From Caenimonas sp. SL110 (GTDB lineage: Bacteria; Pseudomonadota; Gammaproteobacteria; Burkholderiales; Burkholderiaceae_C): DNA of 64,000 nucleotides. The stretch is from the NCBI RefSeq assembly GCF_001044395.1, contig NZ_JANU01000002.1:158386-222385 (forward strand), in the 5' to 3' direction. Position numbers and translations under genes: made by a program. The first letter of the stretch is position 1. Each line of letters begins with the position of its first letter. The notes beneath the pieces are model-generated. The model was given only the letters and a program-made list of their open reading frames with translations, did no database searches and was not told the origin of the DNA. This document shows positions 1-64,000 of the stretch, one piece after another.

Positions 1-1
1 C

Positions 2-994
2 ATCTGGTTCGCACCCTCGTGGAGCTGGATTGTTGCTGCGACGGTGTTGCTCGGTGTGAATCAGGGTCTGACCTGGTCGATGACGCAAACATCCAAGCTG
101 GACATCACCACGCCCGACCAGAGGGGCCTTGTCATAGGCCTGAACGAGTTCTCCGGGTACGTGGGCGTTGCCCTTGCCGCCGTCATCACTGGCTATGCAG
201 CGTCCCTCCTTGGCCCGCGAGCGGGTCTCCTGTGGTTCGGCGGCGCTGTCATCGGTCTGGCTACGCTGCTGGCCTGGCTGGCCGTGGCGGAAACGCTGCC
301 CTGGGCGCGTGCCGAGACCAGGCCCGGGGCCAACGCAGGCAAGACCGCCGTTCGCCCGCGGTATCCGACAGGCGTCAGCAATGAGCCGGGCACCCGCGAG
401 ATATTCGCCCTCATGACCTGGCGCGACCGCCGGATGGCCGCGCTCTGCCAGGCGGGCCTGGTGGAAAAGTTCGTGGACGCGTTGGTGTGGGTCTTCTGGC
501 CGGTGTACCTGCACCAGCAGGGCGTGGGTCTGCCCGGCATCGGCTGGATCGTCGGGGTGTATGGGTTCACCTGGGGGGGCGCCCAGTTCTTCACGGGCAA
601 GCTGTCCGACCGCGTCGGTCGTCAGGTTCTCAATGTCTGGGGAATGTGGATATGCGGCGTCGGCGTCCTGCTCTTTCCGCTTGGCGCGGGGTCCACCTGG
701 TGGAGTGCGTCCGCCGCTGTCGCCGGCCTGGGAATGGCCATGCTTTATCCGAACCTGAGCGCCGCCGTCGCAGACATTGCCCATCCCGCCTGGCGGGCTT
801 CGGCCATCGGCATCTATCGCTTCTGGCGTGACCTGGGTTACGGCATCGGCGGCCTGGGGCTGGGCATCGCGGCGACCCTGGGCGGGAACCTGGTCACCGC
901 TTTCTGGTTTGTCGCTGCCGCGATGTTCGCCTCCGGCGCGCTGCTGTATCACTGGGGCGAGGAGACCCATCCCGGCCTCAACCCGGCAAGCTGA
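2..994 (+). CDS. MFS transporter, 3' part (5' end outside window)
   Basis: The reading frame is open to the left edge, so the true start lies outside the window; GTG at 44 is only the first start-like codon. About 330 residues are visible. They are rich in hydrophobic helices and carry the major-facilitator loop GKLSDRVGRQ (residue ~200), the cytoplasmic signature between helices. This is an inner-membrane transporter of unknown substrate. It ends 23 bp before the left target duplication of the large transposon, so the insertion spared the coding sequence but separated the gene from its former downstream neighbour, the convergent two-component operon now at 19779-21699. Confidence 0.85.
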   Translation: MWFAPSWSWIVAATVLLGVNQGLTWSMTQTSKLDITTPDQRGLVIGLNEFSGYVGVALAAVITGYAASLLGPRAGLLWFGGAVIGLATLLAWLAVAETLPWARAETRPGANAGKTAVRPRYPTGVSNEPGTREIFALMTWRDRRMAALCQAGLVEKFVDALVWVFWPVYLHQQGVGLPGIGWIVGVYGFTWGGAQFFTGKLSDRVGRQVLNVWGMWICGVGVLLFPLGAGSTWWSASAAVAGLGMAMLYPNLSAAVADIAHPAWRASAIGIYRFWRDLGYGIGGLGLGIAATLGGNLVTAFWFVAAAMFASGALLYHWGEETHPGLNPAS

Positions 995-1017
995 AGTCAT
1001 TTCTCCATCGGACACCC

Positions 1018-1025
1018 GGCACCAA
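1018..1025. repeat. Left 8-bp target-site duplication of the transposon
   Basis: GGCACCAA here is repeated exactly at 19580-19587, immediately outside the two inverted repeats. An 8-bp duplication is the size known for IS1595-family elements. The flanking match extends to 14 bp (ACACCC + GGCACCAA) because the right inverted repeat itself ends in ACACCC. The symmetry of the repeats favours 8 bp as the true duplication. Confidence 0.88.
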
Positions 1026-1051
1026 GGGTGTTAATCAGCTGATGGCCCAAA
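1026..1051 (+). repeat. Left terminal inverted repeat (26 bp)
   Basis: Begins GGGTGTTAATCAGCTG and ends GATGGCCCAAA (the two strings overlap at the G). The reverse complement of 19554-19579 matches it at 25 of 26 positions. Similarity stops inside position 1051. GGG at the tip fits IS1595-type ends. Confidence 0.9.
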
Positions 1052-1237
1052 AAGAGCTGGAACCCGCGCCGGATAAGGGTTCCCAGCCATTTTGCCGGCG
1101 CGGCCTAGAGTTGTTTTGGAAGAATTAGAGGGGTGCAACTGCGGGGACCCCCGCCCCTCCGGCCGCGAGCCCTGCCCCGGGCGGGCCTAACCCGGCGGCG
1201 TCGCAGTGCAGCTAGATTGTCGGTGCTCGAGCTCGGA
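1052..1237. other. Non-coding left end of transposon
   Basis: This 186-bp stretch lies between the left inverted repeat and the stop codon of the AlbA/Schlafen-type gene. It is very GC-rich. It contains an interrupted inverted repeat (CTGGAACCC ... GGGTTCCCAG, about 1057-1086) that could be a weak terminator for the leftward operon or a subterminal transposase site. No convincing gene is present. Confidence 0.4.
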
Positions 1238-2404
1238 CTAGTCGTCGGCGGCGTTGAGCGCGGTGTCCGCGGCGAGCTGCTGCAGGCCGGGAAAGTCCAC
1301 TCGCCGGTGCTCAACTTCAACCTCAATGACAGCCTGGAGGGTGACGGGTGCTTGGTCCGCCGCAAGTAAACGGGCCTCGACCTTAAGGGTGCCACTCTTG
1401 GGCGGGAAGAAGGCCAGTACATGGTCACTCGTGAGATGCTCGCTAGGCAGCAGTTTTTCAAATCGCCACACGGCCATGGGGCGGCCACTCACTAGGTCAA
1501 TTGAGAGTTCCTTCTCCCACTTCGCAATCTGCTGCTGATGCATTAGCGTGTGCGCGCCGGTAAGGAAGTGGTCTGGGTTGGGCCTTTTTTCGAACTTAAA
1601 GTACTGCAACATGGGAACTTCCACGCCTTCGACCTCCGCTTTGACTTCCAACTTGCCGTGATTCAACGCGTAGGGAGATGAGTTCTGCAATTCGAATCGA
1701 ACCAAAACAGCACCGGCCTGCTCGCGCGCGAAGGTTGCGAAGTCGCGCCAATAGGAACTGTTAACCATTGTGACCACCAGATACGCATTGCGCGGGGCCT
1801 TATGGTCAGGCAGTTTCTTTATGTCCCCGAAATCCAAAGCTACGCGTTTCTCGATGTACTCGGAACTAAACGGTAGCCCCATCAGGTCCAGAAGCCTGAA
1901 GGCTGCGCAGCTACTGGCTGCGCGGCCCTGGTCGTCGTCCCGCATGCGCATTACTTCCAAAGGGTCGGCTTCTCCTGTGGAGCTCCCGCGTCGCACAAGG
2001 ACCACATTGGGGCGCACCACTCCGTACTCTTTTTCAACCCAGAAGGGTCGCGACTGCTTCGGGACGGTTATGACCCCGACTTGCTTCCCCTCGTACTCAA
2101 GCTCCTCATACGTGAACGTGAGGTTTGGGCGTACTTTGCTGCCAATGAACTGCTGAATTTGCGCGTCGTCGAGGTGCTCGTCTAGGCCAACGACCTGAGG
2201 CGGGCCGCCCGCGCACTCCTGGAAACCCAACAGGATATAAGCCGGGCCCCCCCCTTGGCGCCAAGCGTTGGCCATGGCCAGAATGTCTTTCAGCAGCTCC
2301 GACTTCTGCTTCGGGTCTTTCGACAGGAAGTGGTACCGCCGTTTGAAGTCCAACCCGGGCCCTTCCGATTCGTAGCGGAGGCGGTCTAGTAACTCTTTTT
2401 GCAT
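1238..2404 (-). CDS. AlbA_2/Schlafen-type ATP-binding protein linked to type I R-M
   Basis: The start is set at 2404, where ATG overlaps the hsdR stop (TAATG); this suggests translational coupling. The 388-aa product begins with an AlbA_2/Schlafen AAA_4-like domain: GPGLDFKRRY near residue 17, then AYILLGF and VVGLDEHLDD, and the NLTFTYEELEYEGKQVGVI strands. The C-terminal half is not recognised. Proteins of this type often sit beside type I restriction genes and some have nucleic-acid-related or defence roles; the role here is inferred. It is the last gene of the six-gene leftward operon. A longer start at 2440 would add 12 residues overlapping hsdR. Confidence 0.75.
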   Translation of the reverse strand: MQKELLDRLRYESEGPGLDFKRRYHFLSKDPKQKSELLKDILAMANAWRQGGGPAYILLGFQECAGGPPQVVGLDEHLDDAQIQQFIGSKVRPNLTFTYEELEYEGKQVGVITVPKQSRPFWVEKEYGVVRPNVVLVRRGSSTGEADPLEVMRMRDDDQGRAASSCAAFRLLDLMGLPFSSEYIEKRVALDFGDIKKLPDHKAPRNAYLVVTMVNSSYWRDFATFAREQAGAVLVRFELQNSSPYALNHGKLEVKAEVEGVEVPMLQYFKFEKRPNPDHFLTGAHTLMHQQQIAKWEKELSIDLVSGRPMAVWRFEKLLPSEHLTSDHVLAFFPPKSGTLKVEARLLAADQAPVTLQAVIEVEVEHRRVDFPGLQQLAADTALNAADD

Positions 2405-5400
2405 TAGAGAGACGCCCCCGGCTGCTGAAATTGCTTCCAAACCATCCTCGCCACCATCTTCTGCATCACGCCGAAGATGCGTTCGTCTTTGAGCAACTGG
2501 TCAGCGATGTTGTTGTGCGCGTCCTGTGCCTCGATGACGATGTCAGTGAAGGCGTCCTTGAAGTCGCCCATCGCGAACTGCTCTTCGTTGTTGTTTCGAG
2601 CCTGGGCGGCCAGCTTCTCGTTCTTGGCCAAGTGCCCCTGCCATGTGGTTACCGCGCCGACGAAGTCAGACTCCGTGATATGCCCCGAGAACAGGTCGTT
2701 CATCTTGGCCACAATCTCGCGCAGCGCCTTTCTCTCGTCCTCCGGGGCGGCGCCGGTCCCGGCCTCGCCTATGCCGGGCAGCTTTACCACTTCGCCCGAG
2801 GCCAGGTCCAGCTGTTGCTCGCCCACCTTCTGCAGGCGGTAGTGCGTCAGGTTGACGTCGGAGTCCAGCTCCAGCTTGTTCCGGTCCTTCATGTCCGCGG
2901 CGAGGCGCGGCATCAGGTACTTGCCGAACACAAACAGCTTCTCCAGCTCCGGGTCGTCGTAGGGGATGATTTGCGACAGGAACTCGTACAGGCGCAGGAA
3001 GGAGCCAAGGTCCTTGCGGAAGAGGTCCTTCTGCTCATCGGCCTCCAGCGCTTGGTATCGGTCGAAGGCCGGCTTCAGGACAGCGTGCAGCGGCCCCTGG
3101 CTCTTGACCTTGGGGTTGAAGAATGCCTCCGAAAACTTCTCCACCTCGGTCCAGTAGTAGACGCCGACCTTGTTCAGCTTTGTGAGCAACTCGTGGACGA
3201 TATTGGGGTCGGTGACTTCCTCAAGCTGGGCCGTGCGGTAGTAGGGCTGGAAGCTCTCGAGGATTTCTGCCGGCCGGTTGACGAAATCCAGAATGAACGT
3301 GTCTTCCTTGCCCGGGTACATGCGGTTCAGCCGGGACAGGGTCTGCACGGCGAGCACGCCGGAGAGGCGCTTGTCGACGTACATCGTGTGCAGCAGGGGC
3401 TGGTCGAAGCCGACCTGGTACTTGTTGGCCACCAGCAGGATACGGTACTCGTCCTGCTTGAACGCCTCGGAGGGCTCCTGGCCCTTGATGCCGGGGTTCA
3501 TGTTGGATTCAGTGAATTCGTCGGGTCCTGAATCGGGGTCAGTCACCGCGCCGGAGAAAGCGACCAGCGTACGCAGGTCGGTGTAACGCTGGTCCTTGAT
3601 GTATTTGTCGATGGCCAGCTTGTAGCGGACGGCGGCCTTGCGACTGTCGGTGACCACCATGGCCTTGGCCTGGCCACCAATCTTGGCAGCGACATGCTCG
3701 CGGAAGTGCTCGACGATGACGACGACCTTCTGGGAGATGTTGTGTGGATGCAGCTTGGCGAACTGGGCCAGGGCCATCTTGGCGCGCTTCTGGGGCACCA
3801 GCTTCTCGTTGGCGAGGGCTCCCAGCTGGTAGAAAGTGGAGTAGCTGGTGTAGTGCTTGAGCACGTCCAGGATGAACCCCTCCTCGATGGCTTGGCGCAT
3901 CGAATAGACGTGGAATGGCACCGGAGTGCCTTCCGGGCCCTTGCGCCCGAACAGTTCCAGGGTCTTGGACTTCGGCGTGGCTGTAAACGCAAAATAGCTG
4001 ACGTTTTCGGGACGCTTGCGGCCCTCAATGGCCAGTGCAATCATGTCCTCGGAGGTCAGGTCTTCTGGGTCGATTTCGACATCCGCTTGGACCTGTACCT
4101 CCACGCCGTCAATGACCACAACGGCCGTCTGTTTCGGCTTGCCCTTGGTCAGCGCCTCCCGCAGCTTGCGCGCGGCGGCGCCGCTTTGACTTGAGTGCGC
4201 TTCGTCCACGATGAGGGCGAAGTTGCGTTGACCGAGCGCGCCGACCTGGTCCAGGATGAACCCGAACTTCTGCAGTGTGGTCACTACGATGGGCGCGCCC
4301 TCGTTCAGGGCCTTTGCCAACTGAGCGCTGTTTTCGCTGATGACCTGCACCACGCCGGCCTTGTGCTCGAACTGACTGATGGTGTCCTGCAGCTGCTTGT
4401 CCAGGACGCGCCGGTCGGTGACAACCACCACGGTGTCAAAGACCTTTTTGTCCGCAGAGTCGTGGAGGTTCGAGAGCCGGTGCGCCGTCCAGGCGATGGA
4501 GTTTGACTTGCCGGAGCCGGCGGAATGCTGGACCAGGTAGTCCTTGCCTGGGCCTTCGAGGGCAGCCATGCGAATCAGCTCCTGCACTACAACCAGCTGG
4601 TGGAAGCGCGGGAAGATGATGGATTCCTTCGTGGCTTTCTTGCCGCCGGGCAGCTCGACTTCCTTGGTTTCCAGATGCATGAACTCGCCAAGGACTTCCA
4701 GCCAAACCTCCGGGCGCCACACGTATTCCCACAGGTAGTAGGTGGAGTAGCCCTTGTCGTAGGGCGCAGCCGGGTTGCCCGCGCCGGCGCTCAGCATGTC
4801 AATGCTGTCGGGGCGGCCCATGTTGAAGGGCAGGAAGTGGGTGTCTTCGCCGGCCAGCTTGGTTGTCGTGAATACCATGTCGCAGGACACAGCGAAATGA
4901 ACCAGCGCCCGGGTCTTGAACTGCAGCAGGGGCTCCAGCTCTTTGGATTTTGCGTCTTTAGGCAGCCGGTCGGTCTTGTACTGCGTGATGGCGTCCTGAA
5001 TGTTCTGGGTCAGGTCCGTTTTGAGCTCACCGGTGGCAACGGGCAGACCGTTTACGAACAGCACCAGGTCAATGCTCTTCTCGTTGTGCAGGCTGTAGTG
5101 CAGCTGGCGCACGGCAGTCAGCCGGTTCTTCTTGAAGAGGTCCAGCAGCTTGCGATTCTTCTTGTGGGCCGGCTTGAACTGGCACAGGTAGAACTTGGCG
5201 TCCACGTCCTTGAAGCCATGGCGAAGAAGGTGGAGCGTACCGTGGGTGTCCAGCTGCTTGGCCACGCGCTTGATAAACATGGCTTCGGACTGGCCGTTGT
5301 GCCACCGCTTGAACTTGGCCCACTCGGTGGGCTGGGTCTCCTGCACGAATGCGAGCAGGTCTTCGGCCAGGATGGCGTACTCCTTGGAGTAGCTCGCCGC

Positions 5401-5505
5401 CTGCTTCGGGTGGGTTTTGACCGACCAGCCATTGGCTTCGAGCTGGGCGCACAGCTCGTTCTCGAAGACGCGCTCGGTGTGCACGTTGGAGGTGGTCGGC
5501 ATCAT
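2404..5505 (-). CDS. hsdR: Type I restriction enzyme, R (motor/nuclease) subunit
   Basis: 1033 aa, normal size for HsdR. The N-terminal nuclease of PD-(D/E)xK type shows D146 and E160-L-K162. The superfamily 2 helicase/translocase follows with Walker A SAGSGKS (328-334), DEAH (434-437) and the FTATP motif. It uses ATP to move DNA and cleaves unmethylated DNA together with HsdM and HsdS. The start codon overlaps the stop of the upstream small membrane-protein gene (ATGA), and its own stop overlaps the next start, so it is tightly embedded in the operon. All motifs are intact. Confidence 0.97.
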   Translation of the reverse strand: MMPTTSNVHTERVFENELCAQLEANGWSVKTHPKQAASYSKEYAILAEDLLAFVQETQPTEWAKFKRWHNGQSEAMFIKRVAKQLDTHGTLHLLRHGFKDVDAKFYLCQFKPAHKKNRKLLDLFKKNRLTAVRQLHYSLHNEKSIDLVLFVNGLPVATGELKTDLTQNIQDAITQYKTDRLPKDAKSKELEPLLQFKTRALVHFAVSCDMVFTTTKLAGEDTHFLPFNMGRPDSIDMLSAGAGNPAAPYDKGYSTYYLWEYVWRPEVWLEVLGEFMHLETKEVELPGGKKATKESIIFPRFHQLVVVQELIRMAALEGPGKDYLVQHSAGSGKSNSIAWTAHRLSNLHDSADKKVFDTVVVVTDRRVLDKQLQDTISQFEHKAGVVQVISENSAQLAKALNEGAPIVVTTLQKFGFILDQVGALGQRNFALIVDEAHSSQSGAAARKLREALTKGKPKQTAVVVIDGVEVQVQADVEIDPEDLTSEDMIALAIEGRKRPENVSYFAFTATPKSKTLELFGRKGPEGTPVPFHVYSMRQAIEEGFILDVLKHYTSYSTFYQLGALANEKLVPQKRAKMALAQFAKLHPHNISQKVVVIVEHFREHVAAKIGGQAKAMVVTDSRKAAVRYKLAIDKYIKDQRYTDLRTLVAFSGAVTDPDSGPDEFTESNMNPGIKGQEPSEAFKQDEYRILLVANKYQVGFDQPLLHTMYVDKRLSGVLAVQTLSRLNRMYPGKEDTFILDFVNRPAEILESFQPYYRTAQLEEVTDPNIVHELLTKLNKVGVYYWTEVEKFSEAFFNPKVKSQGPLHAVLKPAFDRYQALEADEQKDLFRKDLGSFLRLYEFLSQIIPYDDPELEKLFVFGKYLMPRLAADMKDRNKLELDSDVNLTHYRLQKVGEQQLDLASGEVVKLPGIGEAGTGAAPEDERKALREIVAKMNDLFSGHITESDFVGAVTTWQGHLAKNEKLAAQARNNNEEQFAMGDFKDAFTDIVIEAQDAHNNIADQLLKDERIFGVMQKMVARMVWKQFQQPGASL

Positions 5506-5825
5506 TCAATCCCGTGTTTCTTCGCGAAGCGAATGACCGACCACCAGGAATACAAGGTGAAGAGACCGGCGAGTCCAAGGCCGCCGGTGACCAGATATGC
5601 CACCGTGGGGCGCAATTGCACTGACATTGGGCCGAGGATGGCATTGCCACCCAGGGTGTCGAGGAAGCTGGCTACTGCGGCACTCAGCCCGAAGCCGACA
5701 AGCAGCACCAAGAGGCCTACCCAAACGCGCAACTGCTTCGACTTCCATTCCGCGGTCAGCGGGTCGTCGTGTCGGTCGTGGCGCAGTTCAGCGAAGTAGT
5801 TCAGGATGTTCAATAGGTGGTGCAA
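5502..5825 (-). CDS. Small two-helix membrane protein inside the hsd operon
   Basis: 107 aa starting at a TTG codon, supported by AGGAG seven bases upstream. A charged N-terminus (residues 1-32) is followed by two clear membrane helices (about 34-58 and 72-95) and a short basic tail, IRFAKKHGIE. I do not recognise a family. It lies between hsdS and hsdR, an unusual place for a membrane protein, and overlaps the hsdR start by 4 bp. It might tether or regulate the restriction complex at the membrane, or simply be a passenger. That is inference. Confidence 0.7.
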   Translation of the reverse strand: MHHLLNILNYFAELRHDRHDDPLTAEWKSKQLRVWVGLLVLLVGFGLSAAVASFLDTLGGNAILGPMSVQLRPTVAYLVTGGLGLAGLFTLYSWWSVIRFAKKHGIE

Positions 5826-5868
5826 GGGCTCTCTCCTCAGTCTTTTTGTAGTTAAGTGCTTTTAGACC

Positions 5869-7194
5869 TCAAGACGGCAAGCGCTGCTCACCTTTGGTCT
5901 TGCGGTCGTCCAGGGCCAGTTCACCGGTGACCGCAGCTGAAATCAGGGAGGAGCGGTACTCGCGCAGGCGCTCAATGTGTTCCTGTGCGTGTTGCACCAG
6001 TTCTTGCACGCGAGATGTAGCCGAACGAACTTGCTTCAGGAGGGCACATCGCTCTGCCGCGGGCGGCATGGGTACTGGGAGCTCGCGCACGTTCGACTGG
6101 TTAATGGAAGCCAAGTTGGTGCTCTGCTTCGACCGGAGGAAGAAATAGCTGCGGGCCGCGTCCGTGGACGTAAACCGTGCAACCCACTCAGCGAGGTCCA
6201 AGTCGTTCAGGCGCACGGCGAACACGTGGTTCTGGTGAATGCACGGGTGGATTTGGCCCTGCCAAACTGTGCCGCGACCGAGCTTGTCGTTGTCGCCGCC
6301 TTCGTTCATGAGGACGTCGCCAACGCGCAGCAAGTAGCGCTGCGCTTCGGCCTCTGCTACTTCGATGCTGTGCACCTCGGTCAGGTCAACGTAGCCGTCT
6401 TGCACATTCGCCACGCGCAGGTATGGCAGCGCGACGGTGGATTTCTCGCCGATGTCTTTGCCTTTCGCAACACCGGACCTGACTTCACCAAGGAACTTCA
6501 GGCGCTTTACCTCCCAGTGCGTCGGAATGCTGCCCAACTCCGGGAAGCTGGTCTTCTGCAGCTTGACGCCGGCACTCGCACCTTGCGTCATCAGGGCCGA
6601 GGCGTGGCTGTAGAGGTATTCCAGCAGTTTCCCAATCAGCCCTTCTTTCTCTGCAATCAACGCATCAATCCGCGCCGTTTTGTCGTCAAGGAAGTTGGCG
6701 ATGCGATGCTGGTCATTCGGAGGAGGAACAGCCAAAGGAAGCGTGCCCAGGAGAGTTGGGTTGATTGCGGGATAGCTCACGCCATCTGAGTTCGCCACCA
6801 CGTTTTCAATAAATGGCTCTGCAAGAGCCGCCCAGTAAGCGAACCGGGGGCTCAACTGGCCATTCGGTCTAAGTACGGCGAATCCTGTGGACGCAATGAG
6901 ATTCGTGTTCACCGCTGGGAAGGAAGCAACCGCTTTGAGGTAGGTGCGGACTGTTGACAAAATCGTGTCGCCAGAACGCAAAACTCTTCGCGCTCGACTC
7001 GGTGCGGATTCGAAGTTGACTTCTGTGGGTGCGAGTTCCGCCACGCCGTTTTCCAAGGCGGCGATGTCCACGTATGACAAGACTGTTTCAGGCGGAGTAC
7101 TGTCCGGAAGCACTTCCGGATTGATTTGTACCGCGTGCTTGAGTGGCACAGTCCGCCATCCAGTGGGCAGGTTCGAGTAGTTGCCTTGGCTCAA
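5869..7194 (-). CDS. hsdS: Type I restriction-modification specificity subunit S
   Basis: 441 aa with the usual two target-recognition halves. Each half starts with a W-R or W-E core (GWRTVPLKHAVQI near residue 12; THWEVKRLKFLGEV near 225) and ends in a conserved helix (DDKTARIDALIAEKEGLIGKL; QEHIERLREYRSSLISAAVTGEL). It chooses the DNA sequence that the methylase and nuclease act on. The start is TTG, which overlaps the hsdM stop (TTGA); no ATG is near, so translation is probably coupled to hsdM. The gene is intact. Confidence 0.93.
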   Translation of the reverse strand: MSQGNYSNLPTGWRTVPLKHAVQINPEVLPDSTPPETVLSYVDIAALENGVAELAPTEVNFESAPSRARRVLRSGDTILSTVRTYLKAVASFPAVNTNLIASTGFAVLRPNGQLSPRFAYWAALAEPFIENVVANSDGVSYPAINPTLLGTLPLAVPPPNDQHRIANFLDDKTARIDALIAEKEGLIGKLLEYLYSHASALMTQGASAGVKLQKTSFPELGSIPTHWEVKRLKFLGEVRSGVAKGKDIGEKSTVALPYLRVANVQDGYVDLTEVHSIEVAEAEAQRYLLRVGDVLMNEGGDNDKLGRGTVWQGQIHPCIHQNHVFAVRLNDLDLAEWVARFTSTDAARSYFFLRSKQSTNLASINQSNVRELPVPMPPAAERCALLKQVRSATSRVQELVQHAQEHIERLREYRSSLISAAVTGELALDDRKTKGEQRLPS

Positions 7195-9008
7195 GCCACC
7201 ACCCCCTTCATAAGCTCCACAAAACGCTTCTCCATTTCGAGAATCTCATCGGCAATCACCTTGGGCTTGCGCGGCGCCTTGTAGACGTAGAAGTACCGGT
7301 TGAAGTTGATTTCATAGCCGACCTTCCCGACCAGGCCGTCCGCATCATCCTTGACGTCCTTGTTCACCCAGGCGTCCGGCACGTGCGGCAGCACCTCTCG
7401 CTTGAAGTAGGCCGGAATGGACTCGGTGAGCGGGATGGTTTCGGTGTCGCGCAGGTCCTTGTCGTACGGCTTCTCGCCTTTCTTGAACTTGCCTTCCTTG
7501 CCATCGGCCAGGGGGCGGTCTACGGTGACCTTGCGGTACCCGAAGAACTTGGTGTCAAAGAGCTTCGACACGATGCGAGGCGGCTCGGCCTCGGCCGGCG
7601 CGGCGCCATGGCCGTTCTTCACCGCCTCCTTGAACTCCAGGGAGAACGTCGCATCCTTGGCGCACGTGGAGTACACCTTCACGATTTCGGCAATCTGCTC
7701 GTCCGAAATTTGGACGCGCTTGCTGCCAAGGGACTTCTTCATCTTGGAATACATGCGCGTGGCATCAATCAGCTGGACCTTGCCTCTGCGGTCGGCCTTC
7801 TTGTGGTTATCCAGAATCCAGATGTAGGTGGCGATTCCCGTGTTGTAGAACAAGTCGTTCGGCAGCGCGATGATGGCGTCGAGCATGTCGTTCTCGAGCA
7901 CCCAGCGCCGAATTTCAGACTCGCCAGAGCCGGCGTCACCCGTAAACAGGGGCGAGCCGTTGAGGACAATGCCGACGCGCCCGCCGCCCTCAGCTGCTGG
8001 GCGCATCTTGGAAATCAGGTGCATCAGGAACAGCAGGGAGCCGTCAGAAATGCGGGGGAGCCCTGGGCCGAAGCGGCCGGCGAATCCCTTTTTCTCGTGC
8101 TCCAACTTGACCGCATCCAATACCTTCTTCCAGTCCACGCCAAAAGGAGGATTGGCCGCGCCATAGTCGAACTTTTCGCCGGGGAAACCGTCTGCAGACA
8201 GGGTGTTGCCGCACACGATGTTTTTGGGGTCCTGCCCCTTGATGAGCATGTCTGCTTTGCAAATGGCGTAAGACTCAGGGTTCAACTCCTGGCCAAAAAG
8301 GCGAACAACCGCGGAACTGTTGATGGACCGGGCGACGGCCTCACCGACTGACAGGATGCCGCCGGTACCGGCGGTGGGGTCGTACATCGACCGGACGACG
8401 CCAGGCTTCGAGAGTGCCTCGTCGTCGCCGGCGAACAGGCAATGGACGATGAGCTGGATGACTTCGCGAGGAGTGAAGTGCTCACCGGCGGTCTCGTTGG
8501 AGGCCTCCGCGAACTTTCGAATCAGCTCCTCGAAAACCAGGCCCATGGTTTCGTTGGGAACAACGTCCGGGTGCAGGTCGATGTTGGCGAACTTTTGCAC
8601 CAGCTGAAACAGCAGGTCCTTGTCTTCGAGCTCGGCGACCCGGTCGGTGAACTTAAAGCGCTCGAACACGTCGCGGGCGTCTTCGGAGAACTCGCCCAGG
8701 TAGGCGACCAGGTTCTGGCGAATGTGCTTCTGGTCGGCCAGCAGGCCCGGCAGCGTGAAGGCACTGGTGTTGTAGAACGCTTCCTTGCTCTTGCGCTTCA
8801 GGAACGGGTCCAGGTTGACACCGCTCTCCTTGCGCTTGGCATGCTCGGCCAACACGTCCTTCTTCGTTCCCTCGAGAACGCAGTCCAGCCGGCGCAGCAG
8901 CGTGAAAGGCAGGATGACCTTGCCGTAGTCGGATTGCTTGTAGTCGCCCCGGAGCAGGTCGGCGACGGACCAGAGGAAGTTGGCGAGTTCGGAGAAGTTC
9001 TGGGCCAT
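7191..9008 (-). CDS. hsdM: Type I restriction-modification DNA adenine methylase
   Basis: 605 aa. The N-terminal HsdM helical domain (SELANFLWSVADLLRG) leads into an N6-adenine methyltransferase with AdoMet motif DPTAGTGG (210-217) and catalytic motif NPPF (286-289). It methylates host sites and, with HsdS, forms the core of the restriction complex. It is the second gene of the operon, 9 bp after the small ribbon-helix-helix gene, and overlaps hsdS by 4 bp. Full length and all motifs are present. Confidence 0.97.
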   Translation of the reverse strand: MAQNFSELANFLWSVADLLRGDYKQSDYGKVILPFTLLRRLDCVLEGTKKDVLAEHAKRKESGVNLDPFLKRKSKEAFYNTSAFTLPGLLADQKHIRQNLVAYLGEFSEDARDVFERFKFTDRVAELEDKDLLFQLVQKFANIDLHPDVVPNETMGLVFEELIRKFAEASNETAGEHFTPREVIQLIVHCLFAGDDEALSKPGVVRSMYDPTAGTGGILSVGEAVARSINSSAVVRLFGQELNPESYAICKADMLIKGQDPKNIVCGNTLSADGFPGEKFDYGAANPPFGVDWKKVLDAVKLEHEKKGFAGRFGPGLPRISDGSLLFLMHLISKMRPAAEGGGRVGIVLNGSPLFTGDAGSGESEIRRWVLENDMLDAIIALPNDLFYNTGIATYIWILDNHKKADRRGKVQLIDATRMYSKMKKSLGSKRVQISDEQIAEIVKVYSTCAKDATFSLEFKEAVKNGHGAAPAEAEPPRIVSKLFDTKFFGYRKVTVDRPLADGKEGKFKKGEKPYDKDLRDTETIPLTESIPAYFKREVLPHVPDAWVNKDVKDDADGLVGKVGYEINFNRYFYVYKAPRKPKVIADEILEMEKRFVELMKGVVA

Positions 9009-9017
9009 GGATGCTTT

Positions 9018-9233
9018 TCAGTTCTTGGTGTTCTTGGTGGCAGTCTTGCGAGGAGCCGGCGCGGGGGTCGTGCGGGGCTGGAGGTTCAGAGTCTTTGCCC
9101 GGTCGCGCACCATGACTTCAAAGAGATTGGTCAGGCTGCGGCTTTCTGCAGCGGCGCACTGCTCCCAGAGGTCACGGACCTCGGGCGTCATCTTCAGTGA
9201 CGTGGCTGCTGTTTTGCGGAGCGGACGGGGCAT
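9018..9233 (-). CDS. Small ribbon-helix-helix-like protein heading the hsd operon
   Basis: 71 aa. Residues about 10-50 (TSLKMTPEVRDLWEQCAA... SLTNLFEVMVRDRA) have the strand-helix-helix pattern of CopG/Arc-type DNA-binding proteins. The tail is a basic Ala/Pro/Lys stretch. It sits 9 bp upstream of hsdM, so it may control the operon. This would help delay restriction until methylation is complete after transfer, which is inference. No toxin partner is visible. A partly palindromic site lies upstream (9271-9283). Confidence 0.65.
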   Translation of the reverse strand: MPRPLRKTAATSLKMTPEVRDLWEQCAAAESRSLTNLFEVMVRDRAKTLNLQPRTTPAPAPRKTATKNTKN

Positions 9234-9270
9234 GTGATGTGGAGTGATGTGGTTTTAGATGTAGCCAACG

Positions 9271-9283
9271 GATATACGTTATC
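9271..9283. promoter_or_regulatory. Candidate operator upstream of the hsd operon
   Basis: GATATACGTTATC has 4-bp inverted arms (GATA / TATC) around a 5-bp centre and lies 38 bp upstream of the ribbon-helix-helix gene start, in the gap before the divergent lipoprotein gene. A site of this size could bind a ribbon-helix-helix dimer. No strong promoter hexamers were found, so this is tentative. Confidence 0.3.
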
Positions 9284-9410
9284 AGACGGTTGAGCTGGTG
9301 GCAAGCAAGCGAGGTCGACGGCGCTGAAGAAGGAGGTTTTTCGACTGCTGCAGGCTTCGCCTAGCGCGATGGCTGGCTAAGGAGGGGCACGAGCGTGGCC
9401 TATACGCGAG

Positions 9411-9830
9411 ATGAACCTGCCAATACTGCTTCAGCACCTCATCCTTGCATCGGTCGTCGCTCTGACGGCCTGTTCATCGGAGGTGCCACCAGACGCCACC
9501 CTCACGCCAGCCGTGGCTGGCGGAGTCCTGAAGGTTGAAGCGTGGGCGGGTCACACCTGTCGCGTGCGAATCCGCGGAGCTAGCGTAGAGAACTGGGTCA
9601 AGCAAAGCGGCATCCTTCCACGAACGACCCTTGCCCCCGTCGTTGTGCAGGCATGCACCGGCAAGTTGCCTTACCTTAGCTCCGTGAGCGACCGCCATCC
9701 GACCGGGGCGGCGGTGTGGGAGGCCAGCTCGGGCCCGGGCTCCGCGGCACCGATTGCAGCTTACCTGGTGGTCGTCACTTCGATAGGCGCCGACGAAGCG
9801 CTACTCGAACTTCAGGCTCTAGGCCGGTAA
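9411..9830 (+). CDS. Small lipoprotein, unknown function
   Basis: 139 aa with a lipoprotein signal peptide: hydrophobic stretch LILASVVAL followed by lipobox LTAC (Cys at 21). The mature part of about 118 residues has two further cysteines and no recognised domain. It is read away from the hsd operon. It is one of three lipoproteins on the transposon. A GC-rich hairpin at 9866-9882 follows and may end the transcript. Confidence 0.65.
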   Translation: MNLPILLQHLILASVVALTACSSEVPPDATLTPAVAGGVLKVEAWAGHTCRVRIRGASVENWVKQSGILPRTTLAPVVVQACTGKLPYLSSVSDRHPTGAAVWEASSGPGSAAPIAAYLVVVTSIGADEALLELQALGR

Positions 9831-9865
9831 GCCCCGGCCCCAGTCCCAGAACCTCGAGGAGAAGT

Positions 9866-9882
9866 GCCCCGCACTGCGGGGC
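9866..9882. terminator. GC-rich hairpin between converging genes
   Basis: GCCCCGC (9866-9872) pairs perfectly with GCGGGGC (9876-9882). It lies between the converging lipoprotein and 321-aa genes. The U-tract is poor, so it is a weak or factor-assisted terminator at best. Confidence 0.4.
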
Positions 9883-9888
9883 AGATTC

Positions 9889-10854
9889 TTATGCGCGCTT
9901 CCTGCCAGCCCCTGGCAGCTGAATTCCTTCGGCGCGCATCAAGTCGCCAACGCCCTTCCACCACGTGCCACGGTGCACCAGACGCGCGTGGTGCATGCCT
10001 TCGTCGAGCACCTGCGCCTTCGTCATGGCCGAAACAGCCTCCCAGCCCTTCTTGAGGACATAGGTGGCGTTGTTCACCTCCGTGCTCTCGAGCACGTAAA
10101 GCTGGTGCTCGTCCCACCCATAGACCACGTAGCGGGAGAAGCCGTTGCGGCCGACCGCGATGAAGTCCGGCTCGTATGCCGTAATGGTCTTGACCCGCTC
10201 CCGGAGGACGGCCTGGTCGCCCGGGGAGACGCTGCGGATGACGCGGTCCACTGCCGGCTCAGCCCGCGACCACGGGTACTTGCCGGGCGGCAGCACCTCC
10301 CAGTTCAGACGCCGGACTGGCGCCTGCACCGTTTCGGCCAGGTCTTCCTTGACCAGCCGGCACTCCCCGAACAGCTCCACGAACATGTGGACCGTGTTCA
10401 GCAGCAGCTCCGGGTCTACCTCGCGCGCCTTGAACGGGCCGGCCGTGATGACCAACGCGTCGTTTGGCGCCGTGCGCACCTGCAACTCCACACCGTGCGG
10501 CTGCTTCCAGGAGCGGGGATACCGCTTGTACGGCACCTCCACAATCTTGGACTTCTCCTCGTAGTCGTAGCGGCCGCGGAACTCCTTCCAGGTCCATTCC
10601 CGTTGCCGGTGGTGGGTCTCAAGGGGCTGGTCCTTGTGGACGATTTCTTCGCCATCGGCATTTCGGCGGCTAGCGATGCCGAACTCGCCGGAGGGCAGCA
10701 GGCGCTCCCCAGCCACGGGCGGCACGGAGAATCCCACCTTGGCCACGTCGGAGAGCTGGCCTTCAAGGCCAGTGACCACAACGTAGAAGCTGTCGGAGGG
10801 GGCGAATGGTTTTAGGTGTGCCTCGAGGCTACGCACCTTTTTTCGGATGAACAT
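9889..10854 (-). CDS. Hypothetical protein, 321 aa
   Basis: No family recognised. The start is supported by AAAGGAA about seven bases upstream of ATG. The protein is soluble, mixed alpha/beta in character and rich in charged and aromatic residues. It has no signal peptide and no obvious catalytic motif. The C-terminal third contains a strand-rich stretch (SRYVVYGWDEHQLYVLESTEVNNATYVL). Downstream of the YjzC-like gene with a terminator-like hairpin between them, so probably separately transcribed. Codon pattern and intact length support a real gene. Confidence 0.65.
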   Translation of the reverse strand: MFIRKKVRSLEAHLKPFAPSDSFYVVVTGLEGQLSDVAKVGFSVPPVAGERLLPSGEFGIASRRNADGEEIVHKDQPLETHHRQREWTWKEFRGRYDYEEKSKIVEVPYKRYPRSWKQPHGVELQVRTAPNDALVITAGPFKAREVDPELLLNTVHMFVELFGECRLVKEDLAETVQAPVRRLNWEVLPPGKYPWSRAEPAVDRVIRSVSPGDQAVLRERVKTITAYEPDFIAVGRNGFSRYVVYGWDEHQLYVLESTEVNNATYVLKKGWEAVSAMTKAQVLDEGMHHARLVHRGTWWKGVGDLMRAEGIQLPGAGRKRA

Positions 10855-10871
10855 GTTGTTCCTTTGGATGT

Positions 10872-10898
10872 GAAACGGGAGGGCCGAAGCACCTCCCG
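10872..10898 (-). terminator. Terminator after the YjzC-like gene
   Basis: On the minus strand CGGGAGG pairs with CCTCCCG (10876-10882 with 10892-10898), followed by TTTCA. It lies 8 bp after the stop of the small YjzC-like gene. Confidence 0.5.
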
Positions 10899-10905
10899 CG
10901 GGTTG

Positions 10906-11091
10906 CTACCGTTTGCTGCCGGGGGTCACCTTCACAGGTGTCCACCCAGCTCCAGGCGTGGTCGTCGGCGGTAGCGGCTTGTTGTCCGCCACCGTTGCGA
11001 AGTTGGGGCGCTTGCCGCCCTTCGGCCCTACCTCTTGGTAGATGCCGCCACTGTTTCCGGTGCTCTGACCGGGCTTCTTGCTTGCTGCCAT
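10906..11091 (-). CDS. YjzC-like small protein
   Basis: 61 aa. ATG at 11091 is preceded by a perfect AGGAGG five bases upstream, which decides the start over a longer frame from 11145. The sequence has the spacing of the YjzC-like family: PGQSTGNSGGIYQEVG near the N-terminus, then LPPTTTPGAGWTPV. Function of the family is not known to me. The strong ribosome-binding site suggests good expression. It is an odd cargo gene on a transposon. Confidence 0.65.
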   Translation of the reverse strand: MAASKKPGQSTGNSGGIYQEVGPKGGKRPNFATVADNKPLPPTTTPGAGWTPVKVTPGSKR

Positions 11092-11109
11092 GTTTCCTCC
11101 TTGGAGACA

Positions 11110-11265
11110 GCTGATTCGCCCGGTACGTAAAACCCTGATACCCATCGGCCGAAGCTTCGGGGTATCCTCACATCCGCTGAGAACGTGAGTTCAAGGGGCA
11201 GGGTTCGCCGGGTATCGGTTTCCTGCCAAGCCCATCAGGAGGTCCAAGTCCTGGTGGGCTTTTTC
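11110..11265 (+). ncRNA. Candidate small RNA ending at a strong terminator
   Basis: A stable hairpin (GATACC...GGTATC enclosing the palindrome CCGAAGCTTCGG) is followed about 75 bp later by a textbook terminator, although no gene on that strand precedes it. This arrangement suggests a short transcript. The 5' end is unknown, and I do not recognise an RNA family. Confidence 0.25.
11228..11265 (+). terminator. Strong rightward terminator
   Basis: AAGCCCATCAGGA (11228-11240) pairs with TCCTGGTGGGCTT (11249-11261) with one mismatch, an 8-nt loop and a T-rich tail. No rightward coding gene lies upstream, so it may end a non-coding RNA. Confidence 0.7.
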
Positions 11266-11322
11266 ATTTTAGGTCGCTGCCGACCTGCAAACACTATATC
11301 TGGGGTCGGTTTGCCATGCAAG

Positions 11323-11338
11323 ACACTACAGGTAGTGT
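11323..11338. promoter_or_regulatory. 16-bp palindrome, possible operator
   Basis: ACACTAC-AG-GTAGTGT has 7-bp perfect arms and a 2-bp centre. A partial copy of the arm (ACACTA) occurs at 11291-11296. With no gene immediately next to it the target promoter is unclear. Confidence 0.3.
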
Positions 11339-11551
11339 TTTCTGTGGATAAGTGGTGCATCTTCGGTGGACCGATTCCCGCACTAAATCAAGATAGGACG
11401 CGGCACCCGCGCGTTCGGCGGCCGGTACCGCATGCAGTGGACAAACGTCGAGGTGCGGGCGCGCCGCGGGCACCTACCCACAGGAAATCCGAAGGCGCCG
11501 CCCTTTCTTCCATACGCGTCTCCTCAGGCCCGGCCTGGCTCCAACAGGCGT

Positions 11552-11576
11552 AAAAAAGCCCGGCGTATGCCGGGCT
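11552..11576 (-). terminator. Terminator for the 181-aa exported-protein gene
   Basis: AAGCCCGGC / GCCGGGCTT form a perfect 9-bp stem with a 4-nt loop. On the minus strand it is followed by a run of T. It lies 47 bp downstream of the stop at 11624. Confidence 0.85.
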
Positions 11577-11623
11577 TCGGTACGGGGGCGGCAAGGTTTC
11601 GCGGAGTCGCCGCGGATTCCCGC

Positions 11624-12169
11624 TCACTCTTTGGTGTCGAGAAGGACCGGCGCCCTCTTCGCGCACATGCGCCCGCTGCAGCGCGACCTGTCGGGCTCGC
11701 TCAGGTAGAGATTTGCACGAGTGTCGACGAACTCCAGGGTCAGGTCTCCGCCGTACAGGGTCCTGCCCGCGAGGAGAGTCTTCACGGCGAACGACACGTC
11801 ATGTCGGGCGCCTTGTTCATCCACCCAGAGAACCCTCAACGGCGCATCGGTTATCGGAAAATTCACGGTAGCGCTGCCCGGGATTGCGCCGCATTTCTTG
11901 CGCGGGTTTGCTCCCCTGCCAGAGATGTGTCCCATATCGGGCCACAGGTACTGCATTTCCGTGACGCACCGGCCAGGCGTGGCCACGATTACGAAGCTCC
12001 ACAGGTCCACAGGGTCACCGATGCCGAATACCCGCAGGGCCGACTCCACCGCGGGGCTAGCTGCGGAGGCCGGGTCCGAAGTGGCTGATAGAGCTGCGCT
12101 CAGCGCGAGTACGGCACAAGCTGTAGCGCGGGCGGCGCCGCGTGTCGGTGTTAAAGAATTCTGGGTCAA
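11624..12169 (-). CDS. Exported protein, unknown function
   Basis: 181 aa with an N-terminal signal peptide: basic start, hydrophobic ATACAVLALSAALSA, then a likely cleavage after PASA-A near residue 36. The mature domain has five cysteines, which could form disulphides in the periplasm. No family recognised. It is divergent from the LexA-like gene; the 136-bp gap between them holds the SOS-type box, so the box could affect both genes. A clear terminator follows. Confidence 0.65.
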   Translation of the reverse strand: MTQNSLTPTRGAARATACAVLALSAALSATSDPASAASPAVESALRVFGIGDPVDLWSFVIVATPGRCVTEMQYLWPDMGHISGRGANPRKKCGAIPGSATVNFPITDAPLRVLWVDEQGARHDVSFAVKTLLAGRTLYGGDLTLEFVDTRANLYLSEPDRSRCSGRMCAKRAPVLLDTKE

Positions 12170-12240
12170 GCCTGTCTCCTCGATTTAGGTTCCGGCGTGT
12201 AAGTACTTGATTTAGTTAAGGGGTCAGTCCCGACCAGCGG

Positions 12241-12269
12241 TTGCCGCCGTAGCTGTATGCCCGTACAGT
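12241..12269 (+). promoter_or_regulatory. Promoter with LexA (SOS) box for the LexA-like/transposase operon
   Basis: A candidate -35 TTGCCG (12241-12246) and -10 TACAGT (12264-12269) are spaced by 17 bp. The perfect SOS consensus CTGT-N8-ACAG (CTGTATGCCCGTACAG, 12253-12268) covers the spacer and -10. Repressor bound there would block the polymerase. The box is 37 bp upstream of the LexA-like start codon. Either the element's own LexA-like protein or the host LexA could bind. Confidence 0.75.
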
Positions 12270-12305
12270 ATCTCCAACGAACAAACATTCGCCGGAGAAA
12301 ACGAG

Positions 12306-12899
12306 ATGGCCGAGACCGACACGCAGCACCTGGAGAAGCTCCGGACCTACTGGAAGCGCAACCACGCGTTCCCGTCCATGGCCAAGCTCTGCGAAGTGGT
12401 CGGCATGTCCTCCACCGCCAGCGTCTTCGACCTTGTCGGCCGGCTCAAGGAAGCTGGATACGTCCAGCGCGTCGAGGGCCGCATCGCACCCACCAAACGT
12501 TTCTTCGCCCGCCCGTTTGTTGGCGCCGTGCGCGCAGGCCTGCCGCAGCCCCGCCAGGACGATGACGACTTCGAGGTCCTGACGTTGGACGACTACCTCG
12601 TCCCGGACCCCAACCGCACATTCCTGGCCAGGGTCAAGGGCGACTCCATGCGGGACGCGGCCCTAGTCGACGGCGACCTTGTGGTTGTGCAGAAGAACTG
12701 CCCCACACGGGTGGGCGACATCGTTGTTGCCGTCATCGATGGCCAGGTGACCGTGAAGCATCTGCGCCAGCAGCCGGGCGGGCGCTTCTACCTGCAGGCC
12801 GCCAATCCCGACTTCGCGGACATCGTCCCTGAAGGCGAGCTCGAAATCCTTGGGGTGGTCGTCGGCCAGTGCCGCGCCTACCGGAGGTCCGCCGCCTGA
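12306..12899 (+). CDS. LexA-like SOS-type repressor (S24 self-cleaving family)
   Basis: 197 aa. The N-terminal winged-helix of LexA type (residues ~5-65; FPSMAKLCEVVGMSSTASV) is followed by a self-cleavage Ala77-Gly78 (VRAGLPQ). The S24 peptidase domain has catalytic Ser114 (KGDSMRDA) and Lys151 (TVKHLR). The family represses its targets until activated RecA triggers cleavage. A perfect CTGT-N8-ACAG box covers its own promoter. The start has GGAGA upstream. It is first in a rightward run that includes the transposase. It is shorter and more divergent than a typical chromosomal LexA, and is probably the element's own regulator. Confidence 0.9.
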   Translation: MAETDTQHLEKLRTYWKRNHAFPSMAKLCEVVGMSSTASVFDLVGRLKEAGYVQRVEGRIAPTKRFFARPFVGAVRAGLPQPRQDDDDFEVLTLDDYLVPDPNRTFLARVKGDSMRDAALVDGDLVVVQKNCPTRVGDIVVAVIDGQVTVKHLRQQPGGRFYLQAANPDFADIVPEGELEILGVVVGQCRAYRRSAA

Positions 12900-13033
12900 C
12901 CACCCGCAGCCCCTACCCCAGGCCGTAAGGCCCCCACCAGCAGCTGAACGCGGTCTCCGCCCCGAGGCCGGTGGCGCAGCTTTGCCCAAAACCATTGAAA
13001 GCCGCCTGGCCGCACCAGGCGCAAGGAGAAGCC

Positions 13034-13411
13034 ATGCCTGTTTGGAACATTGAATCGATTGAGGACAGACCGGACGTCACGCTCAGCGACTGGGCGGCGT
13101 TTGAAGTTCCGCTGAACGGCCCGGACCAGCCCTGGACGCGCCACCTGGCCGGATGGTCGCGCGAAGACTGTCAGGGGCAAGTCTGCTCCGCGGTGCAGCG
13201 GTTCGACCCTGTGACGGGCAGCTGCCTCACGGAGAGCGGCCGGGTGTACCGGCTCCACGGCCGGCCAGGTATGACCGCGGACGCGCAATACGTCTGGAGC
13301 CGCTGGAAGCGCATCGCCTCCGTCACCGAGCAGCGAAACGTGACGCAGGAGACCTTCGAGGCGATTCAGGCTGCCAAGGCCCCAAGCGCTGCGCCGGAGC
13401 CACTCCCATGA
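13034..13411 (+). CDS. Small unknown protein, paralogue of 15744-16076
   Basis: 125 aa. The start is chosen at 13034, preceded by AAGGAG. Its first ~95 residues match the 110-aa product at 15744-16076 along their length: shared features include PWTRHL, GQV, FDP and SGRVYxL, with W at similar positions. The family is unknown to me. A copy on each side of the 99-aa, 242-aa and transposase genes suggests a duplicated accessory function, perhaps in transposition or its control, which is inference. It is 134 bp downstream of the LexA-like gene. Confidence 0.7.
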   Translation: MPVWNIESIEDRPDVTLSDWAAFEVPLNGPDQPWTRHLAGWSREDCQGQVCSAVQRFDPVTGSCLTESGRVYRLHGRPGMTADAQYVWSRWKRIASVTEQRNVTQETFEAIQAAKAPSAAPEPLP

Positions 13412-13484
13412 AGCCGGAGCAGTCTAAAACGCGGGCATCTAAACCCGTCTCGTTCTTAGACACGCAATAGGTCAAGGACACAGT

Positions 13485-13784
13485 ATGAAAGTCAAGGTCA
13501 GAACGATGCGTCACGAGGGGCGAAACCTCAACCGCGACGACTTGAAGAAGCTCCCTCCGCGGGTTGGCGAGCTGCGCGTGCTCGAGGAGCGCGACCCCGC
13601 CCTGGGCCGGCAGGTGCTGCGCGCGCGGCTCCTGGATATGACTCGCGGCACGGAGCACGACATTCTTCCTGGCCTGATGGACGCCCGCCTGGTCTGGGCT
13701 GCCGACGGCAAGATGACCCTCATCGGCACCGAGCGCCTCGACCGCGCCGAGTACGGCCAGACCTGGTCGGTGGAGGTTGGCTGA
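13485..13784 (+). CDS. Small unknown protein in transposase operon
   Basis: 99 aa, basic N-terminal third (VKVRTMRHEGRNLNRDDLKKLPP) and a strand-rich C-terminal half. No family recognised. Its stop overlaps the start of the 242-aa gene (TGATG), which in turn leads directly into the transposase, so the three are probably translated as one unit. Confidence 0.65.
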   Translation: MKVKVRTMRHEGRNLNRDDLKKLPPRVGELRVLEERDPALGRQVLRARLLDMTRGTEHDILPGLMDARLVWAADGKMTLIGTERLDRAEYGQTWSVEVG

Positions 13785-14512
13785 TGCTCAAAGTCTTCGT
13801 CCACACCGGCGTGCTCGAGGAACGCAACCCCGGCAACCAACTGGCCATGCTGGACATCGCCTACGCCAAGAAGTCGTACATGGCCGACTACCAGTGCGCG
13901 CTCCTCGCCAAAAGCCACGGCGAGCTGAACTACGCAACCCCGCAGGACGAGCCGGACAGCCACACCTTCGTCCTGCAGTACCCGCGGTGGTCCGGCAGCC
14001 TGTGGGACTTGGTAGCCCGCGCCCTGACCCGAGCCCTGTACCGCGCCGACCAGGCGCCAGCCGTGAAGCGCGTCGACCGCCGCTGCGCATACGCTACTCG
14101 CCTGTGCGTGGCCATCCAGCAGGCCACCCTGGACAACCAGGGCCTCGAACTGGCGACGGGCACGATTACGCAGACCGGCAAGGAGCGCGGCTTCTACACC
14201 GTCAACCTTGAAGAAGACATTCTTGGGCGTCACAGCGCCACGTTCGCCTACGGTGAGAAGACCCTGAACCCCTCGGACCTGGTGCTGCGCGCCATCTGCT
14301 GGTCGCTCTTCAACCAGGACACCCTGGGCCGCCGGCCCGCGCTCATCCTGCCGCCGGCCATCAGGGTCGACGGCGTAGAGCGCTTCGACATCGAAAACCT
14401 GACGGAGCCCGCGCGCACGGGCTTCAACCGCTTCCGCGCGCCGGCCGGCACCGCGATGATGGAGGCAATGCCGTTGGCCGCGGACTACGTGCGCTTCCTC
14501 ACTGCAGGTTGA
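13784..14512 (+). CDS. Unknown protein (242 aa) directly upstream of the transposase
   Basis: The ATG overlaps the preceding stop (TGATG), and its own stop is 2 bp before the transposase ATG. No signal peptide, membrane helix or recognised motif. Composition is that of a soluble globular protein with Trp and Tyr spread throughout. Tight coupling to the transposase suggests a transposition-accessory or target-selection role, but nothing in the sequence proves it. Confidence 0.7.
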   Translation: MLKVFVHTGVLEERNPGNQLAMLDIAYAKKSYMADYQCALLAKSHGELNYATPQDEPDSHTFVLQYPRWSGSLWDLVARALTRALYRADQAPAVKRVDRRCAYATRLCVAIQQATLDNQGLELATGTITQTGKERGFYTVNLEEDILGRHSATFAYGEKTLNPSDLVLRAICWSLFNQDTLGRRPALILPPAIRVDGVERFDIENLTEPARTGFNRFRAPAGTAMMEAMPLAADYVRFLTAG

Positions 14513-14514
14513 CC

Positions 14515-15732
14515 ATGAGCGCCCCCGCGTCCTCCCCCTTTAAGCCGCTTCCAATTCGCAAGCGGACGGGCACGGCGGCCTTCCATCTGAGCAAGAAGGC
14601 GGTCGACTTCGGCCAGGAAGACCTGGCCAAGCTGTCCGAGAAGCAGGCGGTGCTCCTGCTCGCGGAGCTGACCTGGGGCTCGACCACCGAGATGCCCTGT
14701 GCGCATTGCGGGACCGTGGACACCCACTATTTCTCGGTCAAGGAGCTGCGCTGGAAGTGCAAGTGCTGCGGCAAGCGGTTCTCCGTGACGTCCGGCACGG
14801 TGCTCGCTGACCACAAGTTGTCGCTGAAGAAGATTCTGTGCATGGCCTTCACCTGGGCCAATGGCGCTTCCGGGCTGCCGGCGCTGCAGCTGCGCCGCGA
14901 GTGGAACGTCGCGTATGGGACGGCATTCACCTTGGTGCAGAAGCTGCGCGAAGGGCTCGTGCGCGGATTCAACGTGGGCCTACTGGCCGGCGTGCACGAG
15001 ATGGACGGCATGGACATCAATGGCCGCCGGTACCGAGAAAAGCGCGGCAAGCCCCTCGGTGGCAAAAGTGGCCCGACCCCAAAGATTCCGTCCTTCCTGC
15101 TGAAGCCGAAGCCTGGCGAGGAGCCCCATGGCCCGCCCACTCCGCCGAAGTGGGGCAAGGCTTCCAAGCAGCCGGTGGACCGCCGCCTGGTGCTCGCAAT
15201 GGTGCAGCGAGGTCAGAGCCTTGGCTTGGGCGCGGTGTCGACCCGTATTGGAATCGCCAAGACCGAGTCCGGGGCCACCGTGACGACCATGGCCATGCGC
15301 CACGCCTCCGCCGAATCGGCCTTCATGACCGACGAGGACCCGTCGTACGCATCATTTGGCACGCTGTTCGCCAAGCACGACACCATCAATCACTCCGAGA
15401 GCTACAGCCGGCCGGGCGGCATCAGCAACAACCTGGCCGAGAGCTTGAACGCTCGCATGCGACGTGGCGCCGAGGGCGTCTACCTGAACCAGAGCAACAA
15501 GTACACGCACGACTACTCGTGCGAGCAGGCCTGGCGCCAGGACACCCGCAAGCTCTCAACCGGCAAGAAGCTGAGGCATCTGCTGCGGGTGGCGCTATCG
15601 GTGGGCCTGTCGAAGTGGTGGCGTGGCTACTACCAGGGGGTACACCGGGACCACGAGATGCTGCTCGAGGGCAATGCACCGGCCAAGGGTCGCGGCAGGC
15701 CAGAGGGCTGGAAGCCGAAGCCGCCGCGATAG
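14515..15732 (+). CDS. IS1595-family (ISXO2-like) transposase
   Basis: 405 aa from ATG 14515. An N-terminal zinc ribbon (C62-x2-C65 and C82-x2-C85, within PCAHCG and CKCCGKRFS) precedes a DDE-type domain: D164 in HEMDGMDINGRR, D273 in FMTDEDPSY, and N306 with E309 in NNLAESLNARMRRGAEGVY. The last motif aligns position by position with the family pattern N-x2-E-x7-R-G-x3-GVY. Later residues SNKYTHDYSCEQAW match the family's S.KHL..Y..EF region. It has an extra loop of about 45 residues after the first Asp and a basic Pro-rich tail. It is the only transposase in the element and is intact. Confidence 0.93.
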   Translation: MSAPASSPFKPLPIRKRTGTAAFHLSKKAVDFGQEDLAKLSEKQAVLLLAELTWGSTTEMPCAHCGTVDTHYFSVKELRWKCKCCGKRFSVTSGTVLADHKLSLKKILCMAFTWANGASGLPALQLRREWNVAYGTAFTLVQKLREGLVRGFNVGLLAGVHEMDGMDINGRRYREKRGKPLGGKSGPTPKIPSFLLKPKPGEEPHGPPTPPKWGKASKQPVDRRLVLAMVQRGQSLGLGAVSTRIGIAKTESGATVTTMAMRHASAESAFMTDEDPSYASFGTLFAKHDTINHSESYSRPGGISNNLAESLNARMRRGAEGVYLNQSNKYTHDYSCEQAWRQDTRKLSTGKKLRHLLRVALSVGLSKWWRGYYQGVHRDHEMLLEGNAPAKGRGRPEGWKPKPPR

Positions 15733-15743
15733 GAGAACCGCAC

Positions 15744-16076
15744 ATGACATGGCGCATCGACCGCATCGAACAGGAACCCACCAAGACGCTGGACGCCTGG
15801 ATGGTCATGGAGGTGCCGTTTGACGGTCCAGGGCGGCCTTGGACGCGCCACCTGGTGGGCTGGCGGCTGGAGGGGTGTAAGGGGCAAGTGAGCTCACCGG
15901 TGGAGGTGTTCGACCCTGCTACGCGGCGGGCGAAGACCCGCAGCGGGCGGGTCTACCAGTTGGGCGAGCGGTCAGGGCTCAGTGGAGCCGCGTTTGCTGC
16001 CTGGGGCGTGTGGAAGCGCCGGCATGGAGTGCTGGAAGAGCGCGACGCCACTGACGACGTTGGCCCGCTCACCTAA
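15744..16076 (+). CDS. Small unknown protein, paralogue of 13034-13411
   Basis: 110 aa; ATG at 15744 has AGGAGA eight bases upstream. Similar throughout to the product of 13034-13411 (PWTRHLVGW, KGQV, FDPATR, SGRVYQL). It follows the transposase by 11 bp and so probably belongs to the same operon. The two copies have diverged considerably, suggesting an old duplication kept by selection. Function unknown. Confidence 0.7.
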   Translation: MTWRIDRIEQEPTKTLDAWMVMEVPFDGPGRPWTRHLVGWRLEGCKGQVSSPVEVFDPATRRAKTRSGRVYQLGERSGLSGAAFAAWGVWKRRHGVLEERDATDDVGPLT

Positions 16077-16077
16077 G

Positions 16078-16860
16078 TTAGTCCACTTCGGGCGCACGGA
16101 CAACAGTTCCATCGGCAAAGGCGATGGACTCTATTTCGAAGCGACTCTTAATGGTGCTGCCATTCGCGTCAGCAATGCGCTCAATGTAGTCTCGGCCCGT
16201 TCTCGTTACGTGCCAAGCTGACCCGCGGTCTGTCTGCACTACCTTTCCAGGCTCGAGCCGGTCGTCAAAGTCCACCAGCAAGCTGCCGACTTCATCGCCA
16301 ACCGCATCGGTCACATACACGACACCTTTAAGCTGGACAATTGCCTGCTTCGACTTGTTCTCGAGGCCAAACTTCAGCACAAGCAAATCAAAGGGGCGAG
16401 CTTCTCGAAAGTCCCGTTCGACTACCCGCTTCTCCAGCAATGTGACCGTCGCTGATTCGGTCAGCTGGTCGAGAATTGCCTTTCGTTCCGCTTGGGCCCT
16501 CTTTCGCAGGTCTGCCTCCTTCGCCTCCTGCACGGCACGAGCCTCCGCCAACGCTTTGCGCTTGGTTTCCCACAAGCGGGCGAGCTCAATCGCTTCCCCG
16601 ACGGTTTTTCCCACCAGGGGCGTCCTGTCGGGGCCCCCCTCAATGTTCGGCATGCCCAAAGCTGCCGACGCCTCGCGAGCCATGAGGTAGCGTGCGAGCA
16701 AGTCACGGTCTTGGTCAGGGAGCTTGCGCACGAGCTCAACGTTCTCACTCATTGTTTTCAGAGGGTCACTGCCAAATACGATGTCTGTCGGTTGCGAACA
16801 GGCCGCCAATGCAATCGCCATGGAGATGGCGGCAAGGGGGCGATAAAAGCGTGAGGTCAT
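16078..16860 (-). CDS. Lipoprotein with coiled-coil segment, unknown function
   Basis: 260 aa. Signal peptide ends in lipobox LAAC (Cys 21). Residues ~95-140 are a charged Ala/Glu/Lys-rich stretch (KRKALAEARAVQEAKEADLRKRAQAERKAIL) likely to be coiled coil. The C-terminal ~110 residues are strand-rich (LVLKFGLENKSKQAIVQLKGVVYVTDAVGDEVGSL), resembling immunoglobulin-like lipoprotein domains. It converges on the transposase operon with a 1-bp gap. No exact family assigned. Confidence 0.7.
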   Translation of the reverse strand: MTSRFYRPLAAISMAIALAACSQPTDIVFGSDPLKTMSENVELVRKLPDQDRDLLARYLMAREASAALGMPNIEGGPDRTPLVGKTVGEAIELARLWETKRKALAEARAVQEAKEADLRKRAQAERKAILDQLTESATVTLLEKRVVERDFREARPFDLLVLKFGLENKSKQAIVQLKGVVYVTDAVGDEVGSLLVDFDDRLEPGKVVQTDRGSAWHVTRTGRDYIERIADANGSTIKSRFEIESIAFADGTVVRAPEVD

Positions 16861-16917
16861 GTCAGGGTCCAGAATCTTGATAGCTCGTATAGCGGAGCAG
16901 AGTTACCCTACCCGCTG

Positions 16918-16953
16918 CATGCCTCCGCGCCGCGGCGGACCTCACGTCCTGGC
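16918..16953 (+). repeat. Internal repeat unit A of the transposon
   Basis: About 36-44 bp closely similar to 17510-17553. Both share CATGCC, then CCGCGCCGCGGCGG (with the palindrome CGCCGCGGCG), then C-x-TCAC, CCTGG and CTGC at the same spacing, apart from one inserted base. This copy lies 58 bp upstream of the 260-aa lipoprotein gene. Confidence 0.5.
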
Positions 16954-17001
16954 AGCCTGCATTCTTTCGCTGCCGAGAACCATGGGAGCGTCGCGAAGCT
17001 T

Positions 17002-17478
17002 TCACTCTTTGCGCCGCAGCATCCCTGTGACCAGCGCCGTAGGTATGGTGAGGGCTGCCACAGCTAACGCTGTCGAGCTCCCGACTGCTGCGCATGCCCC
17101 GGCCGCGAGAAAGAAACAGATGTGGGCCTTGGGCCGGCCTACAACGAACATCGGCGGCAGCATGAGGGTTGGGGCTCCCAGCACGACCAGTAGGCTGAGG
17201 CCGGGCACCATATCGGTCGGGCCGCCAAGTGGCGGAAAGGGGTTGTCAGTGGTCCAGGCCCAATTGAGAGCAAACGCCAAGCCAGCCGCACTGAGTCCCA
17301 GGGCTCCAGCTGGCAGCCACCTTTCGAGGGGTTGAAGTCGCAGGACTCGTTGTGCCGTAGTCGGCGTGATGTAGCCGACGGCGAGGACGAACAGCCATAC
17401 GACCAGGCCGACGCCCGCAAGCGCTTCGAAAAGCGCGAAGAAGGCTCGACTATCCAGGAGTGCTGCGGGGGGTTGCAT
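17002..17478 (-). CDS. Four-helix membrane protein, unknown function
   Basis: 158 aa with four likely membrane helices: ~12-34 (ALFEALAGVGLVVWLFVLAVG), ~53-72, ~88-112 and ~119-147. No family recognised. It is divergent from the lipoprotein gene at 17511-18014, sharing a 32-74-bp upstream region. Confidence 0.6.
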   Translation of the reverse strand: MQPPAALLDSRAFFALFEALAGVGLVVWLFVLAVGYITPTTAQRVLRLQPLERWLPAGALGLSAAGLAFALNWAWTTDNPFPPLGGPTDMVPGLSLLVVLGAPTLMLPPMFVVGRPKAHICFFLAAGACAAVGSSTALAVAALTIPTALVTGMLRRKE

Positions 17479-17509
17479 GCCCTGTGTAGCCAGCGTCCGC
17501 TACACGCCA

Positions 17510-17553
17510 CATGCCCCGCGCCGCGGCGGCCTTCACTCCCTGGAATTCTGCCT
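17510..17553 (+). repeat. Internal repeat unit B of the transposon
   Basis: Second copy of the repeat at 16918-16953. It overlaps the first codons of the longer version of the 167-aa frame, which suggests those codons are not protein coding and that the gene starts at TTG 17553. Confidence 0.5.
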
Positions 17554-18014
17554 TGAAAACACGTTCTCTTATTGCAGCTCTCGCGTCGACCTTGTTGACG
17601 GCGGGTTGCGCCCACACCCCCGCCCAGATGTCAATGGACGCCGAGCTACTACGCAGGTGCGCAGAAGACGGTGGTGTACGGGTGTACGAGCGCGCCGAGC
17701 GGCCGAGCCCCAGCTTTAGAGTGACCCTGCGAAAGTCCCGTCCCAATGCCCCTTACTACCTTGAACTTGAGGAGCAAGTGCTGAAGGAGAGCGAGGGAAC
17801 TCCGATTACGGGGCAATACCGCTTCACTCGGTTGCACGAGAGGGTGATTCGAGCTACTGACGGTGCACTCCTAGGCGAGTCGGTCGCGTACGTTCGTTTT
17901 GGCGGAGACCTTGCCAATCCGTTCCATCCCACTGGAAAGGCGTGCCCACGATTGGGCGCCCATATGAGCCTCGACGAGCAGGTCCTTGGGCCTGTTTACC
18001 GCGCGTCGAAATAG
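17511..18014 (+). CDS. Small lipoprotein, unknown function
   Basis: Up to 167 aa. The lipoprotein signal KTRSLIAALASTLLTAGC (Cys at 32 of the long form) is normal in size only if translation starts at TTG 17553, giving 153 aa. The first 14 codons from ATG 17511 coincide with a DNA repeat found also at 16918. The mature part has no recognised domain. Third lipoprotein of the element. Confidence 0.6.
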   Translation: MPRAAAAFTPWNSALKTRSLIAALASTLLTAGCAHTPAQMSMDAELLRRCAEDGGVRVYERAERPSPSFRVTLRKSRPNAPYYLELEEQVLKESEGTPITGQYRFTRLHERVIRATDGALLGESVAYVRFGGDLANPFHPTGKACPRLGAHMSLDEQVLGPVYRASK

Positions 18015-18024
18015 CGCCGCTGCG

Positions 18025-18339
18025 TCACGGTGATAGGTGCACCTTGACGTACTTCCCTACAGCGCGCAGCGTGAACTTCCGCCCATACGGCTTCAGCCAT
18101 TCCTGAATCGCGCCAATCGAGGCCGGGTCAAGCTCCGGGTCAAACACCCGTAGCGTCGTGTGCAGCGCCTCCCTCCGTCCGAGCAGCGCCAGGCGCCTGG
18201 CTTCCAGTACTTTCCGCCCCTGCTTCCGGAACCGCAGCGCCCAGTCGACGAACTCCAGCTCGCCGTGCACGTTTGCAATCATTCGGCACAGGGAGGTCAG
18301 CGCTGTCTGGGTGCGCGTGCGGGTCATGGTGAGAGCCAT
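18025..18339 (-). CDS. Small basic protein at the end of the right-end cassette
   Basis: 104 aa from ATG 18339, which overlaps the stop of the upstream gene (TGATG). Rich in Arg, Lys and Leu, mostly helical, with a basic C-terminal segment (KPYGRKFTLRAVGKYVKVHL). It could bind nucleic acid. No family recognised. A frame extending to 18408 is open but would overlap the preceding gene. Confidence 0.6.
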   Translation of the reverse strand: MALTMTRTRTQTALTSLCRMIANVHGELEFVDWALRFRKQGRKVLEARRLALLGRREALHTTLRVFDPELDPASIGAIQEWLKPYGRKFTLRAVGKYVKVHLSP

Positions 18340-18869
18340 CAGCGGGCCTCGGCCTGGCGCGCGGCGCGCCGAACTACATCCATGCTGGGAGCCGCCTTCC
18401 ACCGCCACACGCCGACAGAGCCCGCGGCCGCCTTGGTGTCGTGCACGCGCTCGACCTCCCCGAAGTCCAGCATCGCGCGCAATGCCCGAGTGAGCGCATT
18501 CTTGCGAAACCGGTCCCGCTCCCGGTAGGACGCAAAGTGCAGGTCGAAGGTCTCCTCGGCCAGGCGGACCATGGTCGGAGTGTCGACCGCCGCCGGCGCC
18601 GCTTCCTTGAGAAGACGCCGGAGCCAGTTGCGCAGGACGCCGCGGCCTCCGTACTGCTCCTGGGCCCGCACCGGGGACACGAGACCTTCCAGGCCGGGGG
18701 CGTGGCTCAGAGCGCCGACCTCGACCAGGGCCTTCCGGACTTTCTCCAGGTGCGACCGTCGCGCGGCCAGGCGGATGAGCTCCTCGTCAATCCGCTCCAG
18801 CTCACCCACGGTTGCTGCCAGCTCGTTGGCCACCCACTTCAGGCCGGACGGGGTCCGCTGCCTGGTCAT
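18339..18869 (-). CDS. Coiled-coil protein, paralogue of the gene upstream
   Basis: 176 aa from ATG 18869. Residues ~1-45 form a probable helix or coiled coil (ELAATVGELERIDEELIRLAARRSHLEKV). The C-terminal ~100 residues match the 215-aa upstream product: YGxRGxxR, LLKxAAP, an FxL segment, a basic RxxRKN/RRN helix, VER and WRWxxAP. The fold may be a winged helix with a basic recognition helix. Function is unknown. Start and stop overlap both neighbours. Confidence 0.6.
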   Translation of the reverse strand: MTRQRTPSGLKWVANELAATVGELERIDEELIRLAARRSHLEKVRKALVEVGALSHAPGLEGLVSPVRAQEQYGGRGVLRNWLRRLLKEAAPAAVDTPTMVRLAEETFDLHFASYRERDRFRKNALTRALRAMLDFGEVERVHDTKAAAGSVGVWRWKAAPSMDVVRRAARQAEAR

Positions 18870-19449
18870 GGGCGGCCTCCTCCGCCAAGGCAGATAGAGT
18901 GGGAGCGCCGCGCCAACGCCACAGCAGCGCACCCGACGGCAATTGGCCGGGAAGTCGCTCTACGCGAGCATGCTCCTGGGTGAGCAACCGCCGTAGGTTT
19001 CTCCGTATGGTTTCCTTTTGGCTTCGCGTCGGCAGGTACAACCCAAACTCGACGACGACAGCCTCGTACAGAACGGCCGAGGAAAGCTCCTGGGGCGCTG
19101 CGGACTTGAGCATGCCGAGGACAAATTGGCGAAAGGCGCCACGCTCCCCATACTTGCCGGCCCAGGTCGCCACGACGCCTCCCGCTGCGGGGTTCACGGT
19201 CGGGCTCGCGAGCTTGAGGGTGACGTCCAGGGCGCGGACTGATAGGCGGTAGCCGGCTTGACGCTCCTGCGCAGTCGCGAGCTGCCTCCCGAGCATTCGG
19301 GCCTTGCGCTGCGCAGCTTCGGCTCGCCTGGCCAACTCTGGGATGACCGTATCCATCCGCGCCAGCTCGCCCAGAAGGGCTGCGCGCTCGTTGAGGAGGT
19401 ACTTGAGGACTGGCGGGGTTCGCTCTCGCCGAGGGATTTGTTCTGGCAC
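18802..19449 (-). CDS. Coiled-coil protein, first of two tandem paralogues at the right end
   Basis: 215 aa with a GTG start. Residues ~15-65 look like coiled coil (NERAALLGELARMDTVIPELARRAEAAQRKARML). The C-terminal domain matches the next gene (KYGERGAFR, MLKSAAP, RRNLRRLL, VERL, WRWRGAPT). Its 3' end overlaps the following gene by 68 bp. It is the outermost gene at the right end, 105 bp from the inverted repeat, a position where element-maintenance proteins could be expected, but no function can be assigned. Confidence 0.6.
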   Translation of the reverse strand: MPEQIPRRERTPPVLKYLLNERAALLGELARMDTVIPELARRAEAAQRKARMLGRQLATAQERQAGYRLSVRALDVTLKLASPTVNPAAGGVVATWAGKYGERGAFRQFVLGMLKSAAPQELSSAVLYEAVVVEFGLYLPTRSQKETIRRNLRRLLTQEHARVERLPGQLPSGALLWRWRGAPTLSALAEEAAHDQAADPVRPEVGGQRAGSNRG

Positions 19450-19499
19450 TTCGATAGCTCATGTCGTCACGGTATCGAAGTGAAGGGACCTCACAAGCT

Positions 19500-19535
19500 A
19501 AAAAGCCGCCCTTCAACCCCGAAGAACGGCTTTTC
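19500..19535. terminator. Bidirectional hairpin terminator inside the right end
   Basis: AAAAGCCG (19501-19508) pairs with CGGCTTTT (19527-19534); the inner CTTC/GAAG also pairs. A and T runs on both sides allow function in both directions. It may protect the element from read-through of the neighbouring operon. Confidence 0.65.
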
Positions 19536-19553
19536 TGGCGCCTCAGCCTGAGG

Positions 19554-19579
19554 TTTGGGCCATCAGCTGAATAACACCC
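19554..19579 (-). repeat. Right terminal inverted repeat (26 bp)
   Basis: TTTGGGCCATCAGC...TAACACCC is the inverted match of 1026-1051, with a single mismatch (T at 19571, its complement A being the ninth base of neither exact pair). Confidence 0.9.
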
Positions 19580-19587
19580 GGCACCAA
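19580..19587. repeat. Right 8-bp target-site duplication
   Basis: GGCACCAA, identical to 1018-1025. Its final As are part of the T-tract (read on the minus strand) of the host terminator at 19585-19613. Confidence 0.88.
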
Positions 19588-19613
19588 AAAAACAGCCACC
19601 TCGCGGTGGCTGT
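19585..19613 (-). terminator. Terminator of the two-component operon
   Basis: ACAGCCACC (19592-19600) pairs with GGTGGCTGT (19605-19613). Read leftward it is followed by seven T. The transposon inserted directly after this T-tract, so the host operon's terminator is intact. Confidence 0.85.
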
Positions 19614-19778
19614 ATCAAAGTCCTCGAGAGGACGTCGTTGGGAGACTTGGAACTGGTCTGGATGAATTGCGTGACAGCGTTGACGCGAACTTTAAATCGA
19701 TGCGCCAGTATCCGCATCCTTCAAATGAAGGAGGTTCCTGAAAATTGAAGCCTTTAGACCTCCAGTGTGCAGGTCCCC

Positions 19779-20969
19779 TTACACCTGGTCACAAGGAATG
19801 TGGAGAACGAACGATGCGCCGCCACCTTCATGGTCTTCGCAGTGCACCGAGCCCTGATGGCGCTGTGCGATGGAGCTGACCAGTGCCAGCCCCAGGCCCA
19901 CGCCGCCAAAGCGCTCGCTGGCGCCAGGCAGCCTGTAGAAGGGTTCAAAGATGCGCTCGCGTTCCGAGGGCGGCACACCGGGCCCGCGGTCGTTCACACG
20001 GACGACGGCGTCGCGGCCCTGGCGCTTGAGTTCAACGGTGACCGGGCCGTCGCTGTAGCGCCGCGCGTTCTCCAGCAGGTTGCGCACGGCTCGCCGCATC
20101 AGCTTGGACACCGCCTGCACGACCAGCGGCTTGCCGTCTTCGGTCGCGGCCAGCTCGGCACCCGAGCGCGCGCATTCTTCGGCGACCAGTCCGGTGAGGT
20201 CGATCGACTCGATCGTGCCCATGTCGCTTTCTCTCGCGTCCAGCCGGCTGGCCAACAGGATCTCGTCGATGAGCTGGTCGAGCTCGGCGATGTTGCGTTC
20301 AATCTCACTGCGTGTCGCAGCCGACGCGGGCGGGTCCATCAGTTCCAGCCCCATGCGGATGCGCGCGAGCGGCGAGCGCAGCTCATGCGATGCATTGGCG
20401 AGCAGGGACTTGTTGGCCTGCAGCAGCCGCTCGACGCGCTCGGCCGCGTGGTTGAAACGCTCGGCCAGAAACGCGAGTTCGTCGGTGCCGGTTTCCTTGA
20501 TGCGCGTCGTGAGGTCGCCCGCGCCCCAGCGCTCCACGCCCAGGCGCAGATCGTCCAGCCGCTGCGTCAGCCGGCGGATGATGGGGTAGGTGCTGATGGC
20601 CACAGCGAGTGCGACGATGCCCAGTATCCACAGCAGGCCGCCGGGGCCGCGCGCCCAATACGAACGACCGGGCGGGCCTTCGCCAGGATTGCGCTTGCGC
20701 GCGGGCAGCTGCACGGTCTGCGTCGTGCCGTCGTTCATCTTCACGTCGAATTCAAGGCCCTGTCCCGGCACCCAGGCCGCACGCGCCCTGACCTGGCCGA
20801 TCACATCGCCGGCCTCGTTGCGGATGATCACTTCGCGCTCGGGCGCCTGCTCGGCGTTCATGCGCCAGAGGTAGCCGAAGGCAATCGTGAGCACGCCGAC
20901 GGCAACCACCACGGCCAGCCACAGACGCAGGTAAAGGGGAACCCGGAAACGGGCGCGCCATGCAATCAT
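19779..20969 (-). CDS. Sensor histidine kinase
   Basis: 396 aa from ATG 20969. Two membrane helices (residues ~12-35 and ~115-137) enclose a periplasmic sensor loop. HAMP region, H-box ANASHELRSPLARIR (phosphorylated His), N-box NLLENARRYS, G1 NDRGPGVPP, F-box FEPFYR and G2 GGVGLGLALV follow. It phosphorylates the response regulator encoded 16 bp upstream. The signal is unknown; the architecture resembles CpxA/RstB-type kinases. A strong terminator follows. Confidence 0.93.
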   Translation of the reverse strand: MIAWRARFRVPLYLRLWLAVVVAVGVLTIAFGYLWRMNAEQAPEREVIIRNEAGDVIGQVRARAAWVPGQGLEFDVKMNDGTTQTVQLPARKRNPGEGPPGRSYWARGPGGLLWILGIVALAVAISTYPIIRRLTQRLDDLRLGVERWGAGDLTTRIKETGTDELAFLAERFNHAAERVERLLQANKSLLANASHELRSPLARIRMGLELMDPPASAATRSEIERNIAELDQLIDEILLASRLDARESDMGTIESIDLTGLVAEECARSGAELAATEDGKPLVVQAVSKLMRRAVRNLLENARRYSDGPVTVELKRQGRDAVVRVNDRGPGVPPSERERIFEPFYRLPGASERFGGVGLGLALVSSIAQRHQGSVHCEDHEGGGASFVLHIPCDQV

Positions 20970-20985
20970 GAAATGACCCGGTCCT

Positions 20986-21699
20986 TCAATCCTGCTGCTT
21001 GGCAAAGACGTAACCCACGCCGCGCACGGTGAGGATTCGCTTGGGGTTCTTTGCGTCGACCTCGATGGCGGCGCGAATGCGGCCCATGTGCACGTCGATG
21101 GAGCGATCAAACGCTTCGAGCTCGCGGCCCCGCACGGCTTCCATGATCTGGTCGCGGGTGAGCACGCGGCCCGCGCGCTCGGCCAGCGTGATGAGCAGGT
21201 CGAACTGGTAAGAGGTGAGTTCGACGGACTTGCCTGCGACGATCACGGTGCGCGCATCCTTGTCGATCTCCAGCGTGCCGAAGCGCATCACCTTTGCGGT
21301 GGGTTGCACCCCTTCCACGCGACGGCGCAGGATGGCGCGGATGCGTGCGAGCAACTCGCGTGGCTCGAACGGCTTGGGCAGGTAGTCGTCTGCGCCCAGC
21401 TCCAGCCCGACGATGCGGTCCATCGGGTCGCCCTTGGCAGTCAGCATGAGGATGGGAATCTGGCCCATGGCCCCGGGAAGTGCGCGCACGCGGCGGCACA
21501 CTTCAAGGCCATCGAGGTCGGGCAGCATCAGGTCCAGCACCACCAGGTCGGGCGTCGCACCGGGGGGCGGGTCCTGCAGCAGCGCCAGCCCCGCCTTGGC
21601 ATCGGCAGCGTGTGTGATCCCGAACCCGGAACGCTCGAGGTACTCGCCCACCATCTGTGCGAGGCGGGTGTCATCTTCGATCATCAGCAGTTGTTGCAT
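20986..21699 (-). CDS. OmpR-family response regulator
   Basis: 237 aa from ATG 21699. Receiver domain with acidic pair IEDD, phospho-Asp in VVLDLMLPDLDG and Lys in YLPKPF. The C-terminal winged helix (residues ~140-232) includes RAGRVLTRDQIMEA and the DVHMGRIRAAI recognition helix. It acts as a transcription factor controlled by the adjacent kinase. Regulon not visible here. Confidence 0.93.
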   Translation of the reverse strand: MQQLLMIEDDTRLAQMVGEYLERSGFGITHAADAKAGLALLQDPPPGATPDLVVLDLMLPDLDGLEVCRRVRALPGAMGQIPILMLTAKGDPMDRIVGLELGADDYLPKPFEPRELLARIRAILRRRVEGVQPTAKVMRFGTLEIDKDARTVIVAGKSVELTSYQFDLLITLAERAGRVLTRDQIMEAVRGRELEAFDRSIDVHMGRIRAAIEVDAKNPKRILTVRGVGYVFAKQQD

Positions 21700-21814
21700 G
21701 CAGGAATGGTAATGAGTTCGGTTGGGTGGCGTGAGTCTTTCGCGCCGGGGCTGGTGATCGCATATTGGTCCGCTTGCTCCCGTACCCACACGAAGCGGCG
21801 GTAAAGTTAGGTAA

Positions 21815-23287
21815 ATGGCCCAGCTCTCCAGCGATGTGTTTTTCCACGAAGTGCCGCTCGCACGCGCACAGGCTGACGGCGATGCGGTGGCGATCGTTCA
21901 TGAGGGCGTCGCGATCACCTGCCGCGAATTCGCGCGTCAATGCGATGCGATGGCTGCGGGTCTGTGGCACGAATGGGGCGTTCGCGCCGGGGACCGCATC
22001 GCGTGGCTGGGCGCCAATCATCCAGCGCAGATCGCGCTGCTGTTCGCACTGGCGCGCATCGGCGCGATCTTGCTGCCGCTCAACACACGCCTGGCGCCGC
22101 TTGAATGGCGAGCGCTCATCGACGATTGCTCCCCACGATTCCTGGTGCACGACGCGGCATTTGCAGATGCGGCTCATGCGCTTGATGGGCACTGCGGCAT
22201 CGCGGCGCGGAGCTTGGACGAACTCCATCGGTTCGACACGCGGCATGCAGCGCCGGTGATGGGACTGCCGTCCTCGCCGGTCCTGCTCGTGTACACCTCG
22301 GGCACGACCAGCCGCGCAAAGGCGGCCGTTCACACCCAGGCCAACCTGCTGGCGAACATGCAGATCGCATCGCAGGTGCAGGAGATCACGCGGCGCGATG
22401 TCGTGGCGACGATGTTGCCGCTGTTTCACGTCGGCGGCCTGTGCATACAGACATTGCCTGCGCTGTTCGCCGGGGCCAAAGTCATCCTGCATTCCCGGTT
22501 CACGCCCGATGCCGCGCTCGCCTGCTTTGAGCGTGACCGTCCGACGCTGACCTTGCAGGTGCCTGCGACCATGCGCGCGATGATCGAGCATCCGCACTGG
22601 CACGACGCCGACCTGTCCGGCTTGCGGGCGCTCTGGGCCGGGTCCAGCGTGCTGCCGCGCGATCTGGTCGATGCATTCCACGCACGGGGCGTTGCGGTGT
22701 GCAACGTGTACGGCTCGACGGAAACCGGACCGTTTTCCATCGCTCTCCCTGCGCGGTTCGCCAGGAGCCATGCGGGGTCGTGCGGCTGGCCTGCACCGGG
22801 GGTGGACGTGATGCTGCACGAGGCGAGCAAAGGGGTCGGCGAGTTGTGGGTGCGCGGCCCGAATGTGGTCCAGCGCTATTGGCCCGACCAGAGCGCCTGC
22901 GACAGTGATGGATGGTTCCACACGGGTGACTTGGCAAACCGCGCCGACGACGGCAGCTACACCATCGCCGGCCGCCTGAAGGACCTCATCATCTCCGGCG
23001 GTGAGAACATCCACCCTGCGCAGATCGAGGCCTTGCTCGCTTCGCATCCGTGCGTGGCCGAGTGCGCGGCCTTTGCGTTGCCCGACGAGACCTGGGGAGA
23101 AATCGTCGCAGTCGCCGTGGTGGCGAAGCCGGGCCAGACGATTGCAGAGCAGGAGCTGCGTGACTGGACGCAGGGAAAGCTGGCCCGCTTCAAATTGCCC
23201 CGGCGTTGGTTCTTTGTAGCGGCGCTTCCCAAGACCGCGCTGGGCAAGGTGCAGCGCGCCGAACTCGCTTGCCTGGCAAGTAGCTAA
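21815..23287 (+). CDS. AMP-forming acyl-CoA synthetase/ligase
   Basis: 490 aa, ANL superfamily. ATP-binding P-loop VYTSGTTSRAKAAVHT (~150-165), aromatic motif YGSTETGPFS, hinge GRLKDLIISGGENI and catalytic Lys in LPKTALGKVQR near the C-terminus. It activates a carboxylic acid to acyl-AMP and then acyl-CoA. The substrate cannot be told from the sequence. Divergent from the response-regulator gene. Its stop overlaps that of the convergent AmpG-like gene by 4 bp. Confidence 0.9.
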   Translation: MAQLSSDVFFHEVPLARAQADGDAVAIVHEGVAITCREFARQCDAMAAGLWHEWGVRAGDRIAWLGANHPAQIALLFALARIGAILLPLNTRLAPLEWRALIDDCSPRFLVHDAAFADAAHALDGHCGIAARSLDELHRFDTRHAAPVMGLPSSPVLLVYTSGTTSRAKAAVHTQANLLANMQIASQVQEITRRDVVATMLPLFHVGGLCIQTLPALFAGAKVILHSRFTPDAALACFERDRPTLTLQVPATMRAMIEHPHWHDADLSGLRALWAGSSVLPRDLVDAFHARGVAVCNVYGSTETGPFSIALPARFARSHAGSCGWPAPGVDVMLHEASKGVGELWVRGPNVVQRYWPDQSACDSDGWFHTGDLANRADDGSYTIAGRLKDLIISGGENIHPAQIEALLASHPCVAECAAFALPDETWGEIVAVAVVAKPGQTIAEQELRDWTQGKLARFKLPRRWFFVAALPKTALGKVQRAELACLASS

Positions 23288-24642
23288 GCGTCCCTGGCCG
23301 GTGCCGTCACCGTCGTGCGCGACGCCAGCCATACCAGCAGCAACACCGGCACGCCCAGGAATGCTGTTGCGGTGAAGAAGTTGACGTAGCCGTACGCATC
23401 GACGAACTTGCCTGAAAAACCGGCGAGCCACTTGGGCAGCAACAGCATCATCGAGCTGAAAAGCGCGTATTGCGTTGCCGAGTATTTGATGTTGGTCAGG
23501 CTCGACAGGTAGGCGATGAATGCCGCCGATGCAATGCCGCTGGAAAGGTTGTCGGCTGCGATCACGAAGATCAGGCCATGCAGGTCGTGGCCGCGCGTGC
23601 CCAGCCAGGCGAACAGCAGGTTGCTGGCGGCGCTCAGGATCGCGCCCAGCATCAGCACCCGCATCACGCCAAAGCGCATCGACAACGCTCCGCCGATGAA
23701 CGCGCCCACCAGGGTCATGATCACGCCGTACACCTTGGTGACGGCGGCGACCTCGTCCTTGGTGTAGCCCATGTCCACGTAGAACGGGTTGGCCATGATG
23801 CCCATCACGATGTCGCTGATGCGGTACACCGCGATCAGCCCCAGGATGAGCGCCGCGTGCCAGCCGTAGCGGCGAATGAATTCGGCGAAAGGCTCGACCA
23901 GCACCTCGCGCAGCCATGCAGCTGCGTTGCGGGCGGGCGGTAGCACCTTGTGCGAGGGTTCGGGCGAGAGCAAAACCGTCGCCATGCCCACAAGCATCGA
24001 CGCCGCCATCACGAGATAAGCGGTCTGCCACGCGGCATGCTGGTAGTTGGCGACGTTGGCCACTTCGGCGCGGGCGGCAATCCACAGCACGCCGGCACCG
24101 GCCCAGATCATCGCCAGCCGATAGCCCGTCTGGTAGGCAGCGGCGAGGGCCGCCTGCTTGTCCGTATCGGCAGACTCGATGCGAAATGCGTCCAGCGCAA
24201 TGTCTTGCGTGGCCGAGCCGAATGCCACCAGCAATGCGCACCAGACGATCGTTTCGAGCGATGCCTTGGGGTCAGTGAATGCCATGCCCACGATGCCCGC
24301 GACAACGATGCACTGTGCGAACAGCAGCCATGCGCGCCGCCGCCCCAGCAGGCGCGACAGGATGGGAATCGGCATCCGGTCCACCAGCGGCGCCCAGCAC
24401 CACTTGAAGGCGTAGGCCAGCCCGACCCACGACAGGTATCCGATGGTGGTGCGGTCGATGCCGGCCTCGCGCAGCCAGAAGCTCAGGGTACCCAGCACCA
24501 GCAGCAAGGGCAAGCCCGCCGAGAAGCCCAGGAACAGCATGCGCAGCGTGGCGGGTTCGAGATAGACCTTGAGCGTCTGGCCCCAGGTCGGAGGCGGGGT
24601 CTGAGGTTGAGGCTGAGGCAGGGTATTGGTGTTGTCCGACAT
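23284..24642 (-). CDS. ampG: AmpG-like MFS permease (muropeptide transporter)
   Basis: 452 aa with about 12-14 membrane helices. The N-terminal FLGFSAGLPLLLVLGTLSFWLREAGID and LSWVGLAYAFKWCWAPLVDR segments are characteristic of AmpG, which brings anhydro-muropeptides from the periplasm into the cytoplasm for cell-wall recycling. The Pro/Gln-rich first 20 residues are unusual but soluble. Overlaps the acyl-CoA ligase gene end by 4 bp. Confidence 0.85.
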   Translation of the reverse strand: MSDNTNTLPQPQPQTPPPTWGQTLKVYLEPATLRMLFLGFSAGLPLLLVLGTLSFWLREAGIDRTTIGYLSWVGLAYAFKWCWAPLVDRMPIPILSRLLGRRRAWLLFAQCIVVAGIVGMAFTDPKASLETIVWCALLVAFGSATQDIALDAFRIESADTDKQAALAAAYQTGYRLAMIWAGAGVLWIAARAEVANVANYQHAAWQTAYLVMAASMLVGMATVLLSPEPSHKVLPPARNAAAWLREVLVEPFAEFIRRYGWHAALILGLIAVYRISDIVMGIMANPFYVDMGYTKDEVAAVTKVYGVIMTLVGAFIGGALSMRFGVMRVLMLGAILSAASNLLFAWLGTRGHDLHGLIFVIAADNLSSGIASAAFIAYLSSLTNIKYSATQYALFSSMMLLLPKWLAGFSGKFVDAYGYVNFFTATAFLGVPVLLLVWLASRTTVTAPARDA

Positions 24643-24675
24643 GCGGGTGGCTTTCGCTGTTTATCATGGCCCTCC

Positions 24676-25512
24676 ATGTGCCAGCAATGCTACCAATCAA
24701 CACACAGCCCGTGGCCCCGCCGCGGGTTTCTTCTCGCCATGGGCGCTGCGATCGCGTCGCCGGCCATGGCGCAGGTCGATGTGGGGCAGGCGTCGCGGTT
24801 GCGGGGCCTGGTGCCTGCAGACAAGATCGAGCAGGCGGGCGTCATGCAGTATTCGCAGCTCATGGAAAAGGCCCGTGCCCAGAATGCGCTCGCGCCGGAA
24901 GGCCATCCGCAACTGCAACGCCTGCGCGCGATTGCGTCGAAACTGGTTGCGCAAAGCGGCAAGTGGAACGATCGCGCCAAGGACTGGCGCTGGGAGGTCA
25001 ACCTGATTGGCAGCCAGCAGATCAACGCGTTCTGCATGCCCGGCGGCAAGATCGCCTTCTTCACTGGCATCCTGAGCCAGCTCAAGCTCACCGACGACGA
25101 AGTGGCCATGGTGATGGGCCACGAGATCGCGCATGCGCTGCGTGAACATGCGCGCGCCCGCATCGCCAAGAGCCAGGGCACGGGCACCATTCTGTCGATC
25201 GGTGCGCAGTTGCTGGGCCTGGGTCAGGTCGGCGATCTCGCGGCCAATGTCGGCACCAAACTCATCACGCTCAAGTTCAGCCGCAATGACGAGATCGACG
25301 CCGACCTGGTCGGCCTGGAACTCGCGGCGCGCGCGGGGTTCGACCCCAACGCATCCATCGCGCTGTGGGAAAAGATGGGCAAGGCCAAGGGCGGCAAGGG
25401 CTCGCCCGCGTTTCTATCGACCCATCCCACAGGCCCGGATCGCATCGAGCGGCTTCGCGAGAACGTGCCTCGCGTCAAGGGCCTCTACCAGCAGGCGGTC
25501 GGCAAGCGCTGA
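24676..25512 (+). CDS. M48-family metalloprotease, exported
   Basis: 278 aa from ATG 24676. A twin-arginine-like signal (PRRGFLLAMGAAIASPAMA) leads to a peptidase domain with zinc motif HEIAH (in VMGHEIAHALREH) and the downstream third ligand in EIDADLVG. Similar to Oma1/LoiP-like periplasmic M48 proteases involved in envelope quality control. It is divergent from ampG with a 33-bp gap. A frame open further upstream is antisense to ampG and is not used. Confidence 0.88.
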   Translation: MCQQCYQSTHSPWPRRGFLLAMGAAIASPAMAQVDVGQASRLRGLVPADKIEQAGVMQYSQLMEKARAQNALAPEGHPQLQRLRAIASKLVAQSGKWNDRAKDWRWEVNLIGSQQINAFCMPGGKIAFFTGILSQLKLTDDEVAMVMGHEIAHALREHARARIAKSQGTGTILSIGAQLLGLGQVGDLAANVGTKLITLKFSRNDEIDADLVGLELAARAGFDPNASIALWEKMGKAKGGKGSPAFLSTHPTGPDRIERLRENVPRVKGLYQQAVGKR

Positions 25513-25539
25513 GCGTTTGCGCGATTCGTCAACCGTCGT

Positions 25540-27255
25540 TCAGATGTAGTCGATGCCGGTCGAGGCCAGGCCGACGATGTTGACGTTCTCGACGTTGAGC
25601 CAGAACTCGGCCGCAGCCACGCCGAACGCAGCTTGCGTGTAGCTGCCGTTGTCCATGTACTGCGCCCAGGTCTGGATGTAATCGGCAGGCATCACCGTGC
25701 CTGCGATGTTGTTGACCAGCAGGGTTGCGACGGCGTGGTTGGATGCGCCGCCGCCCAGCGCTGCATTGATCGATGACATGACCAGTCCCTCGAAGCTGGT
25801 GCCCGCGTCCAGCGAGGCCATCGCCGAGCCGATCAGGCCCGCATGGTGGGATGCGGCCACGCCGTTCACCGCGCCCAGCAACTTGACGGCCAGGCCTGCG
25901 TTGCCATCGACGTCTAAAGCCACCTTGGCATCGTTGAACTGCAGGCGCTCGACGCCAGACAGGATGTCGGAGCCGGTCGCGCCGCCGGACACCATCTTGC
26001 CTGTGCCGTAAGCGGCAATGGTGTAGCCCGCACGCAAGGCATTGATGACAGCGGTGTCCAGGCCCGCCCCGCCTTCGATCCAGTCGTTGCCGCCGCGGCC
26101 TTCGATCCGGTCGTTGCCCATGCCGCCGGAGATGGTGTTGTCCGCTGCATTGCCGGAAATCGTGTCCGCGTAGCTGGTGCCCACGGCGTGCTCGATCACG
26201 GCGCCCTTGGCAATCGACAGCGTGTTGGTGTAGGTGGCAGTGACGCTGCCGCCAGCGGCCGGCCGGGCCGATGCGGTGACCGCCGTGCCGATGTTGCTGA
26301 CAGACCCGTCGGCCATGTCCAGGGTGATGGACCGGGCCAGGTGGCTGCCGTCGAGGGTGTCGGTGCCGCCGGCGTCCCACAGTGCATGAAAGCCCTGCTG
26401 GAACCTGCCGTCGGCCAGGTCGTATGTCGTGTTGCCTGCGTTGCTCGAAGACGCGCCGTAGAGATATTGCAAGGCGGCGATGTCCAGCGGCATGGGCTCA
26501 TTGGGGTACTTGGACATGTAGCCCGAAGAGCCGCCTGCCACCGTCGAATAGCTCATCACGGTGTTGGGGATGATGTTCTGCTCGGCGCTGAGCACGGAGC
26601 CGCTCTCGAACGGGTGCTTCAGGCCCAGGGCGTGGAGTGTTTCGTGCAGGATCAGGTTGGGGCGATAGAAGTCCCAGGTCGATGAGGCCTGGTCGGCACC
26701 GATCCAGACATCGCCGCCGATGGCGGATGCAGACGGAAAGTAGGCGTAGCCCGCAAAGCTCATCTGGTTGGGTTCGGCCGAGTAGCCGTAACGCAGCACG
26801 CCGCACTCGGCAGCGTTGTCTGCCACTTCGACGAAGTCGACGTTGCAGACGGCCTCGATGGTGGACAGCAGCTGGCGTGTGAGGGCCTTGTCGGCTTCCG
26901 AGAAGCTCGAAAGCGAACTGCTCATCTGCGAATAGGTGAACGACGACTGCCACGGGTTGGCAAATGAATACGTGATGATCGTCGTGGTGCTGGAGTCCTG
27001 GCTGGACCACATGCTTCCGGACATCAGTGCATCGACGTTGCCGCCGATGCCGTAGGTCGCTGCGCTGCCCACGAACTGATAGGCGTTGTCGTAGGGCGAG
27101 GTAGCGAAGGCACCGATGGAGCCGCCTTCGCCGGGGAGCATCGCGTCGCCGCAAGCCGGGCAGCCGCAGGTGTAGGCGGGCAGTGCGAGTTGCGCGGGCT
27201 CGCTGTTCAGGAGGCTGGAGAAAAGTCCTGTGGCGGCACTGGTTTCGAACAACAT
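25540..27255 (-). CDS. Serralysin-like M10 metalloprotease with RTX repeats
   Basis: 571 aa from ATG 27255, preceded by AGGGA. Zinc motif HETLH (204-208) with H214, and Met-turn VMSYS (~M234), define the M10/serralysin clan. Glycine-rich calcium-binding RTX repeats (GGMGNDRIEGRGGNDWIEGG, ~390-410) follow. The C-terminal ~130 residues resemble the DUF4214-type tail found on secreted RTX proteins. There is no N-terminal signal peptide, as expected for type I secretion through a C-terminal signal; no transporter genes are in the window. The N-terminal CGCPAC motif (~30-35) is unusual and could act as a cysteine switch. Confidence 0.88.
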   Translation of the reverse strand: MLFETSAATGLFSSLLNSEPAQLALPAYTCGCPACGDAMLPGEGGSIGAFATSPYDNAYQFVGSAATYGIGGNVDALMSGSMWSSQDSSTTTIITYSFANPWQSSFTYSQMSSSLSSFSEADKALTRQLLSTIEAVCNVDFVEVADNAAECGVLRYGYSAEPNQMSFAGYAYFPSASAIGGDVWIGADQASSTWDFYRPNLILHETLHALGLKHPFESGSVLSAEQNIIPNTVMSYSTVAGGSSGYMSKYPNEPMPLDIAALQYLYGASSSNAGNTTYDLADGRFQQGFHALWDAGGTDTLDGSHLARSITLDMADGSVSNIGTAVTASARPAAGGSVTATYTNTLSIAKGAVIEHAVGTSYADTISGNAADNTISGGMGNDRIEGRGGNDWIEGGAGLDTAVINALRAGYTIAAYGTGKMVSGGATGSDILSGVERLQFNDAKVALDVDGNAGLAVKLLGAVNGVAASHHAGLIGSAMASLDAGTSFEGLVMSSINAALGGGASNHAVATLLVNNIAGTVMPADYIQTWAQYMDNGSYTQAAFGVAAAEFWLNVENVNIVGLASTGIDYI

Positions 27256-27447
27256 GAGGGTCCCTTGATCGGTCTTGAAAACACGCCTTGAAGGCATGTG
27301 TTCATGAGACCGTTCGGGGGACTTCGAGCCTTAGGTGAAAGCAGCGTTCGACCTAAGCTGATGCGACCGGGGGGCTAGGGCGGATGCCTAGTCGACACGC
27401 TGACTAGTGCCTATCGGGGTATGGGCGAAAACATGTACGCCAGACGC

Positions 27448-27473
27448 AAAAAAGGCCCCGCGAGGGGCCTTTT
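27448..27473. terminator. Bidirectional terminator
   Basis: GGCCCC-GCGA-GGGGCC stem with A6 before and T4 after. It lies 26 bp downstream of the EamA transporter stop (which is read leftward) and upstream of the protease gene. Confidence 0.8.
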
Positions 27474-27499
27474 GAAACCATTGGATTGCGTGACTCGCG

Positions 27500-28405
27500 C
27501 TATCGGCTTAGGGCGTTTGCTGATGCTGCGGGTTTTGCGGGCCACAGCACCGATGCGATCGCTACCACCATCAACACGACCGCAGCCCAGTCTTGCCAGT
27601 GCAGGATTTCACCGAGCCACAAGGCGCCGCTGAATACGCCGAGCACCGGTATGAACATCACGCTCAATGTCGATGCCACCGGTGGCAGGCCGCGTGCGAG
27701 ATAGAACCATGCCGCGTGGGCGTAGCCGAAGATGAGGATCGCGTTGTAGCCGATCGCCCAGGCCACAGGGCCTGTTGGCACGCGCCACTGGTCGCTCTCG
27801 AAGATGAGCGACAGCAGTCCCATCGTGAGGCCTGCGGCCACGGTCATCCAGAACGACAGCGTGAGCGTGGGCAGCTCGATCTTCGAGCGGCGCAGAAGCT
27901 GCGTGCCCAGCGCCCACACGCAGGCCGCAAAGAGGGCGAGCGCGACGGCACCTGGTTTGCCTGCAAGCCCGGTGAATTCATGCCACAGGAGCAGCGACAC
28001 GCCGAGCGCGGCCGCAGCAACGCCGGTCCATGCGCGGCGGCTGAGCATTGCGTGAAAGACCAGCGCGCCGATCACCGCCGAAAAGATCGGCATCGTGTAG
28101 CCGAGGATGGCGGCGCGTCCGCTGGAGAGACTGCGCACCGCCAAAATGATGCAGATGTGCCAGATCATCATGTTGGTGACGGTGAGCCACGAGAACTCGA
28201 GCCAGTATTTGCGCGGCAGGCGAAACGGCACCTTGAGCACGACGAGCGCCAGGCCCAGCACCGGGATGCCCAGCAGGATGGATAGCGCGCGGAAGGTCAG
28301 CGCCGGGTAGCCCGTCACGCCCAGCTTCATCACCGGCCAGTTCAAGCCCCACACCACCGTGAGGAGAACGAGGGTTGCGATCTGGCGTGAGGTCAATCTT
28401 TGCAT
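27500..28405 (-). CDS. EamA/DMT-family transporter
   Basis: 301 aa from ATG 28405, with ten membrane helices in two EamA repeats (first from VVWGLNWPVMKLGVTGYPALTFRALS; second from VALALFAACVWALGTQLL). Drug/metabolite-transporter superfamily; substrate unknown. The open frame continues upstream to 28753 but crosses repeats and the pyrF start region. Confidence 0.88.
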   Translation of the reverse strand: MQRLTSRQIATLVLLTVVWGLNWPVMKLGVTGYPALTFRALSILLGIPVLGLALVVLKVPFRLPRKYWLEFSWLTVTNMMIWHICIILAVRSLSSGRAAILGYTMPIFSAVIGALVFHAMLSRRAWTGVAAAALGVSLLLWHEFTGLAGKPGAVALALFAACVWALGTQLLRRSKIELPTLTLSFWMTVAAGLTMGLLSLIFESDQWRVPTGPVAWAIGYNAILIFGYAHAAWFYLARGLPPVASTLSVMFIPVLGVFSGALWLGEILHWQDWAAVVLMVVAIASVLWPAKPAASANALSR

Positions 28406-28427
28406 TGCGCGGGTGATTGTGCGGCAT

Positions 28428-28538
28428 CCACCGCGAAGCGGCGAGAGCCGCTCAATACCTGGATTGCGGATCGAGTCCGCAATGACAGCCTCTGTCTGGA
28501 TGTCATACCGGGCTTGACCCGGTATCCACCGCAAAGCG
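28428..28538. repeat. Intergenic palindromic repeat cluster 1
   Basis: Two units of a REP-like family: GGATTGCGGATCGAGTCCGC (from 28461, continuing AATGACAGCC) and TGTCATACCGGGCTTGACCC (from 28501, continuing GGTATCCACCGC). Each core is an inverted repeat. The same family is found at 31233, 45117 and 47411. Confidence 0.75.
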
Positions 28539-28577
28539 GCTGCGGCCGTTGAAGACATGGCTCTTACAATCCACGCC

Positions 28578-29402
28578 ATGACCTTCATCGAGATGCTGCG
28601 CCAGGCCGAGCAGCAAAGCGGCTCCATGCTCTGTGTGGGCCTGGACCCCGAGCCTTCCCGTTTTCCCGCCCACATGAAGGGCGATGCCTCGAAGATCTTC
28701 GACTTCTGCGCGCGCATCGTCGATGCCACCGCCGATCTCGTCATCGCCTTCAAACCCCAGATCGCCTACTTCGCAGCCAACCGCGCCGAAGACCAGCTCG
28801 AGCGGCTGATGGCGCACATGCGTGCCGTCGCGCCTCATGTGCCAGTCATCCTCGATGCCAAGCGCGGCGACATCGGCTCCACCGCGCAGCAATATGCGCG
28901 TGAGGTGTTCGAGCGCTATGGCGCCGACTGCGTGACGCTCTCGCCCTTCATGGGCCGCGACTCGGTCGAGCCTTATCTCGAATACCCCGGCAAGGGCGCC
29001 TTCCTGCTGTGCCGCACATCCAATCCGGGTGGCGATGACTTCCAGAGCCAGCGCCTGTCATCGGTCGAGGGCGAGCCGCTGATGTACGAGCACATCGCGC
29101 GCCTGGCGCAAGGGCCGTGGAACACCAACGGCCAGCTCGGGCTCGTCGTGGGTGCGACCTATCCGGCCGAGATCGAACGTGTGCGCGCCATTGCGCCGAC
29201 GCTGCCGCTGCTCATCCCCGGTGTGGGCGCGCAGGGCGGCGATGCGATCGCCACGGTGAAGGCCGGCTGGCGCCCCGATGCGCCCATCGTCGTCAATTCA
29301 TCGCGCGCGGTGCTGTACGCATCGAGCGGACAGGACTTTGCCGATGCCGCGCGCCGTGAAGCCATCAGGACACGTGATCTGCTGGCCAGCGGCCGCAACT
29401 GA
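28578..29402 (+). CDS. pyrF: Orotidine 5'-phosphate decarboxylase
   Basis: 274 aa, the longer type 2 PyrF. Catalyses the last step of UMP synthesis in the cytoplasm. Signature [15 protein letters not shown] contains the catalytic Asp-Lys-x-x-Asp. Phosphate-binding end [12 protein letters not shown] and VNSSRAVLY match. The start at 28578 fits the family; ATG at 28557 would add seven residues. Confidence 0.95.
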
Positions 29403-29429
29403 TTTGCAGAAATTCGCAGGAGAAAAGTT

Positions 29430-31169
29430 TTGACCGAACGCAAGAAGCCCGAAGAACTCCGAAGCCACCGCTGGTACGGCGTCAAAGACCTGCGCTCGTT
29501 CGGCCATCGTTCGCGCACCTCGCAGATGGGCTATCACCGCAGCGACTACGCGGGCAAGCCGGTGATCGCGATCATCAACACCTGGAGCGACATCAACCCC
29601 TGCCATTCGCACTTCAAGCAGCGGGTCGAAGAGGTCAAGCGCGGCATCTGGCAAGCGGGCGGGTTTCCGGTGGAGATGCCGGCGATCTCGCTGTCCGAGC
29701 CTTTCCAGAAGCCGACCACCATGCTGTACCGCAACCTGCTGGCGATGGAATGCGAGGAGCTGCTGCGCTCCTACCCGGCCGATGGCTGCGTGCTGATGGG
29801 CGGCTGCGACAAGACCACGCCTGCGCTGGTGATGGGCGCGATCTCGATGGACCTGCCGGCGATCTTCATGCCCGCAGGCCCGATGCTGCGTGGCGACTAC
29901 AAGGGCGAGTACCTGGGGTCGGGCTCCGACACCTGGAAATACTGGGCCGAACTGCGCGCGGGCAACATCACCGAAGGCGACTGGCAAGAGGTTGAAGACG
30001 GGATCGCGCGATCAGCCGGTCATTGCATGACGATGGGCACGGCCAGCACGATGTGCTCGGCGATGGAGGTGCTGGGGCTGACCTTGCCCGGCGCGTCGTC
30101 CATCCCCGCGCCGGATTCGCGCCACTCGCAGATGGCGACGCTCACGGGCAAGCGCATCGTCGACATGGTGTGGGAAGACCTGAAGCCCTCGGACATCCTC
30201 ACCGCGCAATCGTTTGACAACGCAGTGACGGCGGTGCTGGCGCTCGGTGGCTCGACCAACTCGGTGGTGCACCTGATTGCGTTGGCACGACGCGCGGGTG
30301 TCGCGCTCGACCTGCAGCGCTTCGATGCGCTGGCACGTCGCACGCCGGTGCTGGCCAACTTGCGACCGAGCGGCAAGTACCTGATGGAAGATTTCTATTA
30401 CGCCGGCGGCCTGCGCGCGTTCCTCACGCAGCTGGGCGATCTGATGGACTTCGGCCAGTTGACCTGCACCGGTACGACCCTGGGCGCGAACATCGAAGGC
30501 GCCAGGGTCTTCAACGACGATGTGATCCGCCCGCGCAGCAAGGCGCTGGTGGAAAGCGATGGCCTGGCGGTGCTCACCGGCAACCTCGCGCCCGGCGGCG
30601 CTGTCATCAAGCCGGCTGCGATGGAACCGCACCTGCGCAAGCACACCGGCCCGGCTGTCGTGTTCAAGGATTACAACGACATGGCCGCGCGCATCGATTC
30701 ACCGGATCTGCAGGTCACCAAAGACAGCGTGATCGTGCTGCAAAGCGCGGGCCCGCAAGGCGCGCCCGGCATGCCCGAATGGGGACAGTTGCCCATCCCG
30801 CAGAAGCTGTTGAAAGAGGGCGTGCGCGACATGCTGCGTATCAGCGATGCGCGCATGAGCGGCACGAGCTATGGCGCCTGCGTGTTGCACGTCACGCCCG
30901 AGTCGCATGTGGGTGGTCCGCTGGGGCTGCTGCGCGATGGCGACCTGATTTCGCTGGATGTGGATGCGCGCCGCATCGACATGCAGGTGAGCGACGAAGA
31001 ACTGGCGCAGCGCAAGGCGCAGTGGAAGCAGCCCGCTCCCAAGTTCACGCGCGGCTTCGGCGTGCTGTACCTCAAGCACATCCAGCAGGCCGATACCGGC
31101 TGCGACTTTGATTTTCTGGAGACGGAAAAGAAGGTTGAAGCGGATGGGGGCGAGCCGGAGATTCACTGA
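29430..31169 (+). CDS. IlvD/Edd-family sugar-acid dehydratase (L-arabinonate dehydratase-like)
   Basis: 579 aa with a TTG start, decided by AGGAGA nine bases upstream. Three Fe-S cysteines are in place: [16 protein letters not shown] and [11 protein letters not shown]. The RMSGTSYG motif holds the catalytic Ser. The whole length follows the pentonate dehydratases (L-arabinonate or D-xylonate dehydratase) more than the biosynthetic IlvD, for example in [13 protein letters not shown] near the N-terminus. It removes water from a sugar acid to give a 2-keto-3-deoxy acid. No other sugar-oxidation genes are adjacent, so the exact substrate is uncertain. Confidence 0.88.
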
Positions 31170-31232
31170 TAGAGCGCTGCGCGCAACGGCACTTTGTTCG
31201 GCGGTTCGCGTACGGCGTGACAGCCAATACGG

Positions 31233-31323
31233 CTGTCATTGCGGACTTGATCCGCAATCCATGCCTGATCGAGCGCGGTCGCCGCTTCGCGGTGGATGCC
31301 GGATCAAGTCCGGCATGACAGCC
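31233..31323. repeat. Intergenic palindromic repeat cluster 2
   Basis: A unit TGTCATTGCGGACTTGATCC (31234 on, ending GCAATCC) and an inverted partner GGATGCCGGATCAAGTCCGG (31293 on, ending CATGACAGCC), joined by CCGCTTCGCGGT. This is the most complete head-to-head pair of the family. Confidence 0.8.
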
Positions 31324-31378
31324 TCACTGCCCACCGGTTTCGATGGCGGCGTCCAATTGCCGGCTTCGTTGGCGGCAA

Positions 31379-31846
31379 CTACTTGCCCCGATACTGCGTC
31401 AAAAACGCAATCACCTTCGCCTTGTCGTAATCCTTCTCCGCTTCGAGCGACGCCGTCTCCTGCGAGCGGACCAGCTTGCCGTCGCCGTCGAGGACGAACA
31501 GGTGCGGATAGCCGTCCACCTTGGGCCAGCGTGACAGCACGGCCTCGTTCTTGTTTTCTTTCGAGAAGTTCACCTTGAGCCAGACGTAGTGGTCATCGAC
31601 CAGCTTCTTCACATCGGCGTTGCGCGTGATGAAGCGGTCCAGGATGTGGCACCAGGGGCACCACTCGCCGCCCACATCGACGATCACGCGCTTGCCCTGC
31701 TTCTTTGCCAGGGCGGTTGCCGCGGCCACATCGGCAGCAGCGTCGCGCTTCGGATCGAACTTGGCGGGAAGGTCGAAGGCAAACGCCGCCTGCGCAAGCG
31801 CGGTGACCGCGCCGGCGAGAATCAATTTCAGGAATTGTCTTTTCAT
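31379..31846 (-). CDS. Exported thioredoxin-like protein
   Basis: 155 aa with a Sec signal peptide (KLILAGAVTALAQAAFA). The thioredoxin fold has active-site CPWC (GGEWCPWCHILD) and cis-Pro in GYPHLFVLD. Probably a periplasmic thiol reductase of the thioredoxin_7/DUF255-like kind. Partner unknown. Confidence 0.85.
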   Translation of the reverse strand: MKRQFLKLILAGAVTALAQAAFAFDLPAKFDPKRDAAADVAAATALAKKQGKRVIVDVGGEWCPWCHILDRFITRNADVKKLVDDHYVWLKVNFSKENKNEAVLSRWPKVDGYPHLFVLDGDGKLVRSQETASLEAEKDYDKAKVIAFLTQYRGK

Positions 31847-31898
31847 GAGGCAGACAGCATAGCCGCGACTGACGCGCCGCGCAGTCGTTGCGTAGCGA

Positions 31899-32264
31899 TC
31901 AGGCGGTCTTTGTCTGCCACAGGCCCAGCGCCGCGCCCGACGGGTCGACGATCACGCTGAACCAGCCCATCTCGGCCACCGGCGTCACCGGCTGCATGAC
32001 CTTTCCGCCCAGCGTCTCTGCTTTCTTTGTCGCGGCATGGATGTCCGCCACCTCGACATACGCCAGCCAGAACGACGGAGTTCCAGGAACCGGGTTCGTC
32101 ATCATGCCGCCGCCAGTGCCCTGGCCAACGTCGATCGTTGTGTAGGTCATCCCTGGCCCCATGGGCATCTCTTCGAGCTTCCAGTCAAAAAGGCTGGCGT
32201 AAAAACTCTTGGCTGCAGGCAGGTCGTTGCTGCTCAGTTCGACGTGGACGAAGGGATTGGCCAT
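31899..32264 (-). CDS. VOC-family (glyoxalase/bleomycin-resistance fold) protein
   Basis: 121 aa from ATG 32264 with GGAGAG upstream. Two beta-alpha-beta-beta-beta repeats: FVHVELSSNDLPAAKSFYASLFDWKLE, then FWLAYVEVADIHAATKKAETLGGKV ... FSVIVDPSGAALGLWQ. Substrate unknown. Confidence 0.85.
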   Translation of the reverse strand: MANPFVHVELSSNDLPAAKSFYASLFDWKLEEMPMGPGMTYTTIDVGQGTGGGMMTNPVPGTPSFWLAYVEVADIHAATKKAETLGGKVMQPVTPVAEMGWFSVIVDPSGAALGLWQTKTA

Positions 32265-32346
32265 GGTGCTCTCCGGTGGGTTGTGTAACCGCGACCGTCG
32301 CGGCTGCAACGAGAATGCCGGATGCTAGTGCACGAATGCGTCAGGA

Positions 32347-35343
32347 TCAATCGGGAAGCAGTCGCTTCAGGTAACGCCCGGTGTGGCTCGCCTCGTTGGC
32401 GGCAATGTCTTCAGGTGTGCCGACGCCCACGACTTCGCCGCCACCCGCACCGCCTTCAGGTCCCATGTCGATGATCCAGTCGGCGGTCTTGATGACGTCC
32501 AGGTTGTGCTCGATCACCACGATCGTGTTGCCCGCGTCGCGCAGCTGGTGCAGCACCTTCAGCAGCAGGTCGATGTCCGCGAAATGCAATCCGGTGGTGG
32601 GCTCGTCCAGGATGTAGAGCGTGCGTCCGGTGTCGCGTTTGGAAAGCTCCAGCGCGAGCTTCACGCGCTGCGCCTCACCGCCCGACAGCGTGGTCGCCGC
32701 CTGGCCGAGCTTGATGTACGACAGGCCCACATCCAGCAGCGTCTGCAGCTTGCGCGAGATCGTGGGCACCGCCTTGAGGAATGCATGGGCGTCCTCGACC
32801 GTCATGTCCAGCACCTGCGCGATGTTGCGGCCCTTCCATTGCACTTCCAGCGTCTCGCGGTTGTAGCGCTGGCCCTTGCAGACATCACAGGGCACATACA
32901 CGTCGGGCAGGAAGTGCATCTCGACCTTGACCACGCCGTCGCCCTGGCAGGCTTCGCATCGGCCGCCTGCCACATTGAACGAGAAGCGGCCCGGTCCGTA
33001 TCCGCGCTCCTTTGCGGTCGCCGTCTCCGCCATCAATTCGCGGATGGGCGTGAACAGCCCCGTGTACGTTGCGGGGTTGCTGCGCGGCGTGCGGCCAATC
33101 GGTGACTGATCGACGTTGATGACCTTGTCGAAATGCTCGATGCCTTCGACGGCGTCGTGCGGCGCAGGTTCTTCGTGCGCGCGATAGAGCGTGCGCGCCA
33201 CGGCTGCGTAGAGCGTGTCGTTGACGATGGTCGACTTGCCCGAGCCCGACACGCCGGTCACGCAAGTGAAAAGCCCCACCGGGAACGACACGTTCACGTC
33301 CTTCAGGTTGTTGCCCTTCGCGCCGATCACGCGAATCTCCTGCACCGCGCCGAGTGTGGCCAGGTGGTGCGCCTCGCGTTCGCGCCTGCGCAAGGCCGCA
33401 TCGCTGGGCGCAAAGCGAGAGGCCTTGCGCTCGACCGGCTCGGCGGTGACCACTGGTAGCCACGGCGTGCGCCGCGTAGGGACAGCAATCGACTTCGCGC
33501 CCGAGAGGTACTGCCCCGTGAGCGATCCGGGTGTCGCCTTGACTTCTTCAAACGTGCCCTGCGCCATCACGCGGCCACCGTGGATGCCCGCACCCGGCCC
33601 CATGTCGATCACGTAGTCGGCCGCGTGGATCATGTCTTCGTCGTGCTCGACCACGATGACGCTATTGCCGATGTCGCGCAGGTGGCGCAGCGTGCTGATG
33701 AGGCGATCGTTGTCGCGCTGGTGCAGACCGATACTGGGTTCGTCGAGCACGTACATGACGCCTGTCAGGCCCGAGCCGATCTGCGATGCGAGCCGGATGC
33801 GCTGCGCCTCGCCACCGGACAAGGTTTCGGCGCTGCGGTCCAGGCTGAGGTAGTTGAGCCCGACGTCGTTCAGGAATTTCAGGCGCAGGCCGATTTCTCG
33901 CACCACCTTCTCGGCAATGTCGGCCTTCGCGCCGTGCAGCTTCAGGCCAGTGAAATACGCAAGGCTGTCACGCAGCGTCGCGTGGCTGACCTGATAGATG
34001 GCGCGCGCCTGTTCGCCTTCGCCGATCTTGACGTGACGCGCTTCGCTGCGCAGGCGCGTGCCGTTGCAATCGGGGCACGGCTGCATGCTCCTGTAGCGCG
34101 CCAGTTCTTCTCTCACGGCGACCGAATCGGTCTCGCGATAACGCCGCGCCATGTTGGGCACGATGCCTTCGAACGGGTGCTTCTTGGCAACTTTCTTGCC
34201 CGCAAAATTTCCAGAATCCATCACATAGCTGAACCGGATCTCTTCTTCGCCCGAGCCGTTGAGCACCACGTTCTGCACCGGTAAATCAAGCTCTTCAAAC
34301 GGCGCATCGACGTTGAACTTGTAGTGCTTGCCCAGGCTCTCGATCAGGCTGAAGTAATAGCCGTTGCGCCTGTCCCATCCCTTGATGGCACCGCTGGCCA
34401 GAGACAGCGAGGGAAACGCGACCACGCGCGCCGGATCGAAGAACTCGCGGTGGCCCAGGCCGTCGCAAGAGGGGCAGGCACCGACCGGCGAATTGAACGA
34501 GAAGAGGCGCGGCTCCAGTTCGGTGATCGAGTAGTTGCAGATGGGGCAGGCGAATTTGGCGTTGAACCAGTGCTCATGGCCCGTGTCCATCTCCATGGCG
34601 ATCGCGCGGCCATCGGCCAGACGCAGCGCAGCCTCGAAACTCTCGGCCAGGCGCTGCTGCATCTCGGGGCGCACCTTGAGCCGGTCGATCACCACGTCGA
34701 TGTCGTGCTTCTCGGTCTTCTTGAGCTTGGGCAGCTGGTCGAATTCGTACGGCTGGCCCCCGACGCGAAATCGCACGTAGCCGCTGGCCTGCATCTCGGC
34801 AAACAGATCGAGGAATTCGCCTTTGCGCTCACGCGCAACCGGCGCGAGGATCATCAGCTTCGTATCGGCGGGCAGTGCGAGCACCGCATCGACCATTTGC
34901 GAGACGGTCTGGGACGTCAGCGGGACATCGTGCTGAGGGCAGTAGGGTGTTCCAGCGCGGGCATACAGCAGGCGCAGGTAGTCGTGGATTTCAGTGACCG
35001 TGCCCACGGTGGAGCGCGGGTTGTGCGAGGTCGCCTTCTGCTCGATGGAAATCGCGGGGGACAGGCCTTCGATCATGTCGACGTCGGGCTTGTCCATGAG
35101 CTGCAGGAACTGCCGAGCATAGGCCGACAGGCTTTCGACGTAGCGCCGCTGCCCTTCGGCGTAGAGCGTGTCGAAAGCCAGCGACGATTTGCCCGAGCCC
35201 GACAGTCCCGTGATCACCACCAGCTGGTTGCGCGGGATGTCGAGATCGACGTTCTTGAGGTTGTGCGTGCGCGCGCCGCGGATGCTGATCCGCTGGGCGG
35301 CGGCGATCTGGCCGAGGTACTTGCCGTCCGTGGGAGTGTTCAA
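32347..35343 (-). CDS. uvrA: Excinuclease ABC subunit A
   Basis: 998 aa. Two ABC ATPase modules (Walker [20 protein letters not shown] near residue 45 and [18 protein letters not shown] near 680; signatures [12 protein letters not shown] and [12 protein letters not shown]) and zinc fingers [10 protein letters not shown]...CPSCDG and CEACQGDG...CDVCKG. UvrA finds DNA damage and loads UvrB in nucleotide excision repair. No clear CTGT-N8-ACAG box was seen in the 171 bp before the divergent MFS gene. Confidence 0.97.
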
Positions 35344-35514
35344 TGCCGGGTCCGCTTAGGGAAACCTGACATGATAGAACGGCAAGCCTGTGCGGGGGAG
35401 CCCGCGAGGTCCGCAACCGCGGCGGCGGTCGATTTCCGGACATCCACGACAATTGCAGGCTTTTCGCCATCTCCCGTCCCTGTGCCCCCGTCCACTGCCT
35501 CCACCCCCTCCAGG

Positions 35515-36723
35515 ATGACCCCCGTCGAGCGCCGCGCCAGCGGTTCGCTGGCAGCAGTGTTTGCCGCGCGCATGCTGGGGCTGTTCATCGTGCTGCCCGT
35601 GTTCGCCCTGGAAGCCGCTCGCTATCCCGGCGGGGGCGATGCGGCGATGGTGGGTCTGGCGATGGGAATCTACGGCTTGACCCAGGGCCTGCTGCAGATT
35701 CCGTTCGGCATGGCGTCGGACCGGTTCGGGCGAAAGCGGGTGATCGTGATCGGGCTGGTGGTGTTTGCTGCGGGCAGCTTCCTGGCGGCTGCGGCGGACT
35801 CGCTGGGCTGGCTCATCGCCGGCAGGGCCTTGCAGGGCGCAGGGGCCGTTTCGGCGGCCGTGACGGCCCTGCTGGCTGACCAGACGCGTGACGAGGTCCG
35901 CACCAAGGCCATGGCCATCGTCGGCGCGAGCATCGGCCTGATGTTTGCCGTGTCGCTGGTCGCTGCGCCCCTGCTCGCGGCAGTCGTGGGTCTGCATGGC
36001 CTGTTTGCGATCACCGGTGCGCTCGCGCTGGGCTGTATCGCCATCGTGCTGTGGTGGACGCCGGCAGAGCCATCGCTGCACAAGAACGCGCCGCGCGGGC
36101 GCCTGCAGGAAGTGCTGACCCATCCGGGGCTGCTGCGCCTGGATGTGGGCGTGTTTGTGCTGCACGCCGTGCAGCTCGCCATGTGGGTCGCGATTCCGGC
36201 CATGCTGGTTCAGGCAGGGCTGGACAAGGCCAACCACTGGCACGTTTATCTGCCCGCCGTGCTGGCTTCATTCTTCGTGATGGGCGCCGTGCTGTTTCCG
36301 CTGGAGCGGCGCGGCTACCTTCGCGCGGTGTTTCTCGCGTCGGTGGGCGTGATCCTGCTGGTGCAGGTCGGGCTGGCGCTGCTGTCCAGCAGTCCTGGAC
36401 TGCCCGCACTCGGCGCGCTGCTCTTCGTCTTCTTCTGCGCCTTCAACGTGCTGGAGGCGAGCCAGCCCAGCATGGCGTCGCGCATAGCACCGGCGCATGC
36501 GCGGGGCGCGGCCCTGGGTGTGTACAACACACTTCAATCATTGGGATTTTTTGCCGGCGGCGCAGTCGGCGGCTGGCTGGCCAAGCACGTTGGAACGCAA
36601 GGCCTTTTTGCGGTCAGCGCGGTGCTGATGCTCGTCTGGCTGGTCACGGCCTGGCCCATGCGTGCGCCACGTCCGGGACGCTCGGCAGAGCAGGTATTGG
36701 CGGACGAAGCGCAGGCCACATAA
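35515..36723 (+). CDS. MFS transporter (YajR/drug-efflux type)
   Basis: 402 aa from ATG 35515 (an earlier ATG at 35371 would add a hydrophilic Pro-rich lead and has little support). Twelve membrane helices. Motif [14 protein letters not shown] between helices 2 and 3, and the motif-B-like region [20 protein letters not shown]. Lies between uvrA and ssb, a common order in Burkholderiales. Substrate unknown. Confidence 0.87.
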
Positions 36724-36746
36724 TCAACGAATCAGGAGATTTGCTC

Positions 36747-37250
36747 ATGGCATCCATCAACAAGGTCATCATCGTCGGCAACCTCGGCCGCGACCCCGAA
36801 ATGCGTTCTTTCCCCAGCGGGGACCAGGTCGCCAACGTCACCATCGCCACCACCGACAAGTGGAAGGACAAGCAGACCGGCGAACCCAAGGAGGCGACCG
36901 AGTGGCACCGTGTGGTGTTCAACGGCCGCCTGGCCGAAATCGTCGGCCAGTACCTGAAAAAGGGCTCGCAGGTCTACGTCGAAGGCAGCCTGCGCACGCG
37001 CAAGTGGACCGACAAGGACGGCATCGAAAAATTCACCACCGAGATTCGCGCCGACAACATGCAGATGCTGGGCGGACGCCAGGGCATGGGTTCACCGTCG
37101 TCCTCGGGGGACGATGACGGCGGCGGCTACGAGCAGCGCCGCGCGCCGGCAAGCCGTCCGCCGGCACCGCAAGGTGGCGGTCAGCGTGCTCCGGCTGCAA
37201 AAGCGCCGCCGAGTGGTTTCGACGACATGGATGACGATATTCCGTTCTGA
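36747..37250 (+). CDS. ssb: Single-stranded DNA-binding protein
   Basis: 167 aa; AGGAGA lies before ATG 36747. The OB-fold (residues 1-110) begins [17 protein letters not shown] and includes [13 protein letters not shown] and [12 protein letters not shown] Gly/Pro/Ala-rich linker leads to the acidic partner-binding tip DDMDDDIPF. It acts in replication and repair. Confidence 0.97.
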
Positions 37251-37266
37251 TCGTCCTCCGTACCGA

Positions 37267-38373
37267 TCAGCTCCGCGACGAAATCACGCCGCCCCCCAGG
37301 CACACCTCGCCGTCATAAAGCACGGCTGATTGCCCTGGCGTTACCGCCCATTGCGGCTGTGGAAAGTCGAGGTGGAACGCACCGTTGGCGTTCGCTGCCA
37401 GCACGCAGGGTGAATCGGCCTGCCGGTAGCGCGTCTTGGAGCCGTAGGTGCCTGCAGCAGGCGCGTGGCCCGCAACCCAGCTCGCATCGTCTGCTTGCAG
37501 CGCGCTGGACAGCAGCCACGGGTGATCGTGCCCCTGTACCACCCACAGGATGTTGTGCGCCATGTCCTTGTGCGCAACAAACCACGGCGCATGTTCGCCG
37601 CCGCCCCTTTGAGCGCCCTTGTCCTTGATGCCGCCGATGCCCAGCCCCTGCCTTTGCCCCAGCGTGTAGAACGACAGCCCCTGGTGCCGGCCGATCGTGC
37701 GGCCGCGCTCATCCTTGATGGGGCCGGGCTCCTTGCTGATGTAGCGGTTGAGGAAGTCGCGAAACGGCCGCTCGCCGATGAAGCAGATGCCTGTCGAATC
37801 CTTCTTTTTGGCGTTGGGCAGGCCGATTTCCTGCGCGATGCGCCGCACTTCGCTCTTTCGCAATTCGCCCACCGGGAACAGCGTCTTTGAAAGCTGCGCC
37901 TGTGAAAGGCGATGCAGGAAGTAGCTCTGGTCCTTGGTCTCGTCCAGGCCCTTGAGCAACTGGAAAGCGCCGCCCTGTTCGCGCACGCGCGCGTAGTGGC
38001 CCGTCGCGATTTTTTCTGCGCCCAGTCGCATCGCGTGGTCGAGGAAGGCCTTGAACTTGATCTCGGCGTTGCACAGCACGTCGGGGTTGGGCGTGCGGCC
38101 CGCCTGGTATTCGCGCAGGAACTCGGCGAATACGCGGTCGCGGTATTCGGCTGCGAAGTTGACGTGCTCGATCTCTATGCCGATGACATCGGCCACGCTG
38201 GCCGCGTCGATGAAGTCCTGGTTCGACGAGCAGTATTCGTCGTCATCGTCGTCTTCCCAGTTCTTCATGAAGATGCCGACGACATCGTAGCCCTGCGCCT
38301 TGAGCAGATGCGCGGTGACCGCGGAGTCCACGCCTCCGCTCAACCCGACGACGACGCGAGGCTTGCTGTTCAT
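37267..38373 (-). CDS. mnmA: tRNA-specific 2-thiouridylase
   Basis: 368 aa from ATG 38373. PP-loop SGGVDSAV binds ATP; catalytic cysteines lie in [12 protein letters not shown] (Cys ~105) and [11 protein letters not shown] (~200). It adds sulphur to U34 of tRNAs for Lys, Glu and Gln. The Nudix gene usually paired with it is nearby at 39618-40103. Confidence 0.96.
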
Positions 38374-38405
38374 TTGTGCGATTATCCCCACGCCACTTTG
38401 TCCAC

Positions 38406-39608
38406 ATGCTCTACCGGCCTACATCCCCGCCATTCCCCCGGCAGCGCCTGTCGCCTGCGGGCATGGCAACAGCGACTGCACTGCATGTCGGATTGCTGTG
38501 GCTGCTGCTGCAGCACACGCCGCTGCAGCAGCAGATTCGCTATGTGGTGTACCAGTACGTGCAGCCGATCAGCCCGTCACCCTCGAGCGCGAGCCGCGCG
38601 ATCACGATGCGGTCGCAGACGAGTCCCAGCATGGCGGACAACAGCCTGATTTTTTCGCGCAATCTTGAGTCGAGCGTGCCTTTGAGAACGACGACGCAAT
38701 TGCCCGAGACGCTGAAAGCGCCCAAGCCGGTGCCCGCGCCGGTGCCTGCTGCCGTCGTGCCTGAACCTTTGCCCGTGCCTGTGGTGGAGAGTGCGCCTGC
38801 GGTGATTCCGGTTCCGCCTGCGCCTGCGCCGGCTCCGTTGCCTCCGGTGGCGGAGCCGGTTCCAGTACCGGTCGAAGTGCCGCCGCCGGTGCCTGTCCCT
38901 CCCGCGCCCGTTCCAGTGCCAGTGCCAGTGCCAGTGCCAGTGCCAGTGCCAGTGCCAGTGCCAGCGCCTGCACCTGTGCCCCTGCCGGTTCCAGCGCCGC
39001 CAGCGCCAGCACCGATTCCGGTTCCGCCAACGCCTGCACCCCCCGCTCCGGCGCCGCCTGTACCCGCACCACCTGCGCCAGCGCCTGCCACACCCGCGCC
39101 GCCCGCACCGGCTCCTGCAGCGCCCGCACCGGCGGCCGCTGTTCCTGCGCCACCGGCCTCACCTGCTCCGCCCGCCCCACCGGCACCCGCAGCGCCCACG
39201 CAACGCCTGCAAGGTCCGGTCGTCGATGTGCCTGTTGCGCCCGGTTCGCCGGGTTCGGGTCGGGCGACGCCGATCCTGGTCCCTGCGCCCGCTGCCGATG
39301 GTTGGGGTCGCCCGGCGGCTTCACCGCCTGCGGCTGCGCCAGCAGCGGCATTGCCGCCCGCACCGAACCTCGCGCCCGCATTGCCGCTGCATCCCGGCCC
39401 GTACCGCATCCAGCGACAGCGCAGCATCAGCGACATGGCCAACGAGCAGTTGCGCCGGGGCAAGCCGAAAGATCCGCTGGCCGATGGCATGGAGTCGGGA
39501 TCGGTGGACGATTGCCTTCACGCACCAAGAGATCCGCAGCAGGTCGGCGGCCTGCTCGCCGCGCCGGGCCTCATCGCCCGCGCGCTTGCCGGCAAGTGCG
39601 CGAAATGA
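38406..39608 (+). CDS. Proline-rich membrane-anchored protein (TonB/TolA-like layout)
   Basis: 400 aa from ATG 38406. One N-terminal membrane helix ([13 protein letters not shown]) is followed by a periplasmic stretch of ~220 residues made of VPAP/APAP/VPVP repeats, typical of proteins spanning the periplasm. The C-terminal 60 residues ([20 protein letters not shown] ... ALAGKCAK, with two Cys) do not look like a TonB domain. It lies near exbB-exbD-exbD, so an energy-coupling role is possible. Eight tandem CCAGTG hexamers (38913-38960) could vary in number without changing frame. Confidence 0.75.
38913..38960. repeat. Hexanucleotide microsatellite, 8 x CCAGTG
   Basis: Eight perfect tandem copies inside the proline-rich gene, encoding Pro-Val repeats. 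Copy-number change would alter spacer length only. Confidence 0.9.
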
Positions 39609-39617
39609 ACGTCCAGC

Positions 39618-40103
39618 CTAAGCGGGCGTGATCAGCACATCGGGGTGGGTGTAGATCACCGACAGCGGGTGACGCACGCCCGCCAGATAGTCCTCGATGC
39701 ACTGCAGCACCAGCGGGCTGCGATGCCGGTCCGCTGATGCGCGAACTTCCTGCGGCGTCATCCACAAGGTCCGCACGATGCCGGTGTCCAGCGGCTGCTC
39801 CGGATGGTGCGCACCCAGTTCGCCGCAAAAGGCCAGCCGCAAATAGGTCTGGTCCTCGCCGGTGGAGTTCTTGCGCGAGCGCGCGAGGTACATGCCCAGC
39901 AAGGCCGTCGGCCTGAACTCGTAAGCCGACTCTTCCAGCGCTTCGCGCGCGCAGCCCTGCTCGGGCGTCTCGCCGGGGTCGAGGTGGCCGGCGGGCGTGT
40001 TCAGGCGCAGGCCGAGCGCGGTCTCCTCTTCGATCATCAGGAAGCGGCCGTCCCTTTCGATGATGGCGGCGACAGTGACGCTGGGCTTCCATGGCTTGTG
40101 CAT
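39618..40103 (-). CDS. Nudix hydrolase (NudJ-like)
   Basis: 161 aa from ATG 40103. The Nudix box is GHLDPGETPEQGCAREALEES; the usual Gly near its end is Ala (EESAYE). N-terminal KPSVTVAAIIERDGRFLMIEE matches NudJ, a phosphatase for nucleotide and thiamine pyrophosphates. The gene is normally beside mnmA; here the proline-rich gene lies between. Confidence 0.88.
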   Translation of the reverse strand: MHKPWKPSVTVAAIIERDGRFLMIEEETALGLRLNTPAGHLDPGETPEQGCAREALEESAYEFRPTALLGMYLARSRKNSTGEDQTYLRLAFCGELGAHHPEQPLDTGIVRTLWMTPQEVRASADRHRSPLVLQCIEDYLAGVRHPLSVIYTHPDVLITPA

Positions 40104-40223
40104 GGGCGAGATTATGGACATGGGCGCGGTGCAAATGGCGCTGGCTGTGCAGACGGATACGACACAATGCGTGTGGCTTTGCCCATCCACGCATCCACAC
40201 GCCTACGCACCGTCCAGATTCCT

Positions 40224-41099
40224 ATGCACGCCTATCCACTCACCTACACCCGCATGCTCGCGGCGGCTTGTGCATTGGCCGCATCGCTGGCGACGGCGCA
40301 GGCGCAGACCGCGCCTGGCACCCCGCCAACAGCATCGGCGACGGCCTCGATGCCGGTCATCGCTCCACCCCCCGTTTCACCCACCCTCTCACCCGCGCCG
40401 GGCCTCACGCCAGCGCTGCCGCCGATCAAGCCCGCCGACGTGGCCAATCCGTATGGATTGCAGGCTGTCTGGTCGCAGGGCGACTGGGTGGCGCGCATCA
40501 CGCTGCTGATCCTGGCGATCATGTCGCTGGGCAGCTGGTACGTGCTGATCAGCAAGCTGATTGCGCAATCGAAGATGGGCACGCAGGGCAAGGTCGCCAA
40601 CCAGAAATTCTGGAAGGCAGACACGGTGCGGCAGGGCGCGGAACAGTTGCAGGTGGGAAGCCCGTTTCGCTTCATCGCCGAATCGGCGCTCGAAGCCGCG
40701 CGCAAGCACGACGGACTCATCGGGCAGGTCGATCACAACACCTGGACCGCGCAAAGCATCGAGCGCGCCATCGCCACTGTCCACAGCCGCACGCAGGAAG
40801 GGCTCGCCGTGCTGGCGACCGTCGGTTCCACTGCGCCCTTTGTCGGCCTGTTCGGCACGGTCTGGGGTATCTACAACGCGCTGGTGAAGATCGGCGCGTC
40901 TGGCCAGGCGTCGATTGACAAGGTGGCCGGCCCGGTGGGCGAGGCGCTCATCATGACGGCGATTGGCCTGGCCGTCGCCGTGCCTGCGGTGCTGGGCTAC
41001 AACTGGCTGGTGCGTCGCAACAAGGTCGGCATGGACACGGTGCGCGCCTTCGGCTCGGACCTGCACACCGTGCTGATGGCGGCTAACGCGCGGCGCTAG
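40224..41099 (+). CDS. exbB: ExbB/TolQ/MotA-family proton-channel protein
   Basis: 291 aa from ATG 40224. A signal-like N-terminus (MLAAACALAASLATAQA) and a Pro-rich linker precede three membrane helices: ITLLILAIMSLGSWYVLIS, then LAVLATVGSTAPFVGLFGTVWGI and ALIMTAIGLAVAVPAVLGYNWLV. With ExbD it turns the proton gradient into force on a TonB-type protein. Heads an exbB-exbD-exbD operon. Alternative starts at 40167 or 40254 are possible. Confidence 0.92.
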   Translation: MHAYPLTYTRMLAAACALAASLATAQAQTAPGTPPTASATASMPVIAPPPVSPTLSPAPGLTPALPPIKPADVANPYGLQAVWSQGDWVARITLLILAIMSLGSWYVLISKLIAQSKMGTQGKVANQKFWKADTVRQGAEQLQVGSPFRFIAESALEAARKHDGLIGQVDHNTWTAQSIERAIATVHSRTQEGLAVLATVGSTAPFVGLFGTVWGIYNALVKIGASGQASIDKVAGPVGEALIMTAIGLAVAVPAVLGYNWLVRRNKVGMDTVRAFGSDLHTVLMAANARR

Positions 41100-41126
41100 G
41101 CGCCAGGCGCCCGATACCGGTTCAAC

Positions 41127-41552
41127 ATGGCCATCCGCTTCCCGCACCAGATGCCAGAGGCCGACGAGCCGCTGCTCGCGACCATCAACACCACGCCGCT
41201 GGTGGATGTGATGCTGGTGCTGCTCATCATTTTCCTGATCACGATTCCGGTGGTGAACAGCTCCATCGGCGTGACCCTGCCGCGCGAAGCCAACGAGGCG
41301 CGCGAGGCCGCGCCGCAGGACGTGATCATCACCGTCGATGCGCAGGGCGTGGTGTACTGGTTCGACACACCGGTGCGCGATCCGCTGGTGCTGGCCGGCG
41401 AACTCGCCCGCGTCGCGCAGGAAAAGCCGCAGCCCGAGTTGCACATCCGGGCCGACGCCCGTGCCGATTACCAGGCGATCGGGCGGGTGGTTTATGCCGC
41501 GCAGCAGGCGGGTATTTCGCGCGTGGGCTTTTTGTCGGAGCCGCCGCGATGA
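41127..41552 (+). CDS. exbD: ExbD/TolR-family protein 1
   Basis: 141 aa. Short cytoplasmic start, one helix carrying the key Asp (INTTPLVDVMLVLLIIFLITIP), and a periplasmic domain ending ADYQAIGRVVYAAQQAGISRVGFL. Follows exbB by 27 bp. Its stop overlaps the next exbD start (ATGA). Confidence 0.93.
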   Translation: MAIRFPHQMPEADEPLLATINTTPLVDVMLVLLIIFLITIPVVNSSIGVTLPREANEAREAAPQDVIITVDAQGVVYWFDTPVRDPLVLAGELARVAQEKPQPELHIRADARADYQAIGRVVYAAQQAGISRVGFLSEPPR

Positions 41553-41971
41553 TCCCGCTGGACACCGGCGAAGGCGACCACGAAATGATGGTCGATATCA
41601 ACACCACGCCGCTGGTCGATGTGCTGCTGGTGCTGCTGGTCATGCTCATCATCACGATTCCGATCCAGTTGCATTCGGTGCGGCTGGAAATGCCGGGGCT
41701 GAATGCGCCTCCGCCCACGGTCGATCCGGAGATCGTGCAAATCGACGTCACGCCGCAGGGCGCGTTGCTCTGGAACGGTGAGGCCCTGGCCGGGCGTGGC
41801 GAGCTGGAAACGAGATTGCAGGGCGCAGCAGCACGGCCAGACCAGCCCGAGATTCACTTGCGTCCGAACAGCGCCGCCAAGTACGAGCAGGTGGCGGCCG
41901 TGTTGTCGAGCGCCCAGAGAGCGGGCCTCACGAAGATCGGTCTCGTGGGCTCCGAACAGTTCGCCCGATAA
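41549..41971 (+). CDS. exbD: ExbD/TolR-family protein 2
   Basis: 140 aa. Same layout as its neighbour: DINTTPLVDVLLVLLVMLIIT helix with the functional Asp, then a periplasmic domain ending YEQVAAVLSSAQRAGLTKIGLVG. Two ExbD proteins with one ExbB suggests a heteromeric stator. Last gene of the operon. Confidence 0.93.
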   Translation: MIPLDTGEGDHEMMVDINTTPLVDVLLVLLVMLIITIPIQLHSVRLEMPGLNAPPPTVDPEIVQIDVTPQGALLWNGEALAGRGELETRLQGAAARPDQPEIHLRPNSAAKYEQVAAVLSSAQRAGLTKIGLVGSEQFAR

Positions 41972-41978
41972 GTCGATC

Positions 41979-42701
41979 TCAAGCCTCGTATTCGGGCGAA
42001 CCCAGCACCCAGATGAACGACTGCACGTCGATCATGTCGCGCGCCTTGAACCCGGGCCGCTTGTCCAGGTCGCGGCGCAAGATGGCAGCGAACGTCAACA
42101 GCGACCGGTAAACCTCCCACGACGGCTGCGCCGCGTAGTCGAAATCGAATCCGTAGTCGTGCGCGGCCTTGCGCGTCGCGCGGGGCTTCAGAAAAAGATG
42201 CCGGTCGGGACGCGCCAGAAAACCGAACACCGTGACCAGCGGCCAGGTGACCACCCGTGCCTCGCGACGCGGCAAATCCGACAGGGCCTGCACCCAGTCG
42301 TCAAAGCGCCGGTGGGGCGAGCCTCGCCCCCAGAGAAACGCGTAAAGCTCGGTTGCGAACAGCCGCGCGCCTGCTGCTGTCTTGACCGCATCTCTGAGCG
42401 CCATGCGCTCGAAAGAAAACAGCAGGTTGCTGTGCGATTCAATCCGCACGGCTGTGTCGGCGATCTCGCGAAATTCACCTCGCGCGAGCAGCTTGCGAAA
42501 CGCCACCGGACCCAGCTGTTCATTCCATTGCAGATGCGCGCGTTCCTTGAAGGATCGCTCGGTAATCTGATAGGTCTCGTCAAGAAATCCACCGGGGTAG
42601 TACAGCTCGAACTTGCGTCGGCTGCGCGCTGCGCCCAGGTAGTTGACGTTGTTGGCTCGAGCGCCGGAAAGCGTGGATGAGACGGATGCTGCGCGAAACA
42701 T
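41979..42701 (-). CDS. Conserved hypothetical protein
   Basis: 240 aa from ATG 42701. Soluble, mostly helical, no signal peptide or known motif. Frame is intact and codon use matches neighbours. The open frame continues upstream but overlaps the metallophosphoesterase end. Function unknown. Confidence 0.65.
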   Translation of the reverse strand: MFRAASVSSTLSGARANNVNYLGAARSRRKFELYYPGGFLDETYQITERSFKERAHLQWNEQLGPVAFRKLLARGEFREIADTAVRIESHSNLLFSFERMALRDAVKTAAGARLFATELYAFLWGRGSPHRRFDDWVQALSDLPRREARVVTWPLVTVFGFLARPDRHLFLKPRATRKAAHDYGFDFDYAAQPSWEVYRSLLTFAAILRRDLDKRPGFKARDMIDVQSFIWVLGSPEYEA

Positions 42702-42772
42702 CAGGCCAGTTTTGAGCCGGCCACCAAGGGCGCCTTGTGGGACAGCGCGCCGCGCCGGTGTAGGCCCGGGTC

Positions 42773-43912
42773 CTACGCAGGCACCAGGCGCAAGGTGGTG
42801 ATTTCTGACGGTGCGCCGAATCGTTTGGGCGGTCCCCAATAACCCGTTCCGCGACTGACATAGATCTGCAGCTCATCCAGGCGATGCAGCCCGGCAGTGA
42901 ACGGCTGCTGAAAGCGCACGAAGTGATTCCAGGGCCAGAACTGGCCGCCGTGCGTGTGGCCGGACAACTGCAGGTCGAATCCTGCCTCAGCCGCAGCGGG
43001 CGCACTGCGGGGCTGGTGGGCCAGCAGGATCTTCACGGCGGCATGGCCGGGCGCGCCGGCAAGCGCAGCCGCAGGATCGCTGCGATGGGACTCGTCGAAA
43101 TGCCCCGCGTTGAAATCGGTCACGCCGGCGAGCACCAGCGCCGCGCCGTCCCGATCGATGGTCACATGCTCGTTATGCAGAACGTGGATGCCCAGCCTGC
43201 GCAGCTCGGCCATCCACGGCAGCACGCCCGAGTAGTACTCGTGGTTGCCAGTGACAAAGAAGCTGCCCGTGCGCGATTGCAGGCGGCCCAGCGGCGCGAC
43301 GTGGTCCTGCAGTTCGGGCACCGATCCATCGACCAGGTCGCCAGTGATTGCCACCACGTCGGCGTTTTGTGAATTGACGGCATCGACGATGCGGTCGAGC
43401 TGCTTGCCGCGAATCGTCGGGCCGATGTGGATATCGCTGATCTGCACGATGGTGAAGCCATCCAGAGCGGCCGGCAGTCCGGCCACCTTGACCTCGACCG
43501 TGACGACGCCTGCGGTCCGCCGCGCATTGACGAACCCCGCAATCGTGACGCCGATGCCCAGCAGCGCGACCATCAAGGCGGTGAGCTGCTGGAAACCTTG
43601 TGTCGGGACAAGCGACGCGACCGCGAAACTGCCGGCAAAGCCCGCGAGCAGCACCACATCGCGAACAGCAGTGAAGACGAAGAGCGATGAGAACAGGCCC
43701 ATTGCGAGCAGGCCCGCCCACGCGAGCGTGTCAGCTAGCGGCTGGCTGAACAGGCGTTTGGCCGCCATGCCCATCGGCATCAGCAGCGCGGACACCACGA
43801 TCAGGGCGGTGAACAGCGGGGCGGCCCAGACGCCAGGCAGGTCGGCCGCGATGCGCGCCCACACGTAATAGTGAAGCGCGGCCGACAGACCGTAAAGCGT
43901 GAAAAGAGCCAT
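42773..43912 (-). CDS. Membrane-anchored metallophosphoesterase (YkuE-like)
   Basis: 379 aa from ATG 43912 (TTG at 43963 would add 17). Four membrane helices in the first ~135 residues, then a calcineurin-like domain with QISDIHIGP, GDLVDG, GNHEYYSG and SGHTHGGQFWP, all metal ligands present. Faces the periplasm or cell surface; substrate unknown. The YkuE group is linked to lipid or cell-wall metabolism. Confidence 0.88.
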   Translation of the reverse strand: MALFTLYGLSAALHYYVWARIAADLPGVWAAPLFTALIVVSALLMPMGMAAKRLFSQPLADTLAWAGLLAMGLFSSLFVFTAVRDVVLLAGFAGSFAVASLVPTQGFQQLTALMVALLGIGVTIAGFVNARRTAGVVTVEVKVAGLPAALDGFTIVQISDIHIGPTIRGKQLDRIVDAVNSQNADVVAITGDLVDGSVPELQDHVAPLGRLQSRTGSFFVTGNHEYYSGVLPWMAELRRLGIHVLHNEHVTIDRDGAALVLAGVTDFNAGHFDESHRSDPAAALAGAPGHAAVKILLAHQPRSAPAAAEAGFDLQLSGHTHGGQFWPWNHFVRFQQPFTAGLHRLDELQIYVSRGTGYWGPPKRFGAPSEITTLRLVPA

Positions 43913-44032
43913 GCAGCCCCAGATGGTGCCTGAACGGCCGAATGAAAGCCCCCGCTCAAGCACCTGCGCCGCCTGTAAAATTCAGGCCTTCCCCCGCCTT
44001 CTTTCCCGCATCACCTCACCTGGACCCGAACC

Positions 44033-45097
44033 ATGCCTCTCGTCTCCATGCGCCAACTGCTGGACCATGCCGCTGAAAACGGCTATGGCATTCCTGCCTT
44101 CAATGTCAACAACCTCGAGCAGGTGCAGGCCGTGATGGAAGCGGCAAAAGAAACCGGCGCGCCGGTGATCCTGCAAGCCTCGGCCGGTGCACGCAAGTAC
44201 GCAGGCGAGCCCTTCATCAAGCACCTGATCCTGGCCGCCATCGAGGCCTATCCCACGATCCCGCTGGTGATGCACCAGGATCACGGCCAGAACCCCGATG
44301 TCTGCCGCGGCGCGATCGACCTGGGCTTCTCCTCGGTCATGATGGACGGTTCGCTCGAAGGCGACGGCAAGACGATTGCGAGCTACGACTACAACGTCGA
44401 TGTCACGCGCAAGGTCGTGGACATGGCGCACAAGGTCGGCGTCACGGTAGAAGGCGAGCTCGGCTGCCTGGGCTCGCTGGAAACCATGAAGGGCGACAAG
44501 GAAGACGGCCACGGCACCGACGCGACGATGACGCGCGAGCAGCTGCTGACCGACCCCGAGCAGGCGGCAGACTTCGTCAAGCGCACGCAGCTCGACGCGC
44601 TGGCCATTGCGATCGGCACCAGCCACGGCGCGTACAAGTTCACGCGCAAGCCCACCGGCGACATCCTGGCGATCGACCGCATCAAGGAAATCAACCGCCG
44701 CATTCCCAACACGCACCTGGTGATGCACGGCTCGTCCTCAGTGCCGCAAGACCTGCTGGCCGTGATCCGCCAGTACGGCGGGAGCATGAAAGAAACCTAC
44801 GGCGTGCCTGTCGAAGAGATCCAGGAAGCCATCAAGTACGGCGTGCGCAAGATCAACATCGACACCGACATCCGCCTGGCCATGACGGCGGCGGTGCGCA
44901 AGTTCCTGGCCGAGAACCCCGAGAAGTTTGATGCCCGCGAGTGGCTCAAGCCCGCGCGCGAAGCTGCCAAGCAGATCTGCAAGCAGCGCTACATCGAATT
45001 CGGCTGCGAAGGCCAGGCCGCCAAGATCAAGACCGATTCGATGCAGGTCGTGGCACAGAAGTATGAAAAAGGCGAGCTGGCACAGGTCGTGAACTGA
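44033..45097 (+). CDS. fba: Fructose-bisphosphate aldolase, class II
   Basis: 354 aa, full length. Zinc-binding and catalytic segments [10 protein letters not shown] (His), [22 protein letters not shown] (Glu), GTSHGAYKF (His), and [10 protein letters not shown] (His) are present. Splits fructose 1,6-bisphosphate in glycolysis and works in reverse for gluconeogenesis or the Calvin cycle (CbbA type). The chromosomal order fba ... purC is usual for Burkholderiales; here a vapBC pair lies between. Confidence 0.96.
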
Positions 45098-45116
45098 GCT
45101 GTCAATCCTGGAGCCT

Positions 45117-45147
45117 GTCATTGCGGGCTCGACCCGCAATCCATGTC
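45117..45147. repeat. Intergenic palindromic repeat unit 3
   Basis: TGTCATTGCGGGCTCGACCC then GCAATCCATG, a single unit of the dispersed family, 20 bp after fba. Confidence 0.75.
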
Positions 45148-45176
45148 TTCCACGGCCGTCTGATCGCGACCGATTC

Positions 45177-45200
45177 AAGCCGCCCTCGGGCGGCTTTTCT
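45177..45200 (+). terminator. Terminator after fba
   Basis: GCCGCCC-TC-GGGCGGC stem (45179-45194) followed by TTTTCTTTT, about 80 bp after the fba stop and before the vapBC promoter. Confidence 0.85.
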
Positions 45201-45223
45201 TTTGGCCCGGCAGTGGCATAATT

Positions 45224-45248
45224 TTCATACACATCGAAGGTGTATGAA
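45224..45248 (+). promoter_or_regulatory. vapBC operator overlapping the vapB start codon
   Basis: TTCATACAC (45224-45232) and GTGTATGAA (45240-45248) form a perfect 9-bp inverted repeat with a 7-bp centre; the last A is the first base of the vapB ATG. VapB or VapBC binding here would give the usual autorepression. CATAAT at 45217-45222 could be the -10. Confidence 0.75.
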
Positions 45249-45565
45249 TGAGCACTCGAACCAACATCGTCCTGGATGATGACCTCGTTGAGCAGGCGAT
45301 GGTCCTTGCAGGCGTGACCACCAAGAAGGCTGCCGTAGAGGCGGCGCTGAAGGCCTATGTGCGCAAGCCCGACTACTCGGGGTTGCTGGCGCTCGAAGGC
45401 AGCGACGTGCTGGCCGCTGACTACGATCCGAAGGCGCTATTCACCCATCCGCGATATGGAGCCCCACAGGCAGGCTCGCAGGGGGCAATGCACGTTGCCG
45501 AACCTGTGCCGGTCTATGCCAAGCCTGCAGCGCCTGCGCGTGTCAAAAAACCGGCCCGCAAGTGA
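45248..45565 (+). CDS. vapB: VapB-family antitoxin
   Basis: 105 aa. N-terminal ribbon-helix-helix of VapB type (RTNIVLDDDLVEQAMVLAGVTTKKAAVEAALKAYV), then a toxin-binding region and an unusually long Ala/Pro/Lys tail (residues ~75-105) not typical of the family. Overlaps vapC by 4 bp (GTGA). Confidence 0.88.
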   Translation: MSTRTNIVLDDDLVEQAMVLAGVTTKKAAVEAALKAYVRKPDYSGLLALEGSDVLAADYDPKALFTHPRYGAPQAGSQGAMHVAEPVPVYAKPAAPARVKKPARK

Positions 45566-45969
45566 TCGCAGATACCTCGGCGTGGGTGGAACTGTTTCGT
45601 GGCACGGGCTCGCCCGCTCACCTGCGGCTTCGACGAGCTCTGCAAAGGCAGGAGCCGTTGCGCATGCTCGACGCTGTTTATCAGGAGCTCCTGCAAGGTG
45701 CGCGCAGCCCGCGCCATTTCATCCAATTGCAGCAGCAACTCGACGTCGTCCCTGTGTGGTCGCCAGACGATGCACGTGAACTCGCGCGTCAGGCTGCCAT
45801 GCTCTACGCCCGATGCCGCTGGCAGGGGCTCACGATTCGCAGCCCCCATGACTGCCTGATTGCGGCAAGCGCGATCGAGGCCGGCGAGCCATTGCTGCAT
45901 GCGGATCGTGACTTTGAGCACCTTGCAGGGATCGACCCGCGCCTGCAGTTCGTGTTGAAGGCGCAGTGA
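45562..45969 (+). CDS. vapC: VapC-family PIN-domain ribonuclease toxin
   Basis: 135 aa with GTG start overlapping the vapB stop. The acidic PIN residues D4, E42, D97 and D115 are present ([32 protein letters not shown]), so it should be active. VapC enzymes cut tRNA or rRNA when the antitoxin is lost. The pair sits between fba and purC and looks like a small insertion. Confidence 0.9.
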
Positions 45970-46024
45970 TGGACAATTCGTGTGGCCCAGCGCCTTTGCC
46001 AATCCCGCAAACCCTCTCCAATCC

Positions 46025-46933
46025 ATGACCTCAGCCCTCCACACCTCCGCGCTCACCTCGCTGCCCCTCCTGGCCCGGGGCAAGGTGCGCGACAACTACG
46101 CCGTCGGCACCGACCGCATCCTGATGGTTGCCAGTGACCGGCTCTCAGCCTTCGACGTGATCATGGGCGAGCCGATTCCCGGCAAGGGCGAGCTGCTCAC
46201 GCAGATGGCGCTCTTCTGGTTCGACAAGCTCGGCCATATCTGCCCCAACCATCTCACCGGCGAGGCGCCCGAGAGCGTGGTCACTGAGGCTGAAATTCCC
46301 CAGGTCACGCAGCGCTCGATGCTGGTCAAGCGGCTCAAGCCGATTCCGGTCGAAGCCGTGGTGCGCGGCTACCTGGCCGGCAGCGGCTGGAAGGAATACC
46401 AGGAATCGCAGGCCGTCTGCGGCGTGAAGCTTCCACCGGGGCTGAAAAACGCGGGCAAGTTGCCCGAGGCGATCTTCACGCCGGCCGCCAAGGCCGCGAT
46501 GGGCGAGCACGATGAGAACATCAGCTTCGAGCAGGTCGTGGGCATCGTCGGGCCCGAGCTGGCCGCGCAGATTCGCGACCTGAGCATTGCGATCTACAAA
46601 GAAGCCGCCGCCATCGCCCTGGCCAAGGGCATGATCATTGCCGACACCAAGTTCGAGTTCGGGCTGGATGAGAACGGCACGCTGGTGCTGATGGATGAGG
46701 TGCTCACGCCCGATTCATCGCGCTACTGGCCCGTCGAGGGTTACGAAGCTGCCTATGCGGCCGGGGCCAATCCGCCGAGTTACGACAAGCAGTTCGTGCG
46801 TGACTGGCTGGAAGAGGTGCGCATCAACGGCAAGCCCTGGGACAAGACGCCGCCCGCGCCGCGCCTGCCGCGTGAGGTGATCGAGAAGACGGCTGCCAAG
46901 TACCGCGAGGCACTGCAGCGCTTGAAGGCCTGA
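46025..46933 (+). CDS. purC: SAICAR synthetase
   Basis: 302 aa from ATG 46025. Motifs [39 protein letters not shown] and [15 protein letters not shown] are characteristic. Joins CAIR and aspartate in purine synthesis. purE and purK follow 1.6 kb downstream, separated by two unrelated genes. Confidence 0.97.
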
Positions 46934-46978
46934 ACGGCGGGGGGTATGCTGGTCCGGTTCATCACACCGGAGAACAGC

Positions 46979-47407
46979 ATGACCACGCTGCGCATCGCAC
47001 TGGCCCTGGGCCTCGCACTCACTGGCGCTTCTTCTTTTGCCCAATCGGACAGCTCGTGCCTCGTCGCGGGCCGACTGTCGGACACGGGCAAGTGGGCGCC
47101 TCGCATGGCAGGCGTTCAATTGCTGTCACAGGACGGCAAGGCCATCACCGGATCGGACAAGCAGTCGCTGGCCAATGTGAAGCAGGTTCGCGTAACCGCG
47201 CCTGCCTTGCTTGCGAAATGCGATGGGGATGCGCAACTGGCGCAGGGGCCGGATGCGCCGGGCGCGAAGGGGCCAGTCCCCGCGTTGAGCGCTGGCACGA
47301 CCTTGGCCGTCGAATCCGTGAGCTACCCGAAGATGCGTCGTGGTGGTGAGCTGGTGGAGCTGAAGGTCAATGCGCCTGCGGAGCGCGTGACCATGCTCAC
47401 TCGCTGA
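46979..47407 (+). CDS. Exported protein, unknown function
   Basis: 142 aa from ATG 46979. Signal peptide RIALALGLALTGASSFA with cleavage near residue 21. Two cysteines may form a disulphide. No family recognised. Repeats follow directly. Confidence 0.7.
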   Translation: MTTLRIALALGLALTGASSFAQSDSSCLVAGRLSDTGKWAPRMAGVQLLSQDGKAITGSDKQSLANVKQVRVTAPALLAKCDGDAQLAQGPDAPGAKGPVPALSAGTTLAVESVSYPKMRRGGELVELKVNAPAERVTMLTR

Positions 47408-47410
47408 GGC

Positions 47411-47574
47411 TGTAGCCGCTTCGCGGTGGATGCCGGATCGAGTCCGGCATGACAGCCTTCATATCGGACGTAGTTCCCCTCGGCTGTCATTGCGGGCTTG
47501 ACCCGCAATCCATCTTTGATCAGGCGCAGTTTCCGCTTCGCGGTGGATGCCGGATCAAGTCCGGCATGACAGCC
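47411..47574. repeat. Intergenic palindromic repeat cluster 4
   Basis: Three units: GGATGCCGGATCGAGTCCGG..., then TGTCATTGCGGGCTTGACCC..., then GGATGCCGGATCAAGTCCGG.... Each is a palindrome of about 30 bp, joined by CCGCTTCGCGGT. The largest cluster in the window. Confidence 0.8.
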
Positions 47575-47575
47575 A

Positions 47576-48460
47576 TCAGGACAGCACCACGCTCGAAAGT
47601 CGCCTGCGATAGGTCGCAACCACCGGATCATCCGGCGGGATCTGGCCGTCGGCGACCTTGGGCTTGGGCGGCTCGATGATGTCGAGCACCGCGATGTAGG
47701 TCTTGCGGGCAAGGTCTTCATTCCAGGTCTTGTCGCGCATCAGGATTTCGAGCAGCTCGTCCATCGCGCTGGTCCATTCCTGGTTGGCGATCAGCACCTG
47801 CGCACGAGAGTATCGGGCCTCGAAATCGCGCTTGTTCGCAGCGATGCGGGAATCGAATTGCGCTGTCGCTGAGCCATGCGTTGCGTCCAGCGCATCCATC
47901 CACTTTTGCAGCGAATCAAACCGGCGCACCAGCGACGTCTTGGCAATGACAGGCGCGAACGCGACCTTGGCGTCATCGGTGCGACCGGCCAGCAGCAGCG
48001 CCTTGATGTAGCCAAAGCGCGCATCGTCGTTTTCGGGCTCTGCGGCGACGGCTTCCTGCAATTTGAGCAATTGGGTCTGCGGATCGAGCGCGCTCTCGTC
48101 CTCGACCGCAGGCTCTTCTTCGGGCTCTTCGACCGCCGGCGGCAGGTGCTTGTCCAGGAACTCCTTGACCTTGCCTTCGGGCATCGCGCCCTGAAAACCA
48201 TCGACCGGCTGGCCGTTGATGAGCAGGATGCAGGTCGGAATGCTTCGGATGCCGAACGCGCCCGCGAGTTGCTGCTCCTGGTCGGAGTCGATCTTGACGA
48301 GCTTGAAGCGGCCCTTGTAGTCGGTCTCCAGCTTTTCAAGGATCGGGCCGATCACCTTGCACGGGCCGCACCAGGGCGCCCAGAAGTCCACCAGCACGGG
48401 CTGGGCCATCGAGGCGGCAATGACCTCGGCTTCAAAGTTTTCTATGGTGACGTCGATCAT
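47576..48460 (-). CDS. cnoX: Thioredoxin-TPR co-chaperone
   Basis: 294 aa from ATG 48460. Thioredoxin domain with intact active site WCGPCK (~31-36) and cis-Pro RSIPTCIL, an acidic linker ([11 protein letters not shown]), then TPR-like helices (residues ~130-285). CnoX (YbbN) protects substrates from over-oxidation and passes them to GroEL or DnaK. Family members with CGPC, as here, can also reduce disulphides. Confidence 0.9.
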
Positions 48461-48510
48461 GGATGGATATGTCCGGCTCAAACCTTAAAATTCAACCTTT
48501 AGAGGTGCTC

Positions 48511-49005
48511 ATGGGTTCTATACAGGTTGGCGTGGTGATGGGTTCCAGCAGTGACTGGGATACGCTGCAACACGCAGTAGCGATTCTCCAGGAATTCGGT
48601 ATCACCCACGAAGCCCGGGTGGTCTCGGCGCATCGCATGCCCGATGACATGTTCGCCTATGCGCAAGCCGCAGCGGGCGCGGGCCTGAAGGCGATCATCG
48701 CAGGTGCGGGTGGCGCGGCCCACCTGCCCGGCATGATTGCGGCCAAGACAACCGTGCCGGTGCTCGGTGTGCCGGTCGCGACCAAGCACTTGCAAGGCGT
48801 CGATTCCCTGCACAGCATCGTCCAGATGCCCAAGGGGATTCCCGTTGCGACATTTGCAATTGGCAATGCGGGCGCAGCCAATGCAGCGCTCTTCGCAGTG
48901 GCCATGCTGGCCAACGAAGACCCTGCGCTGCGTGCAAAGCTCGACGCATACCGTGCACGGCAAACCGAGATGGCACGCGCAATGACGCTGCCGCCCCAGC
49001 CATGA
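48511..49005 (+). CDS. purE: N5-carboxyaminoimidazole ribonucleotide mutase
   Basis: 164 aa from ATG 48511. Motifs [20 protein letters not shown] and [17 protein letters not shown] are complete. Converts N5-CAIR to CAIR. Overlaps purK by 4 bp (ATGA). Confidence 0.97.
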
Positions 49006-50180
49006 CAGCACCTGCAGCGAACCCGGGAGTGATCCTGCCCGGCGAGACACTCGGCGTCATGGGTGGCGGGCAGCTCGGCCGCATGTTCGTCCATGCTGCG
49101 CAGCAGATGGGGTATTTCACCGCCGTGCTCGACCCGGATGCGGCCAGCCCTGCGGGACTGGTGAGCCATCACCACATCCACACCGACTACCTGGACATGG
49201 ACGGCCTGCAGCGGCTGGCCAATGTCAGCGCAGCCATCACCACTGAATTCGAGAACGTGCCGGCCGATGCTCTCGCCACGCTCGCGTCGATGCGACCCGT
49301 TGCCCCCGGCGCCGAAGCTGTCGCCATCGCGCAGGATCGCGCGAAGGAGAAAGCTCATTTCGTCAAGTGCGGCGTGGCATGCGCCCCCTATGCAGCGATC
49401 GAATCGCCCGAAGACCTGGCGAGCGTCACTGACGACCTGCTCCCCGGCGTTCTCAAGACCTCGCGCATGGGCTACGACGGCAAGGGGCAGGTCCGGGTGG
49501 CCGACCGTGCACAGTTGCAGCAGGGCTGGGACGACCTGGGCGGCGTTGCCTGCGTGCTGGAAAAGCTGATGCCGCTGGTGGCAGAGTGCTCGGTCATCGT
49601 TGCGCGCGGACGCGACGGCGCCATGGTGAATTTCCCGCCGCAGCTCAATTTGCATCGAGGCGGCATCCTGGCTGTGACGCAGGTCATCGATGGCAGCCTG
49701 CAGGAGCAACAGGCGCGCGATGCTGTTGCATCAGCGCGTGCGATTGCGCAGGGCATCGACTACGTCGGCGTGCTTTGTGTCGAATTCTTCCTGCTGGGTG
49801 ATGGTTCGCTGGTCGTCAATGAAATGGCGCCGCGCCCGCACAACAGCGGCCACTACAGCATCGACGCATGCGACGTGTCGCAGTTCGACCTGCAGGTCAG
49901 GGCCATGACCGGATTGCCACTGGTGCAGCCGCGCCAGCACAGCCCCACCATCATGCTCAACCTGCTGGGCGACCTGTGGTTTTTGCACGGAGAAACTGAA
50001 GTGACGCCGCCGTGGGACAAGGTGCTGGCACTTGCGGGCATGCACCTGCATCTGTACGGCAAGACGAGCGCGCGCAAGGGTCGCAAGATGGGCCACCTCA
50101 CCATCACGGGCCCCACCGCTGCCGACGTGCGCACCAGCGCCCTGCATGCGGCCGCGTTGCTCGGCATCGAAACGTTCTGA
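49002..50180 (+). CDS. purK: N5-carboxyaminoimidazole ribonucleotide synthase
   Basis: 392 aa, ATP-grasp enzyme. N-terminal [20 protein letters not shown]-binding [12 protein letters not shown] and active-site [17 protein letters not shown] are present. Makes N5-CAIR from AIR, ATP and bicarbonate for purE. Confidence 0.97.
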
Positions 50181-50193
50181 AGCCGGCAAGCCA

Positions 50194-51183
50194 ATGATCC
50201 TGGCCGGCAACAGTGCCGAATCGATAGCGCAGGCCGCGCAAGTGCTCGCCACCGGCGAGCTCGTGGCGTTTCCGACGGAGACGGTCTACGGCCTGGGGGC
50301 CGATGCGGGCCGCGAGGATGCGGTCGCCAAAATCTTCGCGGCCAAGGGGCGTCCGAGCGACCACCCTTTGATCGTGCATGTGGCCGATGCATCCGGCGTG
50401 GCGCACTTTGCATCGCAAGTCCCGGCGTTTGCTTCGCGCCTCATCGAAAAATTCTGGCCCGGGCCACTCACCCTCATCCTGCACCGACGCATCGGTGTGG
50501 CCGCAGCCGCAGCCGGCGGACATGACTCCATCGGCCTGCGCTGCCCTGCTCATCCGGTAGCGCATGCACTTCTGGTGGCGTGCGCGCAGGCGACCCCCGC
50601 GGTCATCGGCCTCGCAGCCCCCAGCGCCAACAAGTTCGGACGCGTCAGCCCGACTACGGCTGGGCATGTGCGAGCCGAGTTCGGCGATGACCTGCTCGTG
50701 CTCGACGGCGGCCCCTGCCAGGTCGGCATCGAATCCACCATCGTTGATTGCACACGCGGTGTGCCGGTGTTGCTGCGGCCCGGCGTGCTGGGCCGCGCCG
50801 AACTCGAAGCGGCCTGCGGTGAGCGCATGCGCAATGCCGATGAGCTCGATGCGACCCCGCGCGCTTCGGGCACGCTGGAATCGCATTACGCCCCGACTGC
50901 GCGTGTGCGGCTCATGGACGCGAAGTCGTTGCAGACCGCGCTCGATCTGCTGGGCGCCGAGGCGGCGGGCATCGCGACCTACTCACGCGCCATCCTGCAG
51001 ACGCGCTCGGACAAGGTCATCCGCAGGCGCATGCCCGACGACGCTGTGGAAACCGCACGCCAGCTCTTCGCGGTGCTGCGCGACTTCGATTCGCACGGCG
51101 TGCGGCTGATCTGGGTGGAGACACCGCCCGACGAGCCCGAGTGGGAGGGCGTGCGCGACCGCCTGCAAAGGGCTTCGGCCTAG
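50194..51183 (+). CDS. tsaC: L-threonylcarbamoyladenylate synthase (Sua5 type)
   Basis: 329 aa. YrdC domain (residues ~1-200; FPTETVYGLGADA, KGRPSDHPLIVH, PSANKFGRVSPT) plus the C-terminal Sua5 domain (~220-325; SHYAPTARVRL linker). Makes threonylcarbamoyl-AMP for the t6A37 tRNA modification. tsaB, acting in the same pathway, is also in the window (55819-56550). Follows purK by 13 bp. Confidence 0.93.
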   Translation: MILAGNSAESIAQAAQVLATGELVAFPTETVYGLGADAGREDAVAKIFAAKGRPSDHPLIVHVADASGVAHFASQVPAFASRLIEKFWPGPLTLILHRRIGVAAAAAGGHDSIGLRCPAHPVAHALLVACAQATPAVIGLAAPSANKFGRVSPTTAGHVRAEFGDDLLVLDGGPCQVGIESTIVDCTRGVPVLLRPGVLGRAELEAACGERMRNADELDATPRASGTLESHYAPTARVRLMDAKSLQTALDLLGAEAAGIATYSRAILQTRSDKVIRRRMPDDAVETARQLFAVLRDFDSHGVRLIWVETPPDEPEWEGVRDRLQRASA

Positions 51184-51257
51184 GGCCTCTCGACACCAGG
51201 CCCCCGGGCGAAGCGGCGAAAGTTAAACTACCCCGCAACCCCGTATTGGAGAACTTC

Positions 51258-52211
51258 ATGTCTTTTTCCTGGATGCGCCGTGCCGCTTTGGCGCTGGCGT
51301 CCGTTTCGCTGCTGACCCTGGCCGCCTGCGGGTCCGGCTCTATCGTGTCGCAGCTCGAAGCGTCCCGCGTGTTTGCATTCGGCGACGGCCTGTCCGATAT
51401 CGGCCAGACCGGCACCAAGTACACCGTCAATGACGGCAACACCAATATCTGGACGCAGGGCATCGCCGCCGCTTACGGCGCACCGGCAGTCGCAGCCAAC
51501 GCCGGCGGCACCTTTTATGCGCAGAAGAACGCACGCGTCGTCGCAACGCCTGATGCGGCCGGCAGCACCGCAACGCCCACCATCAAGCAGCAGATCGACG
51601 CCTACATCACGGCCAACCGGTTTGGCGAGCGCGACCTGGTCATCATCAACGGCGGCACCTCGGACATCATTGCCGAGATGGCGCTGGTGACTTCCGGCGC
51701 GCAGACCGGCGACCAGATGCTGGTCAATGTCCGCCAGGCCGGGCGCGACCTGGCCGCGCAGGTGCGCAGGCTGGTGCAGGCCGGTTCAACGCACGTCGTG
51801 GTGTCGGGTGTTTACGACCTGGCCCGCACCCCCTGGGGCCAGACCGGGTCGAACGCCACGCTGCTGGCTGATGCCAGCGCGCGTTTCAACGAAGAGCTGC
51901 TGATCAACATCGTGGACCTGGGTAACAGCGTTCTGTACGTCGACACGGCGTTTCTTTTCAACCTGATGACCGCCGTGCCCACGGCATACGGCATGACCAA
52001 TTCGATCGCAGCCGTCTGCACCTCGATCGACCCGGGACCGGGCATCGGCATTGGCGCCGGCGAGATCAACTCGGGTCTTTGCACGCCGTCCACCACGCTG
52101 GCCAATGTCTCCTACGAAGCCTACCTGTTCGCAGACAAGGTTTATCCAACGCCCCAGGGCCATCGCAAGTTTGGCGAGTACGCTTTCTCGCGGATTCGTG
52201 CGCGCTGGTAG
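51258..52211 (+). CDS. SGNH/GDSL-family lipoprotein with replaced catalytic residues
   Basis: 317 aa. Lipobox LAAC (Cys 24). Block I reads FAFGDGLSDIG: the nucleophile Ser is Gly44. Block III reads GTSD in place of GGND (Ser135 for the oxyanion Asn). Block V reads ADKVYPT, so the catalytic His is Tyr296 while Asp293 stays. The neighbouring paralogue at 52285-53448 has all three residues. The protein keeps the fold pattern and an intact frame, so it is probably a non-enzymatic member rather than a decayed gene. Confidence 0.85.
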   Translation: MSFSWMRRAALALASVSLLTLAACGSGSIVSQLEASRVFAFGDGLSDIGQTGTKYTVNDGNTNIWTQGIAAAYGAPAVAANAGGTFYAQKNARVVATPDAAGSTATPTIKQQIDAYITANRFGERDLVIINGGTSDIIAEMALVTSGAQTGDQMLVNVRQAGRDLAAQVRRLVQAGSTHVVVSGVYDLARTPWGQTGSNATLLADASARFNEELLINIVDLGNSVLYVDTAFLFNLMTAVPTAYGMTNSIAAVCTSIDPGPGIGIGAGEINSGLCTPSTTLANVSYEAYLFADKVYPTPQGHRKFGEYAFSRIRARW

Positions 52212-52236
52212 GCAGTCAGGCAGTCGACCCGGCATG

Positions 52237-52267
52237 AAAAAGGCGCCCCGAGTGGGGCGCCTTTTTT
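52237..52267. terminator. Bidirectional terminator between convergent SGNH genes
   Basis: GGCGCCCC-GAGT-GGGGCGCC stem with A5 before and T6 after, 26 bp past the 51258-52211 gene and 18 bp past the stop of the convergent gene. Confidence 0.9.
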
Positions 52268-52284
52268 GTGGGCGACGCAGGGCG

Positions 52285-53448
52285 TCAGAACCAGCCGGCC
52301 GCCTGCATCTGCGCGGTCACCTGGTTGGCGATCAGCTGGTGGACCAGCGGCGTGGGGTGCACGGTATCGGCATATGAGTAGCCACTGGTGTCGCCGGGGA
52401 TCAGGCTTGCGGCCGTGCAGGCGAGCGACGAGCCTTCCAGCGGGTTGGCCGGCGAGGTGGCGCTGCACGCGGGCGTCGTCACGTTGGTGATGCCGTAGGC
52501 GGCGGGGTTCGCCGTCTGCGTGCGGCCCTGGGTGTAGGCGTCCACCTGCAGCACGCCGCTGCCGGCCAGCCCTGAGGCGAGTTGCGCATTGAACGTCGTC
52601 ACCATCTGGCTGATGAGTGCGCGTGTGGTCGCGCTTTGCGACAGGCCGAAGGGCGACTGGCTGACGTCCGGCAGGTTGACCACCACGACATACCGTGCCC
52701 CCTTGGCCAGGATCTGCGACTTCACCAGTGCGGCGAGCTGCGCGCCCGCAGCGCCCATGCTGGTCACGGCTGCCGTTGCGGCGGCATTGACTGCGGCGGC
52801 ACCGCCAGCCGCGACGGCTGCTTGCACGGAAGCATCCCAGCCGGCTGTGATGGCACCGCCCACGGCGCCTGCGCCGCCGAGCGCTGCAGCGCTGACGCCA
52901 TTGAGGTTCATGAAGACGTCGTTGCCGCCACCCATCACGGTCACCAGGTCATTGGGGTTGTAGGTGCCGCCGTTCTTGGCGAGATGGGTGCTCAACTGCG
53001 TCGTGATCGGCACTGCCATCAATCCGAGGTTCACCTGGTTGAATGGAGCGGCCTGTAGCGTGGCCGAGTTCACCGAAAAGACGCCGCTCACCCGCGCGCT
53101 TCCTTGCGCGTAGTTGGTGCAGGCGGGGACGTTGGTGACGGCCGCACCGGTGAAGCCCGGGATATTGGGCAACAGGCCGGTCTGCGCGGCGCAAGGAGCG
53201 GCCGTGCCGGCGCGGGCAGCAACCAGTTCGGTCCAGTTGCGAGCTTGCGGTCCGTTGATGGTGAACTTGCCGCCGCCAAGCGCTGCGATGGTGCCGACGC
53301 GATAGGTGCCCACATCGCTCAGGCTGTCGCCGAAGGACACCATGGAGGCGAAGTCAATGCCGCCCCCGCCACCTCCGCCGCAACCGGCCAGGACGAGTGC
53401 TGCTGTGAGCGTTGCGAGTTTCAGTTTGATGGATTTGATGGATTTCAT
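52285..53448 (-). CDS. SGNH/GDSL-family lipoprotein (probable active esterase)
   Basis: 387 aa. Lipobox LAGC (Cys 23) followed by a Gly run. Block I SFGDSLSDVG (Ser42), block III MGGGNDVF and block V YADTVHPT (Asp and His) are all intact. Probably an outer-membrane-anchored esterase or lipase. Central Ala/Gly-rich helix segment (~180-235) is an insertion relative to the neighbour. Confidence 0.88.
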   Translation of the reverse strand: MKSIKSIKLKLATLTAALVLAGCGGGGGGGIDFASMVSFGDSLSDVGTYRVGTIAALGGGKFTINGPQARNWTELVAARAGTAAPCAAQTGLLPNIPGFTGAAVTNVPACTNYAQGSARVSGVFSVNSATLQAAPFNQVNLGLMAVPITTQLSTHLAKNGGTYNPNDLVTVMGGGNDVFMNLNGVSAAALGGAGAVGGAITAGWDASVQAAVAAGGAAAVNAAATAAVTSMGAAGAQLAALVKSQILAKGARYVVVVNLPDVSQSPFGLSQSATTRALISQMVTTFNAQLASGLAGSGVLQVDAYTQGRTQTANPAAYGITNVTTPACSATSPANPLEGSSLACTAASLIPGDTSGYSYADTVHPTPLVHQLIANQVTAQMQAAGWF

Positions 53449-53467
53449 GGGTAGTCCGGTAAAAAAA

Positions 53468-53479
53468 GAACGGTCGTTC
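53468..53479. promoter_or_regulatory. Candidate TetR-type operator
   Basis: GAACG-GT-CGTTC has 5-bp arms and lies 20 bp upstream of the SGNH lipoprotein start, in the gap before the divergent carbonic-anhydrase gene. No regulator gene is close, so this is speculative. Confidence 0.25.
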
Positions 53480-53606
53480 GCTTTTGGGCTGGATGATGTT
53501 AGACGTGCCCGGCAACACGGCCCACGGGGTATTCACCAACTTCGTGAACCAAAACCGGACAAAGGTGACTCAACCAGTTCAACAAGCTCACCAGGATGTC
53601 AGCACC

Positions 53607-54377
53607 ATGCCCGATGCAAATGCCGCCCACACCCACGCCCACACCATCAAACCCGGTCACAGGCGCTCGTTCCTCGTCGCGGGGGGCTCATGGGCGATGG
53701 CTTGCCTGGGTGGCTGCGCAACCCCCGTCACTGGCGATACCCTGAACACGCAGGCCTGCGCCCCGTTTGACAAGGCGCGGCAATCTGCTGTGACGCCGGA
53801 TCGGGCTCTTGCGATGCTGCGAGAAGGAAATGAGCGCTTTGTCGATGGCAAGACCATCAATTGCGATCTGATGGCGCAGGTTCGCGCGACAGCGACCTCG
53901 CAATCTCCCTTTGCCGCAATCGTCGGCTGCATCGACAGTCGCGTCCCGCCCGAACTCGTCTTTGACCAGCAGATCGGAGACATCTTTGCCGCACGGATTG
54001 CCGGCAACTTCGTCAACACCGACATCATTGGCAGTCTTGAGTTCGCGACCGAACTCGCCGGCGCAAAACTCATCGTGGTGCTGGGCCATACCGAATGCGG
54101 CGCCGTCAAGGGAGCCGTCGATGACGCGAGACTTGGGCACCTCACGGCGATGCTGGCAAACATCCGGCCGGCAGTGGGCAAGGTGCGCGTCGATGGCCCG
54201 CAGAGTTCGGCCAACAAGCGACTCGTTCAAGCGGTCGCAGACCAGAACGCGAAGGACGCAGCGGCGATGCTGCTGGCGCGAAGCGATGTTCTGCGTCAAC
54301 GCGTCGAACGCGGGCAACTGAAGATCGTTGCCGCCATGCACGACATCGCCACCGGCCGCATCAGCTGGTTCGCCTGA
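53607..54377 (+). CDS. Beta-class carbonic anhydrase, exported lipoprotein type
   Basis: 256 aa from ATG 53607. N-terminal RRSFLVAGGSWAMACLGGC combines a twin-arginine-like motif with a lipobox (Cys 37). The enzyme domain has zinc ligands Cys108, His161 and Cys164 (VGCIDSR, GHTECGAVK) and the Asp110-Arg112 dyad. It interconverts CO2 and bicarbonate, here probably in the periplasm; most beta-type enzymes are cytoplasmic. Confidence 0.9.
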   Translation: MPDANAAHTHAHTIKPGHRRSFLVAGGSWAMACLGGCATPVTGDTLNTQACAPFDKARQSAVTPDRALAMLREGNERFVDGKTINCDLMAQVRATATSQSPFAAIVGCIDSRVPPELVFDQQIGDIFAARIAGNFVNTDIIGSLEFATELAGAKLIVVLGHTECGAVKGAVDDARLGHLTAMLANIRPAVGKVRVDGPQSSANKRLVQAVADQNAKDAAAMLLARSDVLRQRVERGQLKIVAAMHDIATGRISWFA

Positions 54378-54392
54378 ATTTCAGCTGATTCC

Positions 54393-55793
54393 TCACTGAC
54401 CCGCTGCGGTCCACTCGATGAGGGCTTCTATGGCCGGGCGAACCGCTGCGGCATTCGCATGGTTGGCGATGGCCACCAGCACATAGCGCTTGCCGTTGGC
54501 GGCGTGCACATAGCCAGCCACGCCGGTCACATCGCGCAGGCTCCCGGTTTTCAAATGCGCAAGTCCCAGCGCGCGCCCGCGAACGCGACGCATGGTGCCG
54601 TCGATGCCCGACAGCGGCAAAGACGACATCAGGTCGGGCATCAGGGGTGATGCCCATGCTGCCTGCAGAAGTTGCGCGAGTTGCTGCGCGGTGATGCGGT
54701 CGTCGCGCGACAGGCCCGAGCCGTTGTCGAACACCGGCGGCTCTGCGCCGAATCGCTCGATCCACCACTGGCGCATCACGTCGCGCGAACCCGACATCGT
54801 GCCCAGGCCGCGGCGCTGCAGGCTGAGCGTGAGAAACACCTGCTGGGCCATCACGTTGTTGCTGAACTTGTTGATGTCGCGGATGACTTCCGCCAGCGGC
54901 GGCGATTGCACCTCGAACGCAGGCGCGAGGCCGGCAGGCACCTTGCCGTCCCGCACTTGCCCGCTCAAGGTGCCGCCCGTCTGCTGCCAGATGCCGGCGA
55001 GGGTGCGCGCGGAATACGAGCGCGGATCGGCATACGCCAGCGGCCAGGTCCGCTCGCCGCAACTGGCCGGGAAGCCGCCAGCAAAACGCAGTCGCGACGG
55101 ATCGTTGAAGTCAGCCTGCAGGCCGCCGCGCCAGTCGCCGCATTCCACGCGCGTGAGCGGCACCGAAGCGGGTGCTTGCACCCCCGCAAGCGGAGGCTCC
55201 ACATGAACCATCGCGTTGCCATCGCGCGGTGTGAAGGTGATGGTCATGGCCCGGTAATTCAGCAGCAGGGCGCCCGGACCCACGTTGTGCGCGCGCAGCG
55301 GCTCGCCGTCGAAGGCGGTCGGGTTGTGTTCGAGCAGGCTGAAGGCGCTCTGGTCGAGCACGATGTCGCCACTGATCGCGCGGATGCCCAGCCCCTGGAC
55401 GCGCCGCAGCATCAGCCAGATGCGCTCGGCGACCAGCTTGGGGTCGCCCGTGCCCTTGATGTACAGGTTGCCCTGCAGCGTGCCGTCCCGCACCGTGCCA
55501 TCGACATAGACCGGGGTTGACCAGGTGTAGGCGGGGCCCAGCAATTCGAGCGCCGCGTAGGTGGTCGCGAGCTTCGCCACTGAAGCCGGATTGACCGGTG
55601 AGCTGATGCGATGCGCCAGCCGTGGCGGGGCGCGAGGATCGACTTCGGTCACGAGAAAAGTCACGGCGTCACGCGGGAGTTTTGCGCGCACGAGCGCGGC
55701 CTCGACTTCGGCGGGCAGGGCCTGCGCCCATGCCAGAAGCGGGGCGGTGGACAGGACGACGGCGACGCAAAAGGCCAAAGGGCGAGAAAGCAT
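54393..55793 (-). CDS. dacB: D-alanyl-D-alanine carboxypeptidase/endopeptidase (PBP4)
   Basis: 466 aa from ATG 55793, with signal peptide ending AWA-QA near residue 23. Penicillin-binding motifs Ser71-V-A-Lys74, SNN (in NKFSNNVMAQ) and KTG (HLKTGSLRD) are present, with the large extra domain of class C PBPs between the first and second. Trims peptidoglycan in the periplasm. Confidence 0.94.
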   Translation of the reverse strand: MLSRPLAFCVAVVLSTAPLLAWAQALPAEVEAALVRAKLPRDAVTFLVTEVDPRAPPRLAHRISSPVNPASVAKLATTYAALELLGPAYTWSTPVYVDGTVRDGTLQGNLYIKGTGDPKLVAERIWLMLRRVQGLGIRAISGDIVLDQSAFSLLEHNPTAFDGEPLRAHNVGPGALLLNYRAMTITFTPRDGNAMVHVEPPLAGVQAPASVPLTRVECGDWRGGLQADFNDPSRLRFAGGFPASCGERTWPLAYADPRSYSARTLAGIWQQTGGTLSGQVRDGKVPAGLAPAFEVQSPPLAEVIRDINKFSNNVMAQQVFLTLSLQRRGLGTMSGSRDVMRQWWIERFGAEPPVFDNGSGLSRDDRITAQQLAQLLQAAWASPLMPDLMSSLPLSGIDGTMRRVRGRALGLAHLKTGSLRDVTGVAGYVHAANGKRYVLVAIANHANAAAVRPAIEALIEWTAAGQ

Positions 55794-55818
55794 AGTGGCA
55801 TTATCCCGGCCCTCGATA

Positions 55819-56550
55819 ATGCAAGGCTGCCCCGCCACCCCGCCAAAAAACGTTTTGAACCTGCTCGCCTTCGACACCAGCACCGAGACCTTGTCCGTCG
55901 CCATCCAGCGCACGGCCGGTGAGATCCTTCGTGTGGATGGGCAAGGGGGCGCGAGGTCGTCCACGACGCTGATTCCCACCGTGCTGCAACTGTTGAGTGA
56001 CGCGGGCCTGACGCTGGCTGAGCTGGACGCCATCGTCTTCGGCCGCGGGCCGGGCTCGTTCACCGGCCTTCGCACAGCGTGTTCCGTCGCGCAGGGTCTT
56101 TCGTTCGGCTCGGGCGTGCCGGTGCTGGGCGTCGATACCTTGCTGGCGGTGGCCGAAGAGGCGCGCAGCCTGGCTGGCGTAGAGCGGGTGGTTGCGCTTC
56201 TCGATGCCCGCATGGATGAGGTTTATTGCGCAGCTTATGCGTTTGAAAACGGGGTGTGGCGCGAACACGAACCCGTGCGCTTGCGGCGACCGGAAGATGT
56301 GGTCGTCCCTGAAGGATGGGCGCTGGCGGGCAATGCCTTCACGGCCTACGGCGAGCGGCTTCCTGCTGCGGCCGCGCGCATAGCCGCATTGCCCACGGCT
56401 GCCGCGTTGTTGCGCGTCGCCCCCGCCCTGATCGCCGCCGGTCAGGCCACGGACGCCGCCCACGCCATGCCGCTCTACATCCGCGATAAAGTGGCACAAA
56501 CTACAGATGAGCGTGCGGCAGCGCGCGCACTACGGGACAACCCGCCATGA
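55819..56550 (+). CDS. tsaB: tRNA threonylcarbamoyladenosine biosynthesis protein TsaB
   Basis: 243 aa from ATG 55819. ASKHA-fold with LLAFDTSTETLSVAI, GRGPGSFTGLRTACSVAQGL and LLDARMDEVYCAAY. Partner of TsaD in t6A37 tRNA modification. Overlaps rimI by 4 bp. Confidence 0.93.
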   Translation: MQGCPATPPKNVLNLLAFDTSTETLSVAIQRTAGEILRVDGQGGARSSTTLIPTVLQLLSDAGLTLAELDAIVFGRGPGSFTGLRTACSVAQGLSFGSGVPVLGVDTLLAVAEEARSLAGVERVVALLDARMDEVYCAAYAFENGVWREHEPVRLRRPEDVVVPEGWALAGNAFTAYGERLPAAAARIAALPTAAALLRVAPALIAAGQATDAAHAMPLYIRDKVAQTTDERAAARALRDNPP

Positions 56551-57014
56551 GTGCCGTCTTCAAATCCGTCGAAGCGCAGTTCGAGCCGATGACCCAGGCG
56601 CGACTGGGCGAGATCGTGGCCATCGAGCGCGAGGCCTACGAGCACCCCTGGTCGCCCGGCAACTTCGCCGACACCTTGCGTTCGGGCTACGAGGCGCAAG
56701 TGCTCACCGCCAAGGACCAGGTGATCGGCTATTTCGTCGCCATGAAGGGCGTCGATGAAGTGCACCTGCTCAACATCACGGTGCGACCCGAGCGGCAGGG
56801 TGAAGGCTGGGGCCAGGTCATGCTCGACGCACTCGCCATCTGGTCGCGCGGGCAGGGCGCGCAATGGCTTTGGCTGGAAGTGCGCGTGGGCAATGTGCGC
56901 GCCCAGCGCATTTACGAACGTCACGGTTATCGGCGGGTCGGCGAGCGTCGCAGTTATTACCCTGCGCAGGCGGGCAAGCGCGAAGACGCCGTGGTGATGA
57001 GCCTGAAGCTATGA
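56547..57014 (+). CDS. rimI: Ribosomal protein S18 alanine N-acetyltransferase
   Basis: 155 aa, GNAT fold. HPWSPGNFADTL, acetyl-CoA site RPERQGEGWGQVMLDAL and EVRVGNVRAQRIYERHGY are family marks. The acetyl-CoA loop has GEGW rather than the more common GxGxG/A form. tsaB-rimI linkage is standard. Overlaps the next gene by 4 bp. Confidence 0.92.
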   Translation: MSAVFKSVEAQFEPMTQARLGEIVAIEREAYEHPWSPGNFADTLRSGYEAQVLTAKDQVIGYFVAMKGVDEVHLLNITVRPERQGEGWGQVMLDALAIWSRGQGAQWLWLEVRVGNVRAQRIYERHGYRRVGERRSYYPAQAGKREDAVVMSLKL

Positions 57015-57808
57015 CGCTGCAACTCGATGCCCGCCAGCGTGCGATGCTGGTCGAGATGGGGCTGCCTGACTTCTTTCCCGATCGGCACCAAGACGAATCT
57101 GCGCCGGCGGTGGTCACGCAAGCCGCAGCCGTTGAACCGATCGAGATCGAACGCGCGCCACCGGCTTTGGTGAGGGCCGAAGTTGTGGTGCAGCCAGTCA
57201 GCCGCCGCGCGCCATCGCCTGTGCCAGCGCAAGATCGCGGCGTCGAATCGCTGGAATGGGATGCGCTGGCCGAAGCGGTTGCTGTCTGCCGCGCCTGTGG
57301 CCTCGGTGCGAGCCGGCGCAACGCCGTGTTCGGCGTCGGTGACCTGCAGCCGGACGTGATGGTCATCGGTGAGCCGCCCGATGACAACGAAGACCGCTCG
57401 GGCGAATCGTTTGGTGGCCCTGCCGGTCAGTTGCTGGACAACATGCTGCGCTCGATCGGCGTGTCGCGCGACAACAAGGCCTTCATCGCGAACGTGCTCA
57501 AGTGCCGCCCACCGGGTGGCCGACGGCCCATGGCCGAGGAATTCGCCCAATGCGAACCCTTGCTGCGCAGGCAGGTGCTGCTGCTCAAGCCCAGGGTGAT
57601 CCTGGTGATGGGCCGCTTCGCCGTCGAAACGGTGCTGCAAACCGACGAGCCGCTCGGGCGTCTTCGCGGGCGGGTGCATGCGTATGGGGGTGTGCCTGTG
57701 GTTGCGACCTATCACCCGACCTACCTGCTGGGCAACCTGGCTGACAAGGCCAAGGCGTGGGCGGACCTGTGCCTTGCGCGGGAGTTGATGAAGCCGCCCG
57801 CTGCCTAG
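57011..57808 (+). CDS. Uracil-DNA glycosylase, family 4 type
   Basis: 265 aa. Active-site region GEPPDDNEDRSGESFGGPAG and C-terminal ATYHPTYLL fit the Fe-S family 4/5-like enzymes. Four cysteines for the cluster are visible (VCRACGL, VLKCRPP, FAQCEP). An N-terminal ~80-residue extension is low complexity and variable. Removes uracil from DNA. The GEPP loop differs from the usual GEAPG, so activity may be altered. Confidence 0.87.
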   Translation: MTLQLDARQRAMLVEMGLPDFFPDRHQDESAPAVVTQAAAVEPIEIERAPPALVRAEVVVQPVSRRAPSPVPAQDRGVESLEWDALAEAVAVCRACGLGASRRNAVFGVGDLQPDVMVIGEPPDDNEDRSGESFGGPAGQLLDNMLRSIGVSRDNKAFIANVLKCRPPGGRRPMAEEFAQCEPLLRRQVLLLKPRVILVMGRFAVETVLQTDEPLGRLRGRVHAYGGVPVVATYHPTYLLGNLADKAKAWADLCLARELMKPPAA

Positions 57809-57850
57809 CGCCCGGGTTTCGCGCTTGTCTTCCTGTCTCTTCTTGTTCTC

Positions 57851-58813
57851 CTAGCCACGTGTCGGCTGCGGAGCCTTTGCCTCGACGCCGATCGTCCTGG
57901 CCGCATAGTCGATTCCGCTGAACGCCGCGTACTGGGCCATCGTGCGTTCACGCCCCAGGCCATACACGCCCAGTGCTTCGCCTGCGAGCAAGGCCTTCAG
58001 CCGCGCGCGTGACTTTTCTTCCAGCTTCCACCACGCCTGCTGGCGGGCCTCGTCTTCCTTGGGGTCCCAGTGCAGGGGCCGCTCGGGCGCGCCGGAGCCC
58101 GGCGTGTTGTACAGGTGGTAAACCGGCAGGCCCGGCATATGGAAAATATCCCAGCCGTGGGTGTAGAGCCTTGCGGCCAGGGCCTGCTCCTCGCCGTGGA
58201 AGTAATACCAGGGGTCGTACGGAAACGCCTGTGCATAAGCACCCGAGGCAAACATGCAGCCCGCGCCCAGGTGGATGCCGGGCACGGCGATGTCCTGGTC
58301 GAGCGGATGCGCCTCGAAACCGAGCACCGGGTGGTCAGGCGCGAATTGCGAATCCGGCTTGACGACGTGGGCCAGCACCTTCTGCGTGGTGGGACGCTTG
58401 ACCGGTTGGCCGTTTTCGAAAACAAAAGGATTCGGATACGACGAGATCACGACGCCCGGGCGGCCGGGCTTTTGCGCCATGAGGGCCTGGGCCTGCGTGA
58501 TCAGCTTTTCGTCCCAGCCCTCGTCGAAGTCCATGTGCGAGTCGATCTGGAAGTACCAGTCTTCGTTGTCGTAGAGCGACTGGCCGATGGCGCGCGCCCA
58601 GCAGGGCCCCCTGGCGAACTGCGAGTCGATCGCCACGTAACTCAGGCGCGCCTCGCCGCGCATGGCCAGCGGTGCTGCGCGAGCCGCAGGTGGCGTCTGG
58701 TCCACGATGCCAAAGTGCAGGTCGTCCGGCCGGCGTGCCGTGGCCAGGGCGCGCGAGACGGTGAACGGCAGGACCGGATCGCGGTAAGAGGCAATGCTGA
58801 TGAAGACGGACAT
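57851..58813 (-). CDS. GlcNAc-transferase-type glycosyltransferase
   Basis: 320 aa from ATG 58813. Begins FISIASYRDPVLPFTVSRAL and holds the DSH motif FQIDSHMDFDEGWDEKL, the pattern of the PF11397 (GlcNAc) transferase family known from protein glycosylation. HGEEQALAARLYTHGWDIF is the acidic acceptor region. It neighbours the large surface exoprotein, so it might modify it; that is inference. Confidence 0.82.
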   Translation of the reverse strand: MSVFISIASYRDPVLPFTVSRALATARRPDDLHFGIVDQTPPAARAAPLAMRGEARLSYVAIDSQFARGPCWARAIGQSLYDNEDWYFQIDSHMDFDEGWDEKLITQAQALMAQKPGRPGVVISSYPNPFVFENGQPVKRPTTQKVLAHVVKPDSQFAPDHPVLGFEAHPLDQDIAVPGIHLGAGCMFASGAYAQAFPYDPWYYFHGEEQALAARLYTHGWDIFHMPGLPVYHLYNTPGSGAPERPLHWDPKEDEARQQAWWKLEEKSRARLKALLAGEALGVYGLGRERTMAQYAAFSGIDYAARTIGVEAKAPQPTRG

Positions 58814-59024
58814 GTGGGGATTTCTCACTTTCTCTGTGACATCTGCCGGATAGGGCGTCTTCCTGTGCACAGACACCCGTGCACAGGGGGGTCGAATACA
58901 GGTGTTCGGCGTTGCGTCGCATGTAACGCTGTGCTACCGTCGAACGCGACTATACGAACGTTTCGCCTGCGACCTACGGGACCAAGCTGCCACTGCCGGC
59001 GCTCATCCCGGGAAAGATATTTCC

Positions 59025-62000
59025 GTGAAGCCATCGACTCCGCACATTGTCAGTACCTCGGCCAGTGGCCGTGACCGGTCCGGCGCCCGCCGTCCGGCAG
59101 CTTCCCCCGCCGCCGCAGGGTTCCGGCCCGCCGGTATCGTGGTGGCGGTTGCAACGGCGCTGGCGGCACTGCCCCTTGGCGTTTACGCAGGCGGCACCGG
59201 CATGGAGGTCGTGCAGGGCCAGGCGACCCTGATCCAGCGCGGCGCCTCGCAAATCATCCGAACGCAAAACGGCCCGGGCACCAACCAGTCGGTCATCAAC
59301 TGGGCGACTCTGGGCGTCGCACCCGGCACCTACATGCGGTTCGACCAGCCGTCGACCACCAGCACCTCGATCAATCGCGTCCTTGGCAACAATCCTTCGC
59401 AGATATTCGGCACGCTGTCGTCCAACGGCAAGCTGGTGCTGGTCAACCCGGCCGGCATCGCGGTCGGGGCGGGCGCTGTCGTGGACACCAACGGATTCAC
59501 CGCTTCCACCCTGCGCATGACAGACGCCGATGCGCTGGCCGGTCGCATGCTGTTTGGCGCGGATGGCCTGGGCGGTGGCGCCTTGAGCGTCAACGGCAAA
59601 ATCATCGCCAGAAGCGGCGACGTCGTGCTGATCGCGCCGCAAGTCGCGGTCGGCCCGCAGGCGCTGGTACAGGCACCCAACGGCGCGACGATCCTGGCGG
59701 CGGGCCAGAAGGTCGAGCTCACCGGACGTGGCCTGGAAGGCATCGTTTTTGAAGTGCAGGCGGGCAACGAGGCCGTGAACCTCGGCACGCTGCAGGGCGA
59801 CGCCGTCGGCATCTTCGCCGGGCAGCTCAAGCACAGCGGCATGGTGCAGGCCACCGGCGTTTCGGTGGAAGGCGGCGCTGTCGTCCTGAAAGCTGCAAAG
59901 TCCGCAGACGTGAGCGGCGAAGTGCGCGCGACCAGCGGCGATGCGGGCGGTTCGGTTCGCATCACCGCCGACGACGTCACGCTGCGTTCCGGCGCGGTGG
60001 TCGATGCCAGTGGCGCGCAAGGCGGCGGCACGGTGCTGGTCGGTGGCGGCTGGCAAGGCGGCGATGCAAGCATCACGAATTCGAAGTCCACGACGCTGGA
60101 AGCGGGCAGCGTTCTGCGCGCCGATGCGGGCACCAGCGGCAACGGCGGCACGGTGGTCGCATGGTCCGACGGCAAGACGAGCGCGCAGGGTCATATCTCG
60201 GCCCGCGGCGGCTCGGCGTCGGGTAACGGCGGCAAGATCGAAACATCGGGCCATGTGCTGGATGTGGAGGGGCTCACGGTCGATACGCGCGCCGACAACG
60301 GCAGCCGCGGCCTGTGGCTGCTCGACCCGACCAACATCTTCATCGCGGCCGATCAGGCGGCGGCTACTGCAGCCGGCATGTCGGGTAACAACGAGACAGC
60401 CAGCGGCTTCACCCCCACCGGAGCGGTGCAGGATTCGCTGGTGCGGGTGTCCAACCTCCAGACGGCGCTGGCGACTTCCGACGTCACGGTGCTCACCAAC
60501 AACCTGTCGGGAACCGGCACGGGTTTCCTGCGGGTCGTGAGCCCGCTCAGCTGGGACAGCTTCAGCACGCTCTCCCTCATTGCCAACACCAACGTCGAAG
60601 TCAATGCGCCCATCTCCAGCAATGGCGGCGGCATTTTGGTGCTGCAGGCGACCAATGGCAACATCACCCAGACGGCCCGGATTGCCGGGCCGGACCTGCG
60701 CGCCTTTGCCGGCGGATTCATCGAACTGTCCAACACCGGCAATGCGCTGGCGGGCTTCAGCGCGCAGCAGACCAAGTCGGGCGCGGCTGACGGGCACATC
60801 ACCTTGTCCAACCTCTCGCCCTTCATTGCGCTGACGGTCGGCGACGTTTCGCAGGCAGCCAGCGGGTCCTTCATCCGTATTAATGAAACGTCCAACATCA
60901 GCATCAACGGCACGGTCGCTCCTGGCCCCGGCGGCGCCATTGAACTGAAGACCGGCAACAACTTCACGATCCTGCAGGATGCGGGCCTCCTGCGTGCCGA
61001 CAAGATCATGTTGCAAAACGGCTCGACGGGCCGCATCGGGACCTCAACCAATCCGCTGCTGACGACCTCCGCTACGGCCAGCGGCACCACGGACTTCACC
61101 ATTCCCGGCACGGGCTTGTCGGGCCCGACCGAAGTGTTCATCAACCACGACGGCAACGCGCTTCTCGCCTCGGCCATCCTCGCGACCAATTCGCGCTTCC
61201 TGATGACGGCCAGCGAGGACCTGAACCTGGGCACGCCGGTGAGCACCGGGACCCAGACACTCACCTTGAGCGCGGGCGGCGAGCTGAGAACCAACCAGCC
61301 GCTGACAGGCACGGGCATCTCGCTTTTTGGCGACACAGTCGCTATCGGCAACAGCATCAATTCGCTGACCGGTACGCGCAGCATCACGGCCACCGGCGCC
61401 ATCAACCTGAACGGCACCCTGAGCATCTCGGGTGCCGGATCGACCACCTTCAACAGCGGCACCAGCGGCATCTTTGCCTCGGGCGGCACGCTGACGCTCA
61501 ACAACAGCGTCCTGTCGGACGATACGTTCCATGTCTCCAACGGCACGCTGTCGGTTGCGAGCAACCTGGGGATTCCGCATCTGAATCTCGGGCCTGGCAG
61601 CGTGCTGACCGGCTCCGGCAATCTCACCATCGGCAATACCCTGGCATGGGACAGCGGCTCGGCCAGCGGGCCGGGCAACACCACCATCGCCACCGGCGCT
61701 ATTGCCGACGTGAAGTCTGTGACGACATCGCGCGCCATGGTCAACGAGGGCACGGTCAACATCCTGGGCCTGACCACCACGGCCAGCGGCTTCTCGCTGA
61801 ACAACACCTCCGGCGGCAAGCTCAACCTCAGCGACGGCGCGGGCTTTGCCGGCGGATTCGGCACCATCAGCAATGCGGGCCTGGTCAAGAAGATTGCCGC
61901 AGATGCGCCTCCAGGCAGCGCCGTCAATGTCGGCTCGTTCACGAACACCGGTGTCGTGCAAGTCGACAGCGCAACGCTGACGTTCGGATCCGGCGTGTTC

Positions 62001-63239
62001 GGCACCAACAACGGCACGATCAGCCTGGCTGACGGCACATCGCTCAATACGGGTGGCAGCAACTTCACCAATGCATCGGCAGGTGTCATTACCGGCACCG
62101 GTCTGCTCGCCGTCGGCTCTGGCGCGTTCAACAACAGCGGCAAGCTGGTGCCTGGCACGGACGGCTCGGTCGGCACGCTCTCGATTTCGGCTGCGTCGTC
62201 GGTGATCAACTCCGGCTCGCAGGTGCTGATCGACCTGGCCTCGCCCGACAACCATGACGTGGTTGCGTTCACCGGGCCAGTGACGCTGGCAAGCGGCGTC
62301 AACGTGGTGGTGAATTCACTCGCCACCCCGGCGCCGGCTGACCAGTTCGATGTGATCCGCAGCGACACCAGCGTCGGCGGCTCTGCACCGACGGTGACGG
62401 GGTTCGATGTTTCGTTCTCGAGTGCGCCGAATGCGGCGCTGGTGCTGGCGGTTCCAGCGCCGACGCCGGCTCCAACACCTGCGCCGACACCTGCGCCGAC
62501 ACCTGCGCCGACACCTGCGCCGACGCCAGCACCGACACCGGCTCCGACACCGGCTCCGACACCGGCTCCGACACCGGCTCCGACGCCGGCTCCGACACCG
62601 GCTCCGACGCCTGCGCCGACGCCAGCACCGACGCCAGCACCGACGCCAGCACCGACGCCAGCACCGACACCGGCTCCGACGCCTGCGCCGACACCTGCAC
62701 CGACACCGGCTCCAACGCCTGCACCGACGCCAGCACCGACGCCTGCACCGACGCCAGCACCGACACCGGCTCCGACGCCTGCGCCGACGCCAGCACCGAC
62801 ACCGGCTCCGACGCCTGCGCCGACACCGGCCCCGACACCGGCTCCGACACCGGCTCCGACACCGGCACCGACACCGTCTCCGACACCGGCTCCGACGCCA
62901 GCACCGACGCCAGCACCGACGCCTGCTCCGACGCCTGCGCCGACGCCAGCACCAACGCCAGCACCAACGCTGCCGCCAGCTCCGCCTCCGCCTGCGCCAG
63001 AGCCAACCTCACCGCCGGTAGACCCCAATCCGCCTTCGCTCGATCCGGTACCGGACCCCGTCGTCCAATACATCGTGAGCCTGGTGGGTGCAGAGAATCG
63101 GGACAACGCACAGAAGGCAAAAAAGGATTCGGAAAATCAGGTCCCGCTGTTCGTGAACCTCTTGAAGAAGGAAGAAGACAAGCAGACGAACGAAAAGGCC
63201 AGCGACCCGTTCGTCAACAACGTCCAGTGCACGCGCTAG
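59025..63239 (+). CDS. Two-partner-secretion exoprotein with 42 PTPA repeats
   Basis: 1404 aa from GTG 59025, preceded by GGGAAAG. Long signal region ([21 protein letters not shown]). The TPS/haemagglutination domain (~65-300; [24 protein letters not shown] style, [18 protein letters not shown]) is followed by beta-helix-type repeats rich in Gly, Asn, Ser and Thr (~300-1140). Next come 42 units of PTPA (62460-62963), a Pro-rich patch and a charged tail. Likely secreted by a TpsB transporter not in this window. The PTPA part probably forms a stiff extended stalk or crosses the wall/outer surface. Confidence 0.87.
62460..62963. repeat. 42 tandem 12-bp units encoding PTPA
   Basis: 504 bp of CCG-ACx-CCx-GCx units, unbroken in frame with one PTPS unit. 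The codons vary between units, which limits slippage but still allows recombination to change copy number. Confidence 0.92.
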
Positions 63240-63251
63240 CCAGCTAGCGAA

Positions 63252-63269
63252 CGCGCAAGCGCTTGCGCG
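63252..63269. terminator. 18-bp perfect palindrome between convergent genes
   Basis: CGCGCAAGCGCTTGCGCG lies between the exoprotein stop and the glcD stop (convergent). There is no T-tract, so it is a weak terminator or a protein site. Confidence 0.4.
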
Positions 63270-64000
63270 CTAGAACCGCGGCAGGTCCGGGTGCGACACC
63301 TGGCCGCCGCGCACCAGCATCTTTCCGTACTCGGCGCAGCGGTTGAGCGTCGGGATTACCTTGCCCGGATTGAGCAGGCCCTTGGGGTCGAACGCGCGCT
63401 TGAGCGCCAGCATCTGCTCGCGCTCCTCGCCGCTGAACTGCACGCACATCGAGTTCAGTTTCTCCACGCCCACGCCGTGCTCACCCGTCACGGTGCCGCC
63501 CATCGCGACGCTGGTCTCCAGGATGTCCGCGCCAAACAGCTCGCAGCGATGCAGCTGGTCCGCGTCGTTGGCGTCAAACAGAATCAAGGGATGCAGGTTG
63601 CCGTCGCCCGCGTGGAACACATTGGCGCAGCGCAGCCCGTACTTCTTTTCCATCTCCTGGATCGCAAGCAGGATGTCGGCGAGCCGCTTGCGCGGAATCG
63701 TCGAATCCATGCACATGTAATCGGGGCTGATGCGGCCCGACGCCGGAAACGCATTTTTGCGGCCGCTCCAGAATCGCAGCCGCTCGGCCTCGTCGCGGCT
63801 CACGGCAATGGCGGTCGCGCCGGCATGGCGCAGCACCGCCGTCATCCGGCCGATCTCTTCCTCGACTTCTTCCTCGGTGCCGTCGCTCTCGCACAGCAAG
63901 ATGGCTTCGGCGGTGAGGTCGTAACCCGCGTGCACGAAGTCTTCGACCGCTGCCGTCATCGGCTTGTCCATCATCTCCAGCCCCGCCGGGATGATGCCCG
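63270..64000 (-). CDS. glcD: Glycolate oxidase subunit GlcD, C-terminal part (gene runs off window)
   Basis: About 243 residues, open to the right edge. The frame enters as GIIPAGLEMMD, internal to GlcD, and includes NVFHAGDGNLHPLILF and GTVTGEHGVGVEKL, then FDPKGLLNPGKVIP, the usual end of FAD-linked oxidases. Oxidises glycolate to glyoxylate with GlcE and GlcF. ATG at 63974 is not the real start. Confidence 0.93.
   Translation of the reverse strand, partial: GIIPAGLEMMDKPMTAAVEDFVHAGYDLTAEAILLCESDGTEEEVEEEIGRMTAVLRHAGATAIAVSRDEAERLRFWSGRKNAFPASGRISPDYMCMDSTIPRKRLADILLAIQEMEKKYGLRCANVFHAGDGNLHPLILFDANDADQLHRCELFGADILETSVAMGGTVTGEHGVGVEKLNSMCVQFSGEEREQMLALKRAFDPKGLLNPGKVIPTLNRCAEYGKMLVRGGQVSHPDLPRF

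What the first reader, a model, noticed from the sequence alone, without database searches (positions are those of the whole stretch)
1018..19587. An 18.5-kb IS1595-family transposon that carries a full type I restriction system and its own LexA-like regulator
Seen: 26-bp inverted repeats (25/26 identical) at 1026 and 19579, a perfect 8-bp direct repeat outside them, one intact ISXO2-like transposase inside, and about 18 other intact genes. Known: IS1595-family elements make 8-bp duplications, and some carry a few passenger genes. As I recall, these reach only several kilobases. A unit this large with hsdMSR would be a defence-carrying transposon of a kind I do not know to be described. The match of duplication size to transposase family is independent support.
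Basis: partly seen in the sequence, partly recalled or inferred. Interest (0 to 1): 0.95.

Follow-up and report, generated by a model that had tools for sequence, protein, structure and literature searches.

The report
Defence-carrying transposon at transcription terminators
An 18.6-kb mobile element carries a predicted three-gene restriction system against foreign DNA, and it and its eleven fully bounded relatives each sit right beside a predicted transcription-stop signal, so they likely home to places where landing breaks no gene.

Summary
In detail: 26-bp inverted repeats (25/26), a perfect 8-bp duplication, an intact IS1595-type transposase, open hsdM, hsdS and hsdR, and a LexA-like gene. 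It is not a one-off: twelve two-ended elements (window included; 964 bp to 25.6 kb) have twelve different perfect 8-bp duplications. One has an empty site in four genomes with 95-97% identical flanks; at the window's own site only the right half could be shown. Cargo differs: type I RM here; CBASS, HaeIII-type RM, PifA-like or JetD-like genes elsewhere; one relative carries metabolic genes. orf242 beside the transposase and a winged-helix/coiled-coil gene at one end recur. (2) A perfect SOS box, the only one in 64 kb, lies 37 bp before the LexA-like gene; 5 of 9 loci with that gene have it exactly, 2 with one mismatch. Targeting and SOS control are inferred; nothing was tested at the bench.

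The parts
1018..1025 (.). left copy of 8-bp target duplication GGCACCAA
1026..1051 (+). left 26-bp terminal inverted repeat
1238..2440 (-). SLFN/AlbA_2 protein (cargo; PADLOC candidate PDC-S50); a relative in L006 also follows an hsdR piece
2404..5505 (-). hsdR, type I restriction subunit (cargo)
5502..5825 (-). 107-aa frame between hsdS and hsdR, hydrophobic stretch by eye, not scanned against families
5869..7194 (-). hsdS, type I specificity subunit (cargo)
7191..9008 (-). hsdM, type I methyltransferase (cargo)
9018..9233 (-). 71-aa frame just before hsdM, not scanned against families
9411..9830 (+). 139-aa frame with a lipoprotein-like start (read by eye; no Pfam match)
9889..10854 (-). 321-aa protein, no match in Pfam, PADLOC or NCBIfam
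11624..12169 (-). 181-aa frame, no Pfam match, uncertain gene
12253..12268 (+). SOS (LexA) box CTGTATGCCCGTACAG, only CTGTN8ACAG in the 64-kb window
12278..12291 (+). second conserved palindrome-like motif CGAACAAACATTCG before the LexA-like gene (possible own operator)
12306..12899 (+). LexA-like S24 protein; A-G cleavage site and Ser/Lys residues kept in 7 of 7 aligned proteins, window included (residue roles recalled)
12971..13411 (+). orf146, paralogue of orf113; flanks the core
13485..13784 (+). orf99, backbone gene found by tblastn in 10 of 13 loci, window included
13784..14512 (+). orf242, backbone gene in 13 of 13 loci, window included; confident model, no PDB match at E 0.001
14509..15732 (+). 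IS1595-type DDE transposase (zinc ribbon; invariant D166, D275, E311 read by me as the catalytic triad)
15735..16076 (+). orf113, paralogue of orf146
16078..16860 (-). 260-aa frame with a lipoprotein-like start, unknown
17511..18014 (+). 167-aa frame with a lipoprotein-like start; 31 N-terminal residues similar in the G026 element
18339..18932 (-). orf197, paralogue of orf215
18802..19449 (-). orf215, predicted coiled coil plus winged helix; a gene of this family lies inside the same end in 12 of 13 loci, window included
19554..19579 (-). right 26-bp terminal inverted repeat
19580..19587 (.). right copy of 8-bp target duplication
19592..19613 (-). terminator-like hairpin with T tract running into the target site; outside the element
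19779..21110 (-). host histidine kinase gene whose downstream terminator-like hairpin marks the site

Best explanation
Positions 1018-19587 hold an 18,554-bp IS1595-type cargo transposon, one of a family whose twelve two-ended copies all lie beside a predicted transcription terminator, and it likely moves by its own DDE transposase, which would target such terminators and be held in check by SOS/LexA-type control. Shown by sequence: ends, 8-bp duplications, transposase domains, differing cargo, one empty site, the position 4-8 nt past a hairpin stem in 12 of 12 two-ended elements, and the SOS box. Inferred: the transposase, helped by orf242, orf99 and the winged-helix/coiled-coil proteins at the right end, binds the 26-bp ends and joins them with an 8-bp stagger just 3' of the T tract of an intrinsic terminator, perhaps by reading the hairpin or paused RNA polymerase. 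Such a site breaks no gene and leaves the terminator whole. Inferred: DNA damage would cleave host LexA and the element's LexA-like protein, raise that protein's gene and the orf146-orf99-orf242-tnp-orf113 run behind it, and so favour movement. The type I restriction genes, if active, would protect host and element from phages.
For: Ends and duplications: 12 elements, each with a perfect and different 8-bp repeat (GGCACCAA, TCCAGAAG, TTTGCAGT, CGCCTGCG, TTTGGCGA, CGCACCAT, TCTGGCTA, TTGGGGCG, GTGCTCGC, CGAGCCAA, GCCAGTAA, ATGGAAGG). Empty site: for the 25.6-kb G443 element, 5 of 29 loci examined span the joined flanks, 4 of them at 95-97% identity over 1.5 kb; three of the four read the exact target CGCACCAT once, the fourth TGCACCAA. 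Terminators: 10 of 10 elements used to set the rule, against 279 of 33,781 flank positions (0.83%) and 254 of 12,212 intergenic positions (2.1%); then G592 and G773, found after the rule was fixed, 2 of 2; the window's hairpin is also among 25 listed by an independent scanner. Three small distant IS1595 elements: 0 of 3. SOS box: 1 match in 64 kb, 37 bp before the S24 gene; same box before S24 in G026, G451, G443 and G165, with one mismatch in G237 and L078; the host lexA gene has the same box type. LexA kinship: E 1.4e-15 to LexA, HTH included. Linkage: orf242 in 13 of 13 loci; 32 contig lengths are shared between the 120 listed transposase hits and the 120 listed orf242 hits.
Against: The terminator rule was written after seeing 10 sites; only 2 are held out. 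Of 7 single-ended copies, where one flank is visible, only 1 (G155) shows the hairpin. In two-ended copies the hairpin is on the orf215 side in 5 and on the other side in 7 (my reading), so there is no fixed orientation. My coding mask for the intergenic control is crude. In the tree G592 and G773 fall, under midpoint rooting, on the side of the small non-terminator elements, so the large elements are not shown to be one clade. The S24 gene and SOS box are not universal: S24 is found in 8 of 13 loci; L005 and L006, and the later G592 and G773, have no S24 hit and no exact box; G197 and the distant G570 have an S24 gene with no box even at one mismatch. The element's LexA recognition helix differs from the host's (helix recalled), so it may read another operator. 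In clade II a gene on the other strand lies between S24 and orf99, so one transcript is not general. The promoter scan found none in the region. No transposition, binding or phage assay exists.
Confidence: 0.8

Rival explanations
1. A real transposon family that inserts without target choice; only copies landing in harmless gene ends survive, so terminators are seen by selection.
For: Terminators mark gene ends, and purifying selection is general. Only two elements are held out, and 6 of 7 single-ended copies show no hairpin on the visible side.
Against: The spacing from stem to target is 4-8 nt in 12 of 12, while only 2.1% of intergenic positions meet the rule. Even if a quarter of harmless positions met it, 10 of 10 would have odds near 1e-6. 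Small IS1595 elements gave 0 of 3.
Confidence: 0.1
2. The LexA-like protein and SOS box serve the cargo or only themselves, and the transposase is not SOS-controlled.
For: Clade II has an opposite-strand gene between S24 and orf99; some elements have the transposase but no S24. No promoter was mapped; the sigma-70 scan found none in the region.
Against: In the window S24, orf146, orf99, orf242, tnp and orf113 run in one direction with gaps of 2-73 bp or overlaps of 1-4 bp, and S24 lies on the same side of orf99, orf242 and tnp in the 8 loci that have it.
Confidence: 0.3
3. An integrative conjugative or mobilisable element, prophage remnant or patchwork defence island in which the repeats are accidental.
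For: Size and restriction cargo are usual for such islands (general knowledge; no call).
Against: No integrase, relaxase, phage or Tns family matched any of 19 window proteins (17 of the element, 2 flanking) in Pfam; no tRNA in the window; ends and duplications recur in 12 elements with different cargo.
Confidence: 0.02

Closest known systems
IS1595 family insertion sequences (groups ISPna2, ISH4, IS1016, IS1595, ISSod11, ISNwi, ISNha5; Siguier, Gagnevin and Chandler 2009, not held and not read)
   Same: zinc-ribbon plus DDE_Tnp_IS1595 transposase and 8-bp duplications, as listed in PMC8101967 (passages seen)
   Different: that paper says a single transposase gene; here up to 25.6 kb, recurring accessory genes, differing and often defence cargo, and terminator sites. 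That some IS1595 elements carry passenger genes is recalled
Tn7-like transposons
   Same: large defence-rich cargo and insertion at chosen harmless places; known innate immune systems are carried by 26% of them (PMC8649781, passages seen)
   Different: an IS1595-type transposase instead of a TnsABC machine; no Tns family match; 8-bp duplications and many different terminators rather than one site (5-bp duplications and the glmS site of Tn7 recalled)
TnGBS / p-MULT Mutator-type elements
   Same: DDE elements that target a transcription signal at fixed distance: 15-17 bases before the -35 of sigmaA promoters (PMC3942029, passages seen)
   Different: other transposase superfamily, and promoters rather than terminators
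Bacterial group IIC introns (recalled, nothing read)
   Same: recalled to insert after intrinsic terminators
   Different: retroelements, not DDE DNA transposons with cargo
ISCR elements under LexA control
   Same: LexA acts on the transposase promoter (PMC13393415, abstract and outline seen)
   Different: the abstract names the SOS repressor LexA of the cell; here a LexA-like gene is carried by the element

Membership tests
IS1595 family | DDE_Tnp_IS1595 domain (PF12762) / NF033547 | tested here: met
   E 2.3e-21; 76.6 bits v cut-off 75
IS1595 family | N-terminal zinc ribbon (PF12760) | tested here: met
   E 2.1e-6, 28.0 v cut-off 25.4 bits
IS1595 family | 8-bp target duplication | tested here: met
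   window and 11 relatives, all perfect
IS1595 family | ends starting with GG (stated for the related Merlin elements, PMC8101967) | tested here: met
   GGG in 20 of 20 ends of the first ten elements; the distant G592 and G773 ends start CGCT instead
IS1595 family | single transposase gene (IS in the strict sense) | tested here: not met
   18,554 bp with 17 named frames; it is a transposon with this transposase, not an IS
IS1595 family | placement in a named ISfinder group | not testable with these tools
   ISfinder sequences are not on hand
Tn7-like transposons | TnsA/TnsB/TnsC proteins | tested here: not met
   no such family among 19 window proteins scanned at E 0.01
Type I restriction-modification system | HsdM, HsdS and HsdR together | tested here: met
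   Pfam and PADLOC matches for all three, frames open
LexA repressor | LexA-type HTH plus S24 domain with self-cleavage residues | tested here: met
   S24 E 2.3e-25; LexA_DNA_bind E 8.6e-4 but 19.5 v cut-off 23.7 bits; aligns to LexA along both domains; residues kept in 7 of 7 (roles recalled)
LexA repressor | passes the LexA equivalog cut-off TIGR00498 | tested here: not met
   110.3 v 110.95 bits; the host's own lexA passes with 223.9. So LexA-like, not host LexA

The most novel reading that the evidence does not exclude
A family of terminator-homing defence transposons: an IS1595-type transposase with its own accessory proteins recognises intrinsic terminators of any gene, drops exchangeable anti-phage cargo a few bases past the stem without harming host genes, and is released by DNA damage through a carried LexA relative. 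This would be a second, independently evolved answer to the problem that Tn7 solves with one safe site.
Probability: 0.5. Interest if true: 0.93.

Novelty: new variant of a known kind. Interest (0 to 1): 0.87.

Why it matters
It would explain how whole defence systems move between bacterial chromosomes without plasmid, phage or Tn7 machinery, and could help explain why defence genes pile up at gene ends. The ends and duplications let cargo be cut out of genomes exactly, so unknown genes between them become defence candidates. A transposase that reads terminators would also be a testable case of structure- or transcription-coupled target choice and a possible tool for harmless insertion.
Full report
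WHAT IS THERE. Inverted repeats of 26 bp (25 identical) at 1026-1051 and 19554-19579 enclose 18,554 bp, with GGCACCAA on both outer sides. Twenty Markov-1 resamples of the window gave no pair of comparable quality. Inside are an IS1595-type transposase (invariant D166, D275 and E311, read by me as the DDE triad), open hsdM, hsdS and hsdR, an SLFN/AlbA_2 gene, a LexA-like gene and about a dozen frames without a family name. GC content of 1-kb slices inside is 0.57-0.68; the window mean is 0.64.

IT IS A FAMILY. With the transposase as query, 3 of 99 relatives (own genome included, E 1e-40) and 7 of 399 genomes of the family (own included, E 1e-60) have it. An alignment query added 5 distant ones in 399 genomes of the order and none in 397 of the phylum (E 1e-60, own aside). 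Around these transposases I looked for ends. Eight elements on single contigs had ends of the same kind and perfect, different 8-bp repeats: window 18,554 bp; G026 12,833; G237 5,062; G197 12,222; G165 9,478; G443 25,588; L005 6,605; L006 11,839. A search for the end pattern in 60 same-genus genomes hit 9, with 2 for the reversed control. It showed that the G044 element is split over two contigs, whose outer edges carry the same GTGCTCGC, and a 964-bp transposase-less copy in G022 with CGAGCCAA on both sides. Two more distant large elements with other ends (CGCTATG...) came later: G592, 18,991 bp, and G773, 14,257 bp. That is 12 elements and 12 different target repeats. For G443, 29 loci from its genus were examined: 5 span the joined flanks, 4 at 95-97% and one at 80% identity; the rest differ beyond the site. 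Three of the four read the exact target CGCACCAT once and the fourth TGCACCAA. For the window only the right half can be checked: it aligns in 24 of 29 relatives' loci, 23 of which run on without the element end.

BACKBONE AND CARGO. In 13 loci with the transposase, window included, orf242 is found in 13, orf99 in 10, an S24 gene in 8 and a member of the orf197/orf215 family inside the same end in 12 (G044, G155, G451, L007 and L008 are cut by contig ends). orf242 has a confident model (mean pLDDT 89) without a PDB match at E 0.001. orf215 is predicted as a long coiled coil with a winged helix. Cargo differs: type I RM plus SLFN in the window; CBASS genes (phospholipase, DncV-like cyclase, E1-E2) in G026; a HaeIII-type enzyme with a C5 methylase in G155, whose element is cut by the contig end; a helicase-nuclease of the PDC-S37/Hhe kind in G443, whose length also includes inverted pairs of two IS-like gene sets; a PifA-like KAP NTPase and a JAB protein in G592; a JetD-like gene with a 1,544-aa neighbour in G773; a Fic protein in G197 (E 3e-10 to SoFic); an hsdR remnant and SLFN in L006. 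Against a pure defence story, G044 carries a GntR-aminotransferase regulator, an FMN-binding protein and a LysE exporter, the one cargo gene tested in G165 and in L005 gave no PADLOC match, and one G237 frame gave no Pfam match. Window and G026 share 89% of the S24 protein but 59% of the transposase, so backbones look like mosaics.

TARGET SITES. Printing the 10 then-known sites showed a hairpin beside each. A first strict measure (perfect stem edge -4 to 8 nt from the target) held for 8 of 10; L005 has an imperfect stem and in L006 the stem runs into the target. I then set a rule: stem of at least 6 pairs with at least 5 G-C and at most one G-T, loop 3-8, then 4-10 nt that are T-rich, then the target. 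All 10 meet it, with best-scoring spacing of 4-8 nt; 279 of 33,781 flank positions (0.83%) and 254 of 12,212 intergenic positions (2.1%) do. The rule was made after the fact, but G592 and G773 were found afterwards and both meet it, with spacings of 7 and 4 nt. Three small IS1595 elements from viral contigs with good ends and duplications do not (0 of 3); their transposases lie in a group of 7 with full support. Under midpoint rooting, which is for drawing only, G592 and G773 fall on that group's side of the tree, so one origin of targeting is neither shown nor excluded. In the window the hairpin at 19613-19592 on the minus strand lies downstream of the histidine kinase gene and is kept in relatives without the element. 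Of 7 copies with one visible flank, 1 shows the hairpin; in two-ended copies it is on one side only, so part of these misses is expected, but they are not positive evidence.

CONTROL. CTGT-N8-ACAG occurs once in the 64-kb window, 37 bp before the LexA-like gene; 0.65 are expected by chance. The meaning comes from recurrence. Of 9 loci with an S24 gene whose upstream DNA is held, 5 have the exact box (window, G026, G451, G443, G165), 2 have it with one mismatch (G237; L078) and 2 do not (G197, G570). The host lexA promoter has the same box type and the host LexA keeps the E. coli-like recognition helix, while the element's protein does not (helix assignment recalled). A second motif, CGAA-N4-CATTCG, sits between box and start codon: exact in window, G197, G443 and G451, one mismatch in G026, two in G165 and, elsewhere upstream, in G237. 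My reading, untested: host LexA reads the box, the element's protein reads the second motif, and DNA damage lifts both. L005, L006, G592 and G773 lack both gene and exact box, so this control is not needed for membership.

WHAT IS KNOWN. IS1595 elements are described as usually having 8-bp duplications, a single transposase gene and, apart from the IS1016 group, a zinc finger (PMC8101967, passages). Known innate immune systems are carried by 26% of Tn7-like transposons (PMC8649781, passages). Promoter targeting by Mutator-type DDE elements is described (PMC3942029, passages), as is LexA control of ISCR transposases (PMC13393415, abstract). Among the papers listed by my ten searches of the open-access library, some lists capped, I saw none on large IS1595 defence transposons or on terminator targeting by IS1595 elements; subscription papers and ISfinder were out of reach.

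VERDICT. Mobility is inferred from duplications and one empty site; targeting and regulation are inferred from sequence.

Noticed in passing
L083:8804-12116: A small IS1595 element whose target lies in the loop of a long inverted repeat (read by eye), so another IS1595 lineage may also prefer hairpins.
   Followed up: no
window:13576-13599, 13809-13832 and 16027-16050: orf99, orf242 and orf113 share a 24-nt repeat coding for VLEER(D/N); copied segment or shared motif.
   Followed up: no
window:12971-13411 and 15735-16076: Paralogous genes orf146 and orf113 flank orf99-orf242-tnp here and in G026; a similar-looking frame lies beside S24 in G443 (by eye).
   Followed up: partly
G022:C175:6190-7153 (L105): 964-bp transposase-less copy in which the only matched element gene is one of the orf215 kind.
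   Followed up: partly
G443 element (L027, L028, L062): Two IS-like gene sets each present as identical inverted pairs inside one 25.6-kb element, which could allow internal inversions.
   Followed up: no
window:9411-9830, 16078-16860, 17511-18014: Three small frames with lipoprotein-like starts lie among the cargo and could be surface or exclusion factors.
   Followed up: no
window:12278-12291: CGAA-N4-CATTCG motif between SOS box and start of the LexA-like gene in most elements that carry the gene; possible own operator.
   Followed up: partly
L078/L147 (IMGVR_UViG_2775506897_000002): A contig filed as viral carries the same backbone (S24, orf99, orf242, tnp, orf215-like), cut at the contig end.
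   Followed up: partly
L031:12160-19835 (G155): A contig-cut element pairs a HaeIII-type restriction enzyme and C5 methylase with a WYL regulator and a T5orf172-domain protein.
   Followed up: partly
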